A stretch of 64,000 bases of DNA from Emticicia aquatilis (GTDB taxonomy: Bacteria; Bacteroidota; Bacteroidia; Cytophagales; Spirosomataceae), in contig NZ_BMKK01000011.1 in the NCBI RefSeq assembly GCF_014644295.1, positions 1 to 64,000 on the forward strand. The letters run 5' to 3'. The stretch's first letter is position 1, and the number at the start of each line of letters is the position of its first letter. A program made the position numbers and the translations under genes. The notes under the pieces are model-generated. The model made no database searches and was not told the origin of the DNA. It saw only the letters and a list, made by a program, of their open reading frames with translations. Shown here in pieces: positions 1 to 64,000 of this stretch.

Positions 1-1314
1 GCAGCCCCAGTGATAAGCAGCAACAAAAACAGCTTGTGTAATGCAGAAACGGCGACGTTAAGTGCAACGGGTTGTAGCGGCAGTATCAAGTGGAGTACTA
101 ACGCCACAGGTAGCAGCATCAGTGTAAGTACGGCAGGTAGTTACACAGCGACATGTAGCAACAGTTGTGGAGAAAGTGGAGCGAGCAATGTAGTAGTCAT
201 CACGACCGGTACAAGCCCAGCAGCCCCAGTGATAAGCAGCAACAAAAACAGCTTGTGTAATGCAGAAACGGCGACGTTAAGTGCAACAGGTTGTAGCGGC
301 AGCATCAAGTGGAGTACTAACGCCACAGGTAGCAGCATCAGTGTAAGTACTGCAGGTAGTTACACAGCGACATGTAGCAACAGTTGTGGAGAAAGTGGAG
401 CGAGCAATGTAGTAGTCATCACGACCGGTACAAGCCCAGCAGCCCCAGTGATAAGCAGCAACAAAAACAGCTTGTGTAATGCAGAAACGGCGACGTTAAG
501 TGCAACAGGTTGTAGCGGCAGCATCAAGTGGAGTACTAACGCCACAGGTAGCAGCATCAGTGTAAGTACGGCAGGTAGTTACACAGCGACATGTAGTAAC
601 AGTTGTGGAGAAAGCGGAGCGAGCAATGTAGTGGTAATCGGTACAGGTACAAGCCCAGCAGCCCCAGTGATAAGCAGCAACAAAAACAGCTTGTGTAATG
701 CAGAAACGGCGACGTTAAGTGCAACAGGTTGTAGCGGCAGCATCAAGTGGAGTACTGGAGCAACGACTGCTACCATCACAGTAAGTACGGCAGGTAGTTA
801 CACAGCGACATGTAGCAATGGTTGTGGTGAAAGTGGAACAAGCAATGTAGTGGTAATTGGTACAGGTACAAGCCCAGCAGCCCCAGTGATAAGCAGCAAC
901 AAGATGAGCTTGTGTAATGCAGAAACGGCGACGTTAAGTGCAACAGGTTGTAGCGGCAGCATCAAGTGGAGTACTGGAGCAACGACTGCTACCATCACAG
1001 TAAGTACGGCAGGTAGTTACACAGCGACATGTAGCAATGGTTGTGGTGAAAGTGGAACAAGCAATGTAGTGGTAATTGGTACAGGTACAAGCCCAGCAGC
1101 CCCAGTGATAAGCAGCAACAAGACGAGCTTGTGTAATGCAGAAACGGCGACGTTAAGTGCAACAGGTTGTAGCGGCAGCATCAAGTGGAGTACTGGAGCA
1201 ACGACTGCTACCATCACAGTAAGTACGGCAGGTAGTTACACAGCAACATGTAGCAATGGTTGTGGCGAAAGCGGAACAAGTAATGTAGTAGTTATCACAA
1301 CAGGAAGCTCATCT
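1..1314 (+). repeat. 219-bp coding tandem repeat, six near-identical copies
   Basis: Copies begin at about 1, 220, 439, 658, 877 and 1096, each exactly 219 bp (73 codons), so the frame is kept. The array probably continues to the left. Copies 1-3 carry the STNATGSSISV variant and copies 4-6 STGATTATITV. The linker TTGTSP changes to GTGTSP one copy earlier (at the end of copy 3) than the core variant, a mosaic that suggests gene conversion or unequal crossing-over. Confidence 0.95.
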
Positions 1315-4300
1315 ACACCACCATCAATTAGTACAAGTAAAACTAATTTGTGTGGTACCGAATCAGCAACATTGACAGCCTCTGGTTGTAATGGTGTGAT
1401 TGTTTGGAGTAATTCAGCAACAGGCTCAAGCATTACAGTAAATACTGCTGGTACTTACACTGCAAAATGTACAGGAGTAGGTTGTGGCGAAAGCGGAGCA
1501 TCCAATCAAATTGTAATCACAACAGGTTCTGCTCCAGTATCACCAATCATCAGTGCTAACAAAGTTGAACTTTGTGGTACCGAATCAGCAACATTGACAG
1601 CCTCTGGTTGTAATGGAGCTGTGAAGTGGAGTACAGGTGCAACTACCAACACAATTTCGGTAAGTGTAGCAGGTACATACACGGCAACATGTACAAACAG
1701 TTGTGGTGAAAGTGGTAACAGCAACGCTCTAATTATCAAGAAAACAGACTTACCATTAGCACCGAGCATTTCAGCCAATAGCACAAGTATTTGTGGAACT
1801 GAAAAAGCAAACTTGGTAGCTAACGGATGTGCAGGAGTCGTGACATGGAGTACAGGAGCAACAGGTTCAGTATTGGCTGTGAGTGCAGCGGGTACATATA
1901 CCGCAACTTGTACAAATATTTGTGGTGAAAGTCCAGTAAGTCAAGGTGTGGTCATTCGTCAAGGTAACTCACCAGCAGCACCAATCATTTCATCAGATAA
2001 GATGAGTGTTTGTGGAACTGAGAAGGCAACATTAATGGCGATGGGCTGTTCAGGCACAGTAACATGGAGTACAGGAACAACAGGCACAAGTGTATCAGTT
2101 AGTTCAGGTACCTATTCAGCAACTTGTGTCAATGGTTGTGGAACGAGTGGCGTTTCTAATATCGTAAATATCTCGAATGGAGGAACACCAACCGCACCTA
2201 AGTTGACAGCCGATAAAACAAGTCTTTGTGGAACTGACACTGCTATTTTAACAGCAGCAGGTTGTTCAGGCACAATTACATGGAATACAGGAGCAACAGG
2301 TAGTACATTGTCAGTATCAAGTGCTGGTACTTATTCAGCAATCTGTAAAAATGATTGTGGTACGAGTCTTTCATCTGATAAATTGACAATAACATCGGGT
2401 GGTAATCCATCAGCACCGATTGTGACGACAAGTAAAGCTGAGATTTGTACAACCGAGACAGCTATTTTAACAGCAGCAGGTTGTTCAGGCACAATTACAT
2501 GGAGTACAGGAGCAACAGGAAGTACGTTATCAGTAACAACTGCGGGTTCTTATTCAGCAACATGTAAAAATGCTTGTGGAACAAGTACAGCATCGACACC
2601 GATAACAATCAAAGCAAAAGCTGATTGTGGATGTACTGCACCATCAGCACCAAGTATAGCCGCTGATAAGACAAGCTTGTGTGGAACTGAAACAGCAATC
2701 TTGACGGCTTCAAATTGTACTGCAACAGTAACATGGAGTACCGGAGCAACAGGCAGCAGCATTAGTGTAAGCACAGCTGGTACATACTCAGCAACATGTA
2801 AAAATGAGTGTGGTACAAGCCCAGCTTCAACGATAGTTACAATCACAAGTGGTGGTAACCCATCAGCACCGAATGTAACAGCAAGCAATACAAGCTTATG
2901 TGGAACTGAAACAGCTACACTAACAGCAACGGGTTGTTCAGGCACAGTAACTTGGAGTACAGCAGCGACAGGCAGTACCTTATCAGTATCAACTGCTGGA
3001 ACTTACACAGCAACCTGCAAAAATGCTTGCGGAACAAGTGTAGCTTCTTCAGTAGTAACGATAACAACAGGTGGTAACCCAGCCGCACCAACTGTGACAG
3101 CAAATAAAACTGAGATTTGTACAACCGAATCGGCAGTCTTGACAGCAGCAGGATGTACTGGAACAATTACTTGGAGTACAGGAGCAACAGGTAGTAGCTT
3201 GACAGTAACTACGGTGGGAACTTACACAGCAACATGTAAAAATGCTTGTGGAACGAGTACAGCTTCAACACCAGTAGTAATCAAATCGAAATCTGATTGT
3301 GGTGGCGGATGTACAGTAACTGCTCCGGTAGTAAGTGCATCTAAAACAACCATCTGTAAGCCAGAGAATATTACTTTGACAGCAACAGGTTGTACGACAG
3401 GAACTGTGATTTGGTCAACTGGTCAAACAGGAAGTTCGATTACTGTTAAACCGACTGCAACATCAACATACTCAGCAGTATGTAATGTATCAAGCACTTG
3501 TTCAAGCCCATTATCTAATTTAATTCAAGTTAAAGTTGGTACAGTTTCAACACCAACAGTTGCTTGTAGCACAGATTTAGTATGTAGCGGCGAATCAGCA
3601 ACAATCAAAGCTTACGGATGCGAAGGAACGATAGTTTGGTCAAATGGTTCAACTGGCGAGTCAATCGTAGTTATTCCAGATGGTACTACTAAGTACTCAG
3701 CGAAATGTAAAGTAGGAGATTGCGAAAGCCCAAGTTCAGAGCATGTAGCGATAGCGGTTGGAAGTCCAAACAAACCATTCGTTTCTTGTAAAAACAGTGT
3801 GATTTGTTACGGTGGCTCAGCTACTCTAACAGCATCAGGATGTACAGGAATCGTAGTTTGGTCTGATGGTTCGACGGGCGGAGTACTAACAGTTTCTCCA
3901 ATCGTAGAGAAAACAACATATACTGCAATCTGTAAATCAATTGGTGGTAAGTGTGTAAGCGATACTTCAAATGCAATCGTAGTAACAGTAGGTAAGAAAG
4001 TAGATGCACCGAAAGTAGTTGCTGAAATCAAGAATGTTTGTCCATTCAATACAGCAGACCTTAACACAGCAATTCTAAGTGAACCAACAACAACTGGCGG
4101 TCAGTTTGAATTCCATACTACAAGTTCGCCAAACTCTCCGTTGGTAACAAATCCAGGAGCAGTAGGTGCAGGTACATATTATGTATTCGAGCGTAGTGCA
4201 GTGGGTTGTTATTGCGACGGTGTAGCCGTGAAAGTTACTATCACAACTTGCGAAGGTGGTGGCGTAACTCCAACGATACCAGTAGTTGATATTGCAGTGA

Positions 4301-5907
4301 AGAAAGTAGCTTCTGCTTCGATTGTCCCAGTAAACGAAATCGTTACTTACAAAGTAACAGTTAAGAACAACGGACAAGTAAAAGCAACGGGTATCGAAGT
4401 ACGTGACATCTTGCCGAGTGGATTGACGTTTGAAAGTGTAACCAGCAATGCAACATTTGCAAACGGAATCGTAACTCTCAAACTTGATTCATTAGTAAGA
4501 GGCGATAGTACAGTATTTACATATACCACTAAAGTAACGGCAGCTGGTAAGATTGTAAACAAAGCAGAGTTATCGAAGATAAAAGAAACAGACAATGTTC
4601 TATCTAATAACTCAAGCGAAGCCACAATCAACGACCCAGCATCTGGAGAACTAATTGGTTTGAGTAAAGTATGTGACCCTGCGGTGTTAGTAAAAGATAT
4701 GATTTACAACGTTCCGTTCGTAATTTATGTAACTAACCTCGGTGGAGCTGACGTATCGAAGATACAAGTGAAAGACGACCTTGACCGTGCATTTGGTAGC
4801 GGTGCTAAGATTCTGAACGATACAATTAAGATTGTAGCAGACCCTGGCTTAGTAGTAAATCCTCAATACACAGGTCGTGGCTCGAACACTAATATGTTGA
4901 TTGACTCGTTGAGTAGTATCAAAAAAGGCCAAAAACTCGCAATGAGATTTACAGTGAAAGTTGACTTGAAAAATGCAACAATTACTGACTTCTTTAACAT
5001 CGCAGAAGTAACGGCCAATGGTAAGAAAGACATTTCAACTAACGGTGCAAATTCTGACCCTGATGGTGATGGCGACCCAACCAACAACGCTGACCCAACA
5101 CCAATTCAGTTCAAGATTGATATTTCACCAGACCGTCCAGCTATAGGAATTGCATTGTCAGTAGCCGATTCTGCTAAAATTGATGAGACTTGTTATAATG
5201 TAACTTACTTAGCCCTTGTGAAAAACTTCGGAAATGCTAAGTTGACAAACGTACAAGTAGCAGATAGTTTAAGCAAAACATTCGCTGATAGTGTAACATA
5301 CAAAGTTGTAGGTTCGACAATCGGAAGTAAGAGTACTTTGAAATTGAACCCGAACTTCAACGGTAAAGAAGATGTGAATCTCTTAATTGCTGACTCAACA
5401 AGTAAATTGGAGGTTGGTCAATTAGACTCATTGTTCTTCACTGTTAAAGTATTCCACAACGGAATCAAAGGGCCATTCTTGAACAATGCTTATGCGAAGG
5501 CAATCGGTAATGGTAAAATCGTAACTGACATCTCGAATGCAGGAACCGAGATTAAGATTAACGAGTCAACGCCTACATCATTAGTATTGCCGATTAGCGA
5601 TGGTAACCTCATCATCCCAGAGGCATTCTCGCCAAATGGTGACGGTAAGAATGATACATTTATTATTCAACTTCCAGCGGGTGCTAAGATGATTTCGTGT
5701 GACATCTACAACAGATGGGGTCACGTAGTCTTCAAAGACAAGGATGGTATCTTGGCTAATAAAGAAAAAGGATGGGATGGAACATCGAACCAAGGTATTA
5801 GATTCGGAACAGAGGGTGTGCCAGATGGTACTTATTACTTCGCATTGGATTACGAACTTAACGGACAAAGAGTTCATAAAGTGAGTTATCTAACCCTTGC
5901 GAGATAA
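1..5907 (+). CDS. Giant repeat adhesin, T9SS type B substrate (5' end outside window)
   Basis: The reading frame is open from base 1, so the N-terminus and signal peptide lie outside the window; about 1,968 residues are visible. Most of it is a string of roughly 73-residue Ig-like modules, each with a conserved Trp (KWST/TWST) and paired Cys (TATC..CG). Around residues 1430-1550 lies a DUF11-type repeat, with similar domains after it. The last ~100 residues (from about 1870) carry the marks of the gliding-motility/CHU_C C-terminal domain: PEAFSPNGDGKND, IYNRWG and a final KVSYLTLAR. This domain directs secretion by the type IX system and surface attachment (family knowledge). I infer a surface adhesin or matrix protein. 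The first six modules are almost identical at DNA level, so copy number may vary between strains. A hairpin terminator follows. Confidence 0.93.
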   Translation, partial: AAPVISSNKNSLCNAETATLSATGCSGSIKWSTNATGSSISVSTAGSYTATCSNSCGESGASNVVVITTGTSPAAPVISSNKNSLCNAETATLSATGCSGSIKWSTNATGSSISVSTAGSYTATCSNSCGESGASNVVVITTGTSPAAPVISSNKNSLCNAETATLSATGCSGSIKWSTNATGSSISVSTAGSYTATCSNSCGESGASNVVVIGTGTSPAAPVISSNKNSLCNAETATLSATGCSGSIKWSTGATTATITVSTAGSYTATCSNGCGESGTSNVVVIGTGTSPAAPVISSNKMSLCNAETATLSATGCSGSIKWSTGATTATITVSTAGSYTATCSNGCGESGTSNVVVIGTGTSPAAPVISSNKTSLCNAETATLSATGCSGSIKWSTGATTATITVSTAGSYTATCSNGCGESGTSNVVVITTGSSSTPPSISTSKTNLCGTESATLTASGCNGVIVWSNSATGSSITVNTAGTYTAKCTGVGCGESGASNQIVITTGSAPVSPIISANKVELCGTESATLTASGCNGAVKWSTGATTNTISVSVAGTYTATCTNSCGESGNSNALIIKKTDLPLAPSISANSTSICGTEKANLVANGCAGVVTWSTGATGSVLAVSAAGTYTATCTNICGESPVSQGVVIRQGNSPAAPIISSDKMSVCGTEKATLMAMGCSGTVTWSTGTTGTSVSVSSGTYSATCVNGCGTSGVSNIVNISNGGTPTAPKLTADKTSLCGTDTAILTAAGCSGTITWNTGATGSTLSVSSAGTYSAICKNDCGTSLSSDKLTITSGGNPSAPIVTTSKAEICTTETAILTAAGCSGTITWSTGATGSTLSVTTAGSYSATCKNACGTSTASTPITIKAKADCGCTAPSAPSIAADKTSLCGTETAILTASNCTATVTWSTGATGSSISVSTAGTYSATCKNECGTSPASTIVTITSGGNPSAPNVTASNTSLCGTETATLTATGCSGTVTWSTAATGSTLSVSTAGTYTATCKNACGTSVASSVVTITTGGNPAAPTVTANKTEICTTESAVLTAAGCTGTITWSTGATGSSLTVTTVGTYTATCKNACGTSTASTPVVIKSKSDCGGGCTVTAPVVSASKTTICKPENITLTATGCTTGTVIWSTGQTGSSITVKPTATSTYSAVCNVSSTCSSPLSNLIQVKVGTVSTPTVACSTDLVCSGESATIKAYGCEGTIVWSNGSTGESIVVIPDGTTKYSAKCKVGDCESPSSEHVAIAVGSPNKPFVSCKNSVICYGGSATLTASGCTGIVVWSDGSTGGVLTVSPIVEKTTYTAICKSIGGKCVSDTSNAIVVTVGKKVDAPKVVAEIKNVCPFNTADLNTAILSEPTTTGGQFEFHTTSSPNSPLVTNPGAVGAGTYYVFERSAVGCYCDGVAVKVTITTCEGGGVTPTIPVVDIAVKKVASASIVPVNEIVTYKVTVKNNGQVKATGIEVRDILPSGLTFESVTSNATFANGIVTLKLDSLVRGDSTVFTYTTKVTAAGKIVNKAELSKIKETDNVLSNNSSEATINDPASGELIGLSKVCDPAVLVKDMIYNVPFVIYVTNLGGADVSKIQVKDDLDRAFGSGAKILNDTIKIVADPGLVVNPQYTGRGSNTNMLIDSLSSIKKGQKLAMRFTVKVDLKNATITDFFNIAEVTANGKKDISTNGANSDPDGDGDPTNNADPTPIQFKIDISPDRPAIGIALSVADSAKIDETCYNVTYLALVKNFGNAKLTNVQVADSLSKTFADSVTYKVVGSTIGSKSTLKLNPNFNGKEDVNLLIADSTSKLEVGQLDSLFFTVKVFHNGIKGPFLNNAYAKAIGNGKIVTDISNAGTEIKINESTPTSLVLPISDGNLIIPEAFSPNGDGKNDTFIIQLPAGAKMISCDIYNRWGHVVFKDKDGILANKEKGWDGTSNQGIRFGTEGVPDGTYYFALDYELNGQRVHKVSYLTLAR

Positions 5908-5929
5908 TCCCTAAATAATATCTAACCAC

Positions 5930-5982
5930 AAAGTGCCACTTCTCAAAACGCCCTAAAAAGCGTTATGAAAGTGGCACTTTAT
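5930..5982 (+). terminator. Terminator hairpin after the adhesin
   Basis: The arms AAAGTGCCACTT (5930-5941) and AAGTGGCACTTT (5969-5980) pair, with an inner stem AACGC/GCGTT in the loop. It lies about 20 bp past the adhesin stop codon. The rest of the spacer to 6195 is AT-rich, with one small ATGCC/GGCAT hairpin at 6131-6144 and no gene that I can support. Confidence 0.85.
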
Positions 5983-6195
5983 TTTAAAAACACCTTATTC
6001 CACAAAAAACTTTTAAAAACATTATACTTTTTGAATAAAGAAATCTCAAAAGTCATTATTAATAAGACATTGATTATTAGTTAGTTATCGACCGATTTGT
6101 TTTTAATTTATCAGCAGTAAATTTTATAAAATGCCTAAAGGCATGATTTTTGCCAATCGTACGTTATTTAAACAAGAAGCAGCAATTCTTTTATA

Positions 6196-8757
6196 ATGTC
6201 GTTAAGGAGACTCATATTATTGACATATCTCACAACTGCTACTCTTGCTTTGTTTGCCCAAAACACCTCGAAGGTTTTTCAGAAAGCCAATACTCAATTC
6301 GAGACACTGGGATATGCAAAAGCAATAGAGTTGTATGAGACTGCCTTAAAGAAACCCAAAGGAGCTTCTGAAGAAGAAATCGTAAAAGCTAAACTCAATT
6401 TGGCTCTTAGTTATAAGTCGGTGAAAGACTATGCCAATGCCGAAAGAGTTTATCGAGATGTTTTGAGTGCCAATCCAATCTTAAAAGGTGACGATATAAA
6501 AGCGTACCGCCATTTTGCCCAAGTGCTTTCGAGTAATGGTAAGTATCCCGAAGCGAATAAATATTGGCAAAAATTCAATGAACTACAAGAACAAGATAAA
6601 CGGGGAATAGAGTTTATTAAACTCAATAGTAACCGAGAAGCATTAGAACGCAACGCAGGAAGTTATAAAATAGAATACGTCGGTATCAACTCAAGTAGTG
6701 CCGACTTTAGTCCCGTTTACTATAAAAAAGGCTTAGTTTTTGTTTCGGGTCGAAGTGCAAATTCGGGCATTCGTAGAGTTTTTAATTGGGATGCTTCTTC
6801 ATTCTTGGATTTATTTTATCTCGAAGACCTCAAAGCAATCGGAAACGAATCAAGTGGAGCATCGGCCATTGGGTCAAGTTCACAAGCACCTATTCAAAAA
6901 ACTGCACCTGCTTCAAAAAAGCTCGGTAATGATTACTATACACCACCTACTTCAAATGATACCAAAACCGTCGGACGAAAAGGGAATGAATATATCACAG
7001 GAAGCAAAGATTTAGATTACGAAGAAAATCCAACCATTCCAACCGAAAAGTTTAGTAAAAACCTCAATTCAAAATATCATGAAGGTCCATGTGCATTTTT
7101 TCACGATGGCTCAAAAATCATTTTTACCCGAAATAGCCAAATCGGTGGCGGAGGAATTTTTGGTCAGAAAAAAAATGCAACCATCAATCGACTAAAACTT
7201 TACACGGCTGAGTTTGAGGACAATGATTGGCGTAAAATAAAAGAAATACCATTCAATAGTAATGATTATTCATGCGGCCACCCAACCCTAACAATAGATG
7301 ATAAAATCATGTATTTTGTATCGGATATGCCGGGTGGTTACGGCGGAACAGACATTTGGATGACTCATTACAACAATGGCGAATGGACAAAACCGCAGAA
7401 TTTAGGAGGAACTGTCAATACCCGTGGTAATGAAATGTTTCCATTCATAGATGAGCGAGGAAACCTCTATTTCTCATCAGATTTCCACCCTGGGCTGGGA
7501 GATTTAGATATTTTCTTTATTCCTATGAATACCGCTACGGGTATGCCAAGTGGCAAAGTGCGAAATTTGGGAGCTCCGCTCAACTCTAACAAAGATGATT
7601 TTGGAATCATTACCGATAGTGAGCGTCGAACGGGTTTTTTGAGTAGTAACCGTAAGCGTGGAGGTACTGATGATGATATTTATAAGTTTACACGCCTTGG
7701 CACGCTCTACGGTTGTCGAGAAGTAGTAGTAAATATCTACGATAATGAAACCAAAAAGCCTTTCGACCGTATCAGGTTTGAATATGAAATCAAAGGCAAT
7801 ACAAGTAGCAGAGAAAGTGCCATCACGAGTAGTCTTGGCACAATTAAGCTTTGCTTGGAGGCAGATAACGACTTTAGTTTTATCGTTAAACAAAATGGTT
7901 TTCAAGCCGAAACCGTCAGTTTTTCAAATAAAGATGCTTCCGATTATGAATCTTCAAAACTGGATATTTATCTAAAAAAAGAAATCGTACTTGTTGATAA
8001 AAATAAGAAAAGCAAACCTGCCGAAACTAAAACACAAACCGAAAGCGATATTTTGGTCGCACGCCGAAACGGAAACCCAGTTTCGACAATCTTCCGAGGA
8101 ATTGTAACTGCTGGGAAAGATAGCACACCAATTGCAGGCGTAAAAATTAAATTCATCAATCAATGCACGGGAACTGTTCAAGAAATGATTACTGGTTCAG
8201 ATGGCTCTTACGAATTTAAGCGTGAGCTTAATTGTGATTATATCTTAGAGTCGGTTAAAGAAAACTTCGGAAAATCATCAGAGTTAGTGCCTAAAGTTGA
8301 AGAAAAACGTAGTATAATCAATATTTTCCGTAAGAAAGCACTTGCACCAAGCGTAGGTTCATTGTTTGATACAAAGCTTTATAAAGTGGGCGATGTCGTG
8401 AAATTGGATAATATCTACTACGATTCGGATAGTTATAAAATACGGAAAGATGCCGCCCGAGAACTCGAAAAACTCGTACGAACAATGCAGAAAAATCCCA
8501 ATATGATTATCGAGATTCGCTCGCATACCGATACCCGTGGTAATGCCCTCGATAACCTAAATTTATCGCAGAGAAGAGCCAACGAAGTGGTTGATTTCTT
8601 GGTTGATAAGGGCGTAGCTCGTGCCAGAATGAGAGGAGTAGGAAAAGGAGAATCAGAGCCAGTTAATAGCTGCGGCGACGGCGTGCAATGTACCGAAGCC
8701 GAACACCAACGTAACCGCCGAACCGAGTTTAAAATTCTTTCGATTGAACGAAAATAA
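6196..8757 (+). CDS. PorE-like OmpA-family protein (TPR, WD40-like, CRD, OmpA)
   Basis: This 853-residue envelope protein has a signal peptide (LTYLTTATLALFAQ), TPR-like helices at about 22-130, and WD40/PD40 propeller motifs at about 165-500 (YFVSDMPGGYGGTDIW, YFSSDFHPGLGDLDIF). A carboxypeptidase-regulatory fold lies at about 633-700, and a C-terminal OmpA-like peptidoglycan-binding domain at about 737-850 (RSHTDTRGNALDN, LSQRRANEVVDF, NRRTEF). This domain order is that of PorE, which anchors the type IX machinery to peptidoglycan, and of many adhesin-linked OmpA proteins. It lies directly after a type B substrate, which supports a role in that protein's export or anchoring. The usual PorP/SprF gene is not between them. 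PorE itself or an accessory paralogue cannot be separated by sequence reading alone. Confidence 0.88.
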   Translation: MSLRRLILLTYLTTATLALFAQNTSKVFQKANTQFETLGYAKAIELYETALKKPKGASEEEIVKAKLNLALSYKSVKDYANAERVYRDVLSANPILKGDDIKAYRHFAQVLSSNGKYPEANKYWQKFNELQEQDKRGIEFIKLNSNREALERNAGSYKIEYVGINSSSADFSPVYYKKGLVFVSGRSANSGIRRVFNWDASSFLDLFYLEDLKAIGNESSGASAIGSSSQAPIQKTAPASKKLGNDYYTPPTSNDTKTVGRKGNEYITGSKDLDYEENPTIPTEKFSKNLNSKYHEGPCAFFHDGSKIIFTRNSQIGGGGIFGQKKNATINRLKLYTAEFEDNDWRKIKEIPFNSNDYSCGHPTLTIDDKIMYFVSDMPGGYGGTDIWMTHYNNGEWTKPQNLGGTVNTRGNEMFPFIDERGNLYFSSDFHPGLGDLDIFFIPMNTATGMPSGKVRNLGAPLNSNKDDFGIITDSERRTGFLSSNRKRGGTDDDIYKFTRLGTLYGCREVVVNIYDNETKKPFDRIRFEYEIKGNTSSRESAITSSLGTIKLCLEADNDFSFIVKQNGFQAETVSFSNKDASDYESSKLDIYLKKEIVLVDKNKKSKPAETKTQTESDILVARRNGNPVSTIFRGIVTAGKDSTPIAGVKIKFINQCTGTVQEMITGSDGSYEFKRELNCDYILESVKENFGKSSELVPKVEEKRSIINIFRKKALAPSVGSLFDTKLYKVGDVVKLDNIYYDSDSYKIRKDAARELEKLVRTMQKNPNMIIEIRSHTDTRGNALDNLNLSQRRANEVVDFLVDKGVARARMRGVGKGESEPVNSCGDGVQCTEAEHQRNRRTEFKILSIERK

Positions 8758-8778
8758 TAATTCTTGATAAAGATTTTA

Positions 8779-8816
8779 ACGTCGGCATCGCTTGAAGCGA
8801 TGCCGACGTTTTTTTT
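8779..8816 (+). terminator. Strong rho-independent terminator
   Basis: A near-perfect palindrome (AACGTCGGCATCGCTT paired with AAGCGATGCCGACGTT) is followed by a run of eight T, 21 bp after the OmpA-family stop codon. Confidence 0.93.
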
Positions 8817-8818
8817 AC

Positions 8819-8873
8819 ATATATTTTGAATTTTTCTTTGGAAATTCAAAATATATTTAGATATTTATCTAAA
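8819..8873. repeat. Two consecutive AT-rich hairpins before exbD
   Basis: Arms ATATATTTTGAATTT (8819-8833) and AAATTCAAAATATAT (8842-8856) form one stem; TTTAGATA (8856-8863) and TATCTAAA (8866-8873) form a second that shares base 8856 with the first. They fill the space between the terminator and exbD, so they would lie in the promoter or 5' leader of exbD. Their function is unknown. Confidence 0.6.
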
Positions 8874-8908
8874 TAATTAAACGAAGTTCAACTTAAACTC
8901 TTACAACA

Positions 8909-9415
8909 ATGGCCGAACTCACCACCAACACCCGCCAACCACGAGTAGATATGACCCCCATGGTAGATTTGGGTTTTCTGCTCATTACGTTTTTTGTGTT
9001 TACCACAACCTTTACATCAAACCGAATGATGACCCTGTATGTGCCTGATAAAACCAATGAACCAGGGCCACTAATCAAATATCAGAACACCTTGACGCTC
9101 ATTCTCGGGAAGGATAATCGAATATTTTGGCATCAAAAAGGCCCCAAAGATTTGAATCCAAGTCTATTAACAGAGACATCTTATGGTACAACTTTAAGTA
9201 AATTAATTCTTGAAAAAAGAAAGCATGCTGAGAATATTAAGAATTTCACGGTTATCATTCGCCCAACTGATGAATCTGTTTACAAAAATACAGTTGATGT
9301 GCTGGACGAAATGAAAATAACCAACCAACTGCTTTATGTGCTGACCGATATTTCAGCGAAAGAAGTGGAGGTGTATCAGAGTAAGGTGAAGTATCAGAGT
9401 AAGGTGAAGTTATGA
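8909..9415 (+). CDS. exbD: ExbD/TolR-family biopolymer transport protein (orphan)
   Basis: This 168-residue protein has a short cytoplasmic N-terminus and one membrane helix at about residues 15-38 containing the family's conserved Asp (PMVDLGFLLITFFVF). A periplasmic domain follows. In ExbB-ExbD/TolQ-TolR complexes this Asp carries protons that drive TonB-type energy transfer (family knowledge). No exbB/tolQ or tonB lies beside it, so it is an orphan copy here, between two terminators in its own unit. The C-terminus ends in a short direct repeat (YQSKVKYQSKVKL), a local duplication. It could power an outer-membrane system, but the partner is unknown. Confidence 0.9.
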   Translation: MAELTTNTRQPRVDMTPMVDLGFLLITFFVFTTTFTSNRMMTLYVPDKTNEPGPLIKYQNTLTLILGKDNRIFWHQKGPKDLNPSLLTETSYGTTLSKLILEKRKHAENIKNFTVIIRPTDESVYKNTVDVLDEMKITNQLLYVLTDISAKEVEVYQSKVKYQSKVKL

Positions 9416-9422
9416 AATAATT

Positions 9423-9455
9423 GAGCCGCTTGAAAACCTTCAAGCGGCTCGAAAA
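9423..9455 (+). terminator. Terminator hairpin after exbD
   Basis: GAGCCGCTTGAA (9423-9434) pairs with TTCAAGCGGCTC (9439-9450), 7 bp after the exbD stop. The trailing sequence is A-rich on this strand, so it may be weak, or act mainly in mRNA end formation. Confidence 0.7.
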
Positions 9456-9463
9456 ATACTTAG

Positions 9464-9640
9464 TTATTGCTTCTTGCTTTTACATTAATTTGCAATGGAA
9501 TAAATTCGCAAGAAATTGCCGAAAAACTATCCGTAAGTGTAGAAACCGTAAAAACCCACCGAAAAAATATATATTTCAAGCTCGGCGTAACGAGTGTTTT
9601 TGAATTGGTCGAATTTGTTGATAAAAATAGTCTGTCGTAA
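9464..9640 (+). pseudogene. 5'-truncated LuxR-type HTH regulator remnant
   Basis: One frame, open from just after a stop at 9461 to the TAA at 9638-9640, encodes the second half of a LuxR/GerE helix-turn-helix: ICNGINSQEIAEKL, then SVSVETVKTHRKN and FKLGVTSVFELVEF. This matches the family pattern (C-x-G-x-S-x-x-E-I-A, recognition helix S-x-x-T-V-K-x-H, then K-L-G-V). The upstream half of the DNA-binding domain, any sensor domain and any start codon are missing. The frame begins right after the exbD terminator. I read it as the 3' relic of a regulator lost by deletion or recombination. Confidence 0.8.
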
Positions 9641-9657
9641 ACGCTTTTGATATAAAC

Positions 9658-9700
9658 CACAAATAAATGGCATATTTCGAAAGGATATGCCATTTGTTTT
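9658..9700 (+). terminator. Hairpin terminator, copy 1 of a duplicated element
   Basis: AAATGGCATAT (9665-9675) pairs with ATATGCCATTT (9685-9695), followed by GTTTT. The stretch from CACAAATAAATGG to the end of the hairpin recurs at 14119-14156 with a single T/C change. Confidence 0.85.
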
Positions 9701-9708
9701 ATGTGTGA

Positions 9709-11403
9709 TTATTCAGCATATCTCCAAGTAAACATGTGATATTGATTTTCAACAACTACCCTTAACTGTTGGAAACCAAAATTTATTGTCTGAGAAAATT
9801 TCCCAACTACATTGGCAGTATTATTTTTAACAGCAATACTTACACAAGAATCATAATATCCATCAGTAGCAAGTATTGTCCAAAGCAAATTTCCTGTTGA
9901 ATTATATTTTGCAATAAAAGGCTCTCCTTCATGAACTCCCTGAATTAAATAAGGACTATTTGAGTTTGTAGAATAGAAATAAGTATCTCTTTGAATAGTA
10001 CCGGTAATGTATGGATTTCCATTGCTATCTACCGAAACTCCATTAGTATAGTTATGAAAATCATTAACACATCCATTCCTAACTGCCCATAAAACATTAC
10101 CATTTAAGTCATATTTCGCAAGAAATCCGTCAAAATAATTTATATAATTACCAATAGGGAGTAGAGAATTTGTGCCGAGACCAGTCCCAAAGGTTAAAGT
10201 TCCTTTGTAAGAACCAGATAAAAATATATTATTTGTAGCAGAAGAGTAAACTATATCTCCCAATCCTTCTTCAAATGTACTGCCTAATGTTTTCACCCAT
10301 TGTATATTTCCGTTTGCATCAAATTTGCTTATGAAACTATCACTACTGCCTCTTGAGGTGAGATTTATAATGCTACTATTTTCACCAAACGAAGCTGTCC
10401 CTGTGTAAGAACCATAAACATATACATTATTAGAGTTGTCACATGTTAACTTGACGCCATATTCTCCATTATCAGTGCCACCAGCAGTTTTTACCCATTG
10501 ATAAGTTCCCGTGGTATTCAGTTTAGCAACAAAAATATCATTCGATGAACCTACAGAAACCTTTGAAATATTATCAAATGAAGCAGTTCCAGTAAAGTAT
10601 CCTGTAAATAAAATGTTTCCTAAACTATCAAATGTAACTCCCAAGCAATCAGAATCACCAGAAGAATCAACTAGTTTATACCATTGCAGAATACCAGAGG
10701 AATTATAATATGCTACAAAGGCTTTTGCAGAAGTTACAGGAGCATTATAGACAGCCGTCGAACCATTTGTCGAGAAAAATGTCGTTCCGCCTATCAGGTA
10801 ACCAACAACTACAATATTTCCTAAATTATCAATTTCTACATCTCTAATATCTTGATTATTTGCACTACCGCCAATTTGAGTTGCCCAAATTAAATTTCCA
10901 TTTTGGTCATGCTTTGAAATATATCCGTCAGCATTGCCTAAAGAGGTTAGTGTCATAACATTATTTGCGTTACCAAAGGTTATAGCACTATTGAAGTAAC
11001 CTACTGTTATAGTATTTCCTGAATTATCAGCTGTAATAGATTCAGGATTTACAACATTATCAGTTATTGATTGAAAAGCGAATGAAGAACTTACTGGAGT
11101 TGAGGCCACAACATTTGCATTTGAACATTCCCATTCAGACCCATTATATATTTTCAGACACTTAACATCAATATCGTAAGCCATTAGTCCGATTGTGGGA
11201 GATACAATAGCATTTATTCTATTTGTTGTCATACGGGGAGGTAACATCCCTTTAGTATTTGACCTTACCTCAAATAATGAAGATGAGGGCATGGCCACTG
11301 CTGGATTTTGGTTTGCAATCAATGTTCCGCTTGGCGTTGTTTGGGCTGCTTGACCAAAACATATTTTGACAAAACCTAATAAGAAAATAAGGAGATTTTT
11401 CAT
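9709..11403 (-). CDS. Secreted beta-propeller protein with SBBP-type repeats
   Basis: This 564-residue protein begins with a signal peptide (MKNLLIFLLGFVKICFGQ). Residues ~45-95 show a module common in Bacteroidota surface proteins (FEVRSNTKGMLPPRMT, YNGSEWECSN). The rest repeats a roughly 50-60-residue pattern: Lys-Asp/Tyr-x-x-x-Gly-Asn-hydrophobic-x-Trp, then Asp-x-x-Gly-Asn-hydrophobic-Val-x-Gly-Tyr (for example YISKHDQNGNLIWA), typical of SBBP seven-bladed propellers. No T9SS type A or B tail is visible; it ends FTWRYAE. It stands alone, convergent with the LuxR remnant and divergent from the histidine kinase. The function is unknown; extracellular binding is likely. Confidence 0.82.
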   Translation of the reverse strand: MKNLLIFLLGFVKICFGQAAQTTPSGTLIANQNPAVAMPSSSLFEVRSNTKGMLPPRMTTNRINAIVSPTIGLMAYDIDVKCLKIYNGSEWECSNANVVASTPVSSSFAFQSITDNVVNPESITADNSGNTITVGYFNSAITFGNANNVMTLTSLGNADGYISKHDQNGNLIWATQIGGSANNQDIRDVEIDNLGNIVVVGYLIGGTTFFSTNGSTAVYNAPVTSAKAFVAYYNSSGILQWYKLVDSSGDSDCLGVTFDSLGNILFTGYFTGTASFDNISKVSVGSSNDIFVAKLNTTGTYQWVKTAGGTDNGEYGVKLTCDNSNNVYVYGSYTGTASFGENSSIINLTSRGSSDSFISKFDANGNIQWVKTLGSTFEEGLGDIVYSSATNNIFLSGSYKGTLTFGTGLGTNSLLPIGNYINYFDGFLAKYDLNGNVLWAVRNGCVNDFHNYTNGVSVDSNGNPYITGTIQRDTYFYSTNSNSPYLIQGVHEGEPFIAKYNSTGNLLWTILATDGYYDSCVSIAVKNNTANVVGKFSQTINFGFQQLRVVVENQYHMFTWRYAE

Positions 11404-11591
11404 TGTATCGAAGATTAATCTAAAAATAAGCTATTACTTATTAAAAAAACTCCTCCAATAAACAATATCTTCAACCACCAAACAACCCCAATTTTCCGAA
11501 ATCGGTCAATGAGTTTCTGAAATGGGCGTATGAGTTTTTCTAATAAAAATTTGGCTTGAAAGTGAGTTTTTACGGTTGATTATAAGTATTT

Positions 11592-13325
11592 TTGAAACAG
11601 AACCTATTTTTTATTCGTATCCCTGTGCTGAAAAAAATACCTTTTATTCTACTATTAGCTTATTTTCCTCTTTCTGAATTGATAGCTCAAAATCAATCAT
11701 ATTCAGAAGCCCAAACTAAGATGTTAAGAGAGGCGGACGAAGGACTTAAATTGGCGGTCATAAAAAAGGATACCCCCAAGATTGCGGAAGCCTATTACAT
11801 ACACGGAAAGATAGAGGTGAGTCGCCATAATTTCTTAGAAGCTCAAAAATGGTTGTTGAAATCATTAAGTCTTATTGAAAAGCGAGGAGACTCTTATGAA
11901 TTGGGTAGATTGTATATTCGATTAGAAGAAAATGAAATATGGCAATTGCATTATCAGAATGCCATAAAATATCTGAGAATAGCTCTGAAAATCTTCAAGA
12001 ATATTGAATCGGATAGAGGTTTAGCTCTTGCTTATGCTGCGTTTGGTAATATGTACAGCGATGAAAATGCTCCCAAACCAATTTATAATTTGGATAGTGC
12101 CTTATTTTATTACAGTAAAATAGAGCCACACTATAAAAAAATAAATGACCAACTTGGTATTGCAGGAGTTAATGCAACTTTTGGTAATTTTTTTGCTAAA
12201 AAAAACGACATAAAATCAATTGAGTATTATACAAAAGCCTTGAAGTATTTTTCGGATAACAATCGATATCCCGAAAAACTTCAAGTCTTACTTGCAATGG
12301 CATCAACGTATCTTAAATTTAAGAAATATGGAGATGCTTATCAGAAGATTTTGGAAGCTGAACAACTGAATTCCCAAGTCAATAATTACCAGTCAAAGAG
12401 AAAGCTTGAAATAACCTATTTAGAATATTATAAGGCAATTGGAGATTGGAAACATGCACTGAAACATCAAGAAGTTGTGCATCAACTTGAAAAGGAAGAT
12501 TTACTGGCAGACCATAAAGGAGCTGTCTCAGAGTTAAATATTGCTTACAATACACAGAAAAGAGAGGCTCAGCTTGGAGAAAAAGATAATATAATTGTGA
12601 AGCAGAATCAGTTTTTGGTCGGAATCTTAATCATGCTTTTAGGAGTTTCGGGGTTAAGTTTTTTATACTACATTTTATACAAAAAGAATAAAAAAATATC
12701 GCTTAAAAACGAAGTTTTACTGAAAGAACAAAACCATCGAATCAAGAATAACTTACAGTCAATATCAAGTTTGTTAAATTTACAATCGAATCGAATGGTT
12801 GATTCTGATGCCAAATATGCCGTAGAAGAAAGTAAACTTAGGGTAGAGGTTGTATCGAATTTGCATCAGAAACTATATAAAGGCGAAGAACTCGCAGAAG
12901 TTGAATTATCAGAATTTATTATCGAAATTGTTGAAGGTGTATTACAAACCTTCGGTTTTAATGATTTAAACCCTAAATACCAACTTGAAAGAATGCTACT
13001 CGCTGCCGACCAAACGCTTTCTATTGGCTTGATAATCAATGAATTAGTTACAAATTCATGCAAGTATGCTTTCAAAGATAATCAATCTCCTGCTTTGACT
13101 ATTAAGGGTTTCGTTGAAAACGATGATTATATCATTGAGGTTGCTGATAATGGTGAAAAGGAAAAAGATTTTTCGGTACTTAATGTTACTACTGAAATTC
13201 AAAAATCATTTGGAATGAGGCTTATACAAATGCAAGTGATTCAGTTGCAAGGTACGTATCGTTTTTATTTTAATAGTGGAACGAATTTTATAATGCGTTT
13301 TACACCTATTTTATGCAATTTTTAG
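11592..13325 (+). CDS. TPR sensor histidine kinase, HisKA_2 type
   Basis: A signal-peptide-like stretch (FILLLAYFPLSELIAQ) is followed by TPR-like helices at about 40-315, a membrane helix at about 340-363, an HisKA_2-type phosphoacceptor motif (EQNHRIKNNLQSISSLLN) near residue 382, and an HATPase at about 466-575 (NELVTNSCKYAF, GMRLIQMQV). The start is uncertain: no ATG precedes the signal peptide, so TTG at 11592 or GTG at 11625 must be used. The GTG start gives a conventional signal peptide (VLKKIPFILLL). The LytTR regulator 35 bp downstream is the evident partner. The periplasmic TPR region presumably senses a protein or peptide, which is inference. Confidence 0.9.
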   Translation: MKQNLFFIRIPVLKKIPFILLLAYFPLSELIAQNQSYSEAQTKMLREADEGLKLAVIKKDTPKIAEAYYIHGKIEVSRHNFLEAQKWLLKSLSLIEKRGDSYELGRLYIRLEENEIWQLHYQNAIKYLRIALKIFKNIESDRGLALAYAAFGNMYSDENAPKPIYNLDSALFYYSKIEPHYKKINDQLGIAGVNATFGNFFAKKNDIKSIEYYTKALKYFSDNNRYPEKLQVLLAMASTYLKFKKYGDAYQKILEAEQLNSQVNNYQSKRKLEITYLEYYKAIGDWKHALKHQEVVHQLEKEDLLADHKGAVSELNIAYNTQKREAQLGEKDNIIVKQNQFLVGILIMLLGVSGLSFLYYILYKKNKKISLKNEVLLKEQNHRIKNNLQSISSLLNLQSNRMVDSDAKYAVEESKLRVEVVSNLHQKLYKGEELAEVELSEFIIEIVEGVLQTFGFNDLNPKYQLERMLLAADQTLSIGLIINELVTNSCKYAFKDNQSPALTIKGFVENDDYIIEVADNGEKEKDFSVLNVTTEIQKSFGMRLIQMQVIQLQGTYRFYFNSGTNFIMRFTPILCNF

Positions 13326-13359
13326 GCCTTCCGAGCGAATTCATTCAATAAAACGTATC

Positions 13360-14094
13360 ATGGAATCATTGAAAATATTAATCGTTGAAGATGAGTTAAT
13401 CGCAGCTAATGACCTCAAAGAAACGCTCGAATTAACAGGCCATACAATCACGGCAATTGCTCGTGATTTGGAAGAGGTTACCAAAGCTGTGGTAGATATT
13501 TTACCCGATATTGCATTAATGGACATCAAACTAAAAGGCTCGAAAGAAGATGGGATTAGTATTGCTAAAAAGTTAAAAAATAAATTCTCATTTCCTATTA
13601 TCTTTTTGACAGGTGACCAAGACAAAGAAACCTTCAAACGAGCCAAGGAAACATTACCATCGGCCTATATTCTAAAACCCTTCAAAGCAAACGAATTACC
13701 ATACCAAGTCGAATTAGCATACTATCATTTCAAAAGCCAAACATCGCCAATAAATCCAAAGCTGACGGACGATATATATCTGCCATCTTCAAAAGGATTA
13801 ATAAAAATCAACAAAAATGATGTCATTTATCTGAAAGCTAATGGCTCGTATGTAAATATATTCTTGAAAAATGAGCCGGAATCCCTGCTTTTTTCGATGA
13901 ATTTAGGCTATTTAGCACAGTTTTTCCCCGAAAATTTTTACCAAATTTCAAGGTCTTATGTTATAAACTTAAATTATATCGAGAATATTGATAGCCACAG
14001 AATTAAGTTGAAAGGTATTTCGGAGCCAATTCAAATTCCAGAATCAAAGAAAGCTGCATTATTCAAAATATTACCGATTATAAGAACTACTTAG
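13360..14094 (+). CDS. LytTR-family response regulator
   Basis: This 244-residue protein has a receiver at about 4-120, with the acidic pocket (IVEDE), the phosphoacceptor Asp in ALMDIKLKG, Thr in FLTGD and Lys in LKPFKANEL. A C-terminal LytTR DNA-binding domain spans about 138-240 (DVIYLKANGSYVNI, FYQISRSYVINLNYI). It is co-transcribed with the TPR kinase 35 bp upstream, so the two form one two-component system. Targets are not evident. It is a different system from the LytTR/LytS pair at 37.9 kb. Confidence 0.92.
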   Translation: MESLKILIVEDELIAANDLKETLELTGHTITAIARDLEEVTKAVVDILPDIALMDIKLKGSKEDGISIAKKLKNKFSFPIIFLTGDQDKETFKRAKETLPSAYILKPFKANELPYQVELAYYHFKSQTSPINPKLTDDIYLPSSKGLIKINKNDVIYLKANGSYVNIFLKNEPESLLFSMNLGYLAQFFPENFYQISRSYVINLNYIENIDSHRIKLKGISEPIQIPESKKAALFKILPIIRTT

Positions 14095-14118
14095 AGGAGG
14101 AACATATCACATAAAAAA

Positions 14119-14160
14119 CACAAATAAATGGCATATCTCGAAAGGATATGCCATTTTTGT
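14119..14160 (+). terminator. Hairpin terminator, copy 2 of the duplicated element
   Basis: AAATGGCATAT (14126-14136) pairs with ATATGCCATTT (14146-14156), followed by TTGTT. It repeats 9658-9695 almost exactly, including 7 bp of flank before the stem. The following spacer (14185-14218) holds a CTATCGTCTATGGACTA-like sequence, similar in style to that at about 60185-60205. Confidence 0.85.
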
Positions 14161-14220
14161 TATTGAATAGCATTCTAAATAAAACTGTGGTCAGCGGACT
14201 ATCGTCTATGGACTAAATAT

Positions 14221-15429
14221 ATGAAAATACTACATACCGCCGATTGGCATTTGGGCAAAAAACTGCATAAACACGACCTCTCGAAAGACCACCAAATGTT
14301 TTTGGATTGGTTGATAAACCTTATTCAAGAGCAACACATTAATTTACTACTCATTTCGGGCGATATTTTTGATTTGGCAAATCCACCCATCGAAGCACGG
14401 GCGATGTATTATTGGTTTTTACGCCAAATGATTCAACTCAAATGCAAAATCATTATTACGGGTGGTAATCACGACTCGGCTTTGATGCTTGATGCTCCAC
14501 GAGAAATTCTACAATTGCTTGATATAAAGGTAGTTGGCGGAGCGATAACTCCTATCGAAAACGAAATTGTGGTGCTTGAAAATCTCGTGGTGTGTGCTGT
14601 ACCATATCTGCGTGATGCCGATTTACGTCAGGCCGTTGAGGGTGAAAGTGGTACGTCGAGAGTTGAAAACGTGCGTTTGGGTATCAAAAAACACTATGAT
14701 ACTTTGGCCGAAATTTGCCAAGAAAAATATCCGAATCTGCCCAAGATTGCGATGGGGCATTTATACGCTCATGGTGCGAGTACATCTGACTCTGAGCGAG
14801 AAATTCAGATTGGTAATGAAGCTGGAATAGACAGTGATTGCTTCTCACAAACCTTTGATTACGTAGCACTCGGGCATATTCACCGCCCGCAAATCATTGG
14901 CGGAAACGAGCGAATCCGTTATTCTGGTTCACCAATTCCATTGAGTTTTAGTGAGAAAAACGACCAAAAAATCGTATTGCTCCTCGAACTTTCCGAAAAT
15001 AAGATTCAAGAAATCAAGACCATTGAAGTACCGAAATTCAGAGAATTAAAACGTATTTCGGGTACACTCGAAGAAGTAAAAGCTAAATTGATTGCTTTTC
15101 AGAATGAAGCTCCACTTAAATCATTTATTGAAATTGAAGTAATCGAAGAAAATTATAATCCATTGGTTAATAAGGAATTAAATGATATAATCAGTGTTTA
15201 TGACGATGAAAATTCTGTTGTATTAAAGCATAGATTTTCTTTTAAAAATGAAGTAAAAAGCAGTGAAGAATTGTTTATTGAGGGGACGAATTTAGAAGAT
15301 ATTTCAGAAAAATCAATGCTACAAAAGCGACTTGAAAAAGAAAATTCACTTTCTGAAGAACATCGAACGTTGATGATGGAAGCCTTCACTGAATTATTAC
15401 TAATGGTTGAACAAGACGATGAAAATTAA
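14221..15429 (+). CDS. sbcD: Exonuclease subunit SbcD
   Basis: This 402-residue calcineurin-like phosphoesterase is the nuclease half of the SbcCD (Mre11-Rad50-type) complex, which opens DNA hairpins and processes double-strand ends (family knowledge). Metal-binding motifs are in order: HTADWHLGK at the N-terminus, ISGDIFD, GGNHDSAL, AMGHLYAHG and LGHIHRPQ. The length fits the family. Its last 11 bases overlap the start of sbcC, so the pair is translationally coupled. Starting at ATG 14221 places the first motif at residue 4, as usual. Confidence 0.96.
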   Translation: MKILHTADWHLGKKLHKHDLSKDHQMFLDWLINLIQEQHINLLLISGDIFDLANPPIEARAMYYWFLRQMIQLKCKIIITGGNHDSALMLDAPREILQLLDIKVVGGAITPIENEIVVLENLVVCAVPYLRDADLRQAVEGESGTSRVENVRLGIKKHYDTLAEICQEKYPNLPKIAMGHLYAHGASTSDSEREIQIGNEAGIDSDCFSQTFDYVALGHIHRPQIIGGNERIRYSGSPIPLSFSEKNDQKIVLLLELSENKIQEIKTIEVPKFRELKRISGTLEEVKAKLIAFQNEAPLKSFIEIEVIEENYNPLVNKELNDIISVYDDENSVVLKHRFSFKNEVKSSEELFIEGTNLEDISEKSMLQKRLEKENSLSEEHRTLMMEAFTELLLMVEQDDEN

Positions 15430-18400
15430 TAAAATACATCTTAAAAATATCAATTCATTTAAAGATAAGCATGAAATTGATTTTACTACTAATCCTTTAG
15501 TATCGGCTGGGCTTTTTGCCATTGTTGGGCCAACGGGTGCAGGAAAATCTACGCTCTTAGATGCAATCACGCTCGCACTTTTTAACCAAATTCCGAGATT
15601 TGATAAAAAAATCTCTAAAGACTTTGTGGCTTCGGCTGGCTCAATTCTAACCAAAGGAGAGCGAGAATGTTATGTTGAAGTCGAGTATTCATGCAAATCT
15701 GGCAGTTTTGTATCGAAATGGTGGATTGAAATGAACCGTAATCAGAATCTCAATGATTATGGAATGGAAATAACCGACTTACAGACGGGTCAATTATTAC
15801 CACTCAAAAAAAGTGAAGTACCGAAGCGAAACGAAGAATTAATCGGACTTTCGTACGACCAATTCATCAAGTCGATTTTGCTTTCGCAAGGCGAATTTGC
15901 TAAGTTTCTAAAATCAGGTAAAGACGAACGAGGAAAACTACTCGAAGATATTACGGGTACACAGATTTACCGCAAGCTCGGCAAAAAAACCTTTGAAATT
16001 GCGAAAGAAAAAGGGCAAACTCTTAAAGATTTACGCACCAACATTGACACCGAAAAACGCAAACTTAGCACACCCGAGCAAGAGCAAATTTGGTTCGACC
16101 GTAAAACCGAAATTGAAAAAATATTGCTTGATTTAGATGCTCAATTGCAGGCTTTTAAAACCAAAATCGAACTTAAAAATCAAATTCTGAATTTTCGGAA
16201 AAGCATTGCCGAAAAAAGCGAACGACAAGCCAAAGAACAGCAAAATCTAAATGATTTTGAGAACTTTGAAGCAAAAAAGTTGCAAATTCATGAAAAAGCT
16301 GAGCCTTTTCAATCGCAAATTTTGCAGCTCGAAAGCCAACAAAAAGCACTCCAAAATCTGCAAGAACGCTTGGCGAGTGAAGAGAAAAATTTGGAAGAAA
16401 ACACCCATCTACTCAATAGAATTCTGACAAAAATCGGTGATTTAACCAAACAACAAAACTCGCTTAATCTCGAAAATGCTCTTGAAATTCTACAAAATTT
16501 CCGAGAAAAACTAACACAACTCGAAAACCAGCGTAGTGTTCAAGAAGCGGCAAAAAAAGCTAATGAGACACAGATAGAGGAGTTTATCAATAAAATTGCT
16601 GAAAAATCACTGCGTTTTGATTTTAGACAAATCACTGATGAGGTAATTGAAAGTATCAAAAATGTAGGACTTACACACAAAACTACGCTCGATGAAACCT
16701 TTAAAATTGCTCAAATCACTGCTTTGGAAGACGTTTCAGCTAAAAGAGAAGCTTTGCTTGAACAGCACCGAAATTACACAGCTTTAAAGCAGTACGTTTG
16801 GGAGTATGTAAAAATTACGGAAGATGCAAAAAAAGAACAAGAGCAAGAAAAACTACAAACTACATTTATTACTACGCAAAAACCTGAACTTGAAAAAGTA
16901 CAAAAGCTAATTATAGAAATTGGTCAGAAAATCAAGCAATTGGAAACCGAAAAGGAGACACTCGGTAAGTCATATAATTTTGAGAAAGACCGCCAGACTT
17001 TACTTAAAAAAGATGAACCCTGTCCGCTTTGCGGCTCACTCGAACATCCATTTTTGAGTCATTATGCCAATAATTATGTCGAGATTGATTTGAAACTCAG
17101 CGAGGCAAAAAAAGAGGAAAAAACTCTAAATGAAATCTTTCAAGACCTCAATACAAAACTCGCTTCGGCTGATGTTTTATTGAAAAATGCGATTGCTAAA
17201 ATTGCCGCTTTCAATGAGCAAATTTCGAGCATAAAAGCAAAAATCGAAGAAATAAAACAAGCACTGAAACTCGAAAAAGTAGGAGGAAATACCGAAATAA
17301 TTGATGCCCAAATCAAAGCAATCGAATTACAACTAAATGCCCTGAATGGCATTGAAAATAAAGCAGAAAAACTCAAAGATTTACAGAGTTTGTATCGTTT
17401 GTGTTCAGCTACAAAAATTTTACAAAGTGACTATAACTTGGTGATTATCAAAATAAAAGAATTGTACAGTGGGGCGAATTTTGAAAAAGAATATAACGCT
17501 ATCCAAACTGGGTTTGTAAAGACCCAAGCTAATATTCAATCTTCAAATAAAACCATTAAAGAACTCAAAGACGAACTTTTACCCAAACAAAAAACTTTCG
17601 AGACTGACAAAGTCGTACTCGAAAGTCAAGTAAAGTTAGTGGGTTTTGAAGATTTGAAATCTTGTCAGGCGGCCATACTGAGTAGCGAAAATGCTAAAGC
17701 TTTACGAGACAAAAAACAAGCCTTGCTTTTGGCCATTCAGACTTTGATTGAACAAATAAAAGAACAACAATGCGAATTAGATAAACTACAAGCAAAAGAT
17801 GATGTAAGTGTGGCTTTGGAGACATTACTCGCACAACAAACTGAGACAAATACGCTGCAAGAGCAAGTAAGAAAAGAGCAAGTAGAGATTTCGGTAAATT
17901 TGGCCACTCAAAACCAAACCAAAGAAGCGATTCAACGTTTGCAAGCTCAGTTGCAAATCTTAGAAAAAGATAATTTGAAATGGGAACTATTGGAGAAATA
18001 TATTGGCAGTGCCGATGGTAAAAAATTCGCTACTTTTGCTCAGGGACTTACGCTTTCACGTTTGATGGCTTTGGCTAATCGTCGTCTTGTAGATTTATCT
18101 GATAGATATTTGCTTGATAAACCCGGCGAACAAGACGAAGATGAACTAATGATTGTTGACCAATACATGGGCAACGAACGTCGTTCGGTGAAAACCCTTT
18201 CGGGAGGTGAAACCTTCATGATTAGTTTGTCGTTGGCCTTGGCACTTTCAGATTTAGCATCAAAAAATATCAAACTCGATAGCTTGTTTATTGATGAGGG
18301 CTTCGGAACACTTGACCCTGAAACACTTGATTTGGCATTGAACACACTCGAAAAATTGCAACAAGAAGCCCAAAAGAATATCGGAATTATTTCACACGTA

Positions 18401-18481
18401 GAGTCAATAAAAGAACGGATTGCTACCCAAATTCGCCTCGAACGCAATAATCGAGGTTTTAGTCAAATTATTATCAAGTAA
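15419..18481 (+). CDS. sbcC: Exonuclease subunit SbcC
   Basis: This SMC-like ATPase partner of SbcD has about 1,020 residues. Walker A GPTGAGKST sits at about 37, followed by a long Glu/Lys/Gln-rich coiled coil. The zinc hook CPLCG lies near residue 537, the second coil follows, then the ABC signature LSGGE near 926 and Walker B LFIDEGFGTLDPE near 955. I chose ATG 15419 (MKINKIHLKNINSF), which matches the usual SbcC N-terminus, over a TTG four codons upstream. Together with SbcD it cleaves DNA hairpins and palindromes, of which this window has many. A bidirectional terminator follows. Confidence 0.96.
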   Translation: MKINKIHLKNINSFKDKHEIDFTTNPLVSAGLFAIVGPTGAGKSTLLDAITLALFNQIPRFDKKISKDFVASAGSILTKGERECYVEVEYSCKSGSFVSKWWIEMNRNQNLNDYGMEITDLQTGQLLPLKKSEVPKRNEELIGLSYDQFIKSILLSQGEFAKFLKSGKDERGKLLEDITGTQIYRKLGKKTFEIAKEKGQTLKDLRTNIDTEKRKLSTPEQEQIWFDRKTEIEKILLDLDAQLQAFKTKIELKNQILNFRKSIAEKSERQAKEQQNLNDFENFEAKKLQIHEKAEPFQSQILQLESQQKALQNLQERLASEEKNLEENTHLLNRILTKIGDLTKQQNSLNLENALEILQNFREKLTQLENQRSVQEAAKKANETQIEEFINKIAEKSLRFDFRQITDEVIESIKNVGLTHKTTLDETFKIAQITALEDVSAKREALLEQHRNYTALKQYVWEYVKITEDAKKEQEQEKLQTTFITTQKPELEKVQKLIIEIGQKIKQLETEKETLGKSYNFEKDRQTLLKKDEPCPLCGSLEHPFLSHYANNYVEIDLKLSEAKKEEKTLNEIFQDLNTKLASADVLLKNAIAKIAAFNEQISSIKAKIEEIKQALKLEKVGGNTEIIDAQIKAIELQLNALNGIENKAEKLKDLQSLYRLCSATKILQSDYNLVIIKIKELYSGANFEKEYNAIQTGFVKTQANIQSSNKTIKELKDELLPKQKTFETDKVVLESQVKLVGFEDLKSCQAAILSSENAKALRDKKQALLLAIQTLIEQIKEQQCELDKLQAKDDVSVALETLLAQQTETNTLQEQVRKEQVEISVNLATQNQTKEAIQRLQAQLQILEKDNLKWELLEKYIGSADGKKFATFAQGLTLSRLMALANRRLVDLSDRYLLDKPGEQDEDELMIVDQYMGNERRSVKTLSGGETFMISLSLALALSDLASKNIKLDSLFIDEGFGTLDPETLDLALNTLEKLQQEAQKNIGIISHVESIKERIATQIRLERNNRGFSQIIIK

Positions 18482-18530
18482 AATGTAGAACAAGTTTCCA
18501 ACTTATTATTATCGAGAAGGAACTCAAAAA

Positions 18531-18580
18531 AATGTGGCACACCTCGTTTATCGCTGATAACAGGTGTGCCACATTTTTTA
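18531..18580. terminator. Bidirectional terminator between sbcC and the thioredoxin gene
   Basis: AATGTGGCACACCT (18531-18544) pairs with AGGTGTGCCACATT (18562-18575). The stem is flanked by A-runs on the left and T-runs on the right, so it can serve both converging genes. It belongs to the GTGGCAC-type terminator stems also seen at 5930 and 55677. Confidence 0.9.
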
Positions 18581-18590
18581 TCTATGCTAC

Positions 18591-18890
18591 TTATAAAGCT
18601 TTATTTACGGCTCTAACCACTTCTGGAACCGAAATAAGGCCAGTGTGTCGCCACAGTTGTTTACTATTTTGAAATAAAATGAGTGTAGGCACTGCATCAA
18701 TTTTATATTTTTTGCGGAGGGCCGTATTTTTATCAACGTCGATTTTCATAATCGTGATGTCCTCATCGAGTTCTTCGGCTAATTGATTGAGCATCGCATC
18801 AATTTTGCGACAAGGTTTGCACCATTCGGCCGAGAAATCTATCAAAACGGGTTCGTCCGAACCCACCAATTCTTCAAAAGTACCAGTCAT
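18591..18890 (-). CDS. Thioredoxin-family protein
   Basis: This 99-residue single thioredoxin domain has no signal peptide. The active site is AEWCKPCRK, a WCKPC variant of the classical WCGPC, and the cis-Pro motif VPTLILF is present. It is a cytoplasmic thiol-disulfide reductase by family. The ATG at 18890 gives a domain-length protein. It lies 104 bp downstream of the RiPP exporter adaptor on the same strand and could be read through from that operon. Whether it helps reduce the Cys-rich precursors is speculation; a housekeeping role is equally possible. Confidence 0.9.
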   Translation of the reverse strand: MTGTFEELVGSDEPVLIDFSAEWCKPCRKIDAMLNQLAEELDEDITIMKIDVDKNTALRKKYKIDAVPTLILFQNSKQLWRHTGLISVPEVVRAVNKAL

Positions 18891-18993
18891 TGCTGTATAA
18901 AAGTGTTTTACTGAACTAATACTACATTTTTTCTACGGTTTTGGTTCTTTTGGGCTTTCAGAAAAATATTATCGCCTGAAATCTTGCCTTTTT

Positions 18994-19710
18994 TTAGAAA
19001 TCGAAACCGATAAATCGACTAAGAAGTTTTTTTTCATCAAGCATCACTTCGGCGGTGCCTGTGGTATAATATGCCAACGGAATAACCTTTCCATTATTGG
19101 TTTTCATACCATTATTGAGTTGTACGATTGCCCGATAGCTATTTTCAATTACATAGGGGATTACAGTTTCGATTTGACCCTCTAAATATCCAAATTCGTT
19201 TACAGGGTAAGGGTCTAACTTTATCTGCACACGTTGCCCTTGTTTTACTTTTCCAACCCCAACGATTGGTAAACTAAGCTGAACCTCATAATCTGATATT
19301 GAAGGGATAATCACAATCGTAGATTTCCGAGGATTGTCTTCAGATGTTCGAAGTAGAACAACCCGACCACTTACATGAGTTGTTTCGTAAATTACTTCTT
19401 TGGTTTGCACGTTTGTTTCAATCAGTAAAGTATCGCCTGCTTTTACAAGCTGAGAGTCAGCAACACAGATTTTATATTCAAGTGGAGGGGAATTATACCA
19501 ACTAACTTTCTTCGGTTGAACCGTCGAATTAATCATTACTTTCGCTTGTGTAATATCTGGATATTTTATCCAATAGGAAGTCAAGATAAATAATAGAAGT
19601 ATTGAGAGCATAACCATAATACCCCAACGGATTATCCAATTTGGAACATGACCAATTATTTCTTGGATTTCCTCGCTTCTTAATTCATAATTTGAGTCGT
19701 TGTTTGGCAT
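18994..19710 (-). CDS. Short HlyD-type periplasmic adaptor of the RiPP exporter
   Basis: This 238-residue protein has a cytoplasmic N-terminus, one membrane anchor at about residues 29-50 (WGIMVMLSILLLFILTSYW), then a lipoyl/barrel-like beta domain (SQLVKAGDTLL, VKQGQRVQIKLDPYP). HlyD-family adaptors usually carry a long alpha-helical coiled-coil hairpin between the lipoyl halves and run beyond 350 residues. Here the two halves are joined by a short link with no coiled coil. It lies 13 bp downstream of the C39 ABC transporter and is probably its partner. With no hairpin it may not reach a TolC channel in the usual way. Confidence 0.85.
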   Translation of the reverse strand: MPNNDSNYELRSEEIQEIIGHVPNWIIRWGIMVMLSILLLFILTSYWIKYPDITQAKVMINSTVQPKKVSWYNSPPLEYKICVADSQLVKAGDTLLIETNVQTKEVIYETTHVSGRVVLLRTSEDNPRKSTIVIIPSISDYEVQLSLPIVGVGKVKQGQRVQIKLDPYPVNEFGYLEGQIETVIPYVIENSYRAIVQLNNGMKTNNGKVIPLAYYTTGTAEVMLDEKKLLSRFIGFDF

Positions 19711-19723
19711 AGCAGTAATTATT

Positions 19724-22039
19724 TTAGGCAGCTTCTAACTCTAATTGATTTTTTACTAATTCAAAATAATATCCTCTATTAGATGCAAGTTGTGCATGAG
19801 TCCCTTTTTCTTTGATTTCACCATTTTCCATAACAATTATTTGGTCGGCATTTTTTACCGTACTTAGCCTATGAGCAATCACGATAACGGTTCTGCCTTT
19901 AAAAAATTGGTCAAGGTTTCTCATAATAACTTTTTCATTATTTGCGTCTAAAGCACTTGTTGCTTCGTCAAAGAAGATGTAAAGCGGGTCTTTATAAACA
20001 GCCCTGGCAATAAAAATTCGCTGTTTTTGCCCACCACTTAGGCCAGTACCTGTGCTTCCGATTTTTGTCGTAAAACCCAGTGGGAGTTTGCGTAAATAAT
20101 CTTGTATATTGGCAACTTTTACGGCATTGATGAGTTTATTTTCTACGATTTTTTCACCATCAACAGCAATATTTCGAGCAATGGTATCCGAGAATATGTA
20201 TCCATCTTGCATTACTGTTCCACACTTTTTTCTCCATTCACGAGCCGACAAGTCATTTAAGTCATTGCCATTTACCAATATTTGCCCCTCGACTGGTGGA
20301 TAAAATTTAAGTAAAAGTTTCAATAATGTTGTTTTTCCGCTTCCGCTTGCACCTACAATGGCCGTGACTTTTCCGGCTGGAATATGTACATTGATATCTT
20401 TCAGAATTAATGGGCTTTGTGGCCCACCGTATCTGAACGATACATTTTTGAGGGTAATTCCTCTTCGACTCGAAATCATACTATTGAGAATTCGCCCTTC
20501 TTCTACTTCCTCTAAAATATGTTGTTTGTTTTCTGACTCTTCGTCTAAATCTGCAGTGATAGCTTTGCCGAGAAGTTCTTCTTGGTCAACCTCTTCATCA
20601 GGACGATTATGAATTTCGGCCAGACGGTCTAAACTGATTTTTGCGTCTTGAATACTCCTCATAAATCGGATGATTTGCGAAAGAGGCGAATTGAGTTGTC
20701 CTACTATGTATGAAATACTGAGCATGATACCAAGAGTAATATGGTTGTTCATGACCTCGGTAGCGGCAATATACGAAATTAGGATATTTTTGAGCTGAGT
20801 CATAAAAGTAGAGCCTACTTCCTGATATTGCTCCAACGATAAACTTTTAATATTGATTTTAAATAATTTGGCTTGGATACGTTCCCATTCCCAGCGTCTG
20901 GCACGTTCACAATTATTGAGTTTTATTTCTTGCATGCCTGTTATCAACTCATAAATACTATTCTGGTTTTCTCGTAAGCGTTGAAAACGTTTATAGTCGA
21001 GTTCTTTGCGTTTTTTTAGAAATAATACCACCCAAACGATTGAAATAATGCTACCTATAACAAAAACGGATAGAATTTTTATGTTATAAATGCCCAAAAC
21101 GATTGAAAATACGAGCAAGTTTACGAACGAAAAAAGGGTTTGTAGAGTTGAGCCAGTCAGAAACGATTCGATACGATGATGGTCATTGATTCGTTGAGAA
21201 ATATCTCCAATGTTTTTAGATTCGAAATAGCTAATGGGTAGCCGCATGAGTTTCAATAAAAAATTTGAGATAATTGAAACACTCATGCGGCTGTTAATAT
21301 GAAGTAAAATCCAGTTACGTATCATATCAACGGCCATACCGCCCAAAAACAATAAAAGTTGAGAGACTAAGATGAGGTGGATAAAGTCAAAGTTTTTTCT
21401 GTGAATACCATAATCAACTAAACTTTGAGTCAAGAATGGAAAAATCATACTTAAAAGACTGCTAAAAACCATTCCGAGTGCAATCTGAATAATATATTTT
21501 TTGTATGGTTTGAGGTATTGAAAAAGAAATTTAAAGCCAAGAGCTTCGTCCTTTTTTTCTTCAGAAGTTTCGTAAAATTGATTGGTTGGCTCAATCAATA
21601 GGCCTATTCCTTTATTATCAGAAGTACTTATCCAACATTTCAAAAACGTTTCTTTATCAACCCAGACGATGCCATGACCAGGGTCGGCAATTAGTAGTTG
21701 GTCCTGGGTTTTTCCTCTGATTGTATCATACCACGAAGGCTCTCTTACATCATATAAAACCACAAAATGTTCTTGATTCCAGTGTAAAATACATGGCATT
21801 GGAGCTTCTTCTACTAACTGTTCATAAGAAAGTTTAGCAGATAAGGTTTTGAAGCCTATTTTTTCGGCAGCGTCGCTTATTCCTAAGAGACTAACTCCTT
21901 GACGAGTAATATATGAGTTTGCTCGAAGGAAATCTAAGGTATAATCTCGACCATAAAAAGACGCAACCATTCGTAAGCAAGTGGGGCCACAGTCCATAAA
22001 ATCGAGCTGGCGATAAAATTTGTATTTACTTTTTATCAT
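19724..22039 (-). CDS. C39-peptidase ABC exporter (PCAT) for double-glycine peptides
   Basis: The 771 residues contain all parts of a peptidase-containing ABC transporter. The N-terminal C39 protease has catalytic Cys17 in MDCGPTC, His in HWNQEHFVVLYD and Asp in ADPGHG. A six-helix membrane domain spans about 175-440, and an ATPase about 530-765, with Walker A GASGSGKTT, signature LSGGQKQR, Walker B FFDEATSALD and the His loop VIAHRL. All key residues are present, so it should be active. Such proteins cut leaders after Gly-Gly and export the core (family knowledge). Eight peptides in this operon carry GG, so it probably processes all of them. It ends 13 bp before the adaptor gene. Confidence 0.95.
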   Translation of the reverse strand: MIKSKYKFYRQLDFMDCGPTCLRMVASFYGRDYTLDFLRANSYITRQGVSLLGISDAAEKIGFKTLSAKLSYEQLVEEAPMPCILHWNQEHFVVLYDVREPSWYDTIRGKTQDQLLIADPGHGIVWVDKETFLKCWISTSDNKGIGLLIEPTNQFYETSEEKKDEALGFKFLFQYLKPYKKYIIQIALGMVFSSLLSMIFPFLTQSLVDYGIHRKNFDFIHLILVSQLLLFLGGMAVDMIRNWILLHINSRMSVSIISNFLLKLMRLPISYFESKNIGDISQRINDHHRIESFLTGSTLQTLFSFVNLLVFSIVLGIYNIKILSVFVIGSIISIVWVVLFLKKRKELDYKRFQRLRENQNSIYELITGMQEIKLNNCERARRWEWERIQAKLFKINIKSLSLEQYQEVGSTFMTQLKNILISYIAATEVMNNHITLGIMLSISYIVGQLNSPLSQIIRFMRSIQDAKISLDRLAEIHNRPDEEVDQEELLGKAITADLDEESENKQHILEEVEEGRILNSMISSRRGITLKNVSFRYGGPQSPLILKDINVHIPAGKVTAIVGASGSGKTTLLKLLLKFYPPVEGQILVNGNDLNDLSAREWRKKCGTVMQDGYIFSDTIARNIAVDGEKIVENKLINAVKVANIQDYLRKLPLGFTTKIGSTGTGLSGGQKQRIFIARAVYKDPLYIFFDEATSALDANNEKVIMRNLDQFFKGRTVIVIAHRLSTVKNADQIIVMENGEIKEKGTHAQLASNRGYYFELVKNQLELEAA

Positions 22040-22061
22040 GGTTTTAATTAGATAAAAGATG

Positions 22062-23264
22062 TTAAATAGCTATTTTCCTGACTAAGTCCCTGTCCTTGAT
22101 TGGTCTTAGTTGCAATGTTTTTTTTAGCTTACTGGGCAAGGATTCATAAACCACGTTTTGTATATGTTTGATTAGGTATTTTAAATCAAGGCAGTAAACC
22201 GAAGGATTATCAAAACCGTTGTTTTCGCTGTACCTATGAGCGATAAAACCTCCTCCACAAACCTCTACAATCGGACAACTTTGACACTCTTGGCATAGAT
22301 TCTGATGGCCAGCGTAGTATTGATGATAGAAATCATTTTTCAATGCTTCGTCGATACTATTTTGGTTGATATTCAGATTTTTTTTTGTAAAACTGTCTCC
22401 ACAGATTTTAAAAGCCCCTGTTATCTCAATTGAGCCATCGGTTTCGATGACTAAAAATTCGTTTTTTTGATGACCAAAATATTCAAAGCCTTCATCGTAC
22501 CCAATCATTAATCTGATGAGTTGTGTGAAAATTCTGATTGTTGGTTTGGGGTGCTGGTCAAAATACCATAAATCAAAAACTTTAATCAACCAATCTGCAT
22601 AAGGTTTATTATCTATCTTTTTGAGTGGTGGTAATTTCTGATGCGTACAATCTGGTAATAAAAAATCAACAAACTGTACGTTCAAAGCCTTCAGGTGTTG
22701 ATAGTTTTGTACTGGGTCTGATAACACATTAATCACCGATAAAATGCCTGGTGGATATAGTAGCTTTTTTGAGTTTTGAGCTATTTTTAGTCCTCTAATT
22801 ATTCGTTCATAACTACCTTTTCCTTGATGGTCGACTCGTGTACTGTCATTGTCTTTTTGTGGGCCATCAATACTGACTCCGATACTTATTTTTAATTGCC
22901 CAAGTATTTCGCACCATTTCTCTGTTAATAAAACTCCATTAGTTTGTAAATTAAAAATAGGTTTTATTTGTGGCGATAGTTTTTTTATGGCTTTGTGTAC
23001 AAAAATTTCGTAAAAAACAGGTGAAGCTAAAAGTGGCTCACCGCCATGAAAAATAAACTCGAATTGAGGTATATTGTGCTTAGTACAATGCTGTTTGACC
23101 TCATCTATAATGGCATCAATTGTTGCATCATTCATCAACTTGGGTTGATTTTTATAAGAATTATCACCCAGATTATACATGTAGCAATAAGTACAATTAA
23201 GGTTGCACCTACTCGCTACTTTCAGGATGAGTGCCTTACAAGAAGGATGAGCCGTCGATGCCAT
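22062..23264 (-). CDS. Radical SAM/SPASM peptide-modifying enzyme
   Basis: This 400-residue protein has the radical SAM cluster CNLNCTYC (Cys20, 24, 27), GGEPLL, and the strand motifs FNLQTNG and SIDGP. A C-terminal SPASM domain follows (CQECQSCPIVEVCGGG, with a later Cys) that binds extra Fe-S clusters. Overall it resembles the FxsB/XyeB-like maturases that form cyclophane or other C-C links in RiPPs; anaerobic sulfatase-maturase relatives are the alternative. Two small double-glycine peptides end 9 bp upstream and the C39 exporter follows 22 bp downstream, which makes peptide modification the best reading. The exact chemistry cannot be told from sequence alone. Confidence 0.88.
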   Translation of the reverse strand: MASTAHPSCKALILKVASRCNLNCTYCYMYNLGDNSYKNQPKLMNDATIDAIIDEVKQHCTKHNIPQFEFIFHGGEPLLASPVFYEIFVHKAIKKLSPQIKPIFNLQTNGVLLTEKWCEILGQLKISIGVSIDGPQKDNDSTRVDHQGKGSYERIIRGLKIAQNSKKLLYPPGILSVINVLSDPVQNYQHLKALNVQFVDFLLPDCTHQKLPPLKKIDNKPYADWLIKVFDLWYFDQHPKPTIRIFTQLIRLMIGYDEGFEYFGHQKNEFLVIETDGSIEITGAFKICGDSFTKKNLNINQNSIDEALKNDFYHQYYAGHQNLCQECQSCPIVEVCGGGFIAHRYSENNGFDNPSVYCLDLKYLIKHIQNVVYESLPSKLKKTLQLRPIKDRDLVRKIAI

Positions 23265-23273
23265 CGCATTGAT

Positions 23274-23453
23274 TTATTTTTCTATGTCTAAGTTTTCGAT
23301 ATCGCCAGCCTTTGCCACAGATGAGATGCTCTCTCGCCAGCCTCCTAAAATCACATCGCCTGTGATTTTGTTTTCTTCTTTATCGAAGTGTTCGAGTGCT
23401 TTACGTTTATTTTTTGTATCGTTTGATTTAATAAAAAAAGGTTTCTTTTTCAT
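23274..23453 (-). CDS. Candidate radical-SAM RiPP precursor 1 (59 aa)
   Basis: MKKKPFFIKSND starts at ATG 23453; an in-frame upstream extension overlaps the preceding gene and is not used. The leader is rich in charged residues, then a double-glycine site (DVILGG, residues 33-38), then a 21-residue candidate core beginning W-R-E-S. The core has one Trp, three Ser and no Cys, so it is not a lanthipeptide. It lies 9 bp from the radical SAM gene. A Trp-x-x motif just after the GG would fit cyclophane chemistry, but that is inference. Confidence 0.75.
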   Translation of the reverse strand: MKKKPFFIKSNDTKNKRKALEHFDKEENKITGDVILGGWRESISSVAKAGDIENLDIEK

Positions 23454-23473
23454 TGTTGTGTTAGTTTTGAAAG

Positions 23474-23671
23474 TTATTTTAGATTGTCTAATAGTATTGA
23501 AACTTTGCCCCATTCCATTTCTGAAGAAGACTCATACATAGGAATATACTCACGGTCACCACCACGAATTTGTAGAGCAAACTCATCCGAAATTCCTTCG
23601 ATGCTTTTTTCATTTCTATTGTCGGCTTCGAAGAATACCTTTTTCATTAGATTTTCAAGTGATTTTTTCAT
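23474..23671 (-). CDS. Candidate radical-SAM RiPP precursor 2 (65 aa)
   Basis: This peptide has a helical acidic/basic leader (MKKSLENLMKKVFFEADN, with a second possible Met start at residue 9), a double-glycine site (ALQIRGG, GG at about 37-38), and a 27-residue candidate core containing REYIPMYESSSEMEWGKV. The core has two Tyr and one Trp but no Cys. It is the first of the peptide pair, 20 bp before precursor 1, and a possible LytTR operator lies 64 bp upstream. The two peptides share the leader length and the GG, but the cores differ fully, as expected for two products of one maturase. Confidence 0.75.
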   Translation of the reverse strand: MKKSLENLMKKVFFEADNRNEKSIEGISDEFALQIRGGDREYIPMYESSSEMEWGKVSILLDNLK

Positions 23672-23716
23672 TGTGTATATAAATTTATTGTATCACGAAG
23701 TAATAGGCTTTTAGGT

Positions 23717-23768
23717 CAAATACAGTATTTTTTCGACGAATAGAAATGCGGCTTCGACCAAAATCAAT
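23717..23768 (-). promoter_or_regulatory. Putative LytTR operator and -7 element before the radical-SAM peptides
   Basis: On the plus strand GACGAATAGAAAT (23735-23747) and GACCAAAATCAAT (23756-23768) are imperfect direct repeats 21 bp apart. On the minus strand TGTATTTG (23717-23724) differs in one base from the Bacteroidota -7 consensus TAnnTTTG and lies 10 bp downstream, so the repeats would cover the -33 region. The second repeat overlaps the last codons of the M16 gene. The same motif recurs at 37801. Confidence 0.5.
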
Positions 23769-26688
23769 ATCCAAAAATCTCTTCTTTGCTAACCTTGATA
23801 ATCTCTCCGTATTTTTTTAAGTCATCAAGCGATACTTTCTTTTCGGACGCCAACAAACAGTAAGTAAAATGGCCTTGAGTGATGGTGTTATGAAACTTTT
23901 TTAGCTCGTCAAAATTTAAATTTGCAAGTGAATTATAGGTATTAGGACGTTGGTCAAGTGATAATCCGAGGTCACGTGCTTGGAAATAATTGAAAGGAAT
24001 ATTTTCAGGCAAAACTCTATCGCTTTCTAATAAATTTTTTAGGCTTTTGACTGAGTTTTCAAACGATTGTTGTGATTCGGGTAAGGTGGTCAGTATTTCG
24101 TTCATACTTACAATCGCTTCGGGAAGCTTATCGGCTTGTGTCCCAATGTAGGCCGTGAGCGTATATGGCTCATTTTGTGTTTCGGGTCTTTGATAATTGG
24201 CATAAGTAGTATATGCCAAAGCCTTTGCTTCTCTGATGGTCTGGAAAACTACCGAAGCCATATTACCTCCCATATAATTATTGTAAAGGCTAATAATCGG
24301 CGTGAGGGTCGAGTCGAATGTGGTTGTATTTTTTATCCACTGAATTTCGGCTTGTATCATCTCATAATCAACAAAATAGAGTTTGTTAGTTTCGTTGTGA
24401 ATTTTATGAAACTTGGCTATTGGTGGCGTCGAAATGATGGTTTGGCGAGGAATATGTAGCTTAAGTTTTTCTTTGATTTTGATTAATGGCGTAGGCCCGT
24501 AATAGATTATTTCTTTGGGCATACGTAATAAACGATGAATGAGGTCGGTTAAATCTTCGGCTTTTAAATCTATAATTTCTTGATTGGAAAGTAAGTAGTT
24601 GTTCGGGTTTTGTGGCCCATAAGTAGCATAACTTGTGAGGGCTTTCATGATATTTGTTTTATTGAGTTTTGCTTCTTCACGCCTTTTCAAGATACGTTGT
24701 TTCAAAGAATGTAAAATGCTCTCGTTGGGTACACATTCAAACATTAATTCATGAAAATAATCAAGAGACTTGGCCATGTTTTCTTGTAAACCATCAACTT
24801 CCATCATCAGTGAGCGATTTTCGACATAGAAATTATAATTGCTGGCCATTTGATACATTCCTTTGCTGATTTCTTCCGAAGTGTATTTTTTTGTACTCAA
24901 AAGTTTGAGATATTCGATTGCAATCGCCAATTTTTTATCATGTAGTTTGCCATAATCAAGCCGATAAACTACGCTGAAAAGCTCATTCTTTTTATTGGGT
25001 ACGTAATACATCTTTGAATTATTGACAAAGTCTATTTGGAGGTCTTTCGAATAATCAATCCACTGGGGTTGCATCTCAGGAAGTGCCATTCGGTTGAATG
25101 ATTTGATGAAGTCCGATTGCTTATTTCGGTCTATAGCTAAAGGAGTTATATTTGGTTTTTCGATTTTTTGTATGTTATTGTCTTTCCCTTTTTTCTTATA
25201 AACTACCAATGGATAAGTGTAAGTCTCATTGATAAACTTCATGATGTCAGCTTTGGTAAGTTTTCTCATTTCGTCAGGAATAGAAAGTGTCTGATTCCAG
25301 TTTTTACCATCGCTTATGATAAAAGATTCGAGTAAATTATAACTTCGAGAAGAGTTGTCTTTTTGAGATTCGAGTGAGCGACGGCGAAAATTGTTAGTGA
25401 CCGCTATCATATCATTCTCCGAAAATTTGCCTTCTTTTAAGAGCGAAATTTGACCTAAAAGAAGGTCTTTTACTTGGTCGAGTGATTGCCCATCCTTTGG
25501 CGTTCCATTCATTACAAATACACTATAATCTTTCATTTTTCTAACAGCTGAGCTTCCGCTTAGAATTTGCTGTTGTTTGATAAGATTTAGGTCGATTAAA
25601 CCAGTGGTATTGTTTGACATCAATTCGTCGGCTAAAGTAGCGGTAATTGTGGAGCGGAAATCAGAGAGGCCTGGTAGCCTGAATGCAATCCGAATAGACT
25701 CGGGGGTTGGCCCCCAAACTTCATCTTTTAAAGTATCAGTTAAGATTTCTTCTTTTGGAAATGAAAGTGGAGCAACATTTTTGGGTTTCCAAGAACCAAA
25801 ATACTCGGCAATTTGCCTGATGGCATCATCGGGGTTCAAATCTCCAACCAAAATAATAGCCATATTGTTTGGTACGTAGTAAGTATCATAAAATTGCTGA
25901 ATGGCAGTCAATGAAGGGTTTTTTAGATGTTCGACCGAACCTAAAACTGTTTGTTGCCCATAGTTATGATTTTTAAAAATGTCACGTAGCATAGTTTCTT
26001 CTAACTTTCGAGAATCATTATCTAATGCACGATTTTTTTCTTCATAGACTGTTTCAAGTTCAGTGTGAAACATCCTGAAAATAGGATTTCGGAAGCGTTC
26101 TACCTGTATTGTTAGGTAGTTTGGTAGAGCATTTGATGGAATATTGTCAACATAAACTGTTTGCTCGTATGATGTAAAAGCGTTTGTACCTTTACCACCT
26201 ATCGTAGCCATTGCTTTATCGTACTCATTTGAGATTGCATATTTAGCGGCACGCCCCGAAAGTTTATCAATTTCTTTGTAAATCTCTTTACGCTCGCTAA
26301 GGCTTTCGGCCTGAGCATACATTTCGTATAAGACGGTAATCGAGTCTAAAATTGGTTTTTCTTGTTGCCAGTTCGATGTGCCAAATTTATCAGTCCCTTT
26401 AAATAATAAATGTTCTAAATAATGGGCAAGACCAGTATGGTTTTTGGGGTCTTGATTTGCTCCCGCCTTAACGGCAATAAAACAGTTGATGCGAGGTTGT
26501 TGGTCGTTAGGGCTAAGAATAACCCTAAGCCCATTTTTAAGTTGATAAAAACGAGTTTGAGTAGGGTCATTTGTTACATAAGTATAGGTGTAGCCTGCAG
26601 CTTTTTTAGATTTCCACTCGTATTTTTGCTGCGAAAACCCTAAACTAACAAATCCTACGATTATTAAGAAAGTATATAGATTTTTCAT
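23764..26688 (-). CDS. M16 (insulinase/pitrilysin-family) zinc protease
   Basis: This 974-residue protein has an N-terminal signal peptide (MKNLYTFLIIVGFVSLGFSQ), so it is periplasmic. The inverted zinc motif HYLEH (His89, Glu92, His93) is followed by NAFTSYEQTVY and the distal Glu in ELETVYEEKNRA, so the first half should be catalytic. The C-terminal half is a second M16 pair without HxxEH, as normal in the family. M16 enzymes degrade short peptides inside a closed chamber. It lies 11 bp after lanB in the operon, so leader degradation, trimming of exported peptide, or self-protection are possible roles. Confidence 0.92.
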   Translation of the reverse strand: MKNLYTFLIIVGFVSLGFSQQKYEWKSKKAAGYTYTYVTNDPTQTRFYQLKNGLRVILSPNDQQPRINCFIAVKAGANQDPKNHTGLAHYLEHLLFKGTDKFGTSNWQQEKPILDSITVLYEMYAQAESLSERKEIYKEIDKLSGRAAKYAISNEYDKAMATIGGKGTNAFTSYEQTVYVDNIPSNALPNYLTIQVERFRNPIFRMFHTELETVYEEKNRALDNDSRKLEETMLRDIFKNHNYGQQTVLGSVEHLKNPSLTAIQQFYDTYYVPNNMAIILVGDLNPDDAIRQIAEYFGSWKPKNVAPLSFPKEEILTDTLKDEVWGPTPESIRIAFRLPGLSDFRSTITATLADELMSNNTTGLIDLNLIKQQQILSGSSAVRKMKDYSVFVMNGTPKDGQSLDQVKDLLLGQISLLKEGKFSENDMIAVTNNFRRRSLESQKDNSSRSYNLLESFIISDGKNWNQTLSIPDEMRKLTKADIMKFINETYTYPLVVYKKKGKDNNIQKIEKPNITPLAIDRNKQSDFIKSFNRMALPEMQPQWIDYSKDLQIDFVNNSKMYYVPNKKNELFSVVYRLDYGKLHDKKLAIAIEYLKLLSTKKYTSEEISKGMYQMASNYNFYVENRSLMMEVDGLQENMAKSLDYFHELMFECVPNESILHSLKQRILKRREEAKLNKTNIMKALTSYATYGPQNPNNYLLSNQEIIDLKAEDLTDLIHRLLRMPKEIIYYGPTPLIKIKEKLKLHIPRQTIISTPPIAKFHKIHNETNKLYFVDYEMIQAEIQWIKNTTTFDSTLTPIISLYNNYMGGNMASVVFQTIREAKALAYTTYANYQRPETQNEPYTLTAYIGTQADKLPEAIVSMNEILTTLPESQQSFENSVKSLKNLLESDRVLPENIPFNYFQARDLGLSLDQRPNTYNSLANLNFDELKKFHNTITQGHFTYCLLASEKKVSLDDLKKYGEIIKVSKEEIFGY

Positions 26689-26699
26689 GATAGTGATAT

Positions 26700-29600
26700 T
26701 TAACTGACGGTAATATTTTTCTTCTGGCGAGCCAGTTGCGACTTATAGTATTTTTCGAGATAATGATAAATAACTAATTCGTGTAACCGCTGATTTGACA
26801 GAAACAAACGATTAAGAAACATGTGTAAATAGCTTGGCATCAGTTCTTCTACTTTGAACGAACTTGGATAATCCTCATTAATTTTGCTGAGTTTTGTGGC
26901 AATCACGGAAAGCTGTTGGGTTCTGTAATCAAATACTTCGATTGCTTCAGTGAGTTCTTCATTTTTGTTGACTGGGTTCAGAATTGCTTCTATATTCGAA
27001 GACTGACTTCGGTATTTGTTATTGAGTTGAACTTGGAGGTCATCACCACCGCCAAACTCCATGAAAAATGAATGTTTACGTTCTTGTAGTAACTCATATT
27101 TTTGAGTTAAGGAGTATCCAAATGCATCTAAAAACGTATCTACACCACGCAGAGCAAAAAGCCAGCGATAATATTCTCCTTCATCGCCTGAAAGCATATC
27201 AATGAAATTTACGACCGCTACGCTATCATAGAAGAAAACATCTTCGCTTAGCTCCATCGTGAGTTTTCCATAGCGTTCAATTTCTCGTTGATAAGTATCA
27301 ATTTGTACTCGACTTACAATCTCGTTTTCAATGTATGGTTGCAGTTTTTTTTCAAGTTCGCCCAGTACATATTTCCAAAAATCTTTATTAGAATCATTGT
27401 AGAATCTGATACGGATGTGTTCGTCGGTGTCACGATACCTTATAAAAAACCATTTTGTAATAGCTTTAATATCAATAAGTTCTTCAGCAAGTGGCTTGAT
27501 TACTTCGCTCAAAACTGTATCATTTGCCTTAGTACCAGTGTATATTTTTATGTAGAGCCATTCGCTTCCAGGTACAAAAGTACGTTGAGGACTTCTGACA
27601 AGCTGGTTTCTCAACAATTGCTTTGATACAGAGTTTATCTTCTGCTCTTTAGAGAAAGGAATCACAAGTTCATTTGTTATTTTTCGACCATTTTCCTCTA
27701 AAAAGCAGTTGTTAGGGGTGCCTAAAAATTCAGTGAGTGTAATAAGATTTCGCTTTTTGAGCTTTTCTAATAAGACAGATAAAGATGGCTGAAACGACAT
27801 GTCGAGCAATAGTTCATTATCTCCTTCGCTCAGTAAAACATATCTCGGGATATTCATTTTGAGGCATAACTGCTCAAAATATTCTTTGATATTATTGTTT
27901 GGTAGTGGTGGTATTTCTGATTTTCGAATAAACCACTTAGCTTTACTTAGAATAATGTTGCCAAATTCGATGCGTGGATGAAAAGGCTCTTTAGAAAACA
28001 TAGTACCCCAGTCCCAATCTATAAAAGTGCGTCCAAGTTCACCTTGTAAATCGCACAAAAAACGATAAACAGGCAAACCAATATGAAAATTATGAGCGGT
28101 AGAGAGTCTCGGAAAAACTCGTTTATTCAGACGTTTAGATTTCAGAATAATCTCGCCGGCCCGTACCGAAATCATGAGGTCGTCAATACTTATTTGATGC
28201 TCTAAATCTACTGAAGAATTGCCCAGATATGGAATTTCGTATGCACGAAGTTGCGGACGAAGTAGTATATTGCCGATGCGTGCTTCTGGTAAGTGAACTA
28301 CTTCGGCATAAATTACATCTTCATGAAAACTTTCTTCTATTGTCAATAAGCTTTTTACCTTCTCTGCTAAAATAGTATCACCATGACAAAAGCGACCTAA
28401 AATATTAGCTGCCGAAGGTCCATAATAGGAGTTTAAAGAAAATTTAAAATCATTATTATCAATACTTTGGACAGAATCTGCATATAGACTGCCCATCAAA
28501 AAGAAACTGTCGATAATGGGCGTTTTATCGAGTTTATCAATATTCTCGAGGTCTTTAGGCGTAAGCTTAACAACTGTTTCATTATTATGGATAGCCTCTT
28601 GAAACTTTTTGTGCTTAAATTGCTGAAGTTTTCCCCATGCAGTTGTTTTATCGGTTGTTTTTCGGCCGTTAATCATCAGCCCTTCTATCAGCGGAGTATT
28701 ATCTGACCTACTGCCTTGGGCCGAGCCGTAGCCTATTCCTAAGTCGTTATCAAGGGCTAATACCAAAGGCACTTCTTTTTCTTCGTATCGGTCATAAAAT
28801 CTTCTTTTGAAGGTGTTTAAGTCAGGATTTACCCCCAATATTGAATAGGGGAGTATTGTTCTCAAATCTTGGCTTACTTTATCTACTACTTTTTTATTGA
28901 GAATATTTTGTGTCGTTTTATAGAATAAATCAACTTGAATTAGGTCTTTGGCAGATGTTTTTGTGAAGTTCTGTTTCAAAACCTGTTCAATATTCCTGTA
29001 TTTTTCTATGTTTGAATCTTGATTTTCGAGATTTTCCTTAATTAATATTAAGTTTTGTATAATTTCTTCCGTGTGGTTTAACTTCTGAAGTTTAGCTATT
29101 AATACCAAAAAGAATTCTTCGCCCGTAACAGTTGGTTCCAGTTCACTCATCAAAACCTGACTGCTTATTAGCTCATCAATAAATTCTTGGGCTTCAGTTT
29201 TCTCTATATCTTCAAGCTTTAAAAGATTTTCAACTATTGTTTCAATTGTTGCTCCCTTTTTGGCTATTGTTAAAACTAATTCGATGTAAGGTGTGGATTT
29301 AATAGAAGACAGCACGTAATCACGTGTTTTATTACGTAATCGGCACTCTGAATAGCGGTACTGATTAGCAATACGATAAAGACTATTATTAGGAAAAAAC
29401 GTAAGTTGATTTCGGATTTCTGGCTTTTGAAGCAAATATTGCACTAACTCCGACACATAATTCATGTCGAGACGGCTATGTTTGTAAATACTATGCTTAG
29501 AATCAAAGTTTAAGTTGGTGTTTTCATTTCGAATCTCTCCAGTCAAACACCCTGCAAAAAGTCCGTAAGGAGTGCACCTGACGTGCATCCTGCATAAGTA

Positions 29601-29864
29601 TTTATACAAAGTGAGCGAGAGTTTATGTGCAGATTTAGAATCTATTTCTTCTCCATCAAGCCAACGCATCATTTCTTTATGCAAATCGGGTGAAGCTACG
29701 TAAATAGCTTCCTGATATGCTTGATTGGCATATAATTGTTTTATGTTTTGCTGAAAGGCAAACTCGTTTTGGTCATTAAGTTGATTATTAAAATCAAGTA
29801 AATCTTCGACCGAAAAGCGAGGGCGTCGGATAACATAAAAATCATGTGATGAGAAGTTTTCCAT
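26700..29864 (-). CDS. lanB: Full-length class I lanthipeptide dehydratase LanB (copy 1)
   Basis: The 1,054 residues hold both halves of a class I dehydratase. The N-terminal glutamylation domain (about 1-700) contains RCTPYGLFAGC and the block LPEARIGNILLRPQLRAYEIP. The C-terminal glutamate-elimination (SpaB_C/thiopeptide-type) domain starts near 768 (SEWLYIKIYTG, FFIRYRDTDEHIRIRFY, DTYQREIERYG). LanB enzymes use Glu-tRNA to dehydrate Ser/Thr in the core (family knowledge). It is unsplit, unlike the separate halves reported for the pinensin pathway. It lies downstream of six Cys-rich precursors and upstream of the protease, and is clearly paralogous to the LanB at 40488. Confidence 0.95.
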   Translation of the reverse strand: MENFSSHDFYVIRRPRFSVEDLLDFNNQLNDQNEFAFQQNIKQLYANQAYQEAIYVASPDLHKEMMRWLDGEEIDSKSAHKLSLTLYKYLCRMHVRCTPYGLFAGCLTGEIRNENTNLNFDSKHSIYKHSRLDMNYVSELVQYLLQKPEIRNQLTFFPNNSLYRIANQYRYSECRLRNKTRDYVLSSIKSTPYIELVLTIAKKGATIETIVENLLKLEDIEKTEAQEFIDELISSQVLMSELEPTVTGEEFFLVLIAKLQKLNHTEEIIQNLILIKENLENQDSNIEKYRNIEQVLKQNFTKTSAKDLIQVDLFYKTTQNILNKKVVDKVSQDLRTILPYSILGVNPDLNTFKRRFYDRYEEKEVPLVLALDNDLGIGYGSAQGSRSDNTPLIEGLMINGRKTTDKTTAWGKLQQFKHKKFQEAIHNNETVVKLTPKDLENIDKLDKTPIIDSFFLMGSLYADSVQSIDNNDFKFSLNSYYGPSAANILGRFCHGDTILAEKVKSLLTIEESFHEDVIYAEVVHLPEARIGNILLRPQLRAYEIPYLGNSSVDLEHQISIDDLMISVRAGEIILKSKRLNKRVFPRLSTAHNFHIGLPVYRFLCDLQGELGRTFIDWDWGTMFSKEPFHPRIEFGNIILSKAKWFIRKSEIPPLPNNNIKEYFEQLCLKMNIPRYVLLSEGDNELLLDMSFQPSLSVLLEKLKKRNLITLTEFLGTPNNCFLEENGRKITNELVIPFSKEQKINSVSKQLLRNQLVRSPQRTFVPGSEWLYIKIYTGTKANDTVLSEVIKPLAEELIDIKAITKWFFIRYRDTDEHIRIRFYNDSNKDFWKYVLGELEKKLQPYIENEIVSRVQIDTYQREIERYGKLTMELSEDVFFYDSVAVVNFIDMLSGDEGEYYRWLFALRGVDTFLDAFGYSLTQKYELLQERKHSFFMEFGGGDDLQVQLNNKYRSQSSNIEAILNPVNKNEELTEAIEVFDYRTQQLSVIATKLSKINEDYPSSFKVEELMPSYLHMFLNRLFLSNQRLHELVIYHYLEKYYKSQLARQKKNITVS

Positions 29865-29916
29865 ATTCTTTAATAATTGAGTATTTGGAAATTTGTAAAA
29901 GAACGTTTAACTTTAC

Positions 29917-29934
29917 TTTGCTTGAATTTTAAAG
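29917..29934 (-). repeat. Orphan copy of the precursor 5'-leader sequence
   Basis: TTTGCTTGAATTTTAAAG (plus strand) also occurs right before two precursor genes, at 30316-30333 (TTTGCTTGAATTTTAGAA) and 31820-31837. Here no precursor follows, only lanB 53 bp further. It may be a decayed precursor leader or a shared mRNA signal. Confidence 0.6.
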
Positions 29935-29967
29935 TAAATCGCTCAAGAAATTGGGTGTTACTTATTT

Positions 29968-30002
29968 ATGGCTTTTCATAACAGGGAAAGCCATATTTTT
30001 TT
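29968..30002. terminator. Second hairpin between precursors and lanB
   Basis: ATGGCTTT (29968-29975) pairs with AAAGCCAT (29987-29994). The T-run (29995-30002) follows on the plus strand, so it is not a standard terminator for the minus-strand operon; it may act in mRNA processing. Confidence 0.45.
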
Positions 30003-30057
30003 ACCTAAAACATTAAGTCGTGTAAGGTTTTGAGGTTGTATGTATCGAAAATTTGGT

Positions 30058-30087
30058 AAAAGGCAGCAAGGCTTTTTACTGCCTTTT
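30058..30087 (-). terminator. Attenuator-like hairpin after the last precursor gene
   Basis: AAAAGGCAG and CTGCCTTTT pair (30058-30066, 30079-30087), 8 bp past the last precursor stop on the minus strand. A partial terminator here would give more precursor mRNA than lanB mRNA, a common layout in bacteriocin operons. The following bases are only moderately T-rich. Confidence 0.6.
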
Positions 30088-30094
30088 GGGTAAT

Positions 30095-30310
30095 TCAGCA
30101 AGAACCTTTGCAGCAAGAAGCATCTCCCACCAATAGTCCGTCGGCTTCTTCTTTGAGATTATTGACTTCGTTGTGTTTGGTCATACATCCGCAGGTGTCA
30201 ACATTAGTGCCACCTCCTCCGAGTATTTCTTCTGCTTGCTCATTACTTAAACGTGCAACGGTCTCTTTGTCTAAAGAGAGTTTTCGTCCGATTGTTACTT
30301 TCTTTTTCAT
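30095..30310 (-). CDS. Class I lanthipeptide precursor A1 (71 aa)
   Basis: The leader MKKKVTIGRKLSLDKETV holds the K-L-S-L-D-K-x-T-[VI] motif common to all precursors here. A Gly4 stretch at 31-34 provides the double-glycine cut site. The candidate core has Cys40 and Cys42 (DTCGC), an acidic variable middle (KEEADG), then Cys66, Cys67 and Cys71 (ASCCKGSC). It is the last of six tandem paralogues, next to the attenuator-like hairpin, and has the AAAATTCAAGCAAA leader sequence before its start. Confidence 0.85.
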   Translation of the reverse strand: MKKKVTIGRKLSLDKETVARLSNEQAEEILGGGGTNVDTCGCMTKHNEVNNLKEEADGLLVGDASCCKGSC

Positions 30311-30436
30311 TGTTTTGCTTGAATTTTAGAATTGAAAATGTACTGATTAAATGCTTTGAAAACGTGGTTTTTACTGACCATTAATGAGTTAAGTTGTGAT
30401 GGATTAGTTGAGTTACTTATCATTTAATACCTTATT

Positions 30437-30655
30437 TTAGCACGAACCCTTACAGCACGAGTCAACTGCTAAGAGTACTTCTTCGTTGTTTTCCTGAAAG
30501 TTTACGGTTGGGATTTCGTATTTGGTTTGGCAGCCACAAGAATTATTGTTAGTCCCCATTCCACCCAGCACATCGCCAGTTTGTTCAGAGCTTAATCGAG
30601 AAACAGTATCTTTATCTAAAGAAAGTTTTCGTCCGAGGTTTACTTTTTTCTTCAT
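30437..30655 (-). CDS. Class I lanthipeptide precursor A2 (72 aa)
   Basis: The leader is MKKKVNLGRKLSLDKDTV, with a Gly-Gly site at 31-32 (DVLGGMG). Candidate core cysteines are at 40, 42, 67, 68 and 72 (NSCGC and DSCCKGSC). The middle part (TKYEIPTVNFQENNEE) is unlike A1 although the ends are near-identical, so variation is confined between the Cys pairs. Confidence 0.85.
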   Translation of the reverse strand: MKKKVNLGRKLSLDKDTVSRLSSEQTGDVLGGMGTNNNSCGCQTKYEIPTVNFQENNEEVLLAVDSCCKGSC

Positions 30656-30707
30656 TGTGATGTTGGAGTTTAGCGTTTTGGAAAGTTTTTATTTAAACAA
30701 GTACTAA

Positions 30708-30926
30708 TCAGCAAGAACCCTTACAGCAAGAGCGTGCAGCAGCAGTTATGACATCTTCTTCTTTTGCAGCTTCTGCATTTTTCGACATACAAGCACAAGA
30801 GTTTTCAGATACACCGACATCCGTAATGGCTCCACCTTGTAAATTGCTTTTTTGTTCTTCGCTGAGATTCGCAATCGTTTCTTTATCGAGAGAGAGTTTC
30901 TTCGCTGTTGTTATCTTCTTTTTCAT
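30708..30926 (-). CDS. Class I lanthipeptide precursor A3 (72 aa)
   Basis: The leader MKKKITTAKKLSLDKETI is identical to that of A4, and Gly-Gly at 31-32 (LQGGAI) is the cut site. Cysteines lie at 44, 46, 67, 68 and 72 (ENSCAC and RSCCKGSC). The predicted core has seven Ser/Thr and five Cys, enough for several thioether rings. A GCAGAG/CTCTGC hairpin (30970-30996) separates it from A4. Confidence 0.85.
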   Translation of the reverse strand: MKKKITTAKKLSLDKETIANLSEEQKSNLQGGAITDVGVSENSCACMSKNAEAAKEEDVITAAARSCCKGSC

Positions 30927-31005
30927 TTTCTTAGATTTTGAGAGTTATAGATTTTGTAATCAAACGTAAGCAGAGAAGATGGTTAGTCTCCTCTGCCTTG
31001 AGTTA

Positions 31006-31236
31006 TTAGCAAGAGCCTTTGCAGCATGAACGTGCAGCTGCCGTTACGATTTCTTCTTCTTCTCTGGCCGCAGCTGCTTCAGCCTTATTAGACATACAAC
31101 CACAAGAGTTTTCCGAAACATTAATCGTATCAATGATTGCCCCTCCTTGAAGATTGTTTTTTTGTTCTTCGCTGAGATTAGCAATCGTCTCTTTATCAAG
31201 AGATAGCTTTTTTGCTGTTGTTATTTTCTTTTTCAT
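31006..31236 (-). CDS. Class I lanthipeptide precursor A4 (76 aa)
   Basis: This is the closest relative of A3: same leader, Gly-Gly at 31-32, core start AIIDTINVSENSCGC and end RSCCKGSC (Cys45, 47, 71, 72, 76). It is longer by an Ala/Glu-rich insertion (AEAAAAREEEE) in the middle. A recent tandem duplication with A3 is the simple explanation. Confidence 0.85.
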   Translation of the reverse strand: MKKKITTAKKLSLDKETIANLSEEQKNNLQGGAIIDTINVSENSCGCMSNKAEAAAAREEEEIVTAAARSCCKGSC

Positions 31237-31264
31237 TTGTTTAAAATTGAATACGTTGAATAAA

Positions 31265-31480
31265 TTAGGCCAATAGTTGATTATTTCGGCAAGAATCCTC
31301 GCAGCAACTGCCTCCAGCTAATAGATAGGCTGCATCTTCACCTCTATTAAATTCTGTTTTACATTGGCACGTATTTGTTTTTTCGGTTGCACCACCGCCA
31401 ATTAGACTTGCTTGCTCGTCAGATAGGCGTGAAATTGTTTCTTTATCAAGAGACAATTTGTTTGTAACTTTCTTTTTCAT
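31265..31480 (-). CDS. Class I lanthipeptide precursor A5 (71 aa)
   Basis: The leader is slightly shorter (MKKKVTNKLSLDKETI), with a Gly3 cut site at 28-30. Cysteines lie at 38, 40, 59, 60 and 64 (NTCQC, GSCCEDSC), followed by a C-terminal tail of seven residues (RNNQLLA). The tail and the SCCEDSC variant are shared with A6, so A5/A6 form one subgroup and A1-A4 (SCCKGSC, no tail) another. Confidence 0.85.
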   Translation of the reverse strand: MKKKVTNKLSLDKETISRLSDEQASLIGGGATEKTNTCQCKTEFNRGEDAAYLLAGGSCCEDSCRNNQLLA

Positions 31481-31588
31481 GCTTTTTTAAAAGTTTAATT
31501 AAAAGGTTTAGCCTATCTACATATTCTTGGTTAAACTTTAAGTCAATCCAAAATCTTACGGAGGCTTTCTTTTGCTAAGGTTAGAGAA

Positions 31589-31819
31589 TTATTGAGCAGC
31601 TACTGCGACAGCACGGCAAGAATCTTCACAACAAGATTTTGCAGCAATATTTGCTAAATCTTCGTCATCTTGTCGGTGAGTTGACATACATCCACAGCTA
31701 CCTTTCGATACATCAATCGTGATAGCACCACCTTGTAATTGTTGAGCCTCATCGCCTAAGCGTGCAACTGTTTCTTTGTCGAAAGAGAGTTTCTTTCCTG
31801 TTGTTACTTTCTTTTTCAT
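31589..31819 (-). CDS. Class I lanthipeptide precursor A6 (76 aa)
   Basis: This is the first precursor in transcription order. The leader MKKKVTTGKKLSFDKETV varies the motif by one residue (KLSFDK). Gly-Gly is at 30-31 (LQGGAI). Cysteines lie at 42, 44, 63, 64 and 68 (GSCGC, KSCCEDSC), with an eight-residue Ala/Val-rich tail (RAVAVAAQ). The AAAATTCAAGCAAA leader sequence stands directly before the ATG. A hairpin (31865-31887, CAGGTTTT/AAAACCTG) lies between it and the oxidoreductase gene. Confidence 0.85.
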   Translation of the reverse strand: MKKKVTTGKKLSFDKETVARLGDEAQQLQGGAITIDVSKGSCGCMSTHRQDDEDLANIAAKSCCEDSCRAVAVAAQ

Positions 31820-31904
31820 TTTGCTTGAATTTTAAAGAATTGTAAAAAATTGATTTATAAACCGCAGGTTTTCCCGGTAAAAACCTGAAAGTTCCGTGAG
31901 GATA

Positions 31905-32825
31905 TTATGCCGTTAGCCCAAAGACATCACTAATTTTTTCAATCGAGAGCATACGGTCTTTTACTTCTCCTGCCAGATTCATGAAGATAATTTCATCAAT
32001 GCCATAGAGTTCGCTGTAATGGCTTATCGTGTCATGAAATTTGTTTGGAGAGCCAATTAGTTTTGGGTCGAAATCATTTTTAAATAAGTTATTGGCTTTA
32101 CTTATTTTTCGAGGGTTCGTATGGCAATATCCCGATACAGCCATACTAATTTTAGGGTTTTTGCCATTTTTATTTCTATAATTTTCTCTGAATGCTTCAA
32201 GTTTCTCTCGATTGGGCGAAATGTCTGCATTCATGTGAAAAATAGAGCGACAAAAGTTAGTCTGATTATCAATAACCCGCCCTAAGCTTTCATAAGAGGC
32301 ACTTAATGACCAAATTTCGGGTGTTTTTCCTTTGAAGGGAGGAATTACTACACCTATGCCATTTTCCATTAATTCTACTTCATCAACTGTCAAGAAGTGT
32401 ATTAATTCTTTGAATTTTCGGTTGAAAATTGTTGATAAATCTTCATCAATTTTACCAATAGTATATTCTACCGCTCGACTTCCTGGACGACCATTGGCAA
32501 GCCCTAAGTCGATTCTTCCAGGGAAAAGATTGGCTAAAAGCTTAAAATCGCATGCTGTATGAAATGGGTTATGGATACTAAGTAATATGCCTGCTGTACC
32601 AACATTAATACGTTCGGTCATGCCTGCAATGATTGGGATGAGCATTTTTGGTGAGTTCCAAGCGTGACGTTGGTAAGAAAAATAATGCTCCGCCAACCAA
32701 ATTCGACTATACCCGAGTTGGTCGGCTCCTACCGAATAATCAATAAGGTCAGTAATGATGCGAAGGGCAGAGGTTCTACCACTTTGCTGTCCGAAATCAA
32801 GTAGCCCTAATTGTATCTTTTTCAT
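31905..32825 (-). CDS. Luciferase-like (LLM) flavin-dependent oxidoreductase
   Basis: This 306-residue protein starts at MKKIQLGLLDFG (ATG 32825); a longer in-frame start would overlap the upstream lanC gene. Features are those of LLM-class enzymes: a TIM-barrel N-terminus with IWLAEHYFS, a flavin-binding strand VGTAGILLS, and PGRIDLGLANGRPG. It lies between the LanC genes and the precursors. Some LLM or F420/FMN enzymes in lanthipeptide clusters reduce dehydroamino acids to D-amino acids (LanJC type); oxidation of the peptide is the other option. Which one applies here is inference. Confidence 0.85.
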   Translation of the reverse strand: MKKIQLGLLDFGQQSGRTSALRIITDLIDYSVGADQLGYSRIWLAEHYFSYQRHAWNSPKMLIPIIAGMTERINVGTAGILLSIHNPFHTACDFKLLANLFPGRIDLGLANGRPGSRAVEYTIGKIDEDLSTIFNRKFKELIHFLTVDEVELMENGIGVVIPPFKGKTPEIWSLSASYESLGRVIDNQTNFCRSIFHMNADISPNREKLEAFRENYRNKNGKNPKISMAVSGYCHTNPRKISKANNLFKNDFDPKLIGSPNKFHDTISHYSELYGIDEIIFMNLAGEVKDRMLSIEKISDVFGLTA

Positions 32826-32838
32826 AGTCTTTAGAGAA

Positions 32839-34047
32839 TTAAGAAAGTAGAAACATCTTGTCCCAGTGATAGTTGAGGTCATATTTTTCGGTTTGCAATA
32901 CGAGATTCACACCTATAAAACCTTCGAGTATATCAGCACAGAGTTTATCCGTATGTTCACCATCTAATTCTTTTTTTAGCCGAAAGATTGTTTGGTCGAG
33001 CCAATATTCTGATGCTAACTTGTAGTTATAATTATCAGTAAGCTGGTAGATTTTCCTGAATAAATAGACCAAACCTGATGTCCCATGACAGAATTGAGAG
33101 GCATTAATCCAAGTATTATCAAAAACTTTTCTTTGTATAACTACTTCTCCAATTTCATCGGCTACTGTTGTCCAATCTGGGTTATTGAAGAGCTTACCCA
33201 TTGAATATAAATAAAACATTTGACTCAAATCTCCGTAACACCAACCGAGTCTGCCTCCGTATTCTTTGAAGTTATCGGGGTGGTTCCACGGAAGTTCTTC
33301 ATCGGTTGAAAGCGGGAGAAAAGAATACTTTTGTTTGTTAAAATCAGGAGCATTTTTAAATGAAAGCATATAACGAGTGCCTTCATAAATCATTTCCCTG
33401 CAAAGGTCTTGAGCAATTCCATGTTCGTAGATTTTTGATAATACCATCAAAATACCACTTAGGCCATGGGCATATCCAAAATTAAATTTTTGATGTGATT
33501 GAAACTTTTCAAGATGCTTGTTCAAAAATCGTATTCCTTTCTCATCTTTTATAGCTTTTTCATATAATGCTTTAACGAGTGTGGTCAGATACTCAACCGT
33601 AGTAGGGTTGTTATTTACTCGTTGGCATAAATAATACATCGAACCTATTGCTCCATGGAGTGGGTCTGGGTTGTCTTCACTGATATGTTTGGCGGCTCCC
33701 TCAAAGGCAATTTTATCAAATTCTAAAAGTAAATCTTCAAAGTCATTATCCATGATTTCGTCTTCAACTGCCAAACTTAATACTAATCCCAACCCCGAAC
33801 CTCCAAATGATAATGGAGATTTGAACGTATAAACCGATTGGCTATTTTTCAATTCATTGAAGATAGTCATCAGTAAATCGCTTGCTTTTTCGGCCCATAC
33901 ATCATCATTCGTGTAGCGATAAATATAAAAATAGTAAGCTAAAAGGCCTGTATTTCCATTATAAAGGCTATTAACATTTAGTTTTTCGGGTAAAATGTTA
34001 TTTACTTTATCAAATAAGAAATCAATATCGTTTTCGATGGCAACCAT
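32839..34047 (-). CDS. lanC: LanC-like lanthipeptide cyclase with intact zinc site
   Basis: This 402-residue alpha/alpha-barrel protein has the GXXG-type helical repeats of LanC (YGHGLSG-like FGYAHGLSGILM, LHGAIGSMYYL). The zinc ligands are in place: Cys in GWCYGDLS and Cys-His in FCHGTSGLVYLF. LanC enzymes add Cys thiols to dehydrated Ser/Thr to close the thioether rings (family knowledge). It should be the active cyclase for the precursors. It ends 13 bp before the oxidoreductase start. Confidence 0.93.
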   Translation of the reverse strand: MVAIENDIDFLFDKVNNILPEKLNVNSLYNGNTGLLAYYFYIYRYTNDDVWAEKASDLLMTIFNELKNSQSVYTFKSPLSFGGSGLGLVLSLAVEDEIMDNDFEDLLLEFDKIAFEGAAKHISEDNPDPLHGAIGSMYYLCQRVNNNPTTVEYLTTLVKALYEKAIKDEKGIRFLNKHLEKFQSHQKFNFGYAHGLSGILMVLSKIYEHGIAQDLCREMIYEGTRYMLSFKNAPDFNKQKYSFLPLSTDEELPWNHPDNFKEYGGRLGWCYGDLSQMFYLYSMGKLFNNPDWTTVADEIGEVVIQRKVFDNTWINASQFCHGTSGLVYLFRKIYQLTDNYNYKLASEYWLDQTIFRLKKELDGEHTDKLCADILEGFIGVNLVLQTEKYDLNYHWDKMFLLS

Positions 34048-34084
34048 GATTATTTAGAATTTTGAAAGCGTTAGAAATGTTTTC

Positions 34085-35296
34085 TTAATAAAGCCAAATT
34101 AGTTTATCAAATATTGCACTTCGGTCTATTGACTGCATCAACGTTGTGCCTATACCAGCAATGCCTTCCATAAATGAGTAATTTGTATGAGCGAAATGCT
34201 GATTAAAGAAGCCCTCAAAACCAAGATTCGATTGATGTTTGGATGTTTTTTTTTGATAGTTGATAATAGAATTATACCATTCATTGGCACTATCATCAAA
34301 GATTGAGTTATCTGTTAGTCGATACATTTTATCATAAATGAGAGCTACCCCAGACGCACCATAAAGTATGCCTGCATCTCTGATACCGTTGGCCTCGACT
34401 GTTTTTCGAGTTGTGGTTTGTATCATTAAAGCCTCTGCATGTTTTTTTTGAACTTCATCTTTCAGTACCATTCCTGCTCGGTATAAAGCGTAGATAACAC
34501 CCATATCGCCATAACAAAGTCCTAACCGTCCCTTGTCGGCTTCGCCAACTATGTCAGGAAAGAAGCAGCCCTTCAACTCCACCGATTGTTGGTGTGATTG
34601 TATATAATTTACAGCTCCAACTATTAGTTTTTGACAAGTATCTATCTCAATGTCTTTTTCTATGGCAGAACACAAAAAGACTATAATGGCAGCCAAACCA
34701 TGCGATAGCCCCAGGTAAATGCGGTCATCATCAAATAGTTTTGATTTCCAATAAAGCCCATTATTGTTGTCAGAAACTGCCAGTTTTTCTAACTGTTTAA
34801 TAATAACGCTAATATTTATACGTTGAACTTCTCCCGAACGATGTAAGAAATAATGCCCCGATAATAAACCACCAGTGTAAGGGTCAAAGTCGCCCCTCGA
34901 AAGCCTATTATTTGCAAAAGCAGCAAAATAGCTATCTGTGTATCCAATGATTTCGCTATTGTCAAATTCACACCAATCTTGAGTCTGTGCATACTCCAAG
35001 AACATACCTAATTCGGCGAAGTCTTTACCCAGTTTTTCATTCTTAATCATATTTGAGTTGAGCCTTGTTAGACTATCCTCAATAAATGATTCGGCGATTT
35101 GGGCAAAAACTGGTTCATCCTTAAACTTTGCGTAATTATAAAAAAATACGGCACTCCCTAATAAACCCTTGGTATAACCAAAATTGCTCAGTATTTCTCT
35201 TTCATTTTGTAAAACATCGGCAATCTGGTCAATCAAAAGCAGTTTTTCGGACTGTGATTGAGTGCTTATCGGCGTGTGTTGTTTAACGGTTAGCAT
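34085..35296 (-). CDS. LanC-like protein lacking the Cys-His zinc ligands
   Basis: This 403-residue protein is homologous to the neighbouring LanC in size and helical repeats (GLSHGLAAIIVFL, GLLSGHYFLH). The first ligand motif is kept (GLCYGDMGVIY), but where LanC has Cys-His-Gly this protein reads ILYGASG (codons at 34371-34376 encode Leu-Tyr). With one of three ligands left it probably cannot bind zinc. It may be a scaffold, leader-binding subunit or immunity-like partner rather than a cyclase. The frame is intact, so it is not a pseudogene. Confidence 0.88.
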   Translation of the reverse strand: MLTVKQHTPISTQSQSEKLLLIDQIADVLQNEREILSNFGYTKGLLGSAVFFYNYAKFKDEPVFAQIAESFIEDSLTRLNSNMIKNEKLGKDFAELGMFLEYAQTQDWCEFDNSEIIGYTDSYFAAFANNRLSRGDFDPYTGGLLSGHYFLHRSGEVQRINISVIIKQLEKLAVSDNNNGLYWKSKLFDDDRIYLGLSHGLAAIIVFLCSAIEKDIEIDTCQKLIVGAVNYIQSHQQSVELKGCFFPDIVGEADKGRLGLCYGDMGVIYALYRAGMVLKDEVQKKHAEALMIQTTTRKTVEANGIRDAGILYGASGVALIYDKMYRLTDNSIFDDSANEWYNSIINYQKKTSKHQSNLGFEGFFNQHFAHTNYSFMEGIAGIGTTLMQSIDRSAIFDKLIWLY

Positions 35297-35311
35297 ATTC
35301 TTAGAGATTGC

Positions 35312-37738
35312 TTAATTGTGCTTGATACGGTCTTGCTCTGATGAACTTCCAACGTCACGGCTACGTTGTTTTACGTCGGTTTTCGATTTGAACTTGTAAG
35401 AAAAAGTCAGTCTTACGACTCGAGTGTCTCTGAAACTCCTGAACTTCTCATATTGGTTAGAGATATCTGTCGTTGAATTGAATCTTTGAGTCCAGAAAAT
35501 ATCATTAAGTGCAAGCTTTGCCGTACATCTTTTTTCGAAGAAAGTCTTTATTACGCTAATATCAGTTGAGTAGTTAGATTGCTGATAACCAACAACATAT
35601 TTTTGGGGTGAAATAAAGAAACCTCCTGTATTGATTCTGAAATTGTTGGGTAAGGTAAACGACTGCTGAATACCTATGTAAGAAGATTGCCCTTCGGTTT
35701 TGAAACCTGTTCCCCAAAGATTAGAGTCTGAAAACTGGCTTTTATCAACATACATTTCAGTTTGGAAATTCCACCACTTGAAAAACTGTTTGTTGTATGA
35801 AACCGAAACTCCAAAAGTTTGTACTTTATCAATGTTGGCATAAAAATTACGAGTAGTGAGGGTTTGATTATTTTGCTCGAACGACTCATACAAACTATTT
35901 TTTGAATGATTGAAATAGAGTGTTGTAATCAAATTTCCGCCTAAACTAAACTCAAGCTCAACTGATGAGGTAATATTGGGTAATAAGTATGGATTCCCCT
36001 GAAAATAGTTGTATTTGTTTTGATAAAAAATGAATGGATTTAGGTCGCTGTAAGATGGACGGCTAATGTTACGTTTGGCTCTGAACGCTATGCTATTATC
36101 ATTTTTTAATGAACGTTCAATGGCAAATGAAGGAAACCAATTGGTATAATTTCGATTAACAGCTGTATTTTTATCTAAAGATTTTATTTCAGAACTTGTA
36201 TTTTCGACTCTCAAACCTAATCTGATTTGATAATCTTTGAGCGAAGAGGTTGCACTTAAATAGGCCGCTTTTATACCTTCTTGATAATTAGTTCGGTCAG
36301 AAAACTGGTTGTTTTTTATCCAACGAGTATCAATATTATCCTCAAAAATCATCATGTTTTTTATGGCTACATCGCTTATCTTGAAACCCGTTTCGAGTGT
36401 CGTTTTGTTGTTGAGTGGGTGAGTATAATCAGCTTTGAAACTTTTTATTTCGGTTGCGTAGTTGGCGTTTGTTCTGATTTTTTCAATATTTCGTACAAAA
36501 GCACCTTGTTTTAATAAGTTTGCATCAAAGTTTCTTAAAGAATTATAATCGTCAGTGGCGTAATCAACATCTATATTGATGCTTTTTCCGAGCGAATCTA
36601 ACTTTCCTTTGTAATTAAAATTGAAGTTTTTAAAATTGGTTTTATCATTGGTTGAGGCTAATGTACTTTGTGTGGAATCAATAGTTCCTAACTGATTTTT
36701 GAAGTTTATTAAAAAGTTGCGATTAGATGTTGGAGTGTTGATGTTGGCATCGAACAATACCCCAATGACGTGGTTTTTATGAATATTGTAATCAACCCCC
36801 AATCGAATATCGTTGGGTTGGGTATGACTATCCCGTGCTTGGCTTACATCCTGAAAGCTGCGTTTATCTCCATTTACAAAACGACGCTCTGAAGACGAAT
36901 TAAATCTTGAACGACTATCTTGTCGACTGTAATAAGTCAAGAAATTCCACTTTCCAACTTTATAGTACATATTGAAATTGCCAGATACTTTTTCAAGTGG
37001 ACTCCTACCGTAACTAATTGCCGAATTACCATTAAAACCATTAGCTTGTCCTTTTTTGGTTTTTATATTTAGCACGCCACTTACTGAAGCATCATATTTG
37101 GCAGATGAGTTGATTACCTCGATTGATACGATACCCTCCGAGGCCATACCTTTAAGGAAACTTGATAGACCTTCACCCGAAAGTTGGACAGGTTTATTGT
37201 CAACCATTATCAAAATATCGCTTCTGCCTTTCAGTTTAATCTTATCATCTTGATTAACAATTACTCCTGGCGTTCTGCCTAATGCTTCCAGCACATTACT
37301 CCCCGATGCCAAAGGACTATTTTCTACATTAAAGACAATTCTATCAAACTTCTTTTCGATGATGGCTTTGTTTCCAACTACTTTCACTTCATTGAGTAAT
37401 GTAGCATCGTCATCCAAATCAAAAGGGATAAAGATTGATACCTTATCGTCGGGCAATGATAAGGTAAGTTTTCGGAAGCCTATAGACTGAGCAGTAATAT
37501 AATATTTCTCGGTAGGTATATTTGAGAATTCAAATTTTCCATCGGCATCAGCGATTGTTCCTTTACTTAATGTTGAGTCTTTAGAAAAATACAGACTCAC
37601 TGTTGCAAACGGAATAGCCTGACTATTTTTTTTCTCCTTCACTACCCCGCTTACATTTATGTAATTAGCCTGTGCCGCTACTTTCCATGAGAGGAAAGAA
37701 AGAGAGATGATTGACAGATGCAAAATGTATTTTTTCAT
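35312..37738 (-). CDS. Outer-membrane beta-barrel receptor (TonB-type) of the RiPP operon
   Basis: The 808 residues comprise a signal peptide (LHLSIISLSFLSWKVAAQ), a CarboxypepD_reg-like domain at about 28-110 (VSGVVKEKKNSQAIPFATV), a plug-like region at about 115-225 (ALGRTPGVIV, GVLNIKTKKG) and a large outer-membrane barrel to the end (FRAKRNISRPSYSDLNPF). It opens the minus-strand operon, 16 bp before the zinc-less LanC, with the putative LytTR operator 63 bp upstream. A role in moving the product or a signal across the outer membrane is inference. Classic SusC-type features are absent. Confidence 0.88.
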   Translation of the reverse strand: MKKYILHLSIISLSFLSWKVAAQANYINVSGVVKEKKNSQAIPFATVSLYFSKDSTLSKGTIADADGKFEFSNIPTEKYYITAQSIGFRKLTLSLPDDKVSIFIPFDLDDDATLLNEVKVVGNKAIIEKKFDRIVFNVENSPLASGSNVLEALGRTPGVIVNQDDKIKLKGRSDILIMVDNKPVQLSGEGLSSFLKGMASEGIVSIEVINSSAKYDASVSGVLNIKTKKGQANGFNGNSAISYGRSPLEKVSGNFNMYYKVGKWNFLTYYSRQDSRSRFNSSSERRFVNGDKRSFQDVSQARDSHTQPNDIRLGVDYNIHKNHVIGVLFDANINTPTSNRNFLINFKNQLGTIDSTQSTLASTNDKTNFKNFNFNYKGKLDSLGKSINIDVDYATDDYNSLRNFDANLLKQGAFVRNIEKIRTNANYATEIKSFKADYTHPLNNKTTLETGFKISDVAIKNMMIFEDNIDTRWIKNNQFSDRTNYQEGIKAAYLSATSSLKDYQIRLGLRVENTSSEIKSLDKNTAVNRNYTNWFPSFAIERSLKNDNSIAFRAKRNISRPSYSDLNPFIFYQNKYNYFQGNPYLLPNITSSVELEFSLGGNLITTLYFNHSKNSLYESFEQNNQTLTTRNFYANIDKVQTFGVSVSYNKQFFKWWNFQTEMYVDKSQFSDSNLWGTGFKTEGQSSYIGIQQSFTLPNNFRINTGGFFISPQKYVVGYQQSNYSTDISVIKTFFEKRCTAKLALNDIFWTQRFNSTTDISNQYEKFRSFRDTRVVRLTFSYKFKSKTDVKQRSRDVGSSSEQDRIKHN

Positions 37739-37800
37739 AACTTATTGTTGGTTTGATGAACCGAAATAAGGTACAGTAAGGAAGAGAAAGAAAAATATTC

Positions 37801-37833
37801 GACGAATAAATCTTGCTTTTAGACGAATCAATC
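37801..37833 (-). promoter_or_regulatory. Putative LytTR operator: 21-bp-phased direct repeat
   Basis: GACGAATAAATC (37801-37812) and GACGAATCAATC (37822-37833) match in 11 of 12 bases and start 21 bp apart, two helical turns. LytTR regulators classically bind paired ~9-bp direct repeats with 12-13 bp between (family knowledge). The site lies 63 bp upstream of the receptor start and beside the LytTR gene. The same motif, orientation and distance occur before the radical-SAM peptides (23735). Confidence 0.6.
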
Positions 37834-37854
37834 GTTTGGGGCATTGGTGGTATA

Positions 37855-37884
37855 TTGTGAAAGCCATTTGAATATCTAACTTTG
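37855..37884 (+). promoter_or_regulatory. Bacteroidota-type promoter for the LytTR/LytS pair
   Basis: TTG (37855-37857), a spacer of exactly 19 bp, then TAACTTTG (37877-37884) match the -33/-7 consensus TTG-N19-TAnnTTTG. It lies 48 bp before the ATG at 37933. Confidence 0.7.
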
Positions 37885-37932
37885 TAGCGATGAATTCAGG
37901 CAGTCAAACAACTTCTTTAATGAAAAGAAATA

Positions 37933-38733
37933 ATGGAAAAAAAACTAACGTGTGTCATCATTGATGATGAACCACTTGCACAAGAACTGATTGAAAAGTT
38001 TGTGAAAAGAATTCCTTCATTGGCATTAATTCGTGTTTTTGATAATGCCATTGAGGCTCTCGAAGAAATAGATGAGCTGAGTCCTGATATTATTTTCCTC
38101 GACATAAATATGCCAGAGATGTCTGGTTTTGAGTTTATTAGAACCTTTAATAAGGTACGACCAAATGTAATTATGACTACCGCTTACCCACAGTTTGCCA
38201 TCGAAGGATATGAGCATGATGTGGTAGATTATTTACTTAAACCAATTCCTTTCGACCGTTTTGTTCGGGCCATCAATAAAGTGAGAGATAAAATCCATCC
38301 CTCATTTATTGAACCAAAAGTATTATCAGAAAACCACTTAGTTGCAAATTCGACCTCAGAAGAAAATGAAAAGAATGAGGATGATTTGATAGACCCAGGC
38401 ATGGTAAGAGATAATTTTTTGTGGGTGAAAGAAGACCGTAAACTTGTAAAAGTTGATTTTAATGAAATAGTGTATGTAGAAGGTATGAAAGATTATATTA
38501 AGATTTTTTTGCCTAAGACCATGATTATAACTTATATGAGAATGGGTAAAATGGAAAATATACTGGCTACCCGAAACAAATTCTTACGAATTAATAGGTC
38601 ATTTATTATCAATACAAAATTTATGGTAGCTCTCGATGGCAATATGGTAGAGCTTGATAATGGGAAAAAACTGAGTATAGGGTCGAACTATAAAGATATT
38701 ATTAAAAATGCCATGAAAGCTCAATTACGATAA
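37933..38733 (+). CDS. LytTR response regulator of the RiPP locus
   Basis: This 266-residue protein has a receiver at about 5-125, with the acidic pair IIDDEP, phosphoacceptor Asp in IIFLDINMP, Thr in MTTAYP and Lys in LLKPIPF. A LytTR DNA-binding domain spans about 165-262 (FNEIVYVEGMKDYIKI, FLRINRSFIINTKF). It is divergent from the receptor gene and sits next to a phased repeat that I propose as its operator. The kinase gene follows after one base. It is the likely regulator of the minus-strand RiPP operon. Confidence 0.93.
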   Translation: MEKKLTCVIIDDEPLAQELIEKFVKRIPSLALIRVFDNAIEALEEIDELSPDIIFLDINMPEMSGFEFIRTFNKVRPNVIMTTAYPQFAIEGYEHDVVDYLLKPIPFDRFVRAINKVRDKIHPSFIEPKVLSENHLVANSTSEENEKNEDDLIDPGMVRDNFLWVKEDRKLVKVDFNEIVYVEGMKDYIKIFLPKTMIITYMRMGKMENILATRNKFLRINRSFIINTKFMVALDGNMVELDNGKKLSIGSNYKDIIKNAMKAQLR

Positions 38734-38734
38734 T

Positions 38735-39847
38735 ATGAAACTAAAGAAACTTTTTTTGCAGATAGGTTCGGCAGATTATTCAGGACGTAAAAAAGTATTA
38801 ATACATTGTATATTCTGGGTACTTTGGTTTGGATTTATTTGGTTTTACACTCCCAATAACTTTTTACCAAGCGAAGATATTTTAGAACTTAACCTTCTAA
38901 TTACATTTCGAGATTGGTGCCTTACCGTTTCATTTTTTTATGTGTCTTCAATGTTTATTTTTCCGCAATTGAGTGAAGGCAAGTTTTTTATCCCTCTAAT
39001 TGTAATTAGTATTTCCTACTTTGTTATTTATGCGGTGACTTACTGCACTCTCATATATTATGCTTCACTATTTCCAAATCAACGTACTTATAGTGGATAT
39101 GCTAAGTTTTTTGCAGAAAAGGGTTTCTGGAAAAGCATCTATGCAAGATTTGGATTTTGGTTTATTACTTTTTGGTATGCTCTTTATTTTGTTGTGCCAT
39201 TGATTATTAAATTAATGGTTGATATAGCATTATTTAGAGTAAAAAATCTGGAATTAGAAAGAAACAATATAAGATTAGAATTAGATTATCTGAAATCTCA
39301 GGTAAATCCACATTTTTTGTTTAACACCCTCAATGGTGTTTATTCATTAGTTGTAGATTCTGAACCCAAAGCTGCCGAGATTATCCTCAAACTGTCAGAT
39401 TTGATGCGATATTCGCTCTACGAAGCTAACTCAGACCAAGTGGCACTTCATAGAGAAGTAAAATTCATTCAAGATTATGTATCATTGGAGCGAAATCGGC
39501 ATAAGGCATCCACTCAGATACTCCTCGAAATAAGCGGTGATACTGGCGATTTACAAATTCCACCTTTGCTTCTCGTCACTTTTGTTGAAAATGCCTTCAA
39601 ACACGGAATTAATAATACAATAAAGGCATCTTGGATTAAAATAGATTTATCAATCAAAGATGCTATACTGAGTTTTGATATAAGTAACAGTAAATCAAAG
39701 AAAATGAAAAGTGATGTAGTGCAAGGGGGTATCGGATTATGGAATGTAAAAAAACGACTGGACATACTTTATCCGAATCGGCATAGCCTCGAAATCAAAA
39801 ATTCAGAAGATGTTTTCAGTGTAAACCTTAAAATTCAACTCTCATAA
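38735..39847 (+). CDS. LytS-type sensor histidine kinase
   Basis: This 370-residue protein has four predicted membrane helices in the first ~175 residues (CIFWVLWFGFIWFY, FIPLIVISISYFVIYAV), a short linker helix, then the His_kinase domain (QVNPHFLFNTLNGVYSLV) and an HATPase with VENAFKHGI and GGIGLWNVKKRLDILYP. There is no large periplasmic domain, so it senses within or near the membrane, as do peptide-sensing kinases of this class. It forms a pair with the LytTR regulator 1 bp upstream. Confidence 0.92.
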   Translation: MKLKKLFLQIGSADYSGRKKVLIHCIFWVLWFGFIWFYTPNNFLPSEDILELNLLITFRDWCLTVSFFYVSSMFIFPQLSEGKFFIPLIVISISYFVIYAVTYCTLIYYASLFPNQRTYSGYAKFFAEKGFWKSIYARFGFWFITFWYALYFVVPLIIKLMVDIALFRVKNLELERNNIRLELDYLKSQVNPHFLFNTLNGVYSLVVDSEPKAAEIILKLSDLMRYSLYEANSDQVALHREVKFIQDYVSLERNRHKASTQILLEISGDTGDLQIPPLLLVTFVENAFKHGINNTIKASWIKIDLSIKDAILSFDISNSKSKKMKSDVVQGGIGLWNVKKRLDILYPNRHSLEIKNSEDVFSVNLKIQLS

Positions 39848-39963
39848 TTAAGTTCATCGAAAAAAACGAATAGTATATCGAATAAAGATTGAATTCTCCT
39901 TATTGTCTATTTTATTTGAATCGTCAATACAAAACCTAATTTATTACTAAATAACTAAGCACA

Positions 39964-40095
39964 ATGAAATCATCTAAACTTTCGCTCAACAAGCAAACTG
40001 TATTTAAGTTTCAGTCAAAAAACTCAAAAGGACACAACCGTTCGTGTCCAACTGTTACAACCAGTATGTTAACTGTCTTAAAAAATCAATATTAA
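39964..40095 (+). CDS. Hidden lanthipeptide-like precursor (43 aa) for LanB copy 2
   Basis: The ORF from ATG 39964 to TAA 40095 reads MKSSKLSLNKQTVFKF and ends SCPTVTTSMLTVLKNQY. The leader motif K-L-S-L-N-K-x-T-V matches K-L-S-L-D-K-x-T-[VI] of the six precursors at 30-32 kb, at a similar distance from the start. The candidate core has one Cys and six Ser/Thr after residue 26, so at most one thioether ring. It has no double glycine, unlike the other six. A split receiver gene starts 7 bp downstream and lanB copy 2 follows. It is short enough to be missed by automatic annotation. A signalling peptide is one possible role. Confidence 0.72.
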   Translation: MKSSKLSLNKQTVFKFQSKNSKGHNRSCPTVTTSMLTVLKNQY

Positions 40096-40102
40096 AGAGT
40101 AT

Positions 40103-40473
40103 ATGATATATTGCTGTGGTATAGTAGAAGATGAGCCATTGGCGGAACTTATGCTCAAGCGTTATCTCAAGCGATTTCCGTTTATCGAAATCGCTTGGGA
40201 ATGCTCTTATGCTGAAGATGCTGTTGATTTAATTGAAAAAAAAAAGTAGATTTATTGATTCTTGATTTGCAAAACTTACCTGTTTTGCCTGATAGTGCAT
40301 TCTTTTCCCTCGTATCCCAACAAAAGTGCATCATTATTACCTCTGCGTATCCTATTCAGATGGTCGATATTCCATTGGATGTTATTGCCTTTTTGAATAA
40401 GCCATTTACGATAGAGAGCTTTACTGAAGCCATCGAAAAATTCGTTGGTGTTGTTGACGATTACACTAAATAA
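40103..40473 (+). pseudogene. Receiver-only response regulator split by a frameshift in an A10 tract
   Basis: From ATG 40103 the frame gives a receiver start (GIVEDEPLAELMLKRY) and stops at 40247, just after ten consecutive A (40236-40245). In the +1-shifted frame the receiver continues perfectly: VDLLILDLQNL (phosphoacceptor Asp), IIITSAYP and FLNKPF (Lys), to the stop at 40473. Eleven A would restore one ~123-residue protein. No LytTR domain follows. It may be a phase-variable gene, use transcriptional slippage, be a recent pseudogene, or reflect a sequencing error in the homopolymer. Confidence 0.85.
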
Positions 40474-40487
40474 GAGATTAGCAGATT

Positions 40488-43400
40488 ATGGCAATTCAAC
40501 CTTTTGGGTTCTATGTGCTTCGGCATCATTTAATGCCCGTCGATGGACTTTTTGCATTGAATCAAACTTGTCAGTCGGCTATACAGGCTGAAGGATTTCT
40601 AAAAAATCTTTTCTCTACTTCTCAAATGCAGCAAACACTCTATGTAGCATCTCCTGCTTTGTTTGCGAGGTTTAAGTGCTGGATTGATGGTGAAGAAATT
40701 GCAGAAAAGCATAAACTAATTCAGACTTTATTTAAGTATTATTTACGAATATGCAGCCGTTGTACGCCTTACGGAATGTTTGCTGGATGTAGTACAGGTT
40801 TTTTCGATATTCAAACCCAAATCGAATTTGAAACACAGAATCCATTTCGGATACAAAGCAGAATTGATACTAATTATCTGGTAGAGATTGTTAATGTTTT
40901 ACTGACTAACGAATCCATTCGTAATCAAGTTAGGTTTTACCCTAACAATACAATCTATCAAATAGCAGACAAATACCATTATTTGTATTATTCGATTCAA
41001 GAAAACAAGCGTGTACACGAAATTTGTTCGATTGATTTTTCGGAATATGTATCCCAAATTTTATCAAAAGCAAAAGACGGCTGTCTTATTCAAGATTTAG
41101 TCAGCGTCATTGTAAGTGAGGATATTTCGTATGAAGAAGCTCAAACTTTTATTTTACAATTAATTGAAGAGCAATTGCTCTTCTCTGAAATTGAGCCGAC
41201 CATCACAGGCGAAGACTTCTTTAAATTTTTACTAAAAAAAATATCTCTTCTTACAATCCCAGAAGAGATTTCAACAACTCTTCATAAAATTAATGAACTG
41301 TTACAAATTCAGAAACCCCAAGTGACTGACTTTGAGCAAATTAGGTATTTAATCACTACTCTGACGGGTACACCACATCAAGATTTCATTCAAACAGATT
41401 TGTTTTTTAATGCTACTACAAATAAAGTTAATAAGAAAATTATAGACGATTTATCAAGGAAAGTCGAAAAGTTGATGGTAATGAATCAAGGGAATTACTC
41501 TGCATCTTTAGATAATTTCAGAAAACAATTTTACGAACGCTACGAAGAAGCCGAAGTCCCTCTATCAATTGCTTTAGATAATGAAGTAGGTATTGGCTAC
41601 GCTGATTTTGCATCGAATAGGGGAGGTATAGCGGTTTTAGTGGAAGATATTACGCCAATAAATCAGTCTATTCAGGAAGTTTTATGGATTTATTGGAAGA
41701 AATTTACATTAAAAAAATATTCAGAAGCCCTGCAAAATCAAGCCTATGAAGTTAATATCACCGAGAAAGACTTGGCTTTATTGGCCGAAAAAAATACTGA
41801 ATTTATAACCTCTCCTCACCCGACTTTTTTTGTTTTTGGGTCTTTGTTGGCCGATACCAACTCAAATGATAATTATGCTATTCACTTAAAAAATATGAGT
41901 GGAGCTGCAGCTACTACGATGCTTGGGCGATTTGGCCATGGAGATTCTCAGTTAACAGATAAACTACGAGAGTGTACCAATTATGAAGAAGACCAATCAC
42001 CCGATGTGATTTTTGCCGAAATTATTCATTTACCCGAGGCTCGTGTTGGTAATATTGCTACCCGCCCGATGCTCCGAAAATTTGAAATACCGTATCAAAC
42101 TCCAGCGAGAGTATTGCCCGAAAATCAGATTTTAATCGAAGACTTAATGGTTTCAGTTAAAAGAGGAAAACAGATTATTTTGAGGTCAAAAAAGCATAAT
42201 AAACGAGTAATTCCTCGACTTTCGTCAGCTCATAATTACCAAAACGGACTCAGTATTTATCGTTTCTTGTGTGATTTACAAACTGCTGACGAGTGTATAA
42301 ATGTTAATTGGCACTGGAATGTACTGATTAATCAGCCTTTTTTACCAAGAGTTCGGTATCAGAATATCATTCTTTCGGTAGCCACTTGGAATATAAATAC
42401 CGAAGAAGAACAATCTTTTTCACAAAAAGAAGTGAGTTTACCGAAACTAAAAGAATTACAGAAAAAATATAAAATTCCTCGCTATGTAATGCTTTCAGAA
42501 GCTGATAATGAGCTTTGGATTGATTTTGAAAACGAAATGTGCTTACAGCTTCTGAAGGATTATTATACCAAAAATACTCTCGTAACGCTCAAGGAAGTAT
42601 TGTTTTCGCCCGAAAATTGTTTTATTAAAACATATAACGGAAATTATAATAATGAAATTATCATACCTTTTAAAGTTACTGATTATAAGCCCCAAAATAT
42701 TGTTTTAAATAGAAGTCATAATGATTTACAAAGAAGTTTTTCGGTCGGTAGCGAGTGGTTTTATGTAAAGATTTATTGCGGAGAAAAAACTGGCGAAGAG
42801 TTACTTAAAACTTCAATTAAGCAACTTGTCGAGGAACTGATAGAAGATGAAGCCATTACATCATTCTTTTTTATTAGATATCAAGACCCCGAACCGCATT
42901 TACGACTGAGATTTAGAGGTAATCCCAAAGATTTGTTTTATGCCCCTATCGTTGCTCGATTGAGTGAATCTTTGTCTATTCATCAAGAAAGTGGCTTAGT
43001 ACATAAAATTATGATAGATACTTACAAAAGAGAAATTGAACGATACGGAGCAGAAACAATGGTTTTGAGCGAAGAATTTTTTGCTATAGATAGTTTGTCA
43101 GTACTTGAATTTATTGCCGAAAACCCAGACGACCACCAACGTTTATCGTTTGCTCTTAGACGAATTAATACTTATTTAAAGGCCTTTGGTTTTGATATAG
43201 AGGCTAAAAAGGCTTTCACTGAAAAAATGCAAAAAAGCTTCTTAGAAGAGTTTGGAGATGAGTCGAATTTACGAAAAAAACTAAACGACAAATACAGAAA
43301 TCTTTCAAAACAGATAATAGAAACTATCAGTACCAAAGATAATTTTAATATCGACCAGCTTGTGAGCCAAATTACAGAATTGTCAGCTGATAAAAATCAA

Positions 43401-43547
43401 TTATATAGCTTGCTTTCGAGCTATATACACATGTTTATTAATCGTTTGTTTATATCCAGTAATCGAACCTATGAACTGACATTATATCATTTTCTTACCA
43501 AAACCTACATGACTTTAAGTAAATTCGGGCTACCTTTGACCAAATAA
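40488..43547 (+). CDS. lanB: Full-length class I lanthipeptide dehydratase LanB (copy 2)
   Basis: The 1,019 residues are colinear with LanB copy 1: RCTPYGMFAGC, LPEARVGNIATRPMLRKFEIP, RFGHGDSQL, then the elimination domain from about 754 (SEWFYVKIYCG, FFIRYQDPEPHLRLRF, DTYKREIERYG). Both active halves are present. It lies in the divergent operon with the 43-residue precursor and no LanC or exporter of its own, so it would have to borrow them from the minus-strand operon. It could work on a separate peptide, or form a mixed complex with copy 1. Confidence 0.95.
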   Translation: MAIQPFGFYVLRHHLMPVDGLFALNQTCQSAIQAEGFLKNLFSTSQMQQTLYVASPALFARFKCWIDGEEIAEKHKLIQTLFKYYLRICSRCTPYGMFAGCSTGFFDIQTQIEFETQNPFRIQSRIDTNYLVEIVNVLLTNESIRNQVRFYPNNTIYQIADKYHYLYYSIQENKRVHEICSIDFSEYVSQILSKAKDGCLIQDLVSVIVSEDISYEEAQTFILQLIEEQLLFSEIEPTITGEDFFKFLLKKISLLTIPEEISTTLHKINELLQIQKPQVTDFEQIRYLITTLTGTPHQDFIQTDLFFNATTNKVNKKIIDDLSRKVEKLMVMNQGNYSASLDNFRKQFYERYEEAEVPLSIALDNEVGIGYADFASNRGGIAVLVEDITPINQSIQEVLWIYWKKFTLKKYSEALQNQAYEVNITEKDLALLAEKNTEFITSPHPTFFVFGSLLADTNSNDNYAIHLKNMSGAAATTMLGRFGHGDSQLTDKLRECTNYEEDQSPDVIFAEIIHLPEARVGNIATRPMLRKFEIPYQTPARVLPENQILIEDLMVSVKRGKQIILRSKKHNKRVIPRLSSAHNYQNGLSIYRFLCDLQTADECINVNWHWNVLINQPFLPRVRYQNIILSVATWNINTEEEQSFSQKEVSLPKLKELQKKYKIPRYVMLSEADNELWIDFENEMCLQLLKDYYTKNTLVTLKEVLFSPENCFIKTYNGNYNNEIIIPFKVTDYKPQNIVLNRSHNDLQRSFSVGSEWFYVKIYCGEKTGEELLKTSIKQLVEELIEDEAITSFFFIRYQDPEPHLRLRFRGNPKDLFYAPIVARLSESLSIHQESGLVHKIMIDTYKREIERYGAETMVLSEEFFAIDSLSVLEFIAENPDDHQRLSFALRRINTYLKAFGFDIEAKKAFTEKMQKSFLEEFGDESNLRKKLNDKYRNLSKQIIETISTKDNFNIDQLVSQITELSADKNQLYSLLSSYIHMFINRLFISSNRTYELTLYHFLTKTYMTLSKFGLPLTK

Positions 43548-43580
43548 ACGATATCGAAAAGGAAAGCTTAGCCCGTAGTA

Positions 43581-44504
43581 ATGAGAGAAAAAGATAGAAA
43601 ATATAAACCAGCCAATACCGCAAAACCCACAAGGTCGGACTCGACTCAATTTAAAGTGACCGAAGAAACCGAACTTTTGGTGTTTCTGTTGGCAAAAATC
43701 ACGAGTAGAAGCCGAAATGATGTAAAGATTTTGTTACGTGATAAACAAATACATGTTGATGGTAAGCCAATTACGCAGTTTAATCATCCACTAAAACCCG
43801 AACAAGTGGTTGAAGTTAAATGGAAAAAAGCTCCCGAAGAAGCCAGATACCGAGGCTTAAACATCGTTTTTGAAGACCAATATCTTATTGTTATCGAGAA
43901 ACAAGCGGGAGTGCTTTCTATCGCTACCGAAAAGCAAAAAGATAATACAGCTTATAGTATTTTGAGTAGCCACGTGAAAAAACAAGACCCTCGTAATCGT
44001 ATTTTTGTGGTGCACCGCCTTGACCGAGAAACGTCGGGTTTGATGATGTTTGCCAAGAGTGAAAAAATCCAGAAACTTTTGCAAGAGTCTTGGAACGCCA
44101 CCATCGAAGAACGCACCTATTTGGCCGTTGTTGAAGGTTATGTCGAGAAAAAGCAAGATACAATCACTTCATATCTGGTTGAAAGTAAGGCCTTGATTGT
44201 GTATTCGAGCAAAAATCCCGAAGTAGGGCAGAAGGCCATTACGCACTATGAGGTTTTGAAAAGCAACAAAAACTTTTCTTTAATGAAAGTAAACCTCGAA
44301 ACGGGTCGAAAAAACCAAATTAGAGTTCACGCCAAAGACATAGGCCATTCGGTGATTGGTGATGAAAAATACGGTGCCAAAACCGACCCTATCAAACGAC
44401 TCGGTCTTCATGCCTGGGTGTTTGCATTCAAGCACCCTATCACTGGTAAAGATTTACGTTTTGAAACCGAAATGCCATCAAAATTTACGAGTTTATTTAA
44501 TTAA
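43581..44504 (+). CDS. RluA-family RNA pseudouridine synthase
   Basis: This 307-residue protein has an N-terminal S4-like RNA-binding region at about 25-85 (SRNDVKILLRDKQIHVDGKP) and the catalytic motif VHRLDRETSGLMMFAK with the essential Asp. The later block TGRKNQIRVHAKDIGH is typical of the family. It isomerises uridine in rRNA or tRNA; the exact site cannot be assigned. It starts 33 bp after lanB copy 2 on the same strand and may be read through, but it looks like a housekeeping gene that marks the edge of the RiPP locus. Confidence 0.94.
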   Translation: MREKDRKYKPANTAKPTRSDSTQFKVTEETELLVFLLAKITSRSRNDVKILLRDKQIHVDGKPITQFNHPLKPEQVVEVKWKKAPEEARYRGLNIVFEDQYLIVIEKQAGVLSIATEKQKDNTAYSILSSHVKKQDPRNRIFVVHRLDRETSGLMMFAKSEKIQKLLQESWNATIEERTYLAVVEGYVEKKQDTITSYLVESKALIVYSSKNPEVGQKAITHYEVLKSNKNFSLMKVNLETGRKNQIRVHAKDIGHSVIGDEKYGAKTDPIKRLGLHAWVFAFKHPITGKDLRFETEMPSKFTSLFN

Positions 44505-44602
44505 TGCCCGATTTCGACGAATTTTCTGCATTGTTGGTCTGCTAAAAATACACGATTGACGTTTTCTATCACAAAGTAATTAGCAGCCAACGATTCAGTG
44601 TG

Positions 44603-44610
44603 TATATTTG
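44603..44610 (+). promoter_or_regulatory. -7 promoter element before the barrel gene
   Basis: TATATTTG matches the -7 consensus TAnnTTTG, 51 bp before the ATG at 44662. I see no good TTG at -33, so the promoter is tentative. Confidence 0.45.
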
Positions 44611-44661
44611 TATTGACACTACTACGAAAAAACTAAGAAACGCTCTTTTAGGCATCCAAAG

Positions 44662-47454
44662 ATGAAACAAGCATTGATTCTAATATTTATGTTGCTTTCA
44701 TCTTTGGTATTTGCCCAACAAAAATCTACCGTAAAAGGACTTGTAGTTGATGAAAATGGCCAAGCAATTCCTTTTGCAACTATCAGCATCTTATCTGCCA
44801 AAGATTCTTCAAACATTGCTACCCAACTTACAAAAGAGAATGGTGCTTTTGAGTTTTCAGGACTTTCAATGAGTAAGTATGTTTTCAAGATTTCGGTTGT
44901 TGGTTATGTTACTACCTTTCACGCCTTTTCGATTACTGAAACTATCACGGATTTAGGAAAAGTGCAGGTGAATAATGCTGATAATGTGCTAAATGAGGTT
45001 GTTGTGAAAGGTAATAAAGAACCTGTTGCCGTAAAAAAAGATACACTCGAATTTGATGCAGGCGTGCTGAAACCTCAGCAAAATGATAACCTCGAAGACT
45101 TACTGAAGAAAGTACCAGCCCTCGAAATCGACGAAAATGGAGGTATAAAAACCCAAAATAAAGTCATCAAAAAAATCTATATTGATGGCAAAGAGTTTTT
45201 TGGGAATGACCCACAACTGGCACTCAAAAATTTACCTGCCGAGTCGATTGAAAAAATACAAGTTGTAGAAAAAAAGACCGAGCAGGCTGAGTTTTCGGGC
45301 GTTGATGATGGCGAACGTGAAATGGTAATTAACGTAACGCTTAAAAACACACATAAGAAAGGCACTTTTGGTTTTGGTTCGGTGGCAGGTATCCCTTCAA
45401 TGGCTACCACTGAAGCTTATTATAATGCTAAAACCTCAATCAATCGTTTTAGTCCGAGTGAGCAGTTTTCGGTTATTGGTTTGCTCAATAATCTCAATCA
45501 GCAGGGTTTTACTCCTCAAGATGCTGCTAATTTTTCGAGCCTAAATGCTCAATCGAATCGTGGTGGTGGAGGCAATGCCTCTGCCAATGTAAATTTACCA
45601 ATTGTGGTTGGTAAACGTCCTGGCGTCATTTCAACCGAGGGGGCAGGCTTCAATTACAATAATCAGTACGCCAAAAAATCTTCTTTGCAGAGCAGTTATT
45701 TCTTCAATGCAAGTCATACTGATTTGGTTAGAAATTTGTTCAGACAGAGTTTTCTTCCCGCAAAAACTATCAATACCGACCAAAATACTAAACAGAATCG
45801 AGATAATTTCAATCATCGACTCAATGCAACGCTTACGCATCAATTCAATGAACGAAATCTATTGAAATTTACGACTGCTCTCAATACTGTATCGGGCGAT
45901 GCTTTGACCAATAGTTTATCTAAAATCAGTACATTCACGACGGGTGATACCGTAGAAAATAATTCTAATCGAACTGTGCGGAATCACTCGCAAGGGCTTA
46001 GTTTTAATAATAATCTTTTGCTTCGCCATCGGTTTGCCTTGCCCCGAAGAACTGTAAGTTTAAATGCAGTTTTTAACTTAAACAATGATAAAAATAACGA
46101 TTCGACTAATACCTTGAACCAAAATCAAGTAAATGGAACAGTCGTAGAGCGAATCATTAAACAAGAAAATGACCGCCGAACAAACCAACAAAATCAACGA
46201 ATTCAGTTGGCATTTACTGAGCCTTTGGCTAAAACCATGACACTCGAAGGCAATTATGCTTACCAACAAAATGTAAATCGTTCAAACTTTGATGTTTGGG
46301 ATATTGTAAACAATAATCGAGTGCCAAATCTCACATCAAGCAATGCTTACAGTAGCAATTTTAACTTTCAACAAGCAGGTTTTAAGGTCAATAACGAAAC
46401 CAAAATAAAGACTTTTATGGTGGGGTTATTCTACCAGAAATCGGTTTTGCAGAGTGTCGTAAGGCGAGGAACGGATAATGTGTTGGAGCGTTCGTTTCAG
46501 AATGTGCTGCCATCGCTGAGATATTCTTTCCGAAAAGATGCCAATAAAAATAAAGCAAATACAAAGAGTAAAAGTATTACACTTGAGTATAACACGGCCG
46601 TAAACGAACCATCGGTGCGAGATTTACAACCAATTACGGTCAATAATAATCCTCAGAATATTGTTTTAGGAAACCCCGACCTCAAGCCCGAATATATTCA
46701 TCGGGTAATCATCAACGAAAATATTTTTAATCCTAAAACTTTCACCAACATTGGCTTAAACGGAAACCTAAATTATACACAAAATGCCATTGGTTATGCT
46801 CAAACGGTCAGCGAAACACTCGTACGCACGACTCAGCCCGTAAATTTGCCGTATCGTTGGAACGCCAATCTTGGGTTTTACTATAATTTTTCGGTAGGTA
46901 AGCAAAAGAATAAGATTCGATTCTCTATTAGTCCTCGATATTTGGTTTCAAAAGGAAATAATATGGTTAATGGCGTGAATAATCTCAATACGCAAAACCA
47001 GTATCGTGGCGACTTCAAGATTACATATTTGACCGATAAAATCAATTTTGTTTTCAATACAAATTATCAAAAATCGTTTGTTGAATATTCGGTCAATAAA
47101 GAATTTAATCAGACTTTTTCGGTATTTAAGAATATAACTGATTTCAGATGGAAAATCACCAAAGAATTTACAATCGCCACCGACTTTGATTATACGTATT
47201 ATCAGAGTTCGAGGTTATCAACCAATCTTCGACCAATTCCGATACTCAATGTGGCGGTTAAGCATCTCTTCTTGAAAAATAATCGTGGAGAATTAATGCT
47301 TTCGGCACAAGATGTGTTCAAAAGAAATGTATATCTTTCTCAACGTTCGGACGAAAATTTCTTCGAAATCGACCGCTCCAATACTCTTAGTAGATACTTT
47401 TTGCTAACTTTTACTTATACGGTCAGAAATCAGCAGGGTGGTGGTAAGAAATAA
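44662..47454 (+). CDS. Outer-membrane beta-barrel (TonB-type) protein
   Basis: The 930 residues comprise a signal peptide (LILIFMLLSSLVFAQQ), a CarboxypepD_reg-like domain at about 22-105 (VKGLVVDENGQAIPFATIS), a plug-like region (VPALEIDENGGI, YIDGKEFFGNDPQLAL) and a long barrel ending in FLLTFTYTVRNQQGG. It has the same family plan as the RiPP receptor but is longer, with many Asn/Gln-rich loops. Its neighbours do not point to a substrate. It is convergent with the M19 dipeptidase; only one base separates the two stop codons. Confidence 0.88.
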   Translation: MKQALILIFMLLSSLVFAQQKSTVKGLVVDENGQAIPFATISILSAKDSSNIATQLTKENGAFEFSGLSMSKYVFKISVVGYVTTFHAFSITETITDLGKVQVNNADNVLNEVVVKGNKEPVAVKKDTLEFDAGVLKPQQNDNLEDLLKKVPALEIDENGGIKTQNKVIKKIYIDGKEFFGNDPQLALKNLPAESIEKIQVVEKKTEQAEFSGVDDGEREMVINVTLKNTHKKGTFGFGSVAGIPSMATTEAYYNAKTSINRFSPSEQFSVIGLLNNLNQQGFTPQDAANFSSLNAQSNRGGGGNASANVNLPIVVGKRPGVISTEGAGFNYNNQYAKKSSLQSSYFFNASHTDLVRNLFRQSFLPAKTINTDQNTKQNRDNFNHRLNATLTHQFNERNLLKFTTALNTVSGDALTNSLSKISTFTTGDTVENNSNRTVRNHSQGLSFNNNLLLRHRFALPRRTVSLNAVFNLNNDKNNDSTNTLNQNQVNGTVVERIIKQENDRRTNQQNQRIQLAFTEPLAKTMTLEGNYAYQQNVNRSNFDVWDIVNNNRVPNLTSSNAYSSNFNFQQAGFKVNNETKIKTFMVGLFYQKSVLQSVVRRGTDNVLERSFQNVLPSLRYSFRKDANKNKANTKSKSITLEYNTAVNEPSVRDLQPITVNNNPQNIVLGNPDLKPEYIHRVIINENIFNPKTFTNIGLNGNLNYTQNAIGYAQTVSETLVRTTQPVNLPYRWNANLGFYYNFSVGKQKNKIRFSISPRYLVSKGNNMVNGVNNLNTQNQYRGDFKITYLTDKINFVFNTNYQKSFVEYSVNKEFNQTFSVFKNITDFRWKITKEFTIATDFDYTYYQSSRLSTNLRPIPILNVAVKHLFLKNNRGELMLSAQDVFKRNVYLSQRSDENFFEIDRSNTLSRYFLLTFTYTVRNQQGGGKK

Positions 47455-47455
47455 A

Positions 47456-48610
47456 TCAATCAGGCAGATTTCGTAGGAAAAAATCTCTGATATTACCGCC
47501 CATAATTTTTTCAATTTCGGCTCTCGTGAAATTTTGTTTTTCTAAAGCCGCCACAATTTCTGGCAAGCCCGTTACATCGAAGTGAGTGCCGATTGCTCCA
47601 TCAAAATCAGAACCTAAAGCTACTTTATCAACCCCGATTTTATCAGCAACGTATCTGATACTTTTAGCAGTTGCAGCGGCATCTGTACCACAAACGGCCG
47701 TTTCCCAAAGACCAATTCCGATGATGCCATTGTGCTTGCCAATTTCGATGATTTGGGCATCGGTCAAGTTTCGGTTATTATCACAAACACCTTTTACACC
47801 CGTGTGCGAAACCACCACAGGGCCGTTGTGGTAAGCCAGTACATCGCTGATGGTTTTTTGTGAAGCATGTGCCAAGTCAATCATAATATGAGCATCAGCC
47901 ATTTTCTTGATTAACTGCTTTCCTTTTTCGGTTAATCCTTCTTTTTTGACTCCATGAGCCGAACCCGCCCATTCGTTATCGAAGAAGTGCGTAAGTCCAA
48001 TATATCGTACGCCCGCTTTGCCAAACTTATCCAAATTATTCAAATCATTTTCGAGGCAATGAGCTCCCTCAATACCCAACATTCCTGCCGTGATGTTGTG
48101 GTTGGTTTGTCGGTCGTTGATATATTTTTGTAGGTCTTTTTTGTTGGTAATTACCCTAAATTTTCCGTCAGAATTTTTAGCTAAATCGTGCAGAGCTTCA
48201 CATTGGTGTAAGGCACGAGTCTTGATACTAAACCAATCGGCTGGATTGCGTAATTGGGCAAAACTCAATAAGGCGACTTGGTCGGTGTGGTCGTCGTTGT
48301 TTTCGATATTGATGCCTCTCGGGGTTTTGCTGACAATCGAAAAAACTTGCATCGCCATATTTCCCTCAATCATACGAGGTAGGTCAACGTGGCCATGGTC
48401 GTTCTTTTTGAGAAAATTTCTATCCCAAAGCAGAGCATCACAATGCAAATCAGCAATGAACGGAATAGAATCATAATACTTTTGCTTCGGAAAAGGTGGC
48501 TTCTTGCTCACAACATTCATTGATTTATCAATCATTTGTGGCACAAAACCAAAAAATATAATAGCAGCAACGGCCGGAATAACAAGGAAGATTTTGAGGG
48601 CTTTTTTCAT
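47456..48610 (-). CDS. Membrane dipeptidase (peptidase M19, renal dipeptidase family)
   Basis: This 384-residue protein has an N-terminal signal anchor (IFLVIPAVAAIIFFGFVPQ). Metal-binding motifs are in order: ADLHCDALLW (His-x-Asp), GIEGAHCLE, THFFDN, VVSHTGVKGV and ALGSDFDGAIG. M19 enzymes hydrolyse dipeptides with a dehydro or D-amino acid at the second position, among others (family knowledge). Being close to a lanthipeptide cluster, such activity could matter, but distance and strand suggest an independent gene. Confidence 0.93.
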   Translation of the reverse strand: MKKALKIFLVIPAVAAIIFFGFVPQMIDKSMNVVSKKPPFPKQKYYDSIPFIADLHCDALLWDRNFLKKNDHGHVDLPRMIEGNMAMQVFSIVSKTPRGINIENNDDHTDQVALLSFAQLRNPADWFSIKTRALHQCEALHDLAKNSDGKFRVITNKKDLQKYINDRQTNHNITAGMLGIEGAHCLENDLNNLDKFGKAGVRYIGLTHFFDNEWAGSAHGVKKEGLTEKGKQLIKKMADAHIMIDLAHASQKTISDVLAYHNGPVVVSHTGVKGVCDNNRNLTDAQIIEIGKHNGIIGIGLWETAVCGTDAAATAKSIRYVADKIGVDKVALGSDFDGAIGTHFDVTGLPEIVAALEKQNFTRAEIEKIMGGNIRDFFLRNLPD

Positions 48611-48768
48611 GTTTGGTTGAGAGTTGTTTGTTTGTTATTGGGAAACTGCGGGGCCGCCCGTGCGGTTATTGGTAATCTCCCTTATAAAAGTAATGTTATT
48701 CTGGTATAGAATAAAAGGAAGCTCATGTTTTTTACCAATAACCAGTAACAAATAACCAGTCCCTAAGA
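48611..48768. repeat. Intergenic spacer with dispersed GGTTATTGG-type repeats
   Basis: TTATTGGGAAACTG and GCGGTTATTGG (left part), and the reverse form ACCAATAACCAGTAAC with AAATAACCAGTCC (right part), give an imperfect inverted layout. The same words occur at 52670-52830. No gene is visible. Confidence 0.6.
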
Positions 48769-49071
48769 CTAAACTTCCTGAAGCAAAGTAGTAAACTCAA
48801 CGAGTTTTCCTCTGAAAAGCATCTGGTATCTATCCGATATACGTTCACGGTGCTGCATCTCAAACTGCATAAAATCTTCCATGTTTTTGAAATGAAACTG
48901 AAACGCATACGTTTTATCTTCGTTCTCTTTTTCGTTAAGAAGCCTCATTACTTTAATGTCTTTCGGCAGTTTGGTTTCTAAAGCAACTGGTATAAAATTT
49001 GTTTTCATCCATTTAATCCATTGCTCACTGATTCGACTTTCGACATTAAATGTGATATTAAATATTAGCAT
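48769..49071 (-). CDS. DUF4286-like small protein
   Basis: About 100 residues start at MLIFNITFNVE (ATG 49071); the upstream in-frame extension is low-complexity and lacks homologous character. Motifs WIKWMKTNFIP and FQFHFKNMEDFMQFE fit the DUF4286 ferredoxin-like family common in Bacteroidota. The function is unknown. It is divergent from the YfhO-family gene, with an AATTCGTCGAATT palindrome between them. Confidence 0.78.
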   Translation of the reverse strand: MLIFNITFNVESRISEQWIKWMKTNFIPVALETKLPKDIKVMRLLNEKENEDKTYAFQFHFKNMEDFMQFEMQHRERISDRYQMLFRGKLVEFTTLLQEV

Positions 49072-49257
49072 TTCGAGGTTCGTTTTATTGATATTGGTGC
49101 AAAGTTCGCAAAGATTTTTGGTCTTGTGTCGTCTTAAATTAATTTTCTTTGCGTTCTTTGTAATATAATTGTAGTACAATTCGTCGAATTGTGCTGGCAA
49201 GAAGAAAACTTGCTTTATAAATCAAAAGATTATTGTCCATTCTATTTTTTCAAATCA

Positions 49258-51711
49258 ATGTTTAAAAAATACATTCCTCATCTTATTGCGGTTGTTGGTT
49301 TTGTGGTTGTTAGCTTTATGTATGCTTCGCCACTTTTACAAGGTAAAAGATTGGCCATGCACGATACTCAAATGGCGGCTGCATCGGCAAAAGAATTAAA
49401 TGATTTTCATAAACAAACTGGCGAATGGGCTTGGTGGACAAACTCAATGTTTGGTGGTATGCCAGGCTACATGGTTGCGGGTGACTACGAAAACAGTCTT
49501 TCGACTAAAATTGGGTCGTTTTATATAAATTTCATTCCATCACCAGCCAATGTTCTGATATTGTTGATGTTGGGCTTCTTTGTGCTGATGCGAGTGCTGA
49601 AAGTCAATAATTGGCTTGCCTTTTTTGGTTCAGTTGCCTACGCCTTCAATTCCTATAATTTACTCTTTCTCGAAGCGGGTCACGTATCCAAAATCATTGC
49701 TATTGCTTTTGCACCAGCGGTTTTGGCTTCGTTTATAGCAGTTTTTAGGGGAAGATATTTGATTGGAATTGCCATGACAACTTTCTTCATGGCCATGGAA
49801 ATGTACGCCAATCACCCACAAATTACTTACTATTTATTCTTTTTACTCGGAATCTACGTGCTTTTTGAAAGTTATCTGCACGTGAAAAAAGGTAATTTTT
49901 CAGGCCTTCTAAAATCTTATGCAGTTGTTTTAGTAGGTTCATTGATAGGTCTTGGCACGCACAGTATGCACCTTTGGAATAACTTTGTTTATTCAAAAGA
50001 AACTACTCGTGGAAAATCAGAACTGACACTCGGAAATCTTAATCAATCGGCCGATGGTTTAGGTCGTGATTATGCGTTTTCGTACAGCCCAGGTAAAATC
50101 GAAACCTTGACTTTACTCGCTCCGAACTTTGTGGGTGGCTCGTCGGCCGCCAATTTGGGTGAGAAATCAGAAACATATAAAATGCTCGTTGGAAAAGGTG
50201 TAGATGCTTCTACAGCTGCTCAATTTAGCTCAAACTTACCGATGTATTTTGGTCCACAATCTTATGTTTCGGGAGCAAATTATTCAGGAATTATCATCTT
50301 ATTTTTGTTTATCTTGGGGCTAATTATCATTCGAGATGGCCTACGTTATGTACTGATTCTGACTTCAATTTTATACTTATTTATTTCATGGGGAAGCAGT
50401 TTCAGCGGTTTCAATTTCTTCATGTTTGATTACTTCCCATACTACAATAAGTTCAGAGATAGTAAAATGATTGTTACGCTCATGCACCTGTGTTTTGTGT
50501 TGGGGGCAATGCTGGGTGTAAACAAAATCATCACCGATAAATTGAGCTTCAATGACCTCAAAAAGCCTTTGATGTATAGCCTCGGAAGTTTACTCTTATT
50601 GATTTTGGTAGGCTATTTCTCGCTTGATTATCAATCTGCTCGTGATGCTGACATGCTCAAAAGTATGGCACAGTCAAACGGACAAGAGTTTGCCAATGCT
50701 TTCTCTGCTTCGTTGATTGCTGACCGTCAGTCGGTTGTTCTTAGCGATTTATTACGTTCAGTTTTCTTATTGATTGTTTCTGCTGGCTTGATTTGGGCTT
50801 TCTCTACACAAAAAATCAAATCGACCGTTTTTGTAGCAGTCTTAGGAGTTTTAGCCGCCCTCGACCTCACGTTGGTTGATAAACGTTATTTCAATAATGA
50901 TGATTTTCAGACTAAAACACGTGTTGCCGAAAGTTTCAATCCTTCTCCAGCCGATGAGCAAATCATGCAGGATAAAGACCCCGATTTTAGAGTAGTTGAT
51001 ATGGCAACCAATCAAGGTTTCTTTGCCGATGCTACTGCTTCATATTTCCATAAATCAGTTGGTGGTTATCATGGTGCAAAGTTGAAGAGAATCCAAGAAT
51101 TATATGATAATGCCATGACCAAAGATGGCAAGTATAATCTGCCGATTTTCAACATGCTCAATACAAAATATTTCATCACACCAGGGCAAGATGGAAACCC
51201 AGTGGCTCAGCGTAACCCTGACGCTTTAGGTAATGCGTGGTTTGTGGGTGAAATAAAAACCGTGAAGAATGCAGATGAAGAAATTAAGGCTGTGAGCAAC
51301 TTTAATCCTCGTGCCGTAGCTTTTGTAGATGAACGTTATAAGCAATACTTAGCTAATACAAAGCAAGATTCAACCGCAACAATCAAGCTGACTGAATATA
51401 AGCCTAATTATTTAGCTTACGAGTCGAACTCGTTAACTACACAAGTGGCTATTTTCTCGGAAATTTTCTATCGTGGAAATGAAGATTGGAAATCGTTTGT
51501 TGATGGCCAACAAACCCCTCACTTCCGTGCAAACTACGTGCTTCGTGCAATGACAGTGCCAGCAGGAAAGCACAAAATCGAATTCAAATTCCAACCGAAA
51601 TCGGTGATTATAGGTGCAAAAATCGACTTAGTAGCATCAATTCTGATGGTATTATTGGTTGTAGGAGCATTGGTGATGGAGTTTAGAAAAAAGAAAAGTA
51701 GCGAAGCTTAA
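49258..51711 (+). CDS. YfhO-family multi-pass membrane protein
   Basis: The 817 residues start at MFKKYIPHL (ATG 49258), chosen over an earlier in-frame start because the first membrane helix follows directly. About a dozen membrane helices span roughly 1-530 with GT-C-like loops (DTQMAAASAKELNDFH, MYANHPQITYYLF). A soluble domain follows (VDMATNQGFFADATASYFH, YRGNEDWKSFVDGQ) and then a last helix before a Lys-rich tail. YfhO proteins are thought to glycosylate cell-surface polymers. The gene is followed 65 bp later by the MptE-like gene. Confidence 0.9.
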   Translation: MFKKYIPHLIAVVGFVVVSFMYASPLLQGKRLAMHDTQMAAASAKELNDFHKQTGEWAWWTNSMFGGMPGYMVAGDYENSLSTKIGSFYINFIPSPANVLILLMLGFFVLMRVLKVNNWLAFFGSVAYAFNSYNLLFLEAGHVSKIIAIAFAPAVLASFIAVFRGRYLIGIAMTTFFMAMEMYANHPQITYYLFFLLGIYVLFESYLHVKKGNFSGLLKSYAVVLVGSLIGLGTHSMHLWNNFVYSKETTRGKSELTLGNLNQSADGLGRDYAFSYSPGKIETLTLLAPNFVGGSSAANLGEKSETYKMLVGKGVDASTAAQFSSNLPMYFGPQSYVSGANYSGIIILFLFILGLIIIRDGLRYVLILTSILYLFISWGSSFSGFNFFMFDYFPYYNKFRDSKMIVTLMHLCFVLGAMLGVNKIITDKLSFNDLKKPLMYSLGSLLLLILVGYFSLDYQSARDADMLKSMAQSNGQEFANAFSASLIADRQSVVLSDLLRSVFLLIVSAGLIWAFSTQKIKSTVFVAVLGVLAALDLTLVDKRYFNNDDFQTKTRVAESFNPSPADEQIMQDKDPDFRVVDMATNQGFFADATASYFHKSVGGYHGAKLKRIQELYDNAMTKDGKYNLPIFNMLNTKYFITPGQDGNPVAQRNPDALGNAWFVGEIKTVKNADEEIKAVSNFNPRAVAFVDERYKQYLANTKQDSTATIKLTEYKPNYLAYESNSLTTQVAIFSEIFYRGNEDWKSFVDGQQTPHFRANYVLRAMTVPAGKHKIEFKFQPKSVIIGAKIDLVASILMVLLVVGALVMEFRKKKSSEA

Positions 51712-51776
51712 AAATATTAACTTCTCGAAAGTGTAGAAATCGCTTTCGGGAAGTTTTCTTGTAAAGAAATAGAAAA

Positions 51777-52658
51777 ATGTTGTTTGACTATTATATAAAA
51801 ACTGGTGCTTTTTTCGAGAATTCGCTTCAGTCGGTGGTTTCGTTGGTGAAAGTAATACTACTCTCGAAACTCGGACTACCAAAGTTTTCTAATCAAAAAC
51901 CTAACGCTTCAATTTTGGGCAATGGCCCATCGCTCAACCAAGCTCTTTCCGATAACCTTGATTTTCTCAAAGAAACTGATATTTACTGCGTCAATCTTTT
52001 CGCTCTCTCGGCAGTTTATGCTTCTCTGAAACCACAAAATTACGTCTTGCTCGACCCCGCTTTTTTTATGTTTAGCGAACAAAACGATGGCAGACAAGAT
52101 ATAAAAAAGACCTTCGATGCTATCATTCAGCAAACCGATTGGGCAATGAGACTGTTTGTACCTGCTCGTAGTAAAAACTCATATATCGTAAAGAAACTCA
52201 AGCAAGAAAGGACCAACATTCAAATTTGTTTCTTCAATTACACAATCGTCAGAGGTTTTCCTGCTTTCAGACATTGGTTTTTTAAGCATAATTTAGGCAT
52301 GCCACAATGCCAAAATATATTGGCGGCCTCTCTATACGTAGCGTTGCTGCAAGACTACAAAAATGTTTATCTTTTTGGTGCCGACCATTCATGGCACGAA
52401 GAAATCAGAATCACGGAGCAGAATGAGTTTGAAATGCGTCAGGTGCATTTTTATGATAATGCCAATAACATAAAACACGAAAAAGTGATTGATGTGCGAA
52501 ACAACTCTCGTCCGAGTTTGCAAGCACAGTTTTTATCCCTGCATAAAGTTTTTTACTCGTACGAAATCTTAGGAGCATTTGCCAAATATCGTAAAATCAA
52601 GGTCTTAAATGCCAGCAAGAAAACCTACATTGATGCCTTTGAACGAGTGACGGTTTAG
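51777..52658 (+). CDS. MptE-like / DUF115-related protein
   Basis: This 293-residue protein shows a Rossmann-type nucleotide motif near residue 46 (ASILGNGPSLNQAL), then YVLLDPAFFM and VYLFGADHSWHEEIR. These fit the 6-hydroxymethylpterin diphosphokinase MptE-like fold family, which in Bacteroidota often sits in surface polysaccharide regions and resembles sialyl/DUF115 transferases. I would not assign pterin synthesis. It follows YfhO on the same strand, which supports an envelope sugar role. Confidence 0.65.
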   Translation: MLFDYYIKTGAFFENSLQSVVSLVKVILLSKLGLPKFSNQKPNASILGNGPSLNQALSDNLDFLKETDIYCVNLFALSAVYASLKPQNYVLLDPAFFMFSEQNDGRQDIKKTFDAIIQQTDWAMRLFVPARSKNSYIVKKLKQERTNIQICFFNYTIVRGFPAFRHWFFKHNLGMPQCQNILAASLYVALLQDYKNVYLFGADHSWHEEIRITEQNEFEMRQVHFYDNANNIKHEKVIDVRNNSRPSLQAQFLSLHKVFYSYEILGAFAKYRKIKVLNASKKTYIDAFERVTV

Positions 52659-52679
52659 TGTATTGGGAAACTGGTTATT

Positions 52680-52801
52680 GGGAAATTAGTTATTGGTTAC
52701 TGGTACATTTTATATAAATTTCTGATAGGCGGAGAGTAATAAAAAGGAGAGATGAAAGTTATTAAACCTTCATCTCTCCTTTTACTAATAACTAATTTCC
52801 C
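52680..52801. repeat. Nested inverted repeat with terminator
   Basis: The outer arms GGGAAATTAGTTATT (52680-52694) and AATAACTAATTTCCC (52787-52801) are perfect complements. Inside lies a terminator stem, AAAAGGAGAGATGAA (52742-52756) with TTCATCTCTCCTTTT (52769-52783), that can serve both converging genes. The words GGTTATTGG/CCAATAACC recur at 48611-48768. Confidence 0.85.
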
Positions 52802-52828
52802 AGTAACCAGTCCACCAATAACCAATCA

Positions 52829-53653
52829 CTAAATTCCCATTACCATAATATCTGAAGTAGGAACTGGGCTACCGCCTTGTTTTTCGAGTGTTACAGCAAA
52901 TGCTTTTGCTGGTGGGACTTTCTTTAATTCTTGCGTATTATTTTTGATGTCAAACACACCCGCATCTACTGGTTTATCATCTACGATTGCCCAAAGTTGA
53001 TACTGCATTCCCGCAGGTGGTGTTGGCAAATTACCTCTTACAACATATACTTTATTGGTTTTAGTGTCCCAAGCGAGCATAACCGTCGAGTTTTCTGCTC
53101 CTTTCTGACCAACCAATTTACTCATTTTTATTTGCGGGTCCATTATCAAGCTTACTTCGCTTGGTTGCATCACTCCTTCTTGAGATTTAAGGTCTTTCTG
53201 AAGTTTAATGTTTTCGTTTACTGCCACAGAAAGATTCGTTTTTGTTTCTTTCCATTGAGTTGCAAAGTAAATATTAGCCAATAAGCTACCCAACAATGCC
53301 ACTGAAGCGGCTACTCGCAAATAACTTCCATAAAAGCCCGTAAGTTTAGGAGCTTGTTGCTTATCATAATCAATTTCTTTTCCGCTATCGAAATCTAACA
53401 CCTTTGTTTGCTTTCCTTCAACACCTATTTCAGTCTCGATTTGTTCCCAAATTTTACTTTGTAAATGTGCAGGAGGAGTTTGGGCATTGGCAAAAGCATA
53501 GCTTTCTAAAGCATCTTCGATGGCACGAAGCTCTGCCTTTATTTCAGGATATTTTATAGCCATTTGCTCTACTTCAGCCACCTCTTTTTCGGAGGCCAAA
53601 CCAAGCACGTAGCTTTCTAATACCCCAGATGCTATGTATTCTTGAATATTCAT
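52829..53653 (-). CDS. Anti-sigma factor, RskA-like
   Basis: This 274-residue protein has an N-terminal zinc-less anti-sigma region (EYIASGVLESYVLGLAS), one membrane helix at about 110-130 (VAASVALLGSLLANIYFA) and a C-terminal RskA domain (VMLAWDTKTNKVYVV, GMQYQLWAIVDDKPVDAG). It holds its sigma factor at the membrane until a signal arrives. It is 62 bp downstream of the ECF sigma gene, so the pair forms one operon. Confidence 0.9.
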   Translation of the reverse strand: MNIQEYIASGVLESYVLGLASEKEVAEVEQMAIKYPEIKAELRAIEDALESYAFANAQTPPAHLQSKIWEQIETEIGVEGKQTKVLDFDSGKEIDYDKQQAPKLTGFYGSYLRVAASVALLGSLLANIYFATQWKETKTNLSVAVNENIKLQKDLKSQEGVMQPSEVSLIMDPQIKMSKLVGQKGAENSTVMLAWDTKTNKVYVVRGNLPTPPAGMQYQLWAIVDDKPVDAGVFDIKNNTQELKKVPPAKAFAVTLEKQGGSPVPTSDIMVMGI

Positions 53654-53715
53654 TATATTGTTTATATAGAGTGAAACTGTTCACTCAGAACGACCGTAGT
53701 TTTATAATTAAGACT

Positions 53716-54294
53716 CTAAAATAGGATAGTTACTATTAACCATAAGCCACTTAGCATGGCTCTTAGGCTACCAACAGCAGCTTTTATTCTGGTTTTCACG
53801 GTTCCCAATGGAATGCCGTATTCTTCCGAGACTTCTGCTTGCGTGTACCCCTGATAATAAACCAACTCAATGAGTTGGCGATACTCAGGTTTCAGATTAT
53901 CAACAACCTTTCTCAAACCAATAGAATCTACATCCATCATGGTTTGGTGTTCACTATCTATTTGATAGATAATATTCTGTTCCATTGAAATTGTCTGTGA
54001 TGAATCTCGGAAATCAGCCGAGCGAACCTTGTCAATGCTCAAGTTTCGTGCAATATTCATCATCCACGTAAAAATACTACCCTTTGAAGAATCATAATTG
54101 TCAATGTTTCGCCATATCTTTAAAAAAGTATCTTGAAGCAAATCATTGGCGTCATCGTCTGATTGCACTATTTTATTAATTACACCAAACAACGCTCCTG
54201 AATAATTATTATACAGGACATTAAAGCCTTTCTGGTCTTTATTTTTCAATAAAGAGACTAATTCTTCTTCTGCTATGCTAATTCGACGTGCCAA
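53716..54294 (-). CDS. ECF-type RNA polymerase sigma factor
   Basis: The 192 residues contain region 2 (LYNNYSGALFGVINKI, DLLQDTFLKIWRNI, GSIFTWMMNIARNLSID) and region 4 (QLIELVYYQGYTQAEVSEEY, PLGTVKTRIKAAV). No region 1 or 3 is present, as usual for ECF. It is controlled by the downstream RskA-like anti-sigma factor. The regulon is unknown. Confidence 0.94.
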   Translation of the reverse strand: MARRISIAEEELVSLLKNKDQKGFNVLYNNYSGALFGVINKIVQSDDDANDLLQDTFLKIWRNIDNYDSSKGSIFTWMMNIARNLSIDKVRSADFRDSSQTISMEQNIIYQIDSEHQTMMDVDSIGLRKVVDNLKPEYRQLIELVYYQGYTQAEVSEEYGIPLGTVKTRIKAAVGSLRAMLSGLWLIVTILF

Positions 54295-54605
54295 GCGATT
54301 TTCTTTAATTCAAGCTAAATAACTACTTTTTTCGATAAGATGTTTAATCGCTCCATCTTTTTCTGAAAAATATTATTTAACGTGAGGTTTTAACGGTTAA
54401 TGTTTGAAATAAAAAACAACTTATTTTTTCTTCATTATTAACACCATTTACGGTAAATCAGTAAACTTGGATTTGTCTCACTTAAAATTTTAGCTGTACC
54501 TTTGCAGAAAAACAGTTATCGGTGTTGTAGTTGGCAATTTTCATATAGAAAACAAAATAACTAACAATCCTAAAATGATGACTGAAAACCGAAGACTTTT
54601 AAAAA
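54295..54605. promoter_or_regulatory. Divergent spacer between sigma factor and agmatine deiminase, with promoter
   Basis: No gene is visible in 311 bp. On the plus strand TTTG (54472-54475), a 21-bp spacer and TACCTTTG (54497-54504) form a Bacteroidota-type promoter about 100 bp before the deiminase ATG. I found no TAnnTTTG on the minus strand, so the sigma gene may use another sigma type, possibly itself. Confidence 0.55.
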
Positions 54606-55646
54606 ATGACACCCAAACAACAAGGCTTTTTTTTTCCTGCCGAATGGCACACGCATAGAGCAACATGGTTAAGTTTTCCGCAGAGTTCAGACTCGTGGGA
54701 TTATGGCGACCGTTTAGAACGAATTTACCCATCATACATGGCGTTTGTCAAAGCAATTGCTGAGAGCGAAAAAGTATGTATCAATGCCAAAGACGAAGAA
54801 CATCAGGCTCTTATATGGAGTTTGATTGAAAAATATGATATAGATAAAAATCAAATTGAAGTACCGATTCATCCGAATAACGATTCTTGGTGTCGTGACC
54901 ACGGCCCTGCGTTTTTGATAAATCCCGAAACCAAAGAGCGTATGATTGTTGAATGGGGCTACAACGCTTGGGGTGGAAAATACCCTCCGTATGACGATGA
55001 TGACCAAGTTCCAGTTAGAATCGCTAATTACCTTAATCTACCATACGTAGTGCCAGGTATTATTATGGAAGGTGGCTCAGTAGAATTTAATGGCAAAGGC
55101 ACAGTACTTACGAGCAAATCTTGTTTACTGAATCCCAATCGAAATCCTCACCTTACGCAAGCTGAAATCGAAGGTTATTTACGTGATTATTATGGTGTCG
55201 AACAAGTGCTTTGGGTAACTGAAGGAATCGTGGGTGATGATACCGATGGACACATTGATGATACCACTCGTTTTGTCAATGAAGACACCGTACTGACAGT
55301 TGTTGAGCCTGATGAAAACGATGATAACTATCATCCGCTCAAACAAAACCTTGAAGATTTGAAAGCCATGCGTTTACCAAATGGAAAGCCACTGAATATC
55401 ATCGAGTTACCGATGCCTGATGCCGTTTATGATAGCGGTGTGAGGCTTCCAGCATCTTATGCTAATTTCTTGATAACTAACGGTTCAATCATTGTTCCTA
55501 CGTATCGTTGTGAAAAAGATGCTGTTGCTTTAGAAATCATTCAAGGATGTTTCCCGAACCACAAAATTGTTGGTATTGATGCCACCGAAATCATTTGGGG
55601 ACTCGGAAGCTTCCATTGCCTTTCGCAACAAGAACCAAGCATCTAA
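54606..55646 (+). CDS. aguA: Agmatine deiminase
   Basis: This 346-residue guanidino-group-modifying enzyme hydrolyses agmatine to N-carbamoylputrescine and ammonia in polyamine synthesis. Characteristic blocks are PAEWHTHRATWLSFP at the N-terminus, DSWCRDHGPAFLI, IMEGGSVEFNGKGTVL, DTDGHIDDTTRFV and the catalytic Cys in LGSFHCLSQQEP near the end. Full length and intact. Two stacked hairpins follow it. Confidence 0.95.
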   Translation: MTPKQQGFFFPAEWHTHRATWLSFPQSSDSWDYGDRLERIYPSYMAFVKAIAESEKVCINAKDEEHQALIWSLIEKYDIDKNQIEVPIHPNNDSWCRDHGPAFLINPETKERMIVEWGYNAWGGKYPPYDDDDQVPVRIANYLNLPYVVPGIIMEGGSVEFNGKGTVLTSKSCLLNPNRNPHLTQAEIEGYLRDYYGVEQVLWVTEGIVGDDTDGHIDDTTRFVNEDTVLTVVEPDENDDNYHPLKQNLEDLKAMRLPNGKPLNIIELPMPDAVYDSGVRLPASYANFLITNGSIIVPTYRCEKDAVALEIIQGCFPNHKIVGIDATEIIWGLGSFHCLSQQEPSI

Positions 55647-55651
55647 TGTGA

Positions 55652-55718
55652 AGCGAACGTCTCGTTCGCTGTTGTAAAGTGTGGCATATTTAACTTCATA
55701 AAAAGGTGTGCCACACTT
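55652..55718 (+). terminator. Two hairpins after agmatine deiminase
   Basis: AGCGAACG/CGTTCGCT (55652-55670) is followed by AAGTGTGGCA (55677-55686) paired with TGCCACACTT (55709-55718). The second stem resembles the terminators at 5930 and 18531. Confidence 0.75.
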
Positions 55719-55742
55719 CATTTGATTAATACGAAAATCGCT

Positions 55743-56087
55743 ATGCCAAACTATCATCAAAAAACCTTCAAATCCATCTCCAATACCGATAACGGAGAAG
55801 TGGGTCAAGAGACACTTTTTTATTACCAACAGCAGGAGAATGTTGTGTGGGCTGAATATAGCGGAGGAGAAATCATGAAAGGTTTTTTGGTGGCAAAAGT
55901 ACTCGAAAACCATACTTTAGATATGCGTTATGAACACATCAATCAAGCAGGCGAAATCATGACGGGTATTTGTGTATCTACTCCCGAAATACTACCCGAT
56001 GGCCGCATTAGATTACACGAAAAATGGCAGTGGACAAGCGGCGATTTATCGTCGGGCGAATCAATAATTGAAGAAATTATTCAGTAA
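55743..56087 (+). CDS. Small conserved protein of the Bacteroidota "N-acetylglutamate synthase-like" family
   Basis: The 114 residues start at MPNYHQKTFKSI (ATG 55743); an earlier TTG start is less likely. It shows a lipocalin-like beta pattern (VVWAEYSGGEIMKGFLVAKV, LDMRYEHIN, RLHEKWQWTSGD). Proteins of this kind are often labelled N-acetylglutamate synthase in databases, but there is no acetyltransferase motif here and I do not accept that function. Its role is unknown. Confidence 0.75.
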   Translation: MPNYHQKTFKSISNTDNGEVGQETLFYYQQQENVVWAEYSGGEIMKGFLVAKVLENHTLDMRYEHINQAGEIMTGICVSTPEILPDGRIRLHEKWQWTSGDLSSGESIIEEIIQ

Positions 56088-56251
56088 AATTTCGTAAAAA
56101 GCAGAAATTTCGCTTAATTTTGACTTTCTAAGTATCTCAGACGTCTGCTTGGTGTCTTTTAGAGATGTCCCTTACTCAACAAAATTAATATTCATCACAA
56201 TAAATTTTAACGTTTGCAGTTGTTTATTGAGGATGATTGTTTTATGCTTTT

Positions 56252-58648
56252 ATGAAGAAATACAATAAATATATATATATAACATTAGTTTTTATTCAGT
56301 TAGCTTGCCAAGTAGCAAAAAAGCCTCTACCAAAAACTAATCAACAAACAAGTTCAAAGCCTACTGAAGATGTTTTCTCGATTCCTACAACATCAGCTCC
56401 AGCAGCCAGTAGCCAACCAGTAGTAGCAGCGAAGCCTGAACCTGTTGCTATAATAGTAGGAACCAATGAATTAAAAACTGCCGATTTAAAATCTGCCTTT
56501 GAAAATCAAATATCAGAAGATACACTAACGTCCGAAGCCTTTTTAGAACAAGTTATTAATGACCAACGAATCATTGCTGATGCTCAGAAAAGAGGATACG
56601 ATAAGACAGATGCTTTCAAAGAAGAAATAGAAGGATACCGTGGAATGTTGGCCGAGTCTTATCTGACCGATAGCACAACAATCAAGAATTTGTTGAAAGA
56701 GACTTATACTTGGATGAAAGAAGAAGTTCGTGCAGCTCACATTATGTACCAGCTTTCTGAATTTGCCGACCCTACCGATACCCTCGCCATTTATAACAAG
56801 CTCATAGATATACGTAATAAAGCTTTGGCTGGTGAAGACTTTGCGGCTTTAGCTCAGCAATTCTCACAAGACAAAAAATCGAATAGCATCGGAGGCGACT
56901 TAGGTTGGTTTAGAGCCATGCGTTTTCTGTATCCACTCGAAAAAGCCGCTTACACAACCCCCATTGGACAGGTTTCTATGCCTGTTCGTACCAAAGGTGG
57001 TTATCATTTAATCAAAGTATTAGACCGTCGTCCATACAGCGGAAGCGTATTGGTTCAGCATATCCTAAAAATAGTACCTACAAATGCTACTGAAGCCGAA
57101 AGCTTAAAAGCAAAAGCTACGCTTGATTCGCTTTATAATGTTATTAAGAATGGCGAAAGTTTTGAAGATATTTGCAAAAAATATTCTGATGACACAAAAT
57201 ACAGAAACTTCGGTGGATTTTTACCTGCTTTTGGTATCGGCGGAAGAGAAGAAGTAGCTTTTGAACAAGCCGCATTTGCTTTGCAAGAAGGCGAGGTTTC
57301 AAAACCTGTTCGTACGGCTATCGGTTGGCATTTGATAAAGCTCTCTAAGAAAATTCCTTTAGAGTCTTTTGAAGAAGCTTCGGTAAAATTGAAAGACAAA
57401 ATCGTAACAGACTCCAGAGGTGATGTTGTGCGAGAAAACACACTCAATAAACTGAAAAGACAAATGAAGTTTGTTGAAGACGAAGGTGTTGTAAAAAAGG
57501 CTTTCGCAGCGGCTGATACTAATATCTTGATAAAGAAATGGAATTATGCCATCAACGATGAACTTGTTGGTAAAACTATTTTTAGTATTGGCTCAAAAAA
57601 TTATCCAACGAAAACGTTTTTTGACTTTGCAGTTGACCACCAAACTTTCGAACGAATTCCCACAGGATATACTCCTACAATGGTGATGCGTAGTTTTTAC
57701 AAGAAATTTGTAGAAAATACCGTAAAATCTTATGCCGAAGCAAACCTCGAAGAACTAAATCCTGAGTTTAAGGTGTTGATGAATGAGTACAGTACAAGTT
57801 TATTGAAGATGGAATTACTCAATGATTTAGTTTATGAGAAATCAACTTCAGATACTACTGGTCAACGCTTGTTTTACGAGAAAAACAAAGAAAGATATCA
57901 AATGCCAGAGCGAGTTTTGGCAACGGTAATTGCGTCGAAAGATGCCAAAACAGTTTATCAAGTAAAAGAAGTTTTTGAAAAAGGAAAACCATATAACTTG
58001 AAGCGTCTATACCGCACACCGTTATATTATCTCAAAAATTTAAGCGAACTTACTCCTGAACATAAACGCATCTTGGTTAATATCCTTGATATTATGCGTA
58101 AAAATAAAGGTTATGTGGTTGAAATAGGCGGCTATGCTGACCAACACGAAGAAGATAATATTTCGGCCGAACGTTTGGAAAAAGCCAAAGCATATTTAGT
58201 TACAAATGGGCTTTCAATTGAGCGAATTATCGAAAACGATTACGCCAAAACCAAACAAGCCGACAAATTTGATTGGGCAAAAAACCAACGAGTAGCTTTC
58301 TCGTTTTATAGCAATAGTAAAAAGGATGTCGAGAAAGTATTTAATGCCAAAGACCCTAATAATGTGATTATTGAAGACGGGTACTTCAAAAAGGGTGATA
58401 ACAAATATGTTGATATTGCTAAGTGGGAAGTTGGAAAACAATCGGTTGTGAAAGATGGCTTATTTGCCGATGTAATAATTGAACAAGTAGAGCCAGCAAG
58501 ATATAAAACACTAAGAGAGTGTAGAGGACAAGTGTTGGTCGAATACCAAAAATACCTTGAAGCTCAGTTTAAAGCTGACTTGAAAAATAAATACCCTGTA
58601 AAACTGAATGAAGAAGAAATTCAGAAAGCAATTGGTATTAAAAAATAA
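56252..58648 (+). CDS. Periplasmic PpiC-type foldase with an embedded OmpA-like domain
   Basis: The 798 residues start at MKKYNKYIYI (ATG 56252). The N-terminus ends IQLAC, a lipobox-like signal with Cys19, so it may be a lipoprotein. After a Pro/Ser-rich linker come a SurA-N-like helical region and two parvulin domains at about 156-255 (RAAHIMYQL, GGDLGWFRAM, GGYHLIKVLDR) and 266-360 (QHILKIVP, FGGFLPAFGIGG, GWHLIKLSKK). Near 600-692 is an OmpA-like block (VVEIGGYADQHEEDN, ISAERLEKAKAYLV, NQRVAFSF), then a foldase-type tail. It probably chaperones outer-membrane proteins while holding peptidoglycan. The gene for a second foldase follows. Confidence 0.88.
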   Translation: MKKYNKYIYITLVFIQLACQVAKKPLPKTNQQTSSKPTEDVFSIPTTSAPAASSQPVVAAKPEPVAIIVGTNELKTADLKSAFENQISEDTLTSEAFLEQVINDQRIIADAQKRGYDKTDAFKEEIEGYRGMLAESYLTDSTTIKNLLKETYTWMKEEVRAAHIMYQLSEFADPTDTLAIYNKLIDIRNKALAGEDFAALAQQFSQDKKSNSIGGDLGWFRAMRFLYPLEKAAYTTPIGQVSMPVRTKGGYHLIKVLDRRPYSGSVLVQHILKIVPTNATEAESLKAKATLDSLYNVIKNGESFEDICKKYSDDTKYRNFGGFLPAFGIGGREEVAFEQAAFALQEGEVSKPVRTAIGWHLIKLSKKIPLESFEEASVKLKDKIVTDSRGDVVRENTLNKLKRQMKFVEDEGVVKKAFAAADTNILIKKWNYAINDELVGKTIFSIGSKNYPTKTFFDFAVDHQTFERIPTGYTPTMVMRSFYKKFVENTVKSYAEANLEELNPEFKVLMNEYSTSLLKMELLNDLVYEKSTSDTTGQRLFYEKNKERYQMPERVLATVIASKDAKTVYQVKEVFEKGKPYNLKRLYRTPLYYLKNLSELTPEHKRILVNILDIMRKNKGYVVEIGGYADQHEEDNISAERLEKAKAYLVTNGLSIERIIENDYAKTKQADKFDWAKNQRVAFSFYSNSKKDVEKVFNAKDPNNVIIEDGYFKKGDNKYVDIAKWEVGKQSVVKDGLFADVIIEQVEPARYKTLRECRGQVLVEYQKYLEAQFKADLKNKYPVKLNEEEIQKAIGIKK

Positions 58649-58662
58649 TAAATCACTCGTAG

Positions 58663-58684
58663 AGACGTATGCAAATACGTCTTT
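58663..58684 (+). terminator. Small hairpin between the two foldase genes
   Basis: AGACGTAT (58663-58670) and ATACGTCT (58675-58682) pair around GCAA, followed by only a short T-run (58682-58684). It may reduce read-through between the genes. Confidence 0.5.
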
Positions 58685-58727
58685 GATGGGTTTAAACGTT
58701 GACTATTAAAGTATCCAAATAAATAAA

Positions 58728-60074
58728 ATGTTAAAGAAATTATTCCTATTGATTTGCCTTCCGATGTTGGCATTGGCACAAGAAGCCCCTATCAACATTG
58801 ACCGTATCGTAGCCAAGGTTGACAACTATATTATTCTTCGCTCAGAAGTAGAGCAGTTGTATCTTCGTGGTGTACAGCAGCAACAACCAGTGAGCAAATG
58901 TCAAGCTTTAGAAAGCATGGTTGTAAATAAACTCTTGGTTGCAAAAGCCGAAATTGACTCGGTTTATGTGGAAGATAAAGATGTTGATGCTCAACTCACG
59001 GCTCGTATGCAGCAAATGATTCAGCTATATGGCAATGAAAAAAATATCGTTGAGCAGTTTGGTAAGTCACTCGAAACTTTGAAAAGCGAGGTGCGTTCGC
59101 AAGTAAAAGAGCAACTTACAGCTCAAAAAATGCAAGGAAAAATCACCGAAAACCTGAAAATTACGCCTAACGAAGTTAAGAAATTCTTCAATCGTATTCC
59201 GAAAGACAGTATTCCAGAAATCCCGACCGAAGTAGAGTTGGCTCATATTGTTCGTTTAGCAAAAGTTACAAAGGCTCAAAAAGATGAATTATCCGAAAGG
59301 TTACTTGACTATAAACGACGTGTTTTAGCAGGAGAAAAATTTGAAGATTTGGCCAAAGAATATTCTGAAGACCCAGGTTCTCGCCAGTTTGGTGGTGATT
59401 TAGGTTGGTCGAAGCGTGGAGCAATGGTACCACAGTTTGAAGCATCTGCCATGAAATTGAAACCTAACGAAATCTCCGATGTTGTTGAGTCGGATTTTGG
59501 TTTACACTTAATTCAAACCCTCGAACTTCGTGGACAAGAATTTCATGCTCGTCATATTCTTTTACGTCCTGATTATAACCGTTTAGATGTAACTGACGCT
59601 ACACATTTCTTAGACAGTATTCGCACCGAAATCGTAAAAGACAGTATCAAGTTTGAGAAAGCTGCCAAAGATTTCTCAGATGATAAGCAAACCCAAGATG
59701 GTGGCGGAATTTTGATGGATCCCCAGACTGGTTCAAGTAAAATGCCTTTGGATGAATCGATGGACCCAACACTCTATTTTACAATTGATACTATGAAAGT
59801 TGGCACGATTACTGCACCTTTGCCATACAGAAGCGAAGACGGTAAAACAGGTGTTAGAATCATTTATTACAAAGCAAAGCACGCTCCACATAAAGCCAGT
59901 TTGCAAGATGATTTTGAGAAACTCAAGGATTTTGCAATGATGGAAAAACGAAATGTAGAGATAGAAAAGTGGTTCAAAAAAGCAACTGCTGATGTATATA
60001 TCAAAATTGACCCAGAGTTTGAGTCTTGTAATATATTTGGGAAAGACCGTATAAGTGGAGGAGTAGAGTATTAG
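58728..60074 (+). CDS. surA: SurA-like peptidylprolyl isomerase
   Basis: The 448 residues comprise a signal peptide (LFLLICLPMLALAQ), a SurA N-terminal chaperone region (IDRIVAKVDNYIILRSEVEQ), and two parvulin domains at about 168-258 (ELAHIVRLAK, GGDLGWSKRGAMVPQFE, GLHLIQTLELRG) and about 272-380 (HARHILLRPDYN, DGGGILMDPQTG). It helps outer-membrane proteins cross and fold in the periplasm. It stands 79 bp after the larger foldase on the same strand, so they form a pair. Confidence 0.94.
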   Translation: MLKKLFLLICLPMLALAQEAPINIDRIVAKVDNYIILRSEVEQLYLRGVQQQQPVSKCQALESMVVNKLLVAKAEIDSVYVEDKDVDAQLTARMQQMIQLYGNEKNIVEQFGKSLETLKSEVRSQVKEQLTAQKMQGKITENLKITPNEVKKFFNRIPKDSIPEIPTEVELAHIVRLAKVTKAQKDELSERLLDYKRRVLAGEKFEDLAKEYSEDPGSRQFGGDLGWSKRGAMVPQFEASAMKLKPNEISDVVESDFGLHLIQTLELRGQEFHARHILLRPDYNRLDVTDATHFLDSIRTEIVKDSIKFEKAAKDFSDDKQTQDGGGILMDPQTGSSKMPLDESMDPTLYFTIDTMKVGTITAPLPYRSEDGKTGVRIIYYKAKHAPHKASLQDDFEKLKDFAMMEKRNVEIEKWFKKATADVYIKIDPEFESCNIFGKDRISGGVEY

Positions 60075-60222
60075 AAAATTAAGAATGTAGAATTAAGAAT
60101 TAAGAATTGTGAATTATGATTTTTAGTTCAAGATTGTTTTTTGCATAAATTTTTGATAATCAATAATTTAAAAACTGTCGTCTTGTGGTCTATTGACTAT
60201 CGACTTTTTGAAAAATCCATAA
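60075..60222. repeat. Spacer with AT-rich direct repeats
   Basis: The words GAATTAAGAATTAAGAATTGTGAATTA form short tandem units (about 8 bp) near 60088-60118. GTGGTCTATTGACTATCGACTT (60185-60206) resembles the spacer before sbcD at 14187-14216. No gene is visible. Confidence 0.55.
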
Positions 60223-61194
60223 ATGAGCAAAGTTAAATTTACTTCGGACGTAGAAGCTGCAGATGCCCTCAAAGTGGCATTTAATCAATTACAAACAGAA
60301 ATCGGACAGGTGATTGTCGGACAAGACGAAACCGTTCGTTTACTCCTAACAGCCATTTTTTGTCAAGGTCACTGTCTATTGGTTGGTGTACCGGGTCTTG
60401 CCAAAACCTTATTGATTCAAACAATAGCTTCTGCACTTGATTTGGACTTTAACCGTATTCAGTTTACGCCCGACTTAATGCCATCTGATATTTTGGGTTC
60501 CGAAACCCTTGATAATGAGCGTAATTTCCGTTTTATCAAAGGCCCAGTATTTGCTAATATCGTTTTGGCCGATGAAATTAACCGTACGCCACCTAAAACT
60601 CAATCAGCTTTGCTCGAAGCCATGCAAGAGTTTGCAGTAACAGTTGGCGGAACAAAGCACAGTATTGGTCGCCCATTTTTCGTATTGGCTACTCAAAACC
60701 CAATCGAACAAGAAGGTACATACCCATTGCCAGAAGCACAACTCGACCGTTTTATGTTTATGGTAACGCTCGATTATCCTTCATACAAGCAAGAGCTTGA
60801 TATTGTTAAGAATACAACTTCAGACCGCAAAACTACTGTCAATAAAGTGCTTACGGGCGAAGAAATTTTATACTTTCAGCACTTGGTGCGTCGTGTGCCA
60901 GTGCCAGATAACGTGGTTGAATATGCCGTTGGATTAGTTCACAAAACCCGCCCAAATTCAGAAATGGCATCAGCCGAAACCAATAAATATTTAGAGTGGG
61001 GTGCAGGCCCAAGAGCTTCTCAGAACCTAATCTTAGGTGCAAAGTGTAATGCCCTGATCAATGGTAAATACTCGCCTGATATTGAAGATGTGAAAGCCGT
61101 AGCAGTATCGGTGCTTCGTCATCGTTTAGTAAGAAACTTCAAGGCTGAGGCGGAGAATATTTCAGTAGAAGAAATTATCAAGAAAATGTTATAA
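60223..61194 (+). CDS. MoxR-family AAA+ ATPase
   Basis: This 323-residue ATPase has Walker A GVPGLAKTLLIQ, Walker B LADEINRTPPKTQSALLEAMQE, sensor 1 (ATQNPIEQEGTYPLPEAQLDRF) and the lid domain to the end (GAGPRASQNLIL). MoxR proteins act as chaperones for VWA-domain partners, often followed by DUF58 and VWA genes; here none follows, since the next gene is convergent. Intact and of normal length. A hairpin terminator follows at 61224. Confidence 0.95.
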   Translation: MSKVKFTSDVEAADALKVAFNQLQTEIGQVIVGQDETVRLLLTAIFCQGHCLLVGVPGLAKTLLIQTIASALDLDFNRIQFTPDLMPSDILGSETLDNERNFRFIKGPVFANIVLADEINRTPPKTQSALLEAMQEFAVTVGGTKHSIGRPFFVLATQNPIEQEGTYPLPEAQLDRFMFMVTLDYPSYKQELDIVKNTTSDRKTTVNKVLTGEEILYFQHLVRRVPVPDNVVEYAVGLVHKTRPNSEMASAETNKYLEWGAGPRASQNLILGAKCNALINGKYSPDIEDVKAVAVSVLRHRLVRNFKAEAENISVEEIIKKML

Positions 61195-61223
61195 GAATTT
61201 ATTTAAGGTTTAACGCACAAGAA

Positions 61224-61254
61224 AGCTCAATGACGAAAGTTGTTGAGTTTTTTT
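61224..61254 (+). terminator. Terminator after the MoxR gene
   Basis: AGCTCAA (61224-61230) and TTGAGTTTTTTT (from 61243) form a stem with a T-run, 30 bp after the MoxR stop. Confidence 0.75.
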
Positions 61255-61301
61255 GTTCCTTTTCATGAAAGTTTATTTGTTGAAAAGTTGTTCTTTGAAA
61301 T

Positions 61302-61335
61302 AAAAAAACTCAATGACTATTTCATTGAGTTTTTG
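61302..61335. terminator. Bidirectional terminator between MoxR and Ppx genes
   Basis: AAAAAAACTCAATGA (61302-61316) and TCATTGAGTTTTT (61322-61334) pair almost fully, with A- and T-runs on both sides, so it can end both converging transcripts. The stem core CTCAATGA is shared with the hairpin just upstream. Confidence 0.85.
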
Positions 61336-61350
61336 CTATAAATCCTCGTT

Positions 61351-62232
61351 TTATTCTTCATTCATTAAAGTCTCATAAACGAGCATCAAAATGCCATCTT
61401 TCAGACCTAAATCAGGCACCATTATTTCGGTTGCACCAGCCCATTTCATTACCGAAATGTAAATATCTGATGCAGGAACAATGACATCAGCACGGTCGGC
61501 GTTGAGTTGGAGCTTATTCATACGTTCTTCCAAACTAAATTTTTCGATGTAGTTACGCATTTTTTCAAGGTCTTTCAGGCTGGCTTTATTTTCTTTTTTG
61601 TTTTCAATCATATTGAAAAGCTTCGAAATATTGCCACCTGTACCTACTGCAATCACACTTTCGTGGCTTGGAATATTGGTGTTTACCCACGTTTGCATTT
61701 TTTTCCATACATCGGGTGCTTCTTTGTGTTCGAGCAGACGTACCGACCCAATTTTAAATGATTTTGCCGCAATTTTATGGTGCCCTCTATAGATATTTAA
61801 TTCTGTGCTACCACCGCCCACGTCGATATGCAAATAGGTGCGGTCGTCGTCGAGTACGGTTACAATCACATTATTAATTAACTCTGCTTCTTGCTCGCCT
61901 TCAATCAGATGAATTTCCATGCCGAGTTCATTATGAATTCTCTCAACAATGCTTGCACCATTTTCGGCTTCACGCATGGCACTTGTAGCACAAATCATGT
62001 AGGCATCTACTTCGTGGAGTTCCATTAAGAGTTGATACGCCTGTAAAAGTTTTTTTATACGGGCCTCGCTTGCGTGCGAAATACTACCCGAATTGAATAC
62101 ATCCATACCCAAACGTAGAGCAAAACGCACGTATTCAACCTTTTTGAAGCTAATTTTATTTTTGTTGGTCAATACCGACGAAATCTGCATTCGGGCAGCA
62201 TTTGAACCAATATCTATTGCGGCAATTTTCAT
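61351..62232 (-). CDS. ppx: Ppx/GppA-family exopolyphosphatase
   Basis: This 293-residue actin-fold phosphatase covers the N-terminal two domains of Ppx/GppA. Motifs are AAIDIGSNAARMQI (phosphate 1), ICATSAMREAENG, LIEGEQEAELI and HIDVGGGSTELNIY (phosphate 2), then VIAVGTGGNISKL. It lacks the C-terminal HD domain of the longer proteins, as in many short homologues. It degrades polyphosphate or pppGpp; which cannot be told here. Confidence 0.92.
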   Translation of the reverse strand: MKIAAIDIGSNAARMQISSVLTNKNKISFKKVEYVRFALRLGMDVFNSGSISHASEARIKKLLQAYQLLMELHEVDAYMICATSAMREAENGASIVERIHNELGMEIHLIEGEQEAELINNVIVTVLDDDRTYLHIDVGGGSTELNIYRGHHKIAAKSFKIGSVRLLEHKEAPDVWKKMQTWVNTNIPSHESVIAVGTGGNISKLFNMIENKKENKASLKDLEKMRNYIEKFSLEERMNKLQLNADRADVIVPASDIYISVMKWAGATEIMVPDLGLKDGILMLVYETLMNEE

Positions 62233-62281
62233 AACCCATATCCCCCAAAGGTGGATTTTAAATTGAATGTATTAATTTCTG

Positions 62282-62289
62282 CAAAAGTA
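62282..62289 (-). promoter_or_regulatory. -7 promoter element of the Ppx gene
   Basis: The minus strand reads TACTTTTG, a match to TAnnTTTG, 50 bp before the Ppx start. There is no clear TTG at -33. Confidence 0.4.
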
Positions 62290-62325
62290 GCGATTTCGTT
62301 TTAAAATAAGTGGATAAATAAAAAA

Positions 62326-62349
62326 GGTACTGCAATTTCTCGCAGTACC
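62326..62349 (-). terminator. Terminator of the symporter gene
   Basis: GGTACTGC (62326-62333) pairs with GCAGTACC (62342-62349). On the minus strand the stem is followed by TTTTTTATTT, 41 bp after the symporter stop. Confidence 0.85.
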
Positions 62350-62389
62350 GATTTAGAATGTTTTTTTATTAATAGTTTAGCTTGAAATC

Positions 62390-64000
62390 TTACCAGAAAT
62401 ATGAGTATAAGAAAACGATTGTAATAATAACAATAGTGGCTCCGATGGTGAAACTTCTTGATGGTTTAAACATCGAAGTATCAATTTCAAGGCCTTTCTT
62501 TTCGTCGGGTAAAACCAAACTCAATACAAACATTACGGCAATACAAATAACGAATACCCAACCCATACGGTCAAGGAATGGAATTGTACTCCAATCTGCT
62601 CCTGGGAGCCAGTTGTTGTGCATCGATAAGGCAATCAAGAAGCCACCCACGATAGCGAAAAATGCACCTGCCGAATTGGTTTTTTTCCAGAAAAAGCCCA
62701 TAATAAATGCAGCAAAAATACCTGGAGAAAGTAAACCAGTCATTTCTTGAATGAATTGGAAACCACCTTTTTTCTCAATTCCCATAAACGGAGAAATTAC
62801 AATCGCTAAAATCATGGCAATCACGATTACAATTCTACCTACTACAACGAGTTTTTTCTCGCTCATATCTTTAGCAAAATATGGCTTGAAAACATCTAAA
62901 GTGAAGATTGTCGAAATACTATTGGCTTTACCCGCCAATGAAGCCACAACCGCCGCTGTAAGTGCTGCAAACGAAAGTCCCTTTAAGCCAACAGGTAGGA
63001 GATTCAACAAAACAGGGTAAGCTCTATCTTGGTTAAAAGTGCCATCTACACCCAACATTTCTTGTTGGAACATACCTTTTTGGTACAAAGCATAAGCTGC
63101 AATACCTGGAAGCGTTACGATTACAGGCATCAATAATTTTAAGAATGCTGCAAACAATAGGCCATTACGAGCGGTGTCGAGGTCGGCACCCAAAGCACGT
63201 TGAGTAATGTATTGATTACAACCCCAGTAGTTAAGGTTTACAATCCACATACCACCAAATAACACCGTCAGACCCGGAAGTGACATATAATTTGGATTTC
63301 CTTTCGGGTAAATCATGTGGAAGTGGTCGTCGTGGTTCTGAGTCATTAATTTAAAACCATTTGTCAAACCTTCCATACCGTATTTGTCAGAAACCAACGT
63401 TACGGCCAGATAAGTAGCCGCCAAACCTCCAATTACCAAGAAAAACACCTGAATTACATCGGTAAAACCAATTACTTTCATACCACCGATGGTGATAATA
63501 ATAGCAAAAACTGCCAAGAAAACCATACAAGAATAAAAATCTAAACCCGAAATACCCGAAACGGCCAATGCTCCTAAATATAGAATTGAGGTTAGATTTA
63601 CCATGATATAAAGCAATAACCAAAAGATTGCCATAATCAAACTCACAGTTTTGTTGTAGCGTTGGCTCAAAAACTGCGGCATGGTTGAGATATTATTTTT
63701 CAAGTAAATAGGCATGAAGAAAACTGCAACGATAATTAAGGTAGCAGCTGCCATCCACTCATAAGTTGAGATACCCAAGCCCATCGAAAACCCATTGCCC
63801 GACATACCAATCATTTGCTCGGCTGAGATATTTGAAGCAATCAATGAGGCTCCAATTGCCCACCAAGTAAGCGAGCCTTCGGCCAAGAAAAAGTCTTTGG
63901 TTGAAGTTTGAGCCGATTTCTTTTTGTTATAAATCCAGTAGCCGTAGCCTGCAACAATGATAAAATAAAATAGAAAAACTAAGTAGTCAAGTGTTTGTAG
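62390..64000 (-). CDS. Sodium:solute symporter (SSS family), N-terminus outside window
   Basis: The frame stays open to the window edge, so the gene is cut; about 536 residues are visible. The part nearest the edge (LQTLDYLVFLFYFIIVAG) is the first membrane helix of the family and is in frame with the rest. Typical SSS blocks follow: DFFLAEGSLTWWAIGASLIA, SAEQMIGMSGNGF, NLNYWGCNQYITQRALGA and FAALTAAVVASLAGKANSIS. About 13 helices are expected. The NYWGCNQY block resembles sugar (SGLT-like) transporters, so a sugar is the likely substrate, driven by sodium. Confidence 0.93.
   Translation of the reverse strand, partial: LQTLDYLVFLFYFIIVAGYGYWIYNKKKSAQTSTKDFFLAEGSLTWWAIGASLIASNISAEQMIGMSGNGFSMGLGISTYEWMAAATLIIVAVFFMPIYLKNNISTMPQFLSQRYNKTVSLIMAIFWLLLYIMVNLTSILYLGALAVSGISGLDFYSCMVFLAVFAIIITIGGMKVIGFTDVIQVFFLVIGGLAATYLAVTLVSDKYGMEGLTNGFKLMTQNHDDHFHMIYPKGNPNYMSLPGLTVLFGGMWIVNLNYWGCNQYITQRALGADLDTARNGLLFAAFLKLLMPVIVTLPGIAAYALYQKGMFQQEMLGVDGTFNQDRAYPVLLNLLPVGLKGLSFAALTAAVVASLAGKANSISTIFTLDVFKPYFAKDMSEKKLVVVGRIVIVIAMILAIVISPFMGIEKKGGFQFIQEMTGLLSPGIFAAFIMGFFWKKTNSAGAFFAIVGGFLIALSMHNNWLPGADWSTIPFLDRMGWVFVICIAVMFVLSLVLPDEKKGLEIDTSMFKPSRSFTIGATIVIITIVFLYSYFW

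Follow-up and report, generated by a model that had tools for sequence, protein, structure and literature searches.

The locus at positions 18994–43547 of the window, which window comprises the first 64,000 nucleotides of the Emticicia aquatilis contig NZ_BMKK01000011.1 (GCF_014644295.1), is probably one LytTR-controlled regulon of two, and probably three, RiPP units that would operate through the mechanism proposed below. The feature that is new beyond the gene list of an earlier note on this DNA is a box of 21-bp period before each of the three units, and these matching boxes suggest that one sensor–regulator pair switches all three on together. The gene list itself was borne out by profile searches, every gene named being open and matching its named family in its place; and in the open-licence literature of PubMed Central we found no description of this gene arrangement.

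The run on the minus strand from 37738 down to 18994 contained the genes that had been attributed to it, but the list had omitted a TonB-type outer-membrane beta-barrel at its head (35312–37738; PF14905, OMP_b-brl_3, 315 bits), which is the first gene of the lanthipeptide unit. Two LanC proteins follow on the same strand (both PF05147), which we aligned with LanC-like proteins and structures: LanC1 (32839–34047) kept the zinc ligands within the motifs W-C-Y-G and F-C-H-G, whereas LanC2 (34085–35296) had L-C-Y-G together with L-Y-G in the place where C-H-G is expected, so that the earlier description of a LanC lacking its zinc ligands was correct. Next to them lies an LLM (luciferase-like) oxidoreductase (31905–32882, minus strand; PF00296; TIGR03558 133 bits, below the cut-off of 167), which we take to be a possible reductase of dehydro-residues. 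The six Cys-rich precursors, whose cores contain both Cys and Ser/Thr, all passed the class I leader model NF038153 (cut-off 22 bits); from precursor 6 to precursor 1 these were encoded on the minus strand at 31589–31819 (40.3 bits), 31265–31480 (42.3), 31006–31236 (50), 30708–30926 (50), 30437–30655 (45.5), and 30095–30310 (48). The full-length lantibiotic dehydratase LanB1 (26700–29864, minus strand; PF04738 515 bits, PF14028 233 bits) had both the N and the C domain, NisB being among the matching solved structures; and the unit ends with an M16 metalloprotease (23764–26688, minus strand; PF00675, PF05193), a family not matched in any of 35 further stretches that were compared. Judged by these profiles and alignments, the LanB1 part is a class I set—a full-length LanB, a LanC with zinc ligands, and precursors of the leader family—and lanthionine rings are predicted for the products of the six precursors.

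The two Cys-free GG peptides reported upstream of the radical SAM gene were likewise found. The first, pepA (23474–23671, minus strand), has a core beginning D-R-E-Y-I-P-M-Y-E; and the second, pepB (23274–23453, minus strand), has a core that starts with W-R-E, its open reading frame beginning at 23513 and an inner ATG at 23453 being the probable start. The radical SAM/SPASM enzyme (22062–23264, minus strand) was nearest to the cyclophane-forming YhhB/FxsB maturases, although below the cut-offs of both curated models (NF041707, 364 bits versus 445; TIGR04269, 340.5 bits versus 370), and the nearest solved structure was the radical SAM domain of ChlB (9gm3). Its Cys 20, 24, and 27 (CxxxCxxC) and the SPASM residues 288, 327, 330, 336, and 358 were invariant among 14 sequences, that of the window included. 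Behind the GG of pepB a W/F-x-E, -K, or -R was present in all 13 aligned sequences (window included), and a relative in Kordia carried W-x-E four times; pepB is, from these alignments, the likely substrate of the radical SAM enzyme, and a cyclophane is predicted in the product. The pepA alignment (11 sequences, window included) had invariant R, G, G, and P and nearly invariant D, K, Y, and Y, with a core conserved directly after the GG and devoid of any fixed aromatic-X-X site over 25 loci, for which reason we do not favor pepA as a second substrate. Neither pepA nor pepB nor the small peptide of the LanB2 unit had a match in PHROGs; six homologues of pepA and pepB fell into no NCBIfam family, and the window's pepA matched there only at an E-value of 0.15; and of 395 sampled genomes of the phylum, the organism's own was the only one in which pepA was found.

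On the plus strand, a LytTR response regulator (37933–38733; PF00072, PF04397) and a LytS-like histidine kinase (38735–39847; PF06580) precede the third unit, which starts with a small peptide of 43 amino acids without GG (39964–40095), a possible substrate of LanB2 that fell short of the class I leader model (NF038153, 15.1 bits against the cut-off of 22). There follow a receiver-domain-like gene that is split between two reading frames around a stretch of A residues (40103–40473) and neither piece of which matched NCBIfam, and LanB2 (40488–43547; PF04738 463 bits, PF14028 236 bits), a full-length lantibiotic dehydratase that in the tree belongs to a clade different from that of LanB1. Several relatives have intact LytTR-regulator-like genes of about 120–140 amino acids near the place corresponding to that of the receiver-like gene.

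A matrix scan located LytTR-type direct repeats 61 bp before pepA (23732–23762, minus strand), 60 bp before the lanthipeptide unit (37798–37828, minus strand), and 81 bp before the small peptide and LanB2 unit (39852–39882, plus strand). The box is a direct repeat with a period of 21 bp—the spacing of LytTR sites—and a half-site of about WTTCRTCGAA. These sites were the three best-scoring in the window and preceded exactly the three units, which ranking is circular, the matrix having been made from five of their six half-sites. The other loci were examined with a matrix from the window half-sites only and with paired half-sites at 21 bp: in loci outside the matrix definition the box preceded 19 of 35 pepA-type genes and 10 of 28 TonB genes, compared to 4 of 499 other ORFs (Fisher 8e-22 and 3e-11, respectively), while half-site pairs at other spacings occurred before at most 5 of the 35 pepA-type genes. 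No box scoring at least 15 stood before 16 of the 35 pepA-type genes, some being operon-internal and some weak pepA matches, or before 18 of the 28 TonB genes. The Bacteroidota −7 element TAnnTTTG, unused in finding the boxes, followed the box at a distance of exactly 28 bp in 59 of 115 non-coding sites, and in 49 of 96 once six near-duplicate loci and the window itself were excluded; in the window, two of the three promoters matched that element in only four of six letters. When the organism's own genome was scanned (496,771 bases, 7.4%), four box sites scored at least 20, three of which were those of the window.

The company that the box keeps was informative as well. Among 16 LanB loci without a nearby pepA, the box was present in 11 of the 12 having an adjacent kinase–LytTR pair and in none of the four without that pair; and since box and regulator thus occur also at LanB loci with no pepA nearby, pepA is unneeded for the circuit as such. 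Three Mucilaginibacter loci had boxes along with the radical SAM module and no such regulator pair within the 16–21 kb examined, so that the regulator at work is not necessarily the neighboring one.

The boxes also bear on the transcription of the minus-strand run, which the earlier note had described as a same-strand run from 37738 down to 18994. A separate box and a promoter-like element stand before pepA, immediately behind the M16 gene; one long operon is thus unsupported, and we reject a single polycistron as the only reading, read-through being possible. A standard sigma-70 promoter scan was uninformative (67 found versus 65.5 expected), and a terminator scan yielded 20 hits against 13.1 expected (sd 3.9). 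A weak hairpin at 30085–30068 (minus strand), between the last lanthipeptide precursor and LanB1, is no more than suggestive.

Rather than being always independent in relatives, the LanB and the radical SAM module were recurrently linked. The eight best LanB1 homologues (41–48% identity; 148 relatives), found by a search blind to the radical SAM gene, all lay within 14 kb of a full-length radical SAM homologue; and, among the pepA genomes of the family, the stretch examined contained a LanB in 21 of 25 and both kinase and LytTR regulator in 23 of 25, which counts do not represent independent events, many of the compared loci being related. The radical SAM module occurred without LanB in the genome G015, in two copies, and in the three Mucilaginibacter loci; the bond between the two is accordingly strong though not obligatory. 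One related locus, in Spirosoma oryzicola (NZ_CP089546.1), is plasmid-borne. Those solitary modules and that plasmid location, together with an order and strand of the parts that vary among loci, would fit an island or hot spot in which two or three independent RiPP clusters happen to be neighbors, each with its own regulation and with an exporter shared by accident or not at all. We nevertheless hold that explanation to be unlikely in view of the box and promoter geometry common to all three window units and to the units of relatives, and of the radical SAM gene beside all eight of the best LanB1 homologues. The close linkage could also mean that the radical SAM and LanB enzymes modify the same precursors to give hybrid lanthionine–cyclophane peptides, since the radical SAM gene, or the whole pepA–pepB–radical SAM run, lies directly behind a LanB gene in, for example, G112, G034, and G246. 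This proposal appears highly improbable to us: pepB-like peptides accompany the radical SAM enzyme even where LanB is absent, Cys is missing from the window's pepA and pepB, and no aromatic-X-X motif is common to the six precursors.

With respect to export, the window has a C39 peptidase/ABC exporter of 771 amino acids (19724–22039, minus strand; PF03412, PF00664, PF00005) and its HlyD-type membrane-fusion protein (18994–19710, minus strand; PF13437 24.6 bits, cut-off 22.2). In the exporter tree, 10 of the 16 loci of the LanB1 clade had only the non-'b' type of exporter nearby, whereas 6 of the 16 had a second one, of clade 'b', beside the lanthipeptide genes, which duplication is what clusters lying merely side by side would also display. 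The position of the non-'b' exporter, however, varies from behind the radical SAM gene to among the lanthipeptide genes—in G071, G186, and G203 it is within the lanthipeptide operon and the radical SAM operon has none—so that one exporter type occurs in either operon, a pattern at odds with independent clusters. The organism's other C39 gene, on a different contig and grouping with clade 'b' on a long branch, could serve the lanthipeptides. Of the earlier claim that two chemistries share one exporter, therefore, the linkage of different RiPP chemistries stands, and a C39 exporter common to at least two kinds of peptide is likely, this being the simplest reading of the window, although, given the second exporter in those six loci, it is not a rule.

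In the single LytTR-controlled regulon that we favor, an outside signal would be sensed by the kinase and regulator encoded at 37933–39847, and the LytTR protein would bind the 21-bp-period repeats immediately preceding the −33 region at three promoters, thereby switching on the lanthipeptide genes from the TonB-type barrel to LanB1 and the M16 protease, the run from pepA through pepB, the radical SAM enzyme, and C39 to HlyD, and the small peptide with LanB2. LanB1 and LanC1 would convert the six Cys-rich precursors by dehydration and ring closure, and the radical SAM enzyme would install a cyclophane-type C–C bond in pepB, the probable site being W-R-E. Removal of the GG leaders from pepA and pepB, and most likely from the lanthipeptide precursors too, would then fall to the C39 exporter, which would export the cut peptides together with HlyD and a TolC encoded elsewhere. 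The signal would most likely be a peptide made by the locus itself, with pepA as the tentative first candidate and the LanB2 product as the second.

That one of the peptides may be a signal, as the earlier note had put forward, received no more than indirect support, from gene context and from the co-variation of pepA with the kinase. It is possible, though we remain doubtful, that pepA serves as pheromone in a three-component circuit, being exported by C39 and sensed by the kinase, whereupon the LytTR regulator would raise the expression of pepA and of all three units. A GG peptide, a C39 exporter, a kinase, a LytTR regulator, and 21-bp repeats do occur together; in the window no other gene stands between pepA and its box; conservation of the pepA core sets in immediately after the GG, with no fixed aromatic-X-X site; and in one contig (G060:C16) a pepA-like gene is accompanied by a short C39 gene and by regulator genes, with no radical SAM gene or pepB in 37 kb. 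Moreover, distances in the pepA core track the N-terminal half of the kinase beyond the radical SAM enzyme and C39 (partial r 0.245, p 0.002); those in the leader track C39 (0.49, p 0.0005) and not the kinase (−0.09, p 0.87); and a single kinase clade of 13 rows includes 12 of the 16 that come from stretches lacking pepA. The core nevertheless correlates better with the kinase's C-terminal half (0.414, p 0.0005), and holding that half constant abolishes the N-terminal correlation (−0.005), so that the co-variation may reflect common descent, and the indication of co-evolution is weak. In addition, no regulator pair accompanies pepA in the stretches from G189, G010, and the three Mucilaginibacter loci, and LanB loci without pepA would need another signal. 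Nisin acts as the autoinducer of its own genes, and the small LanB2-made peptide might similarly be the autoinducer, with pepA, pepB, and the lanthipeptides as weapons; regulator pair, box, and LanB do occur together without pepA, and a small leader-like peptide precedes LanB in at least G033, G075, G085, and G086. This assignment we regard as rather improbable, the window's small peptide being below the leader cut-off and without GG, and pepA modules existing that have regulator pairs yet no LanB in the stretch (G015).

Among known systems, the bacteriocin-induction circuits ComCDE, Blp, and plantaricin Pln of streptococci and lactobacilli use LytTR regulators and direct repeats of 21-bp period. 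The present locus resembles those in its GG-leader peptide, C39 exporter, membrane kinase, LytTR regulator, and 21-bp-period repeats before several operons, and in 23 of the 25 pepA genomes, too, both a kinase and a LytTR regulator gene lie in the stretch examined. It differs in the Gram-negative Bacteroidota host, in a PF06580 kinase, in candidate signals only, in a regulon with peptides of two or three chemistries, and in the half-site and −7 element. By analogy, pepA may induce its own operon through the kinase. Class I lanthipeptide clusters of the nisin type have Bacteroidota examples in Pedobacter and Chitinophaga; the two-domain LanB, LanC, several Cys-rich precursors with the NF038153 leader, and exporter are shared with such clusters, whereas the second, zinc-less LanC, the TonB-type barrel at the head, the additional LanB from a different clade, and the presence of the radical SAM unit in the same regulon are not. 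The triceptide, or three-residue cyclophane, systems XncB, OscB, MscB, YxdB, HaaB, and YhhB, as described in an excerpt of PMC11002830, likewise pair a SPASM radical SAM enzyme with a small precursor having aromatic-X-X motifs in the core, and our best models were YhhB and FxsB; but the motif partners that excerpt names are Arg, Asn, Asp, Ser, and Ala, whereas the window's W-R-E ends in Glu, and scores below both cut-offs, the extra conserved pepA, the GG leaders, and the C39 exporter set the window further apart from what it describes. Bacteroidales regions with radical SAM and LanC genes, in genomes without LanB, appear in an excerpt of PMC10352776; the window similarly has both in one Bacteroidota region, though here LanB1, LanC1, and the precursors form a complete class I set.

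We would venture, as a doubtful possibility, that this is a bacteriocin-type pheromone circuit of a Gram-negative Bacteroidota: pepA, processed and exported by the weapons' own C39 pump and sensed by the LytS-like kinase, would turn on lanthipeptides, cyclophane peptides, and dehydrated peptides through LytTR boxes; and the pepA–pepB–radical SAM–C39 cassette would be traded as a ready-made signal-and-export module between class I lanthipeptide clusters, Mucilaginibacter double-radical-SAM clusters, and Runella- or Spirosoma-type clusters of Cys-rich peptides with a distant radical SAM enzyme.

To our knowledge, the control of the many uncharacterised RiPP clusters of Bacteroidota is little understood. 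A defined box at a fixed distance from a −7 element makes such regulation directly testable and searchable, ties separate peptide units to one regulator, and offers a route to further members; and regulator over-expression or an added signal is suggested as a means of waking such clusters in the laboratory. A common regulon would, furthermore, explain why peptide units of differing chemistry keep travelling together.

Every gene that the earlier note had named here, in proposing a composite RiPP locus that combined lanthipeptide and radical SAM chemistry, proved to be an open reading frame carrying the domain in question. The lanthipeptide unit, on the minus strand, comprises a TonB-type barrel, the zinc-less LanC2, LanC1, an LLM oxidoreductase, six precursors, the dehydratase LanB1, and an M16 protease; the radical SAM unit, also on the minus strand, contains the Cys-free GG-leader peptides pepA and pepB, a radical SAM/SPASM enzyme (rSAM), a C39 exporter, and HlyD; and a divergent unit on the plus strand includes a LytTR regulator, a HisK, a small peptide (39964–40095), a receiver-domain-like gene (40103–40473) in two frames around an A-run, and LanB2. 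Within the 6.75-Mb genome, of 36 contigs, both of the LanB genes found sit in this locus, as does one of the two C39 genes found, the other being on contig C4. The models nearest to the window's rSAM are those of the cyclophane-forming enzymes YhhB and FxsB, with its scores under both cut-offs, and its nearest solved structure is the ChlB radical SAM domain. Several relatives possess, near the same place, an intact counterpart of the receiver-like gene of about 120–140 aa, and the protease adjoining LanB1—M16 in the window (23764–26688)—is replaced by an S9 prolyl-oligopeptidase in both relatives that were checked (stretches L016:4809–7280 and L021:4370–6805). Proteins of 327–352 aa without a Pfam match (L016:13102–14085, L021:14724–15758, L024:11219–12277) recur in the relatives' lanthipeptide operons, close to the LLM or C39 gene; none of that size was seen unannotated in the window's run. 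A second regulator pair, a HisKA_2/TPR kinase plus LytTR (11592–14094), lies about 5 kb past the end of HlyD.

The composite locus is real and recurrent, since all of the best eight LanB1 homologues (41–48% identity), from a LanB1-only search that matched 57 of 148 relatives, have an rSAM gene of this kind within 14 kb; the rSAM search of the same 148 genomes returned long homologues in 12 besides our own (42–55% identity, E < 1e-90). We take this 8/8 as the unbiased linkage figure because most rows of the LanB tree (48 in all) were picked through pepA or rSAM; there, LanB1 falls inside a clade of 18 rows, representing 16 distinct loci, all of them pepA or rSAM loci once G068, with an rSAM and a pepB match and no pepA match, is added by hand. 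The pepA profile was found in 25 of the 222 genomes of the family, our own included, and the stretches fetched from these (up to 40 kb) contained a LanB in 21 and HisK plus LytTR in 23. No LanB was found in the two pepA stretches of G015 (40 and 35 kb), whose LanB is on another contig, in the 20 kb inspected in each of the fragmented assemblies G010 and G083, or on the 25.9-kb contig of G275, where LanC1, LanC2, and LLM are present. The pepA and LanB1 homologues of Spirosoma oryzicola lie on a 98.5-kb plasmid record (NZ_CP089546.1, 24417–34065), so loci of this type may be mobile. Regions that combine rSAM with LanC but lack LanB have been reported in Bacteroidales (PMC10352776).

Common to the intergenic stretches ahead of all three units is a LytTR-type direct repeat with a 21-bp period and a half-site near WTTCRTCGAA: at 37798–37828 (minus strand), ending 60 bp ahead of TonB; at 23732–23762 (minus), ending 61 bp ahead of pepA; and at 39852–39882 (plus), ending 81 bp ahead of the small peptide. 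These are the top three scoring sites of the window, which ranking constitutes no test because the matrix came from five of those six half-sites. An independent test was therefore made by applying a matrix of the window half-sites only to other loci, with a pair at 21 bp and a score of at least 15: the box was upstream of 19 of 35 pepA-type genes—a set including some weak pepA matches and genes internal to an operon—and of 10 of 28 TonB genes, versus 4 of the 499 other ORFs in the same loci, while other spacings (10 to 44) gave 0 to 5 of the 35 pepA-type genes. The relatives' non-coding sequence, after six near-duplicate loci were dropped, yielded 96 sites with the 21-bp spacing, versus between 1 and 11 for each spacing of 18, 19, 20, 22, 23, and 24 bp.

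The −7 element of Bacteroidota is TAnnTTTG. This element, which played no part in the site finding, was matched in at least 5 of its 6 letters at exactly 28 bp past the box for 59 of 115 sites, the average position receiving 2.0, and for 49 of the 96 sites of the reduced set; of the off-spacing pairs, 4 of the 11 spaced by 18 bp and 3 of the 8 spaced by 22 bp also had it. At 28 bp past the box, the window's own three sites have TTATTTCG, TTACTTCG, and TTTATTTG, with 4, 4, and 5 of the 6 letters. With the −7 element at this distance, the box borders directly on the −33 region, a position typical of an activator site. A scan of 496,771 bases of our own genome (7.4%) gave four sites scoring at least 20, three being the locus boxes; the fourth, on contig C11 at position 78,876 (L041:14876–14906; score 24.0), lies 74 bp ahead of a 91-aa ORF, and no −7 element was found there at 28 bp.

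The presence of the box also goes with that of the regulator pair. Among 16 LanB loci from the LanB1 search that were without a pepA match in the stretch and were selected ahead of, or independently of, any search for the box (G010 and G012 carry pepA elsewhere), a site of at least 15 was present somewhere in the stretch in 11 of the 12 having an adjacent HisK/LytTR pair, the exception being G049, versus none of the 4 lacking the pair (Fisher p 0.003). The composite locus is more orderly than was first seen, the boxes pointing to a regulon of two, and probably three, RiPP units, whose wiring resembles that of the LytTR induction circuits of Gram-positive bacteriocins.

What signal the kinase would receive was approached through 25 loci, in which the distances of the pepA core tracked those of the N-terminal half of the kinase when rSAM and exporter were allowed for (partial r 0.245, p 0.002) and those of the pepA leader tracked the exporter (0.49, p 0.0005), not the kinase (−0.09). 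The core–kinase signal nevertheless disappears with the kinase C-terminal half held constant, which half correlates better (0.414). In the kinase tree, one clade of 13 holds 12 of the 16 rows without pepA. On these sequence comparisons pepA is a candidate signal, no more. Since box, regulator, and LanB co-occur also without pepA, the LanB2 peptide is a rival for the same role.

The proposal that both chemistries share one protease-exporter fared less evenly. All eight GG leaders of the window are compatible with a C39 peptidase by sequence. The exporter tree has one supported clade (b) composed of the second exporters that adjoin LanC or LLM; all remaining sequences (a) are module exporters, that of the window included. 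Of the 16 LanB1-clade loci, 10, the window included, show no clade-b neighbor, and the a exporter occurs in either operon: inside the lanthipeptide operon, on the strand opposite to the rSAM genes, in G071, G186, and G203; downstream of LanB1 in G037; and downstream of the rSAM gene in G015 and Mucilaginibacter. Against sharing, both types are present in the other six (G060, G112, G047, G012, G068, G260), and our own genome's C4 exporter, 51% identical to the window's, groups with clade b on a long branch. G048 has an additional, very distant C39-like protein. One pump for both peptide classes would be the simplest reading, and we grade the sharing as probable. The C4 cluster (L183:11518–16936) comprises a Pro/Cys-rich GG peptide, the C39 exporter, and TolC-like (by inspection) and HlyD-like genes.

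The cassette from pepA to HlyD associates with several RiPP chemistries, having been found with other gene sets too. Three Mucilaginibacter genomes have pepA, rSAM, C39, HlyD, and a pepB-like peptide (one of the three matched by the profile, the remaining two spotted by eye) facing other GG precursors and more rSAM genes, LanB and HisK/LytTR not being found within the 16–21-kb stretches. The neighbors of one module copy in G015 include a 2OG-Fe(II) oxygenase and two additional rSAM genes, and four Runella-/Spirosoma-type loci (G246, G247, G257, G274) have a distant rSAM (22–24%) downstream, with Cys-rich or 'EEAEELAGG' peptides in three of them. The Mucilaginibacter precursors (L054:1802–8917, L058, L061) carry 'SFRLNLDELTPEEL'-type leaders plus GG, six of them in L054, beside two further FxsB-like rSAM genes; boxes stand about 60 bp upstream of two precursors in L054, and likewise of two in the L058 or L061 stretches, as well as about 330 bp upstream of one rSAM gene in each. 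A further chemistry within the same locus is represented by several Cys-rich 'PEEAEELAGG' peptides, together with a distant rSAM behind the pepA module, in Runella zeae (L057:11318–12169) and at the G247 locus (L171, L172).

Triceptide enzymes link an aromatic residue with the second residue after it, partners named in PMC11002830 including Arg, Asn, Asp, Ser, and Ala, so that the W-R-E of the window's pepB core, ending in Glu, would be a further kind of triceptide site. A pepB-like precursor of Kordia periserrulae (L055:9731–9919) has four consecutive W-x-E units (AWEEAWGESWGESWAES), which makes it well suited as a substrate for testing rSAM enzymes of this family.

Searches of open-licence papers in PubMed Central listed none describing lanthipeptide units and rSAM units that share a LytTR box. 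Each part of the locus belongs to a known kind; the new element is the probable joint control of such RiPP parts by a defined box in Bacteroidota.
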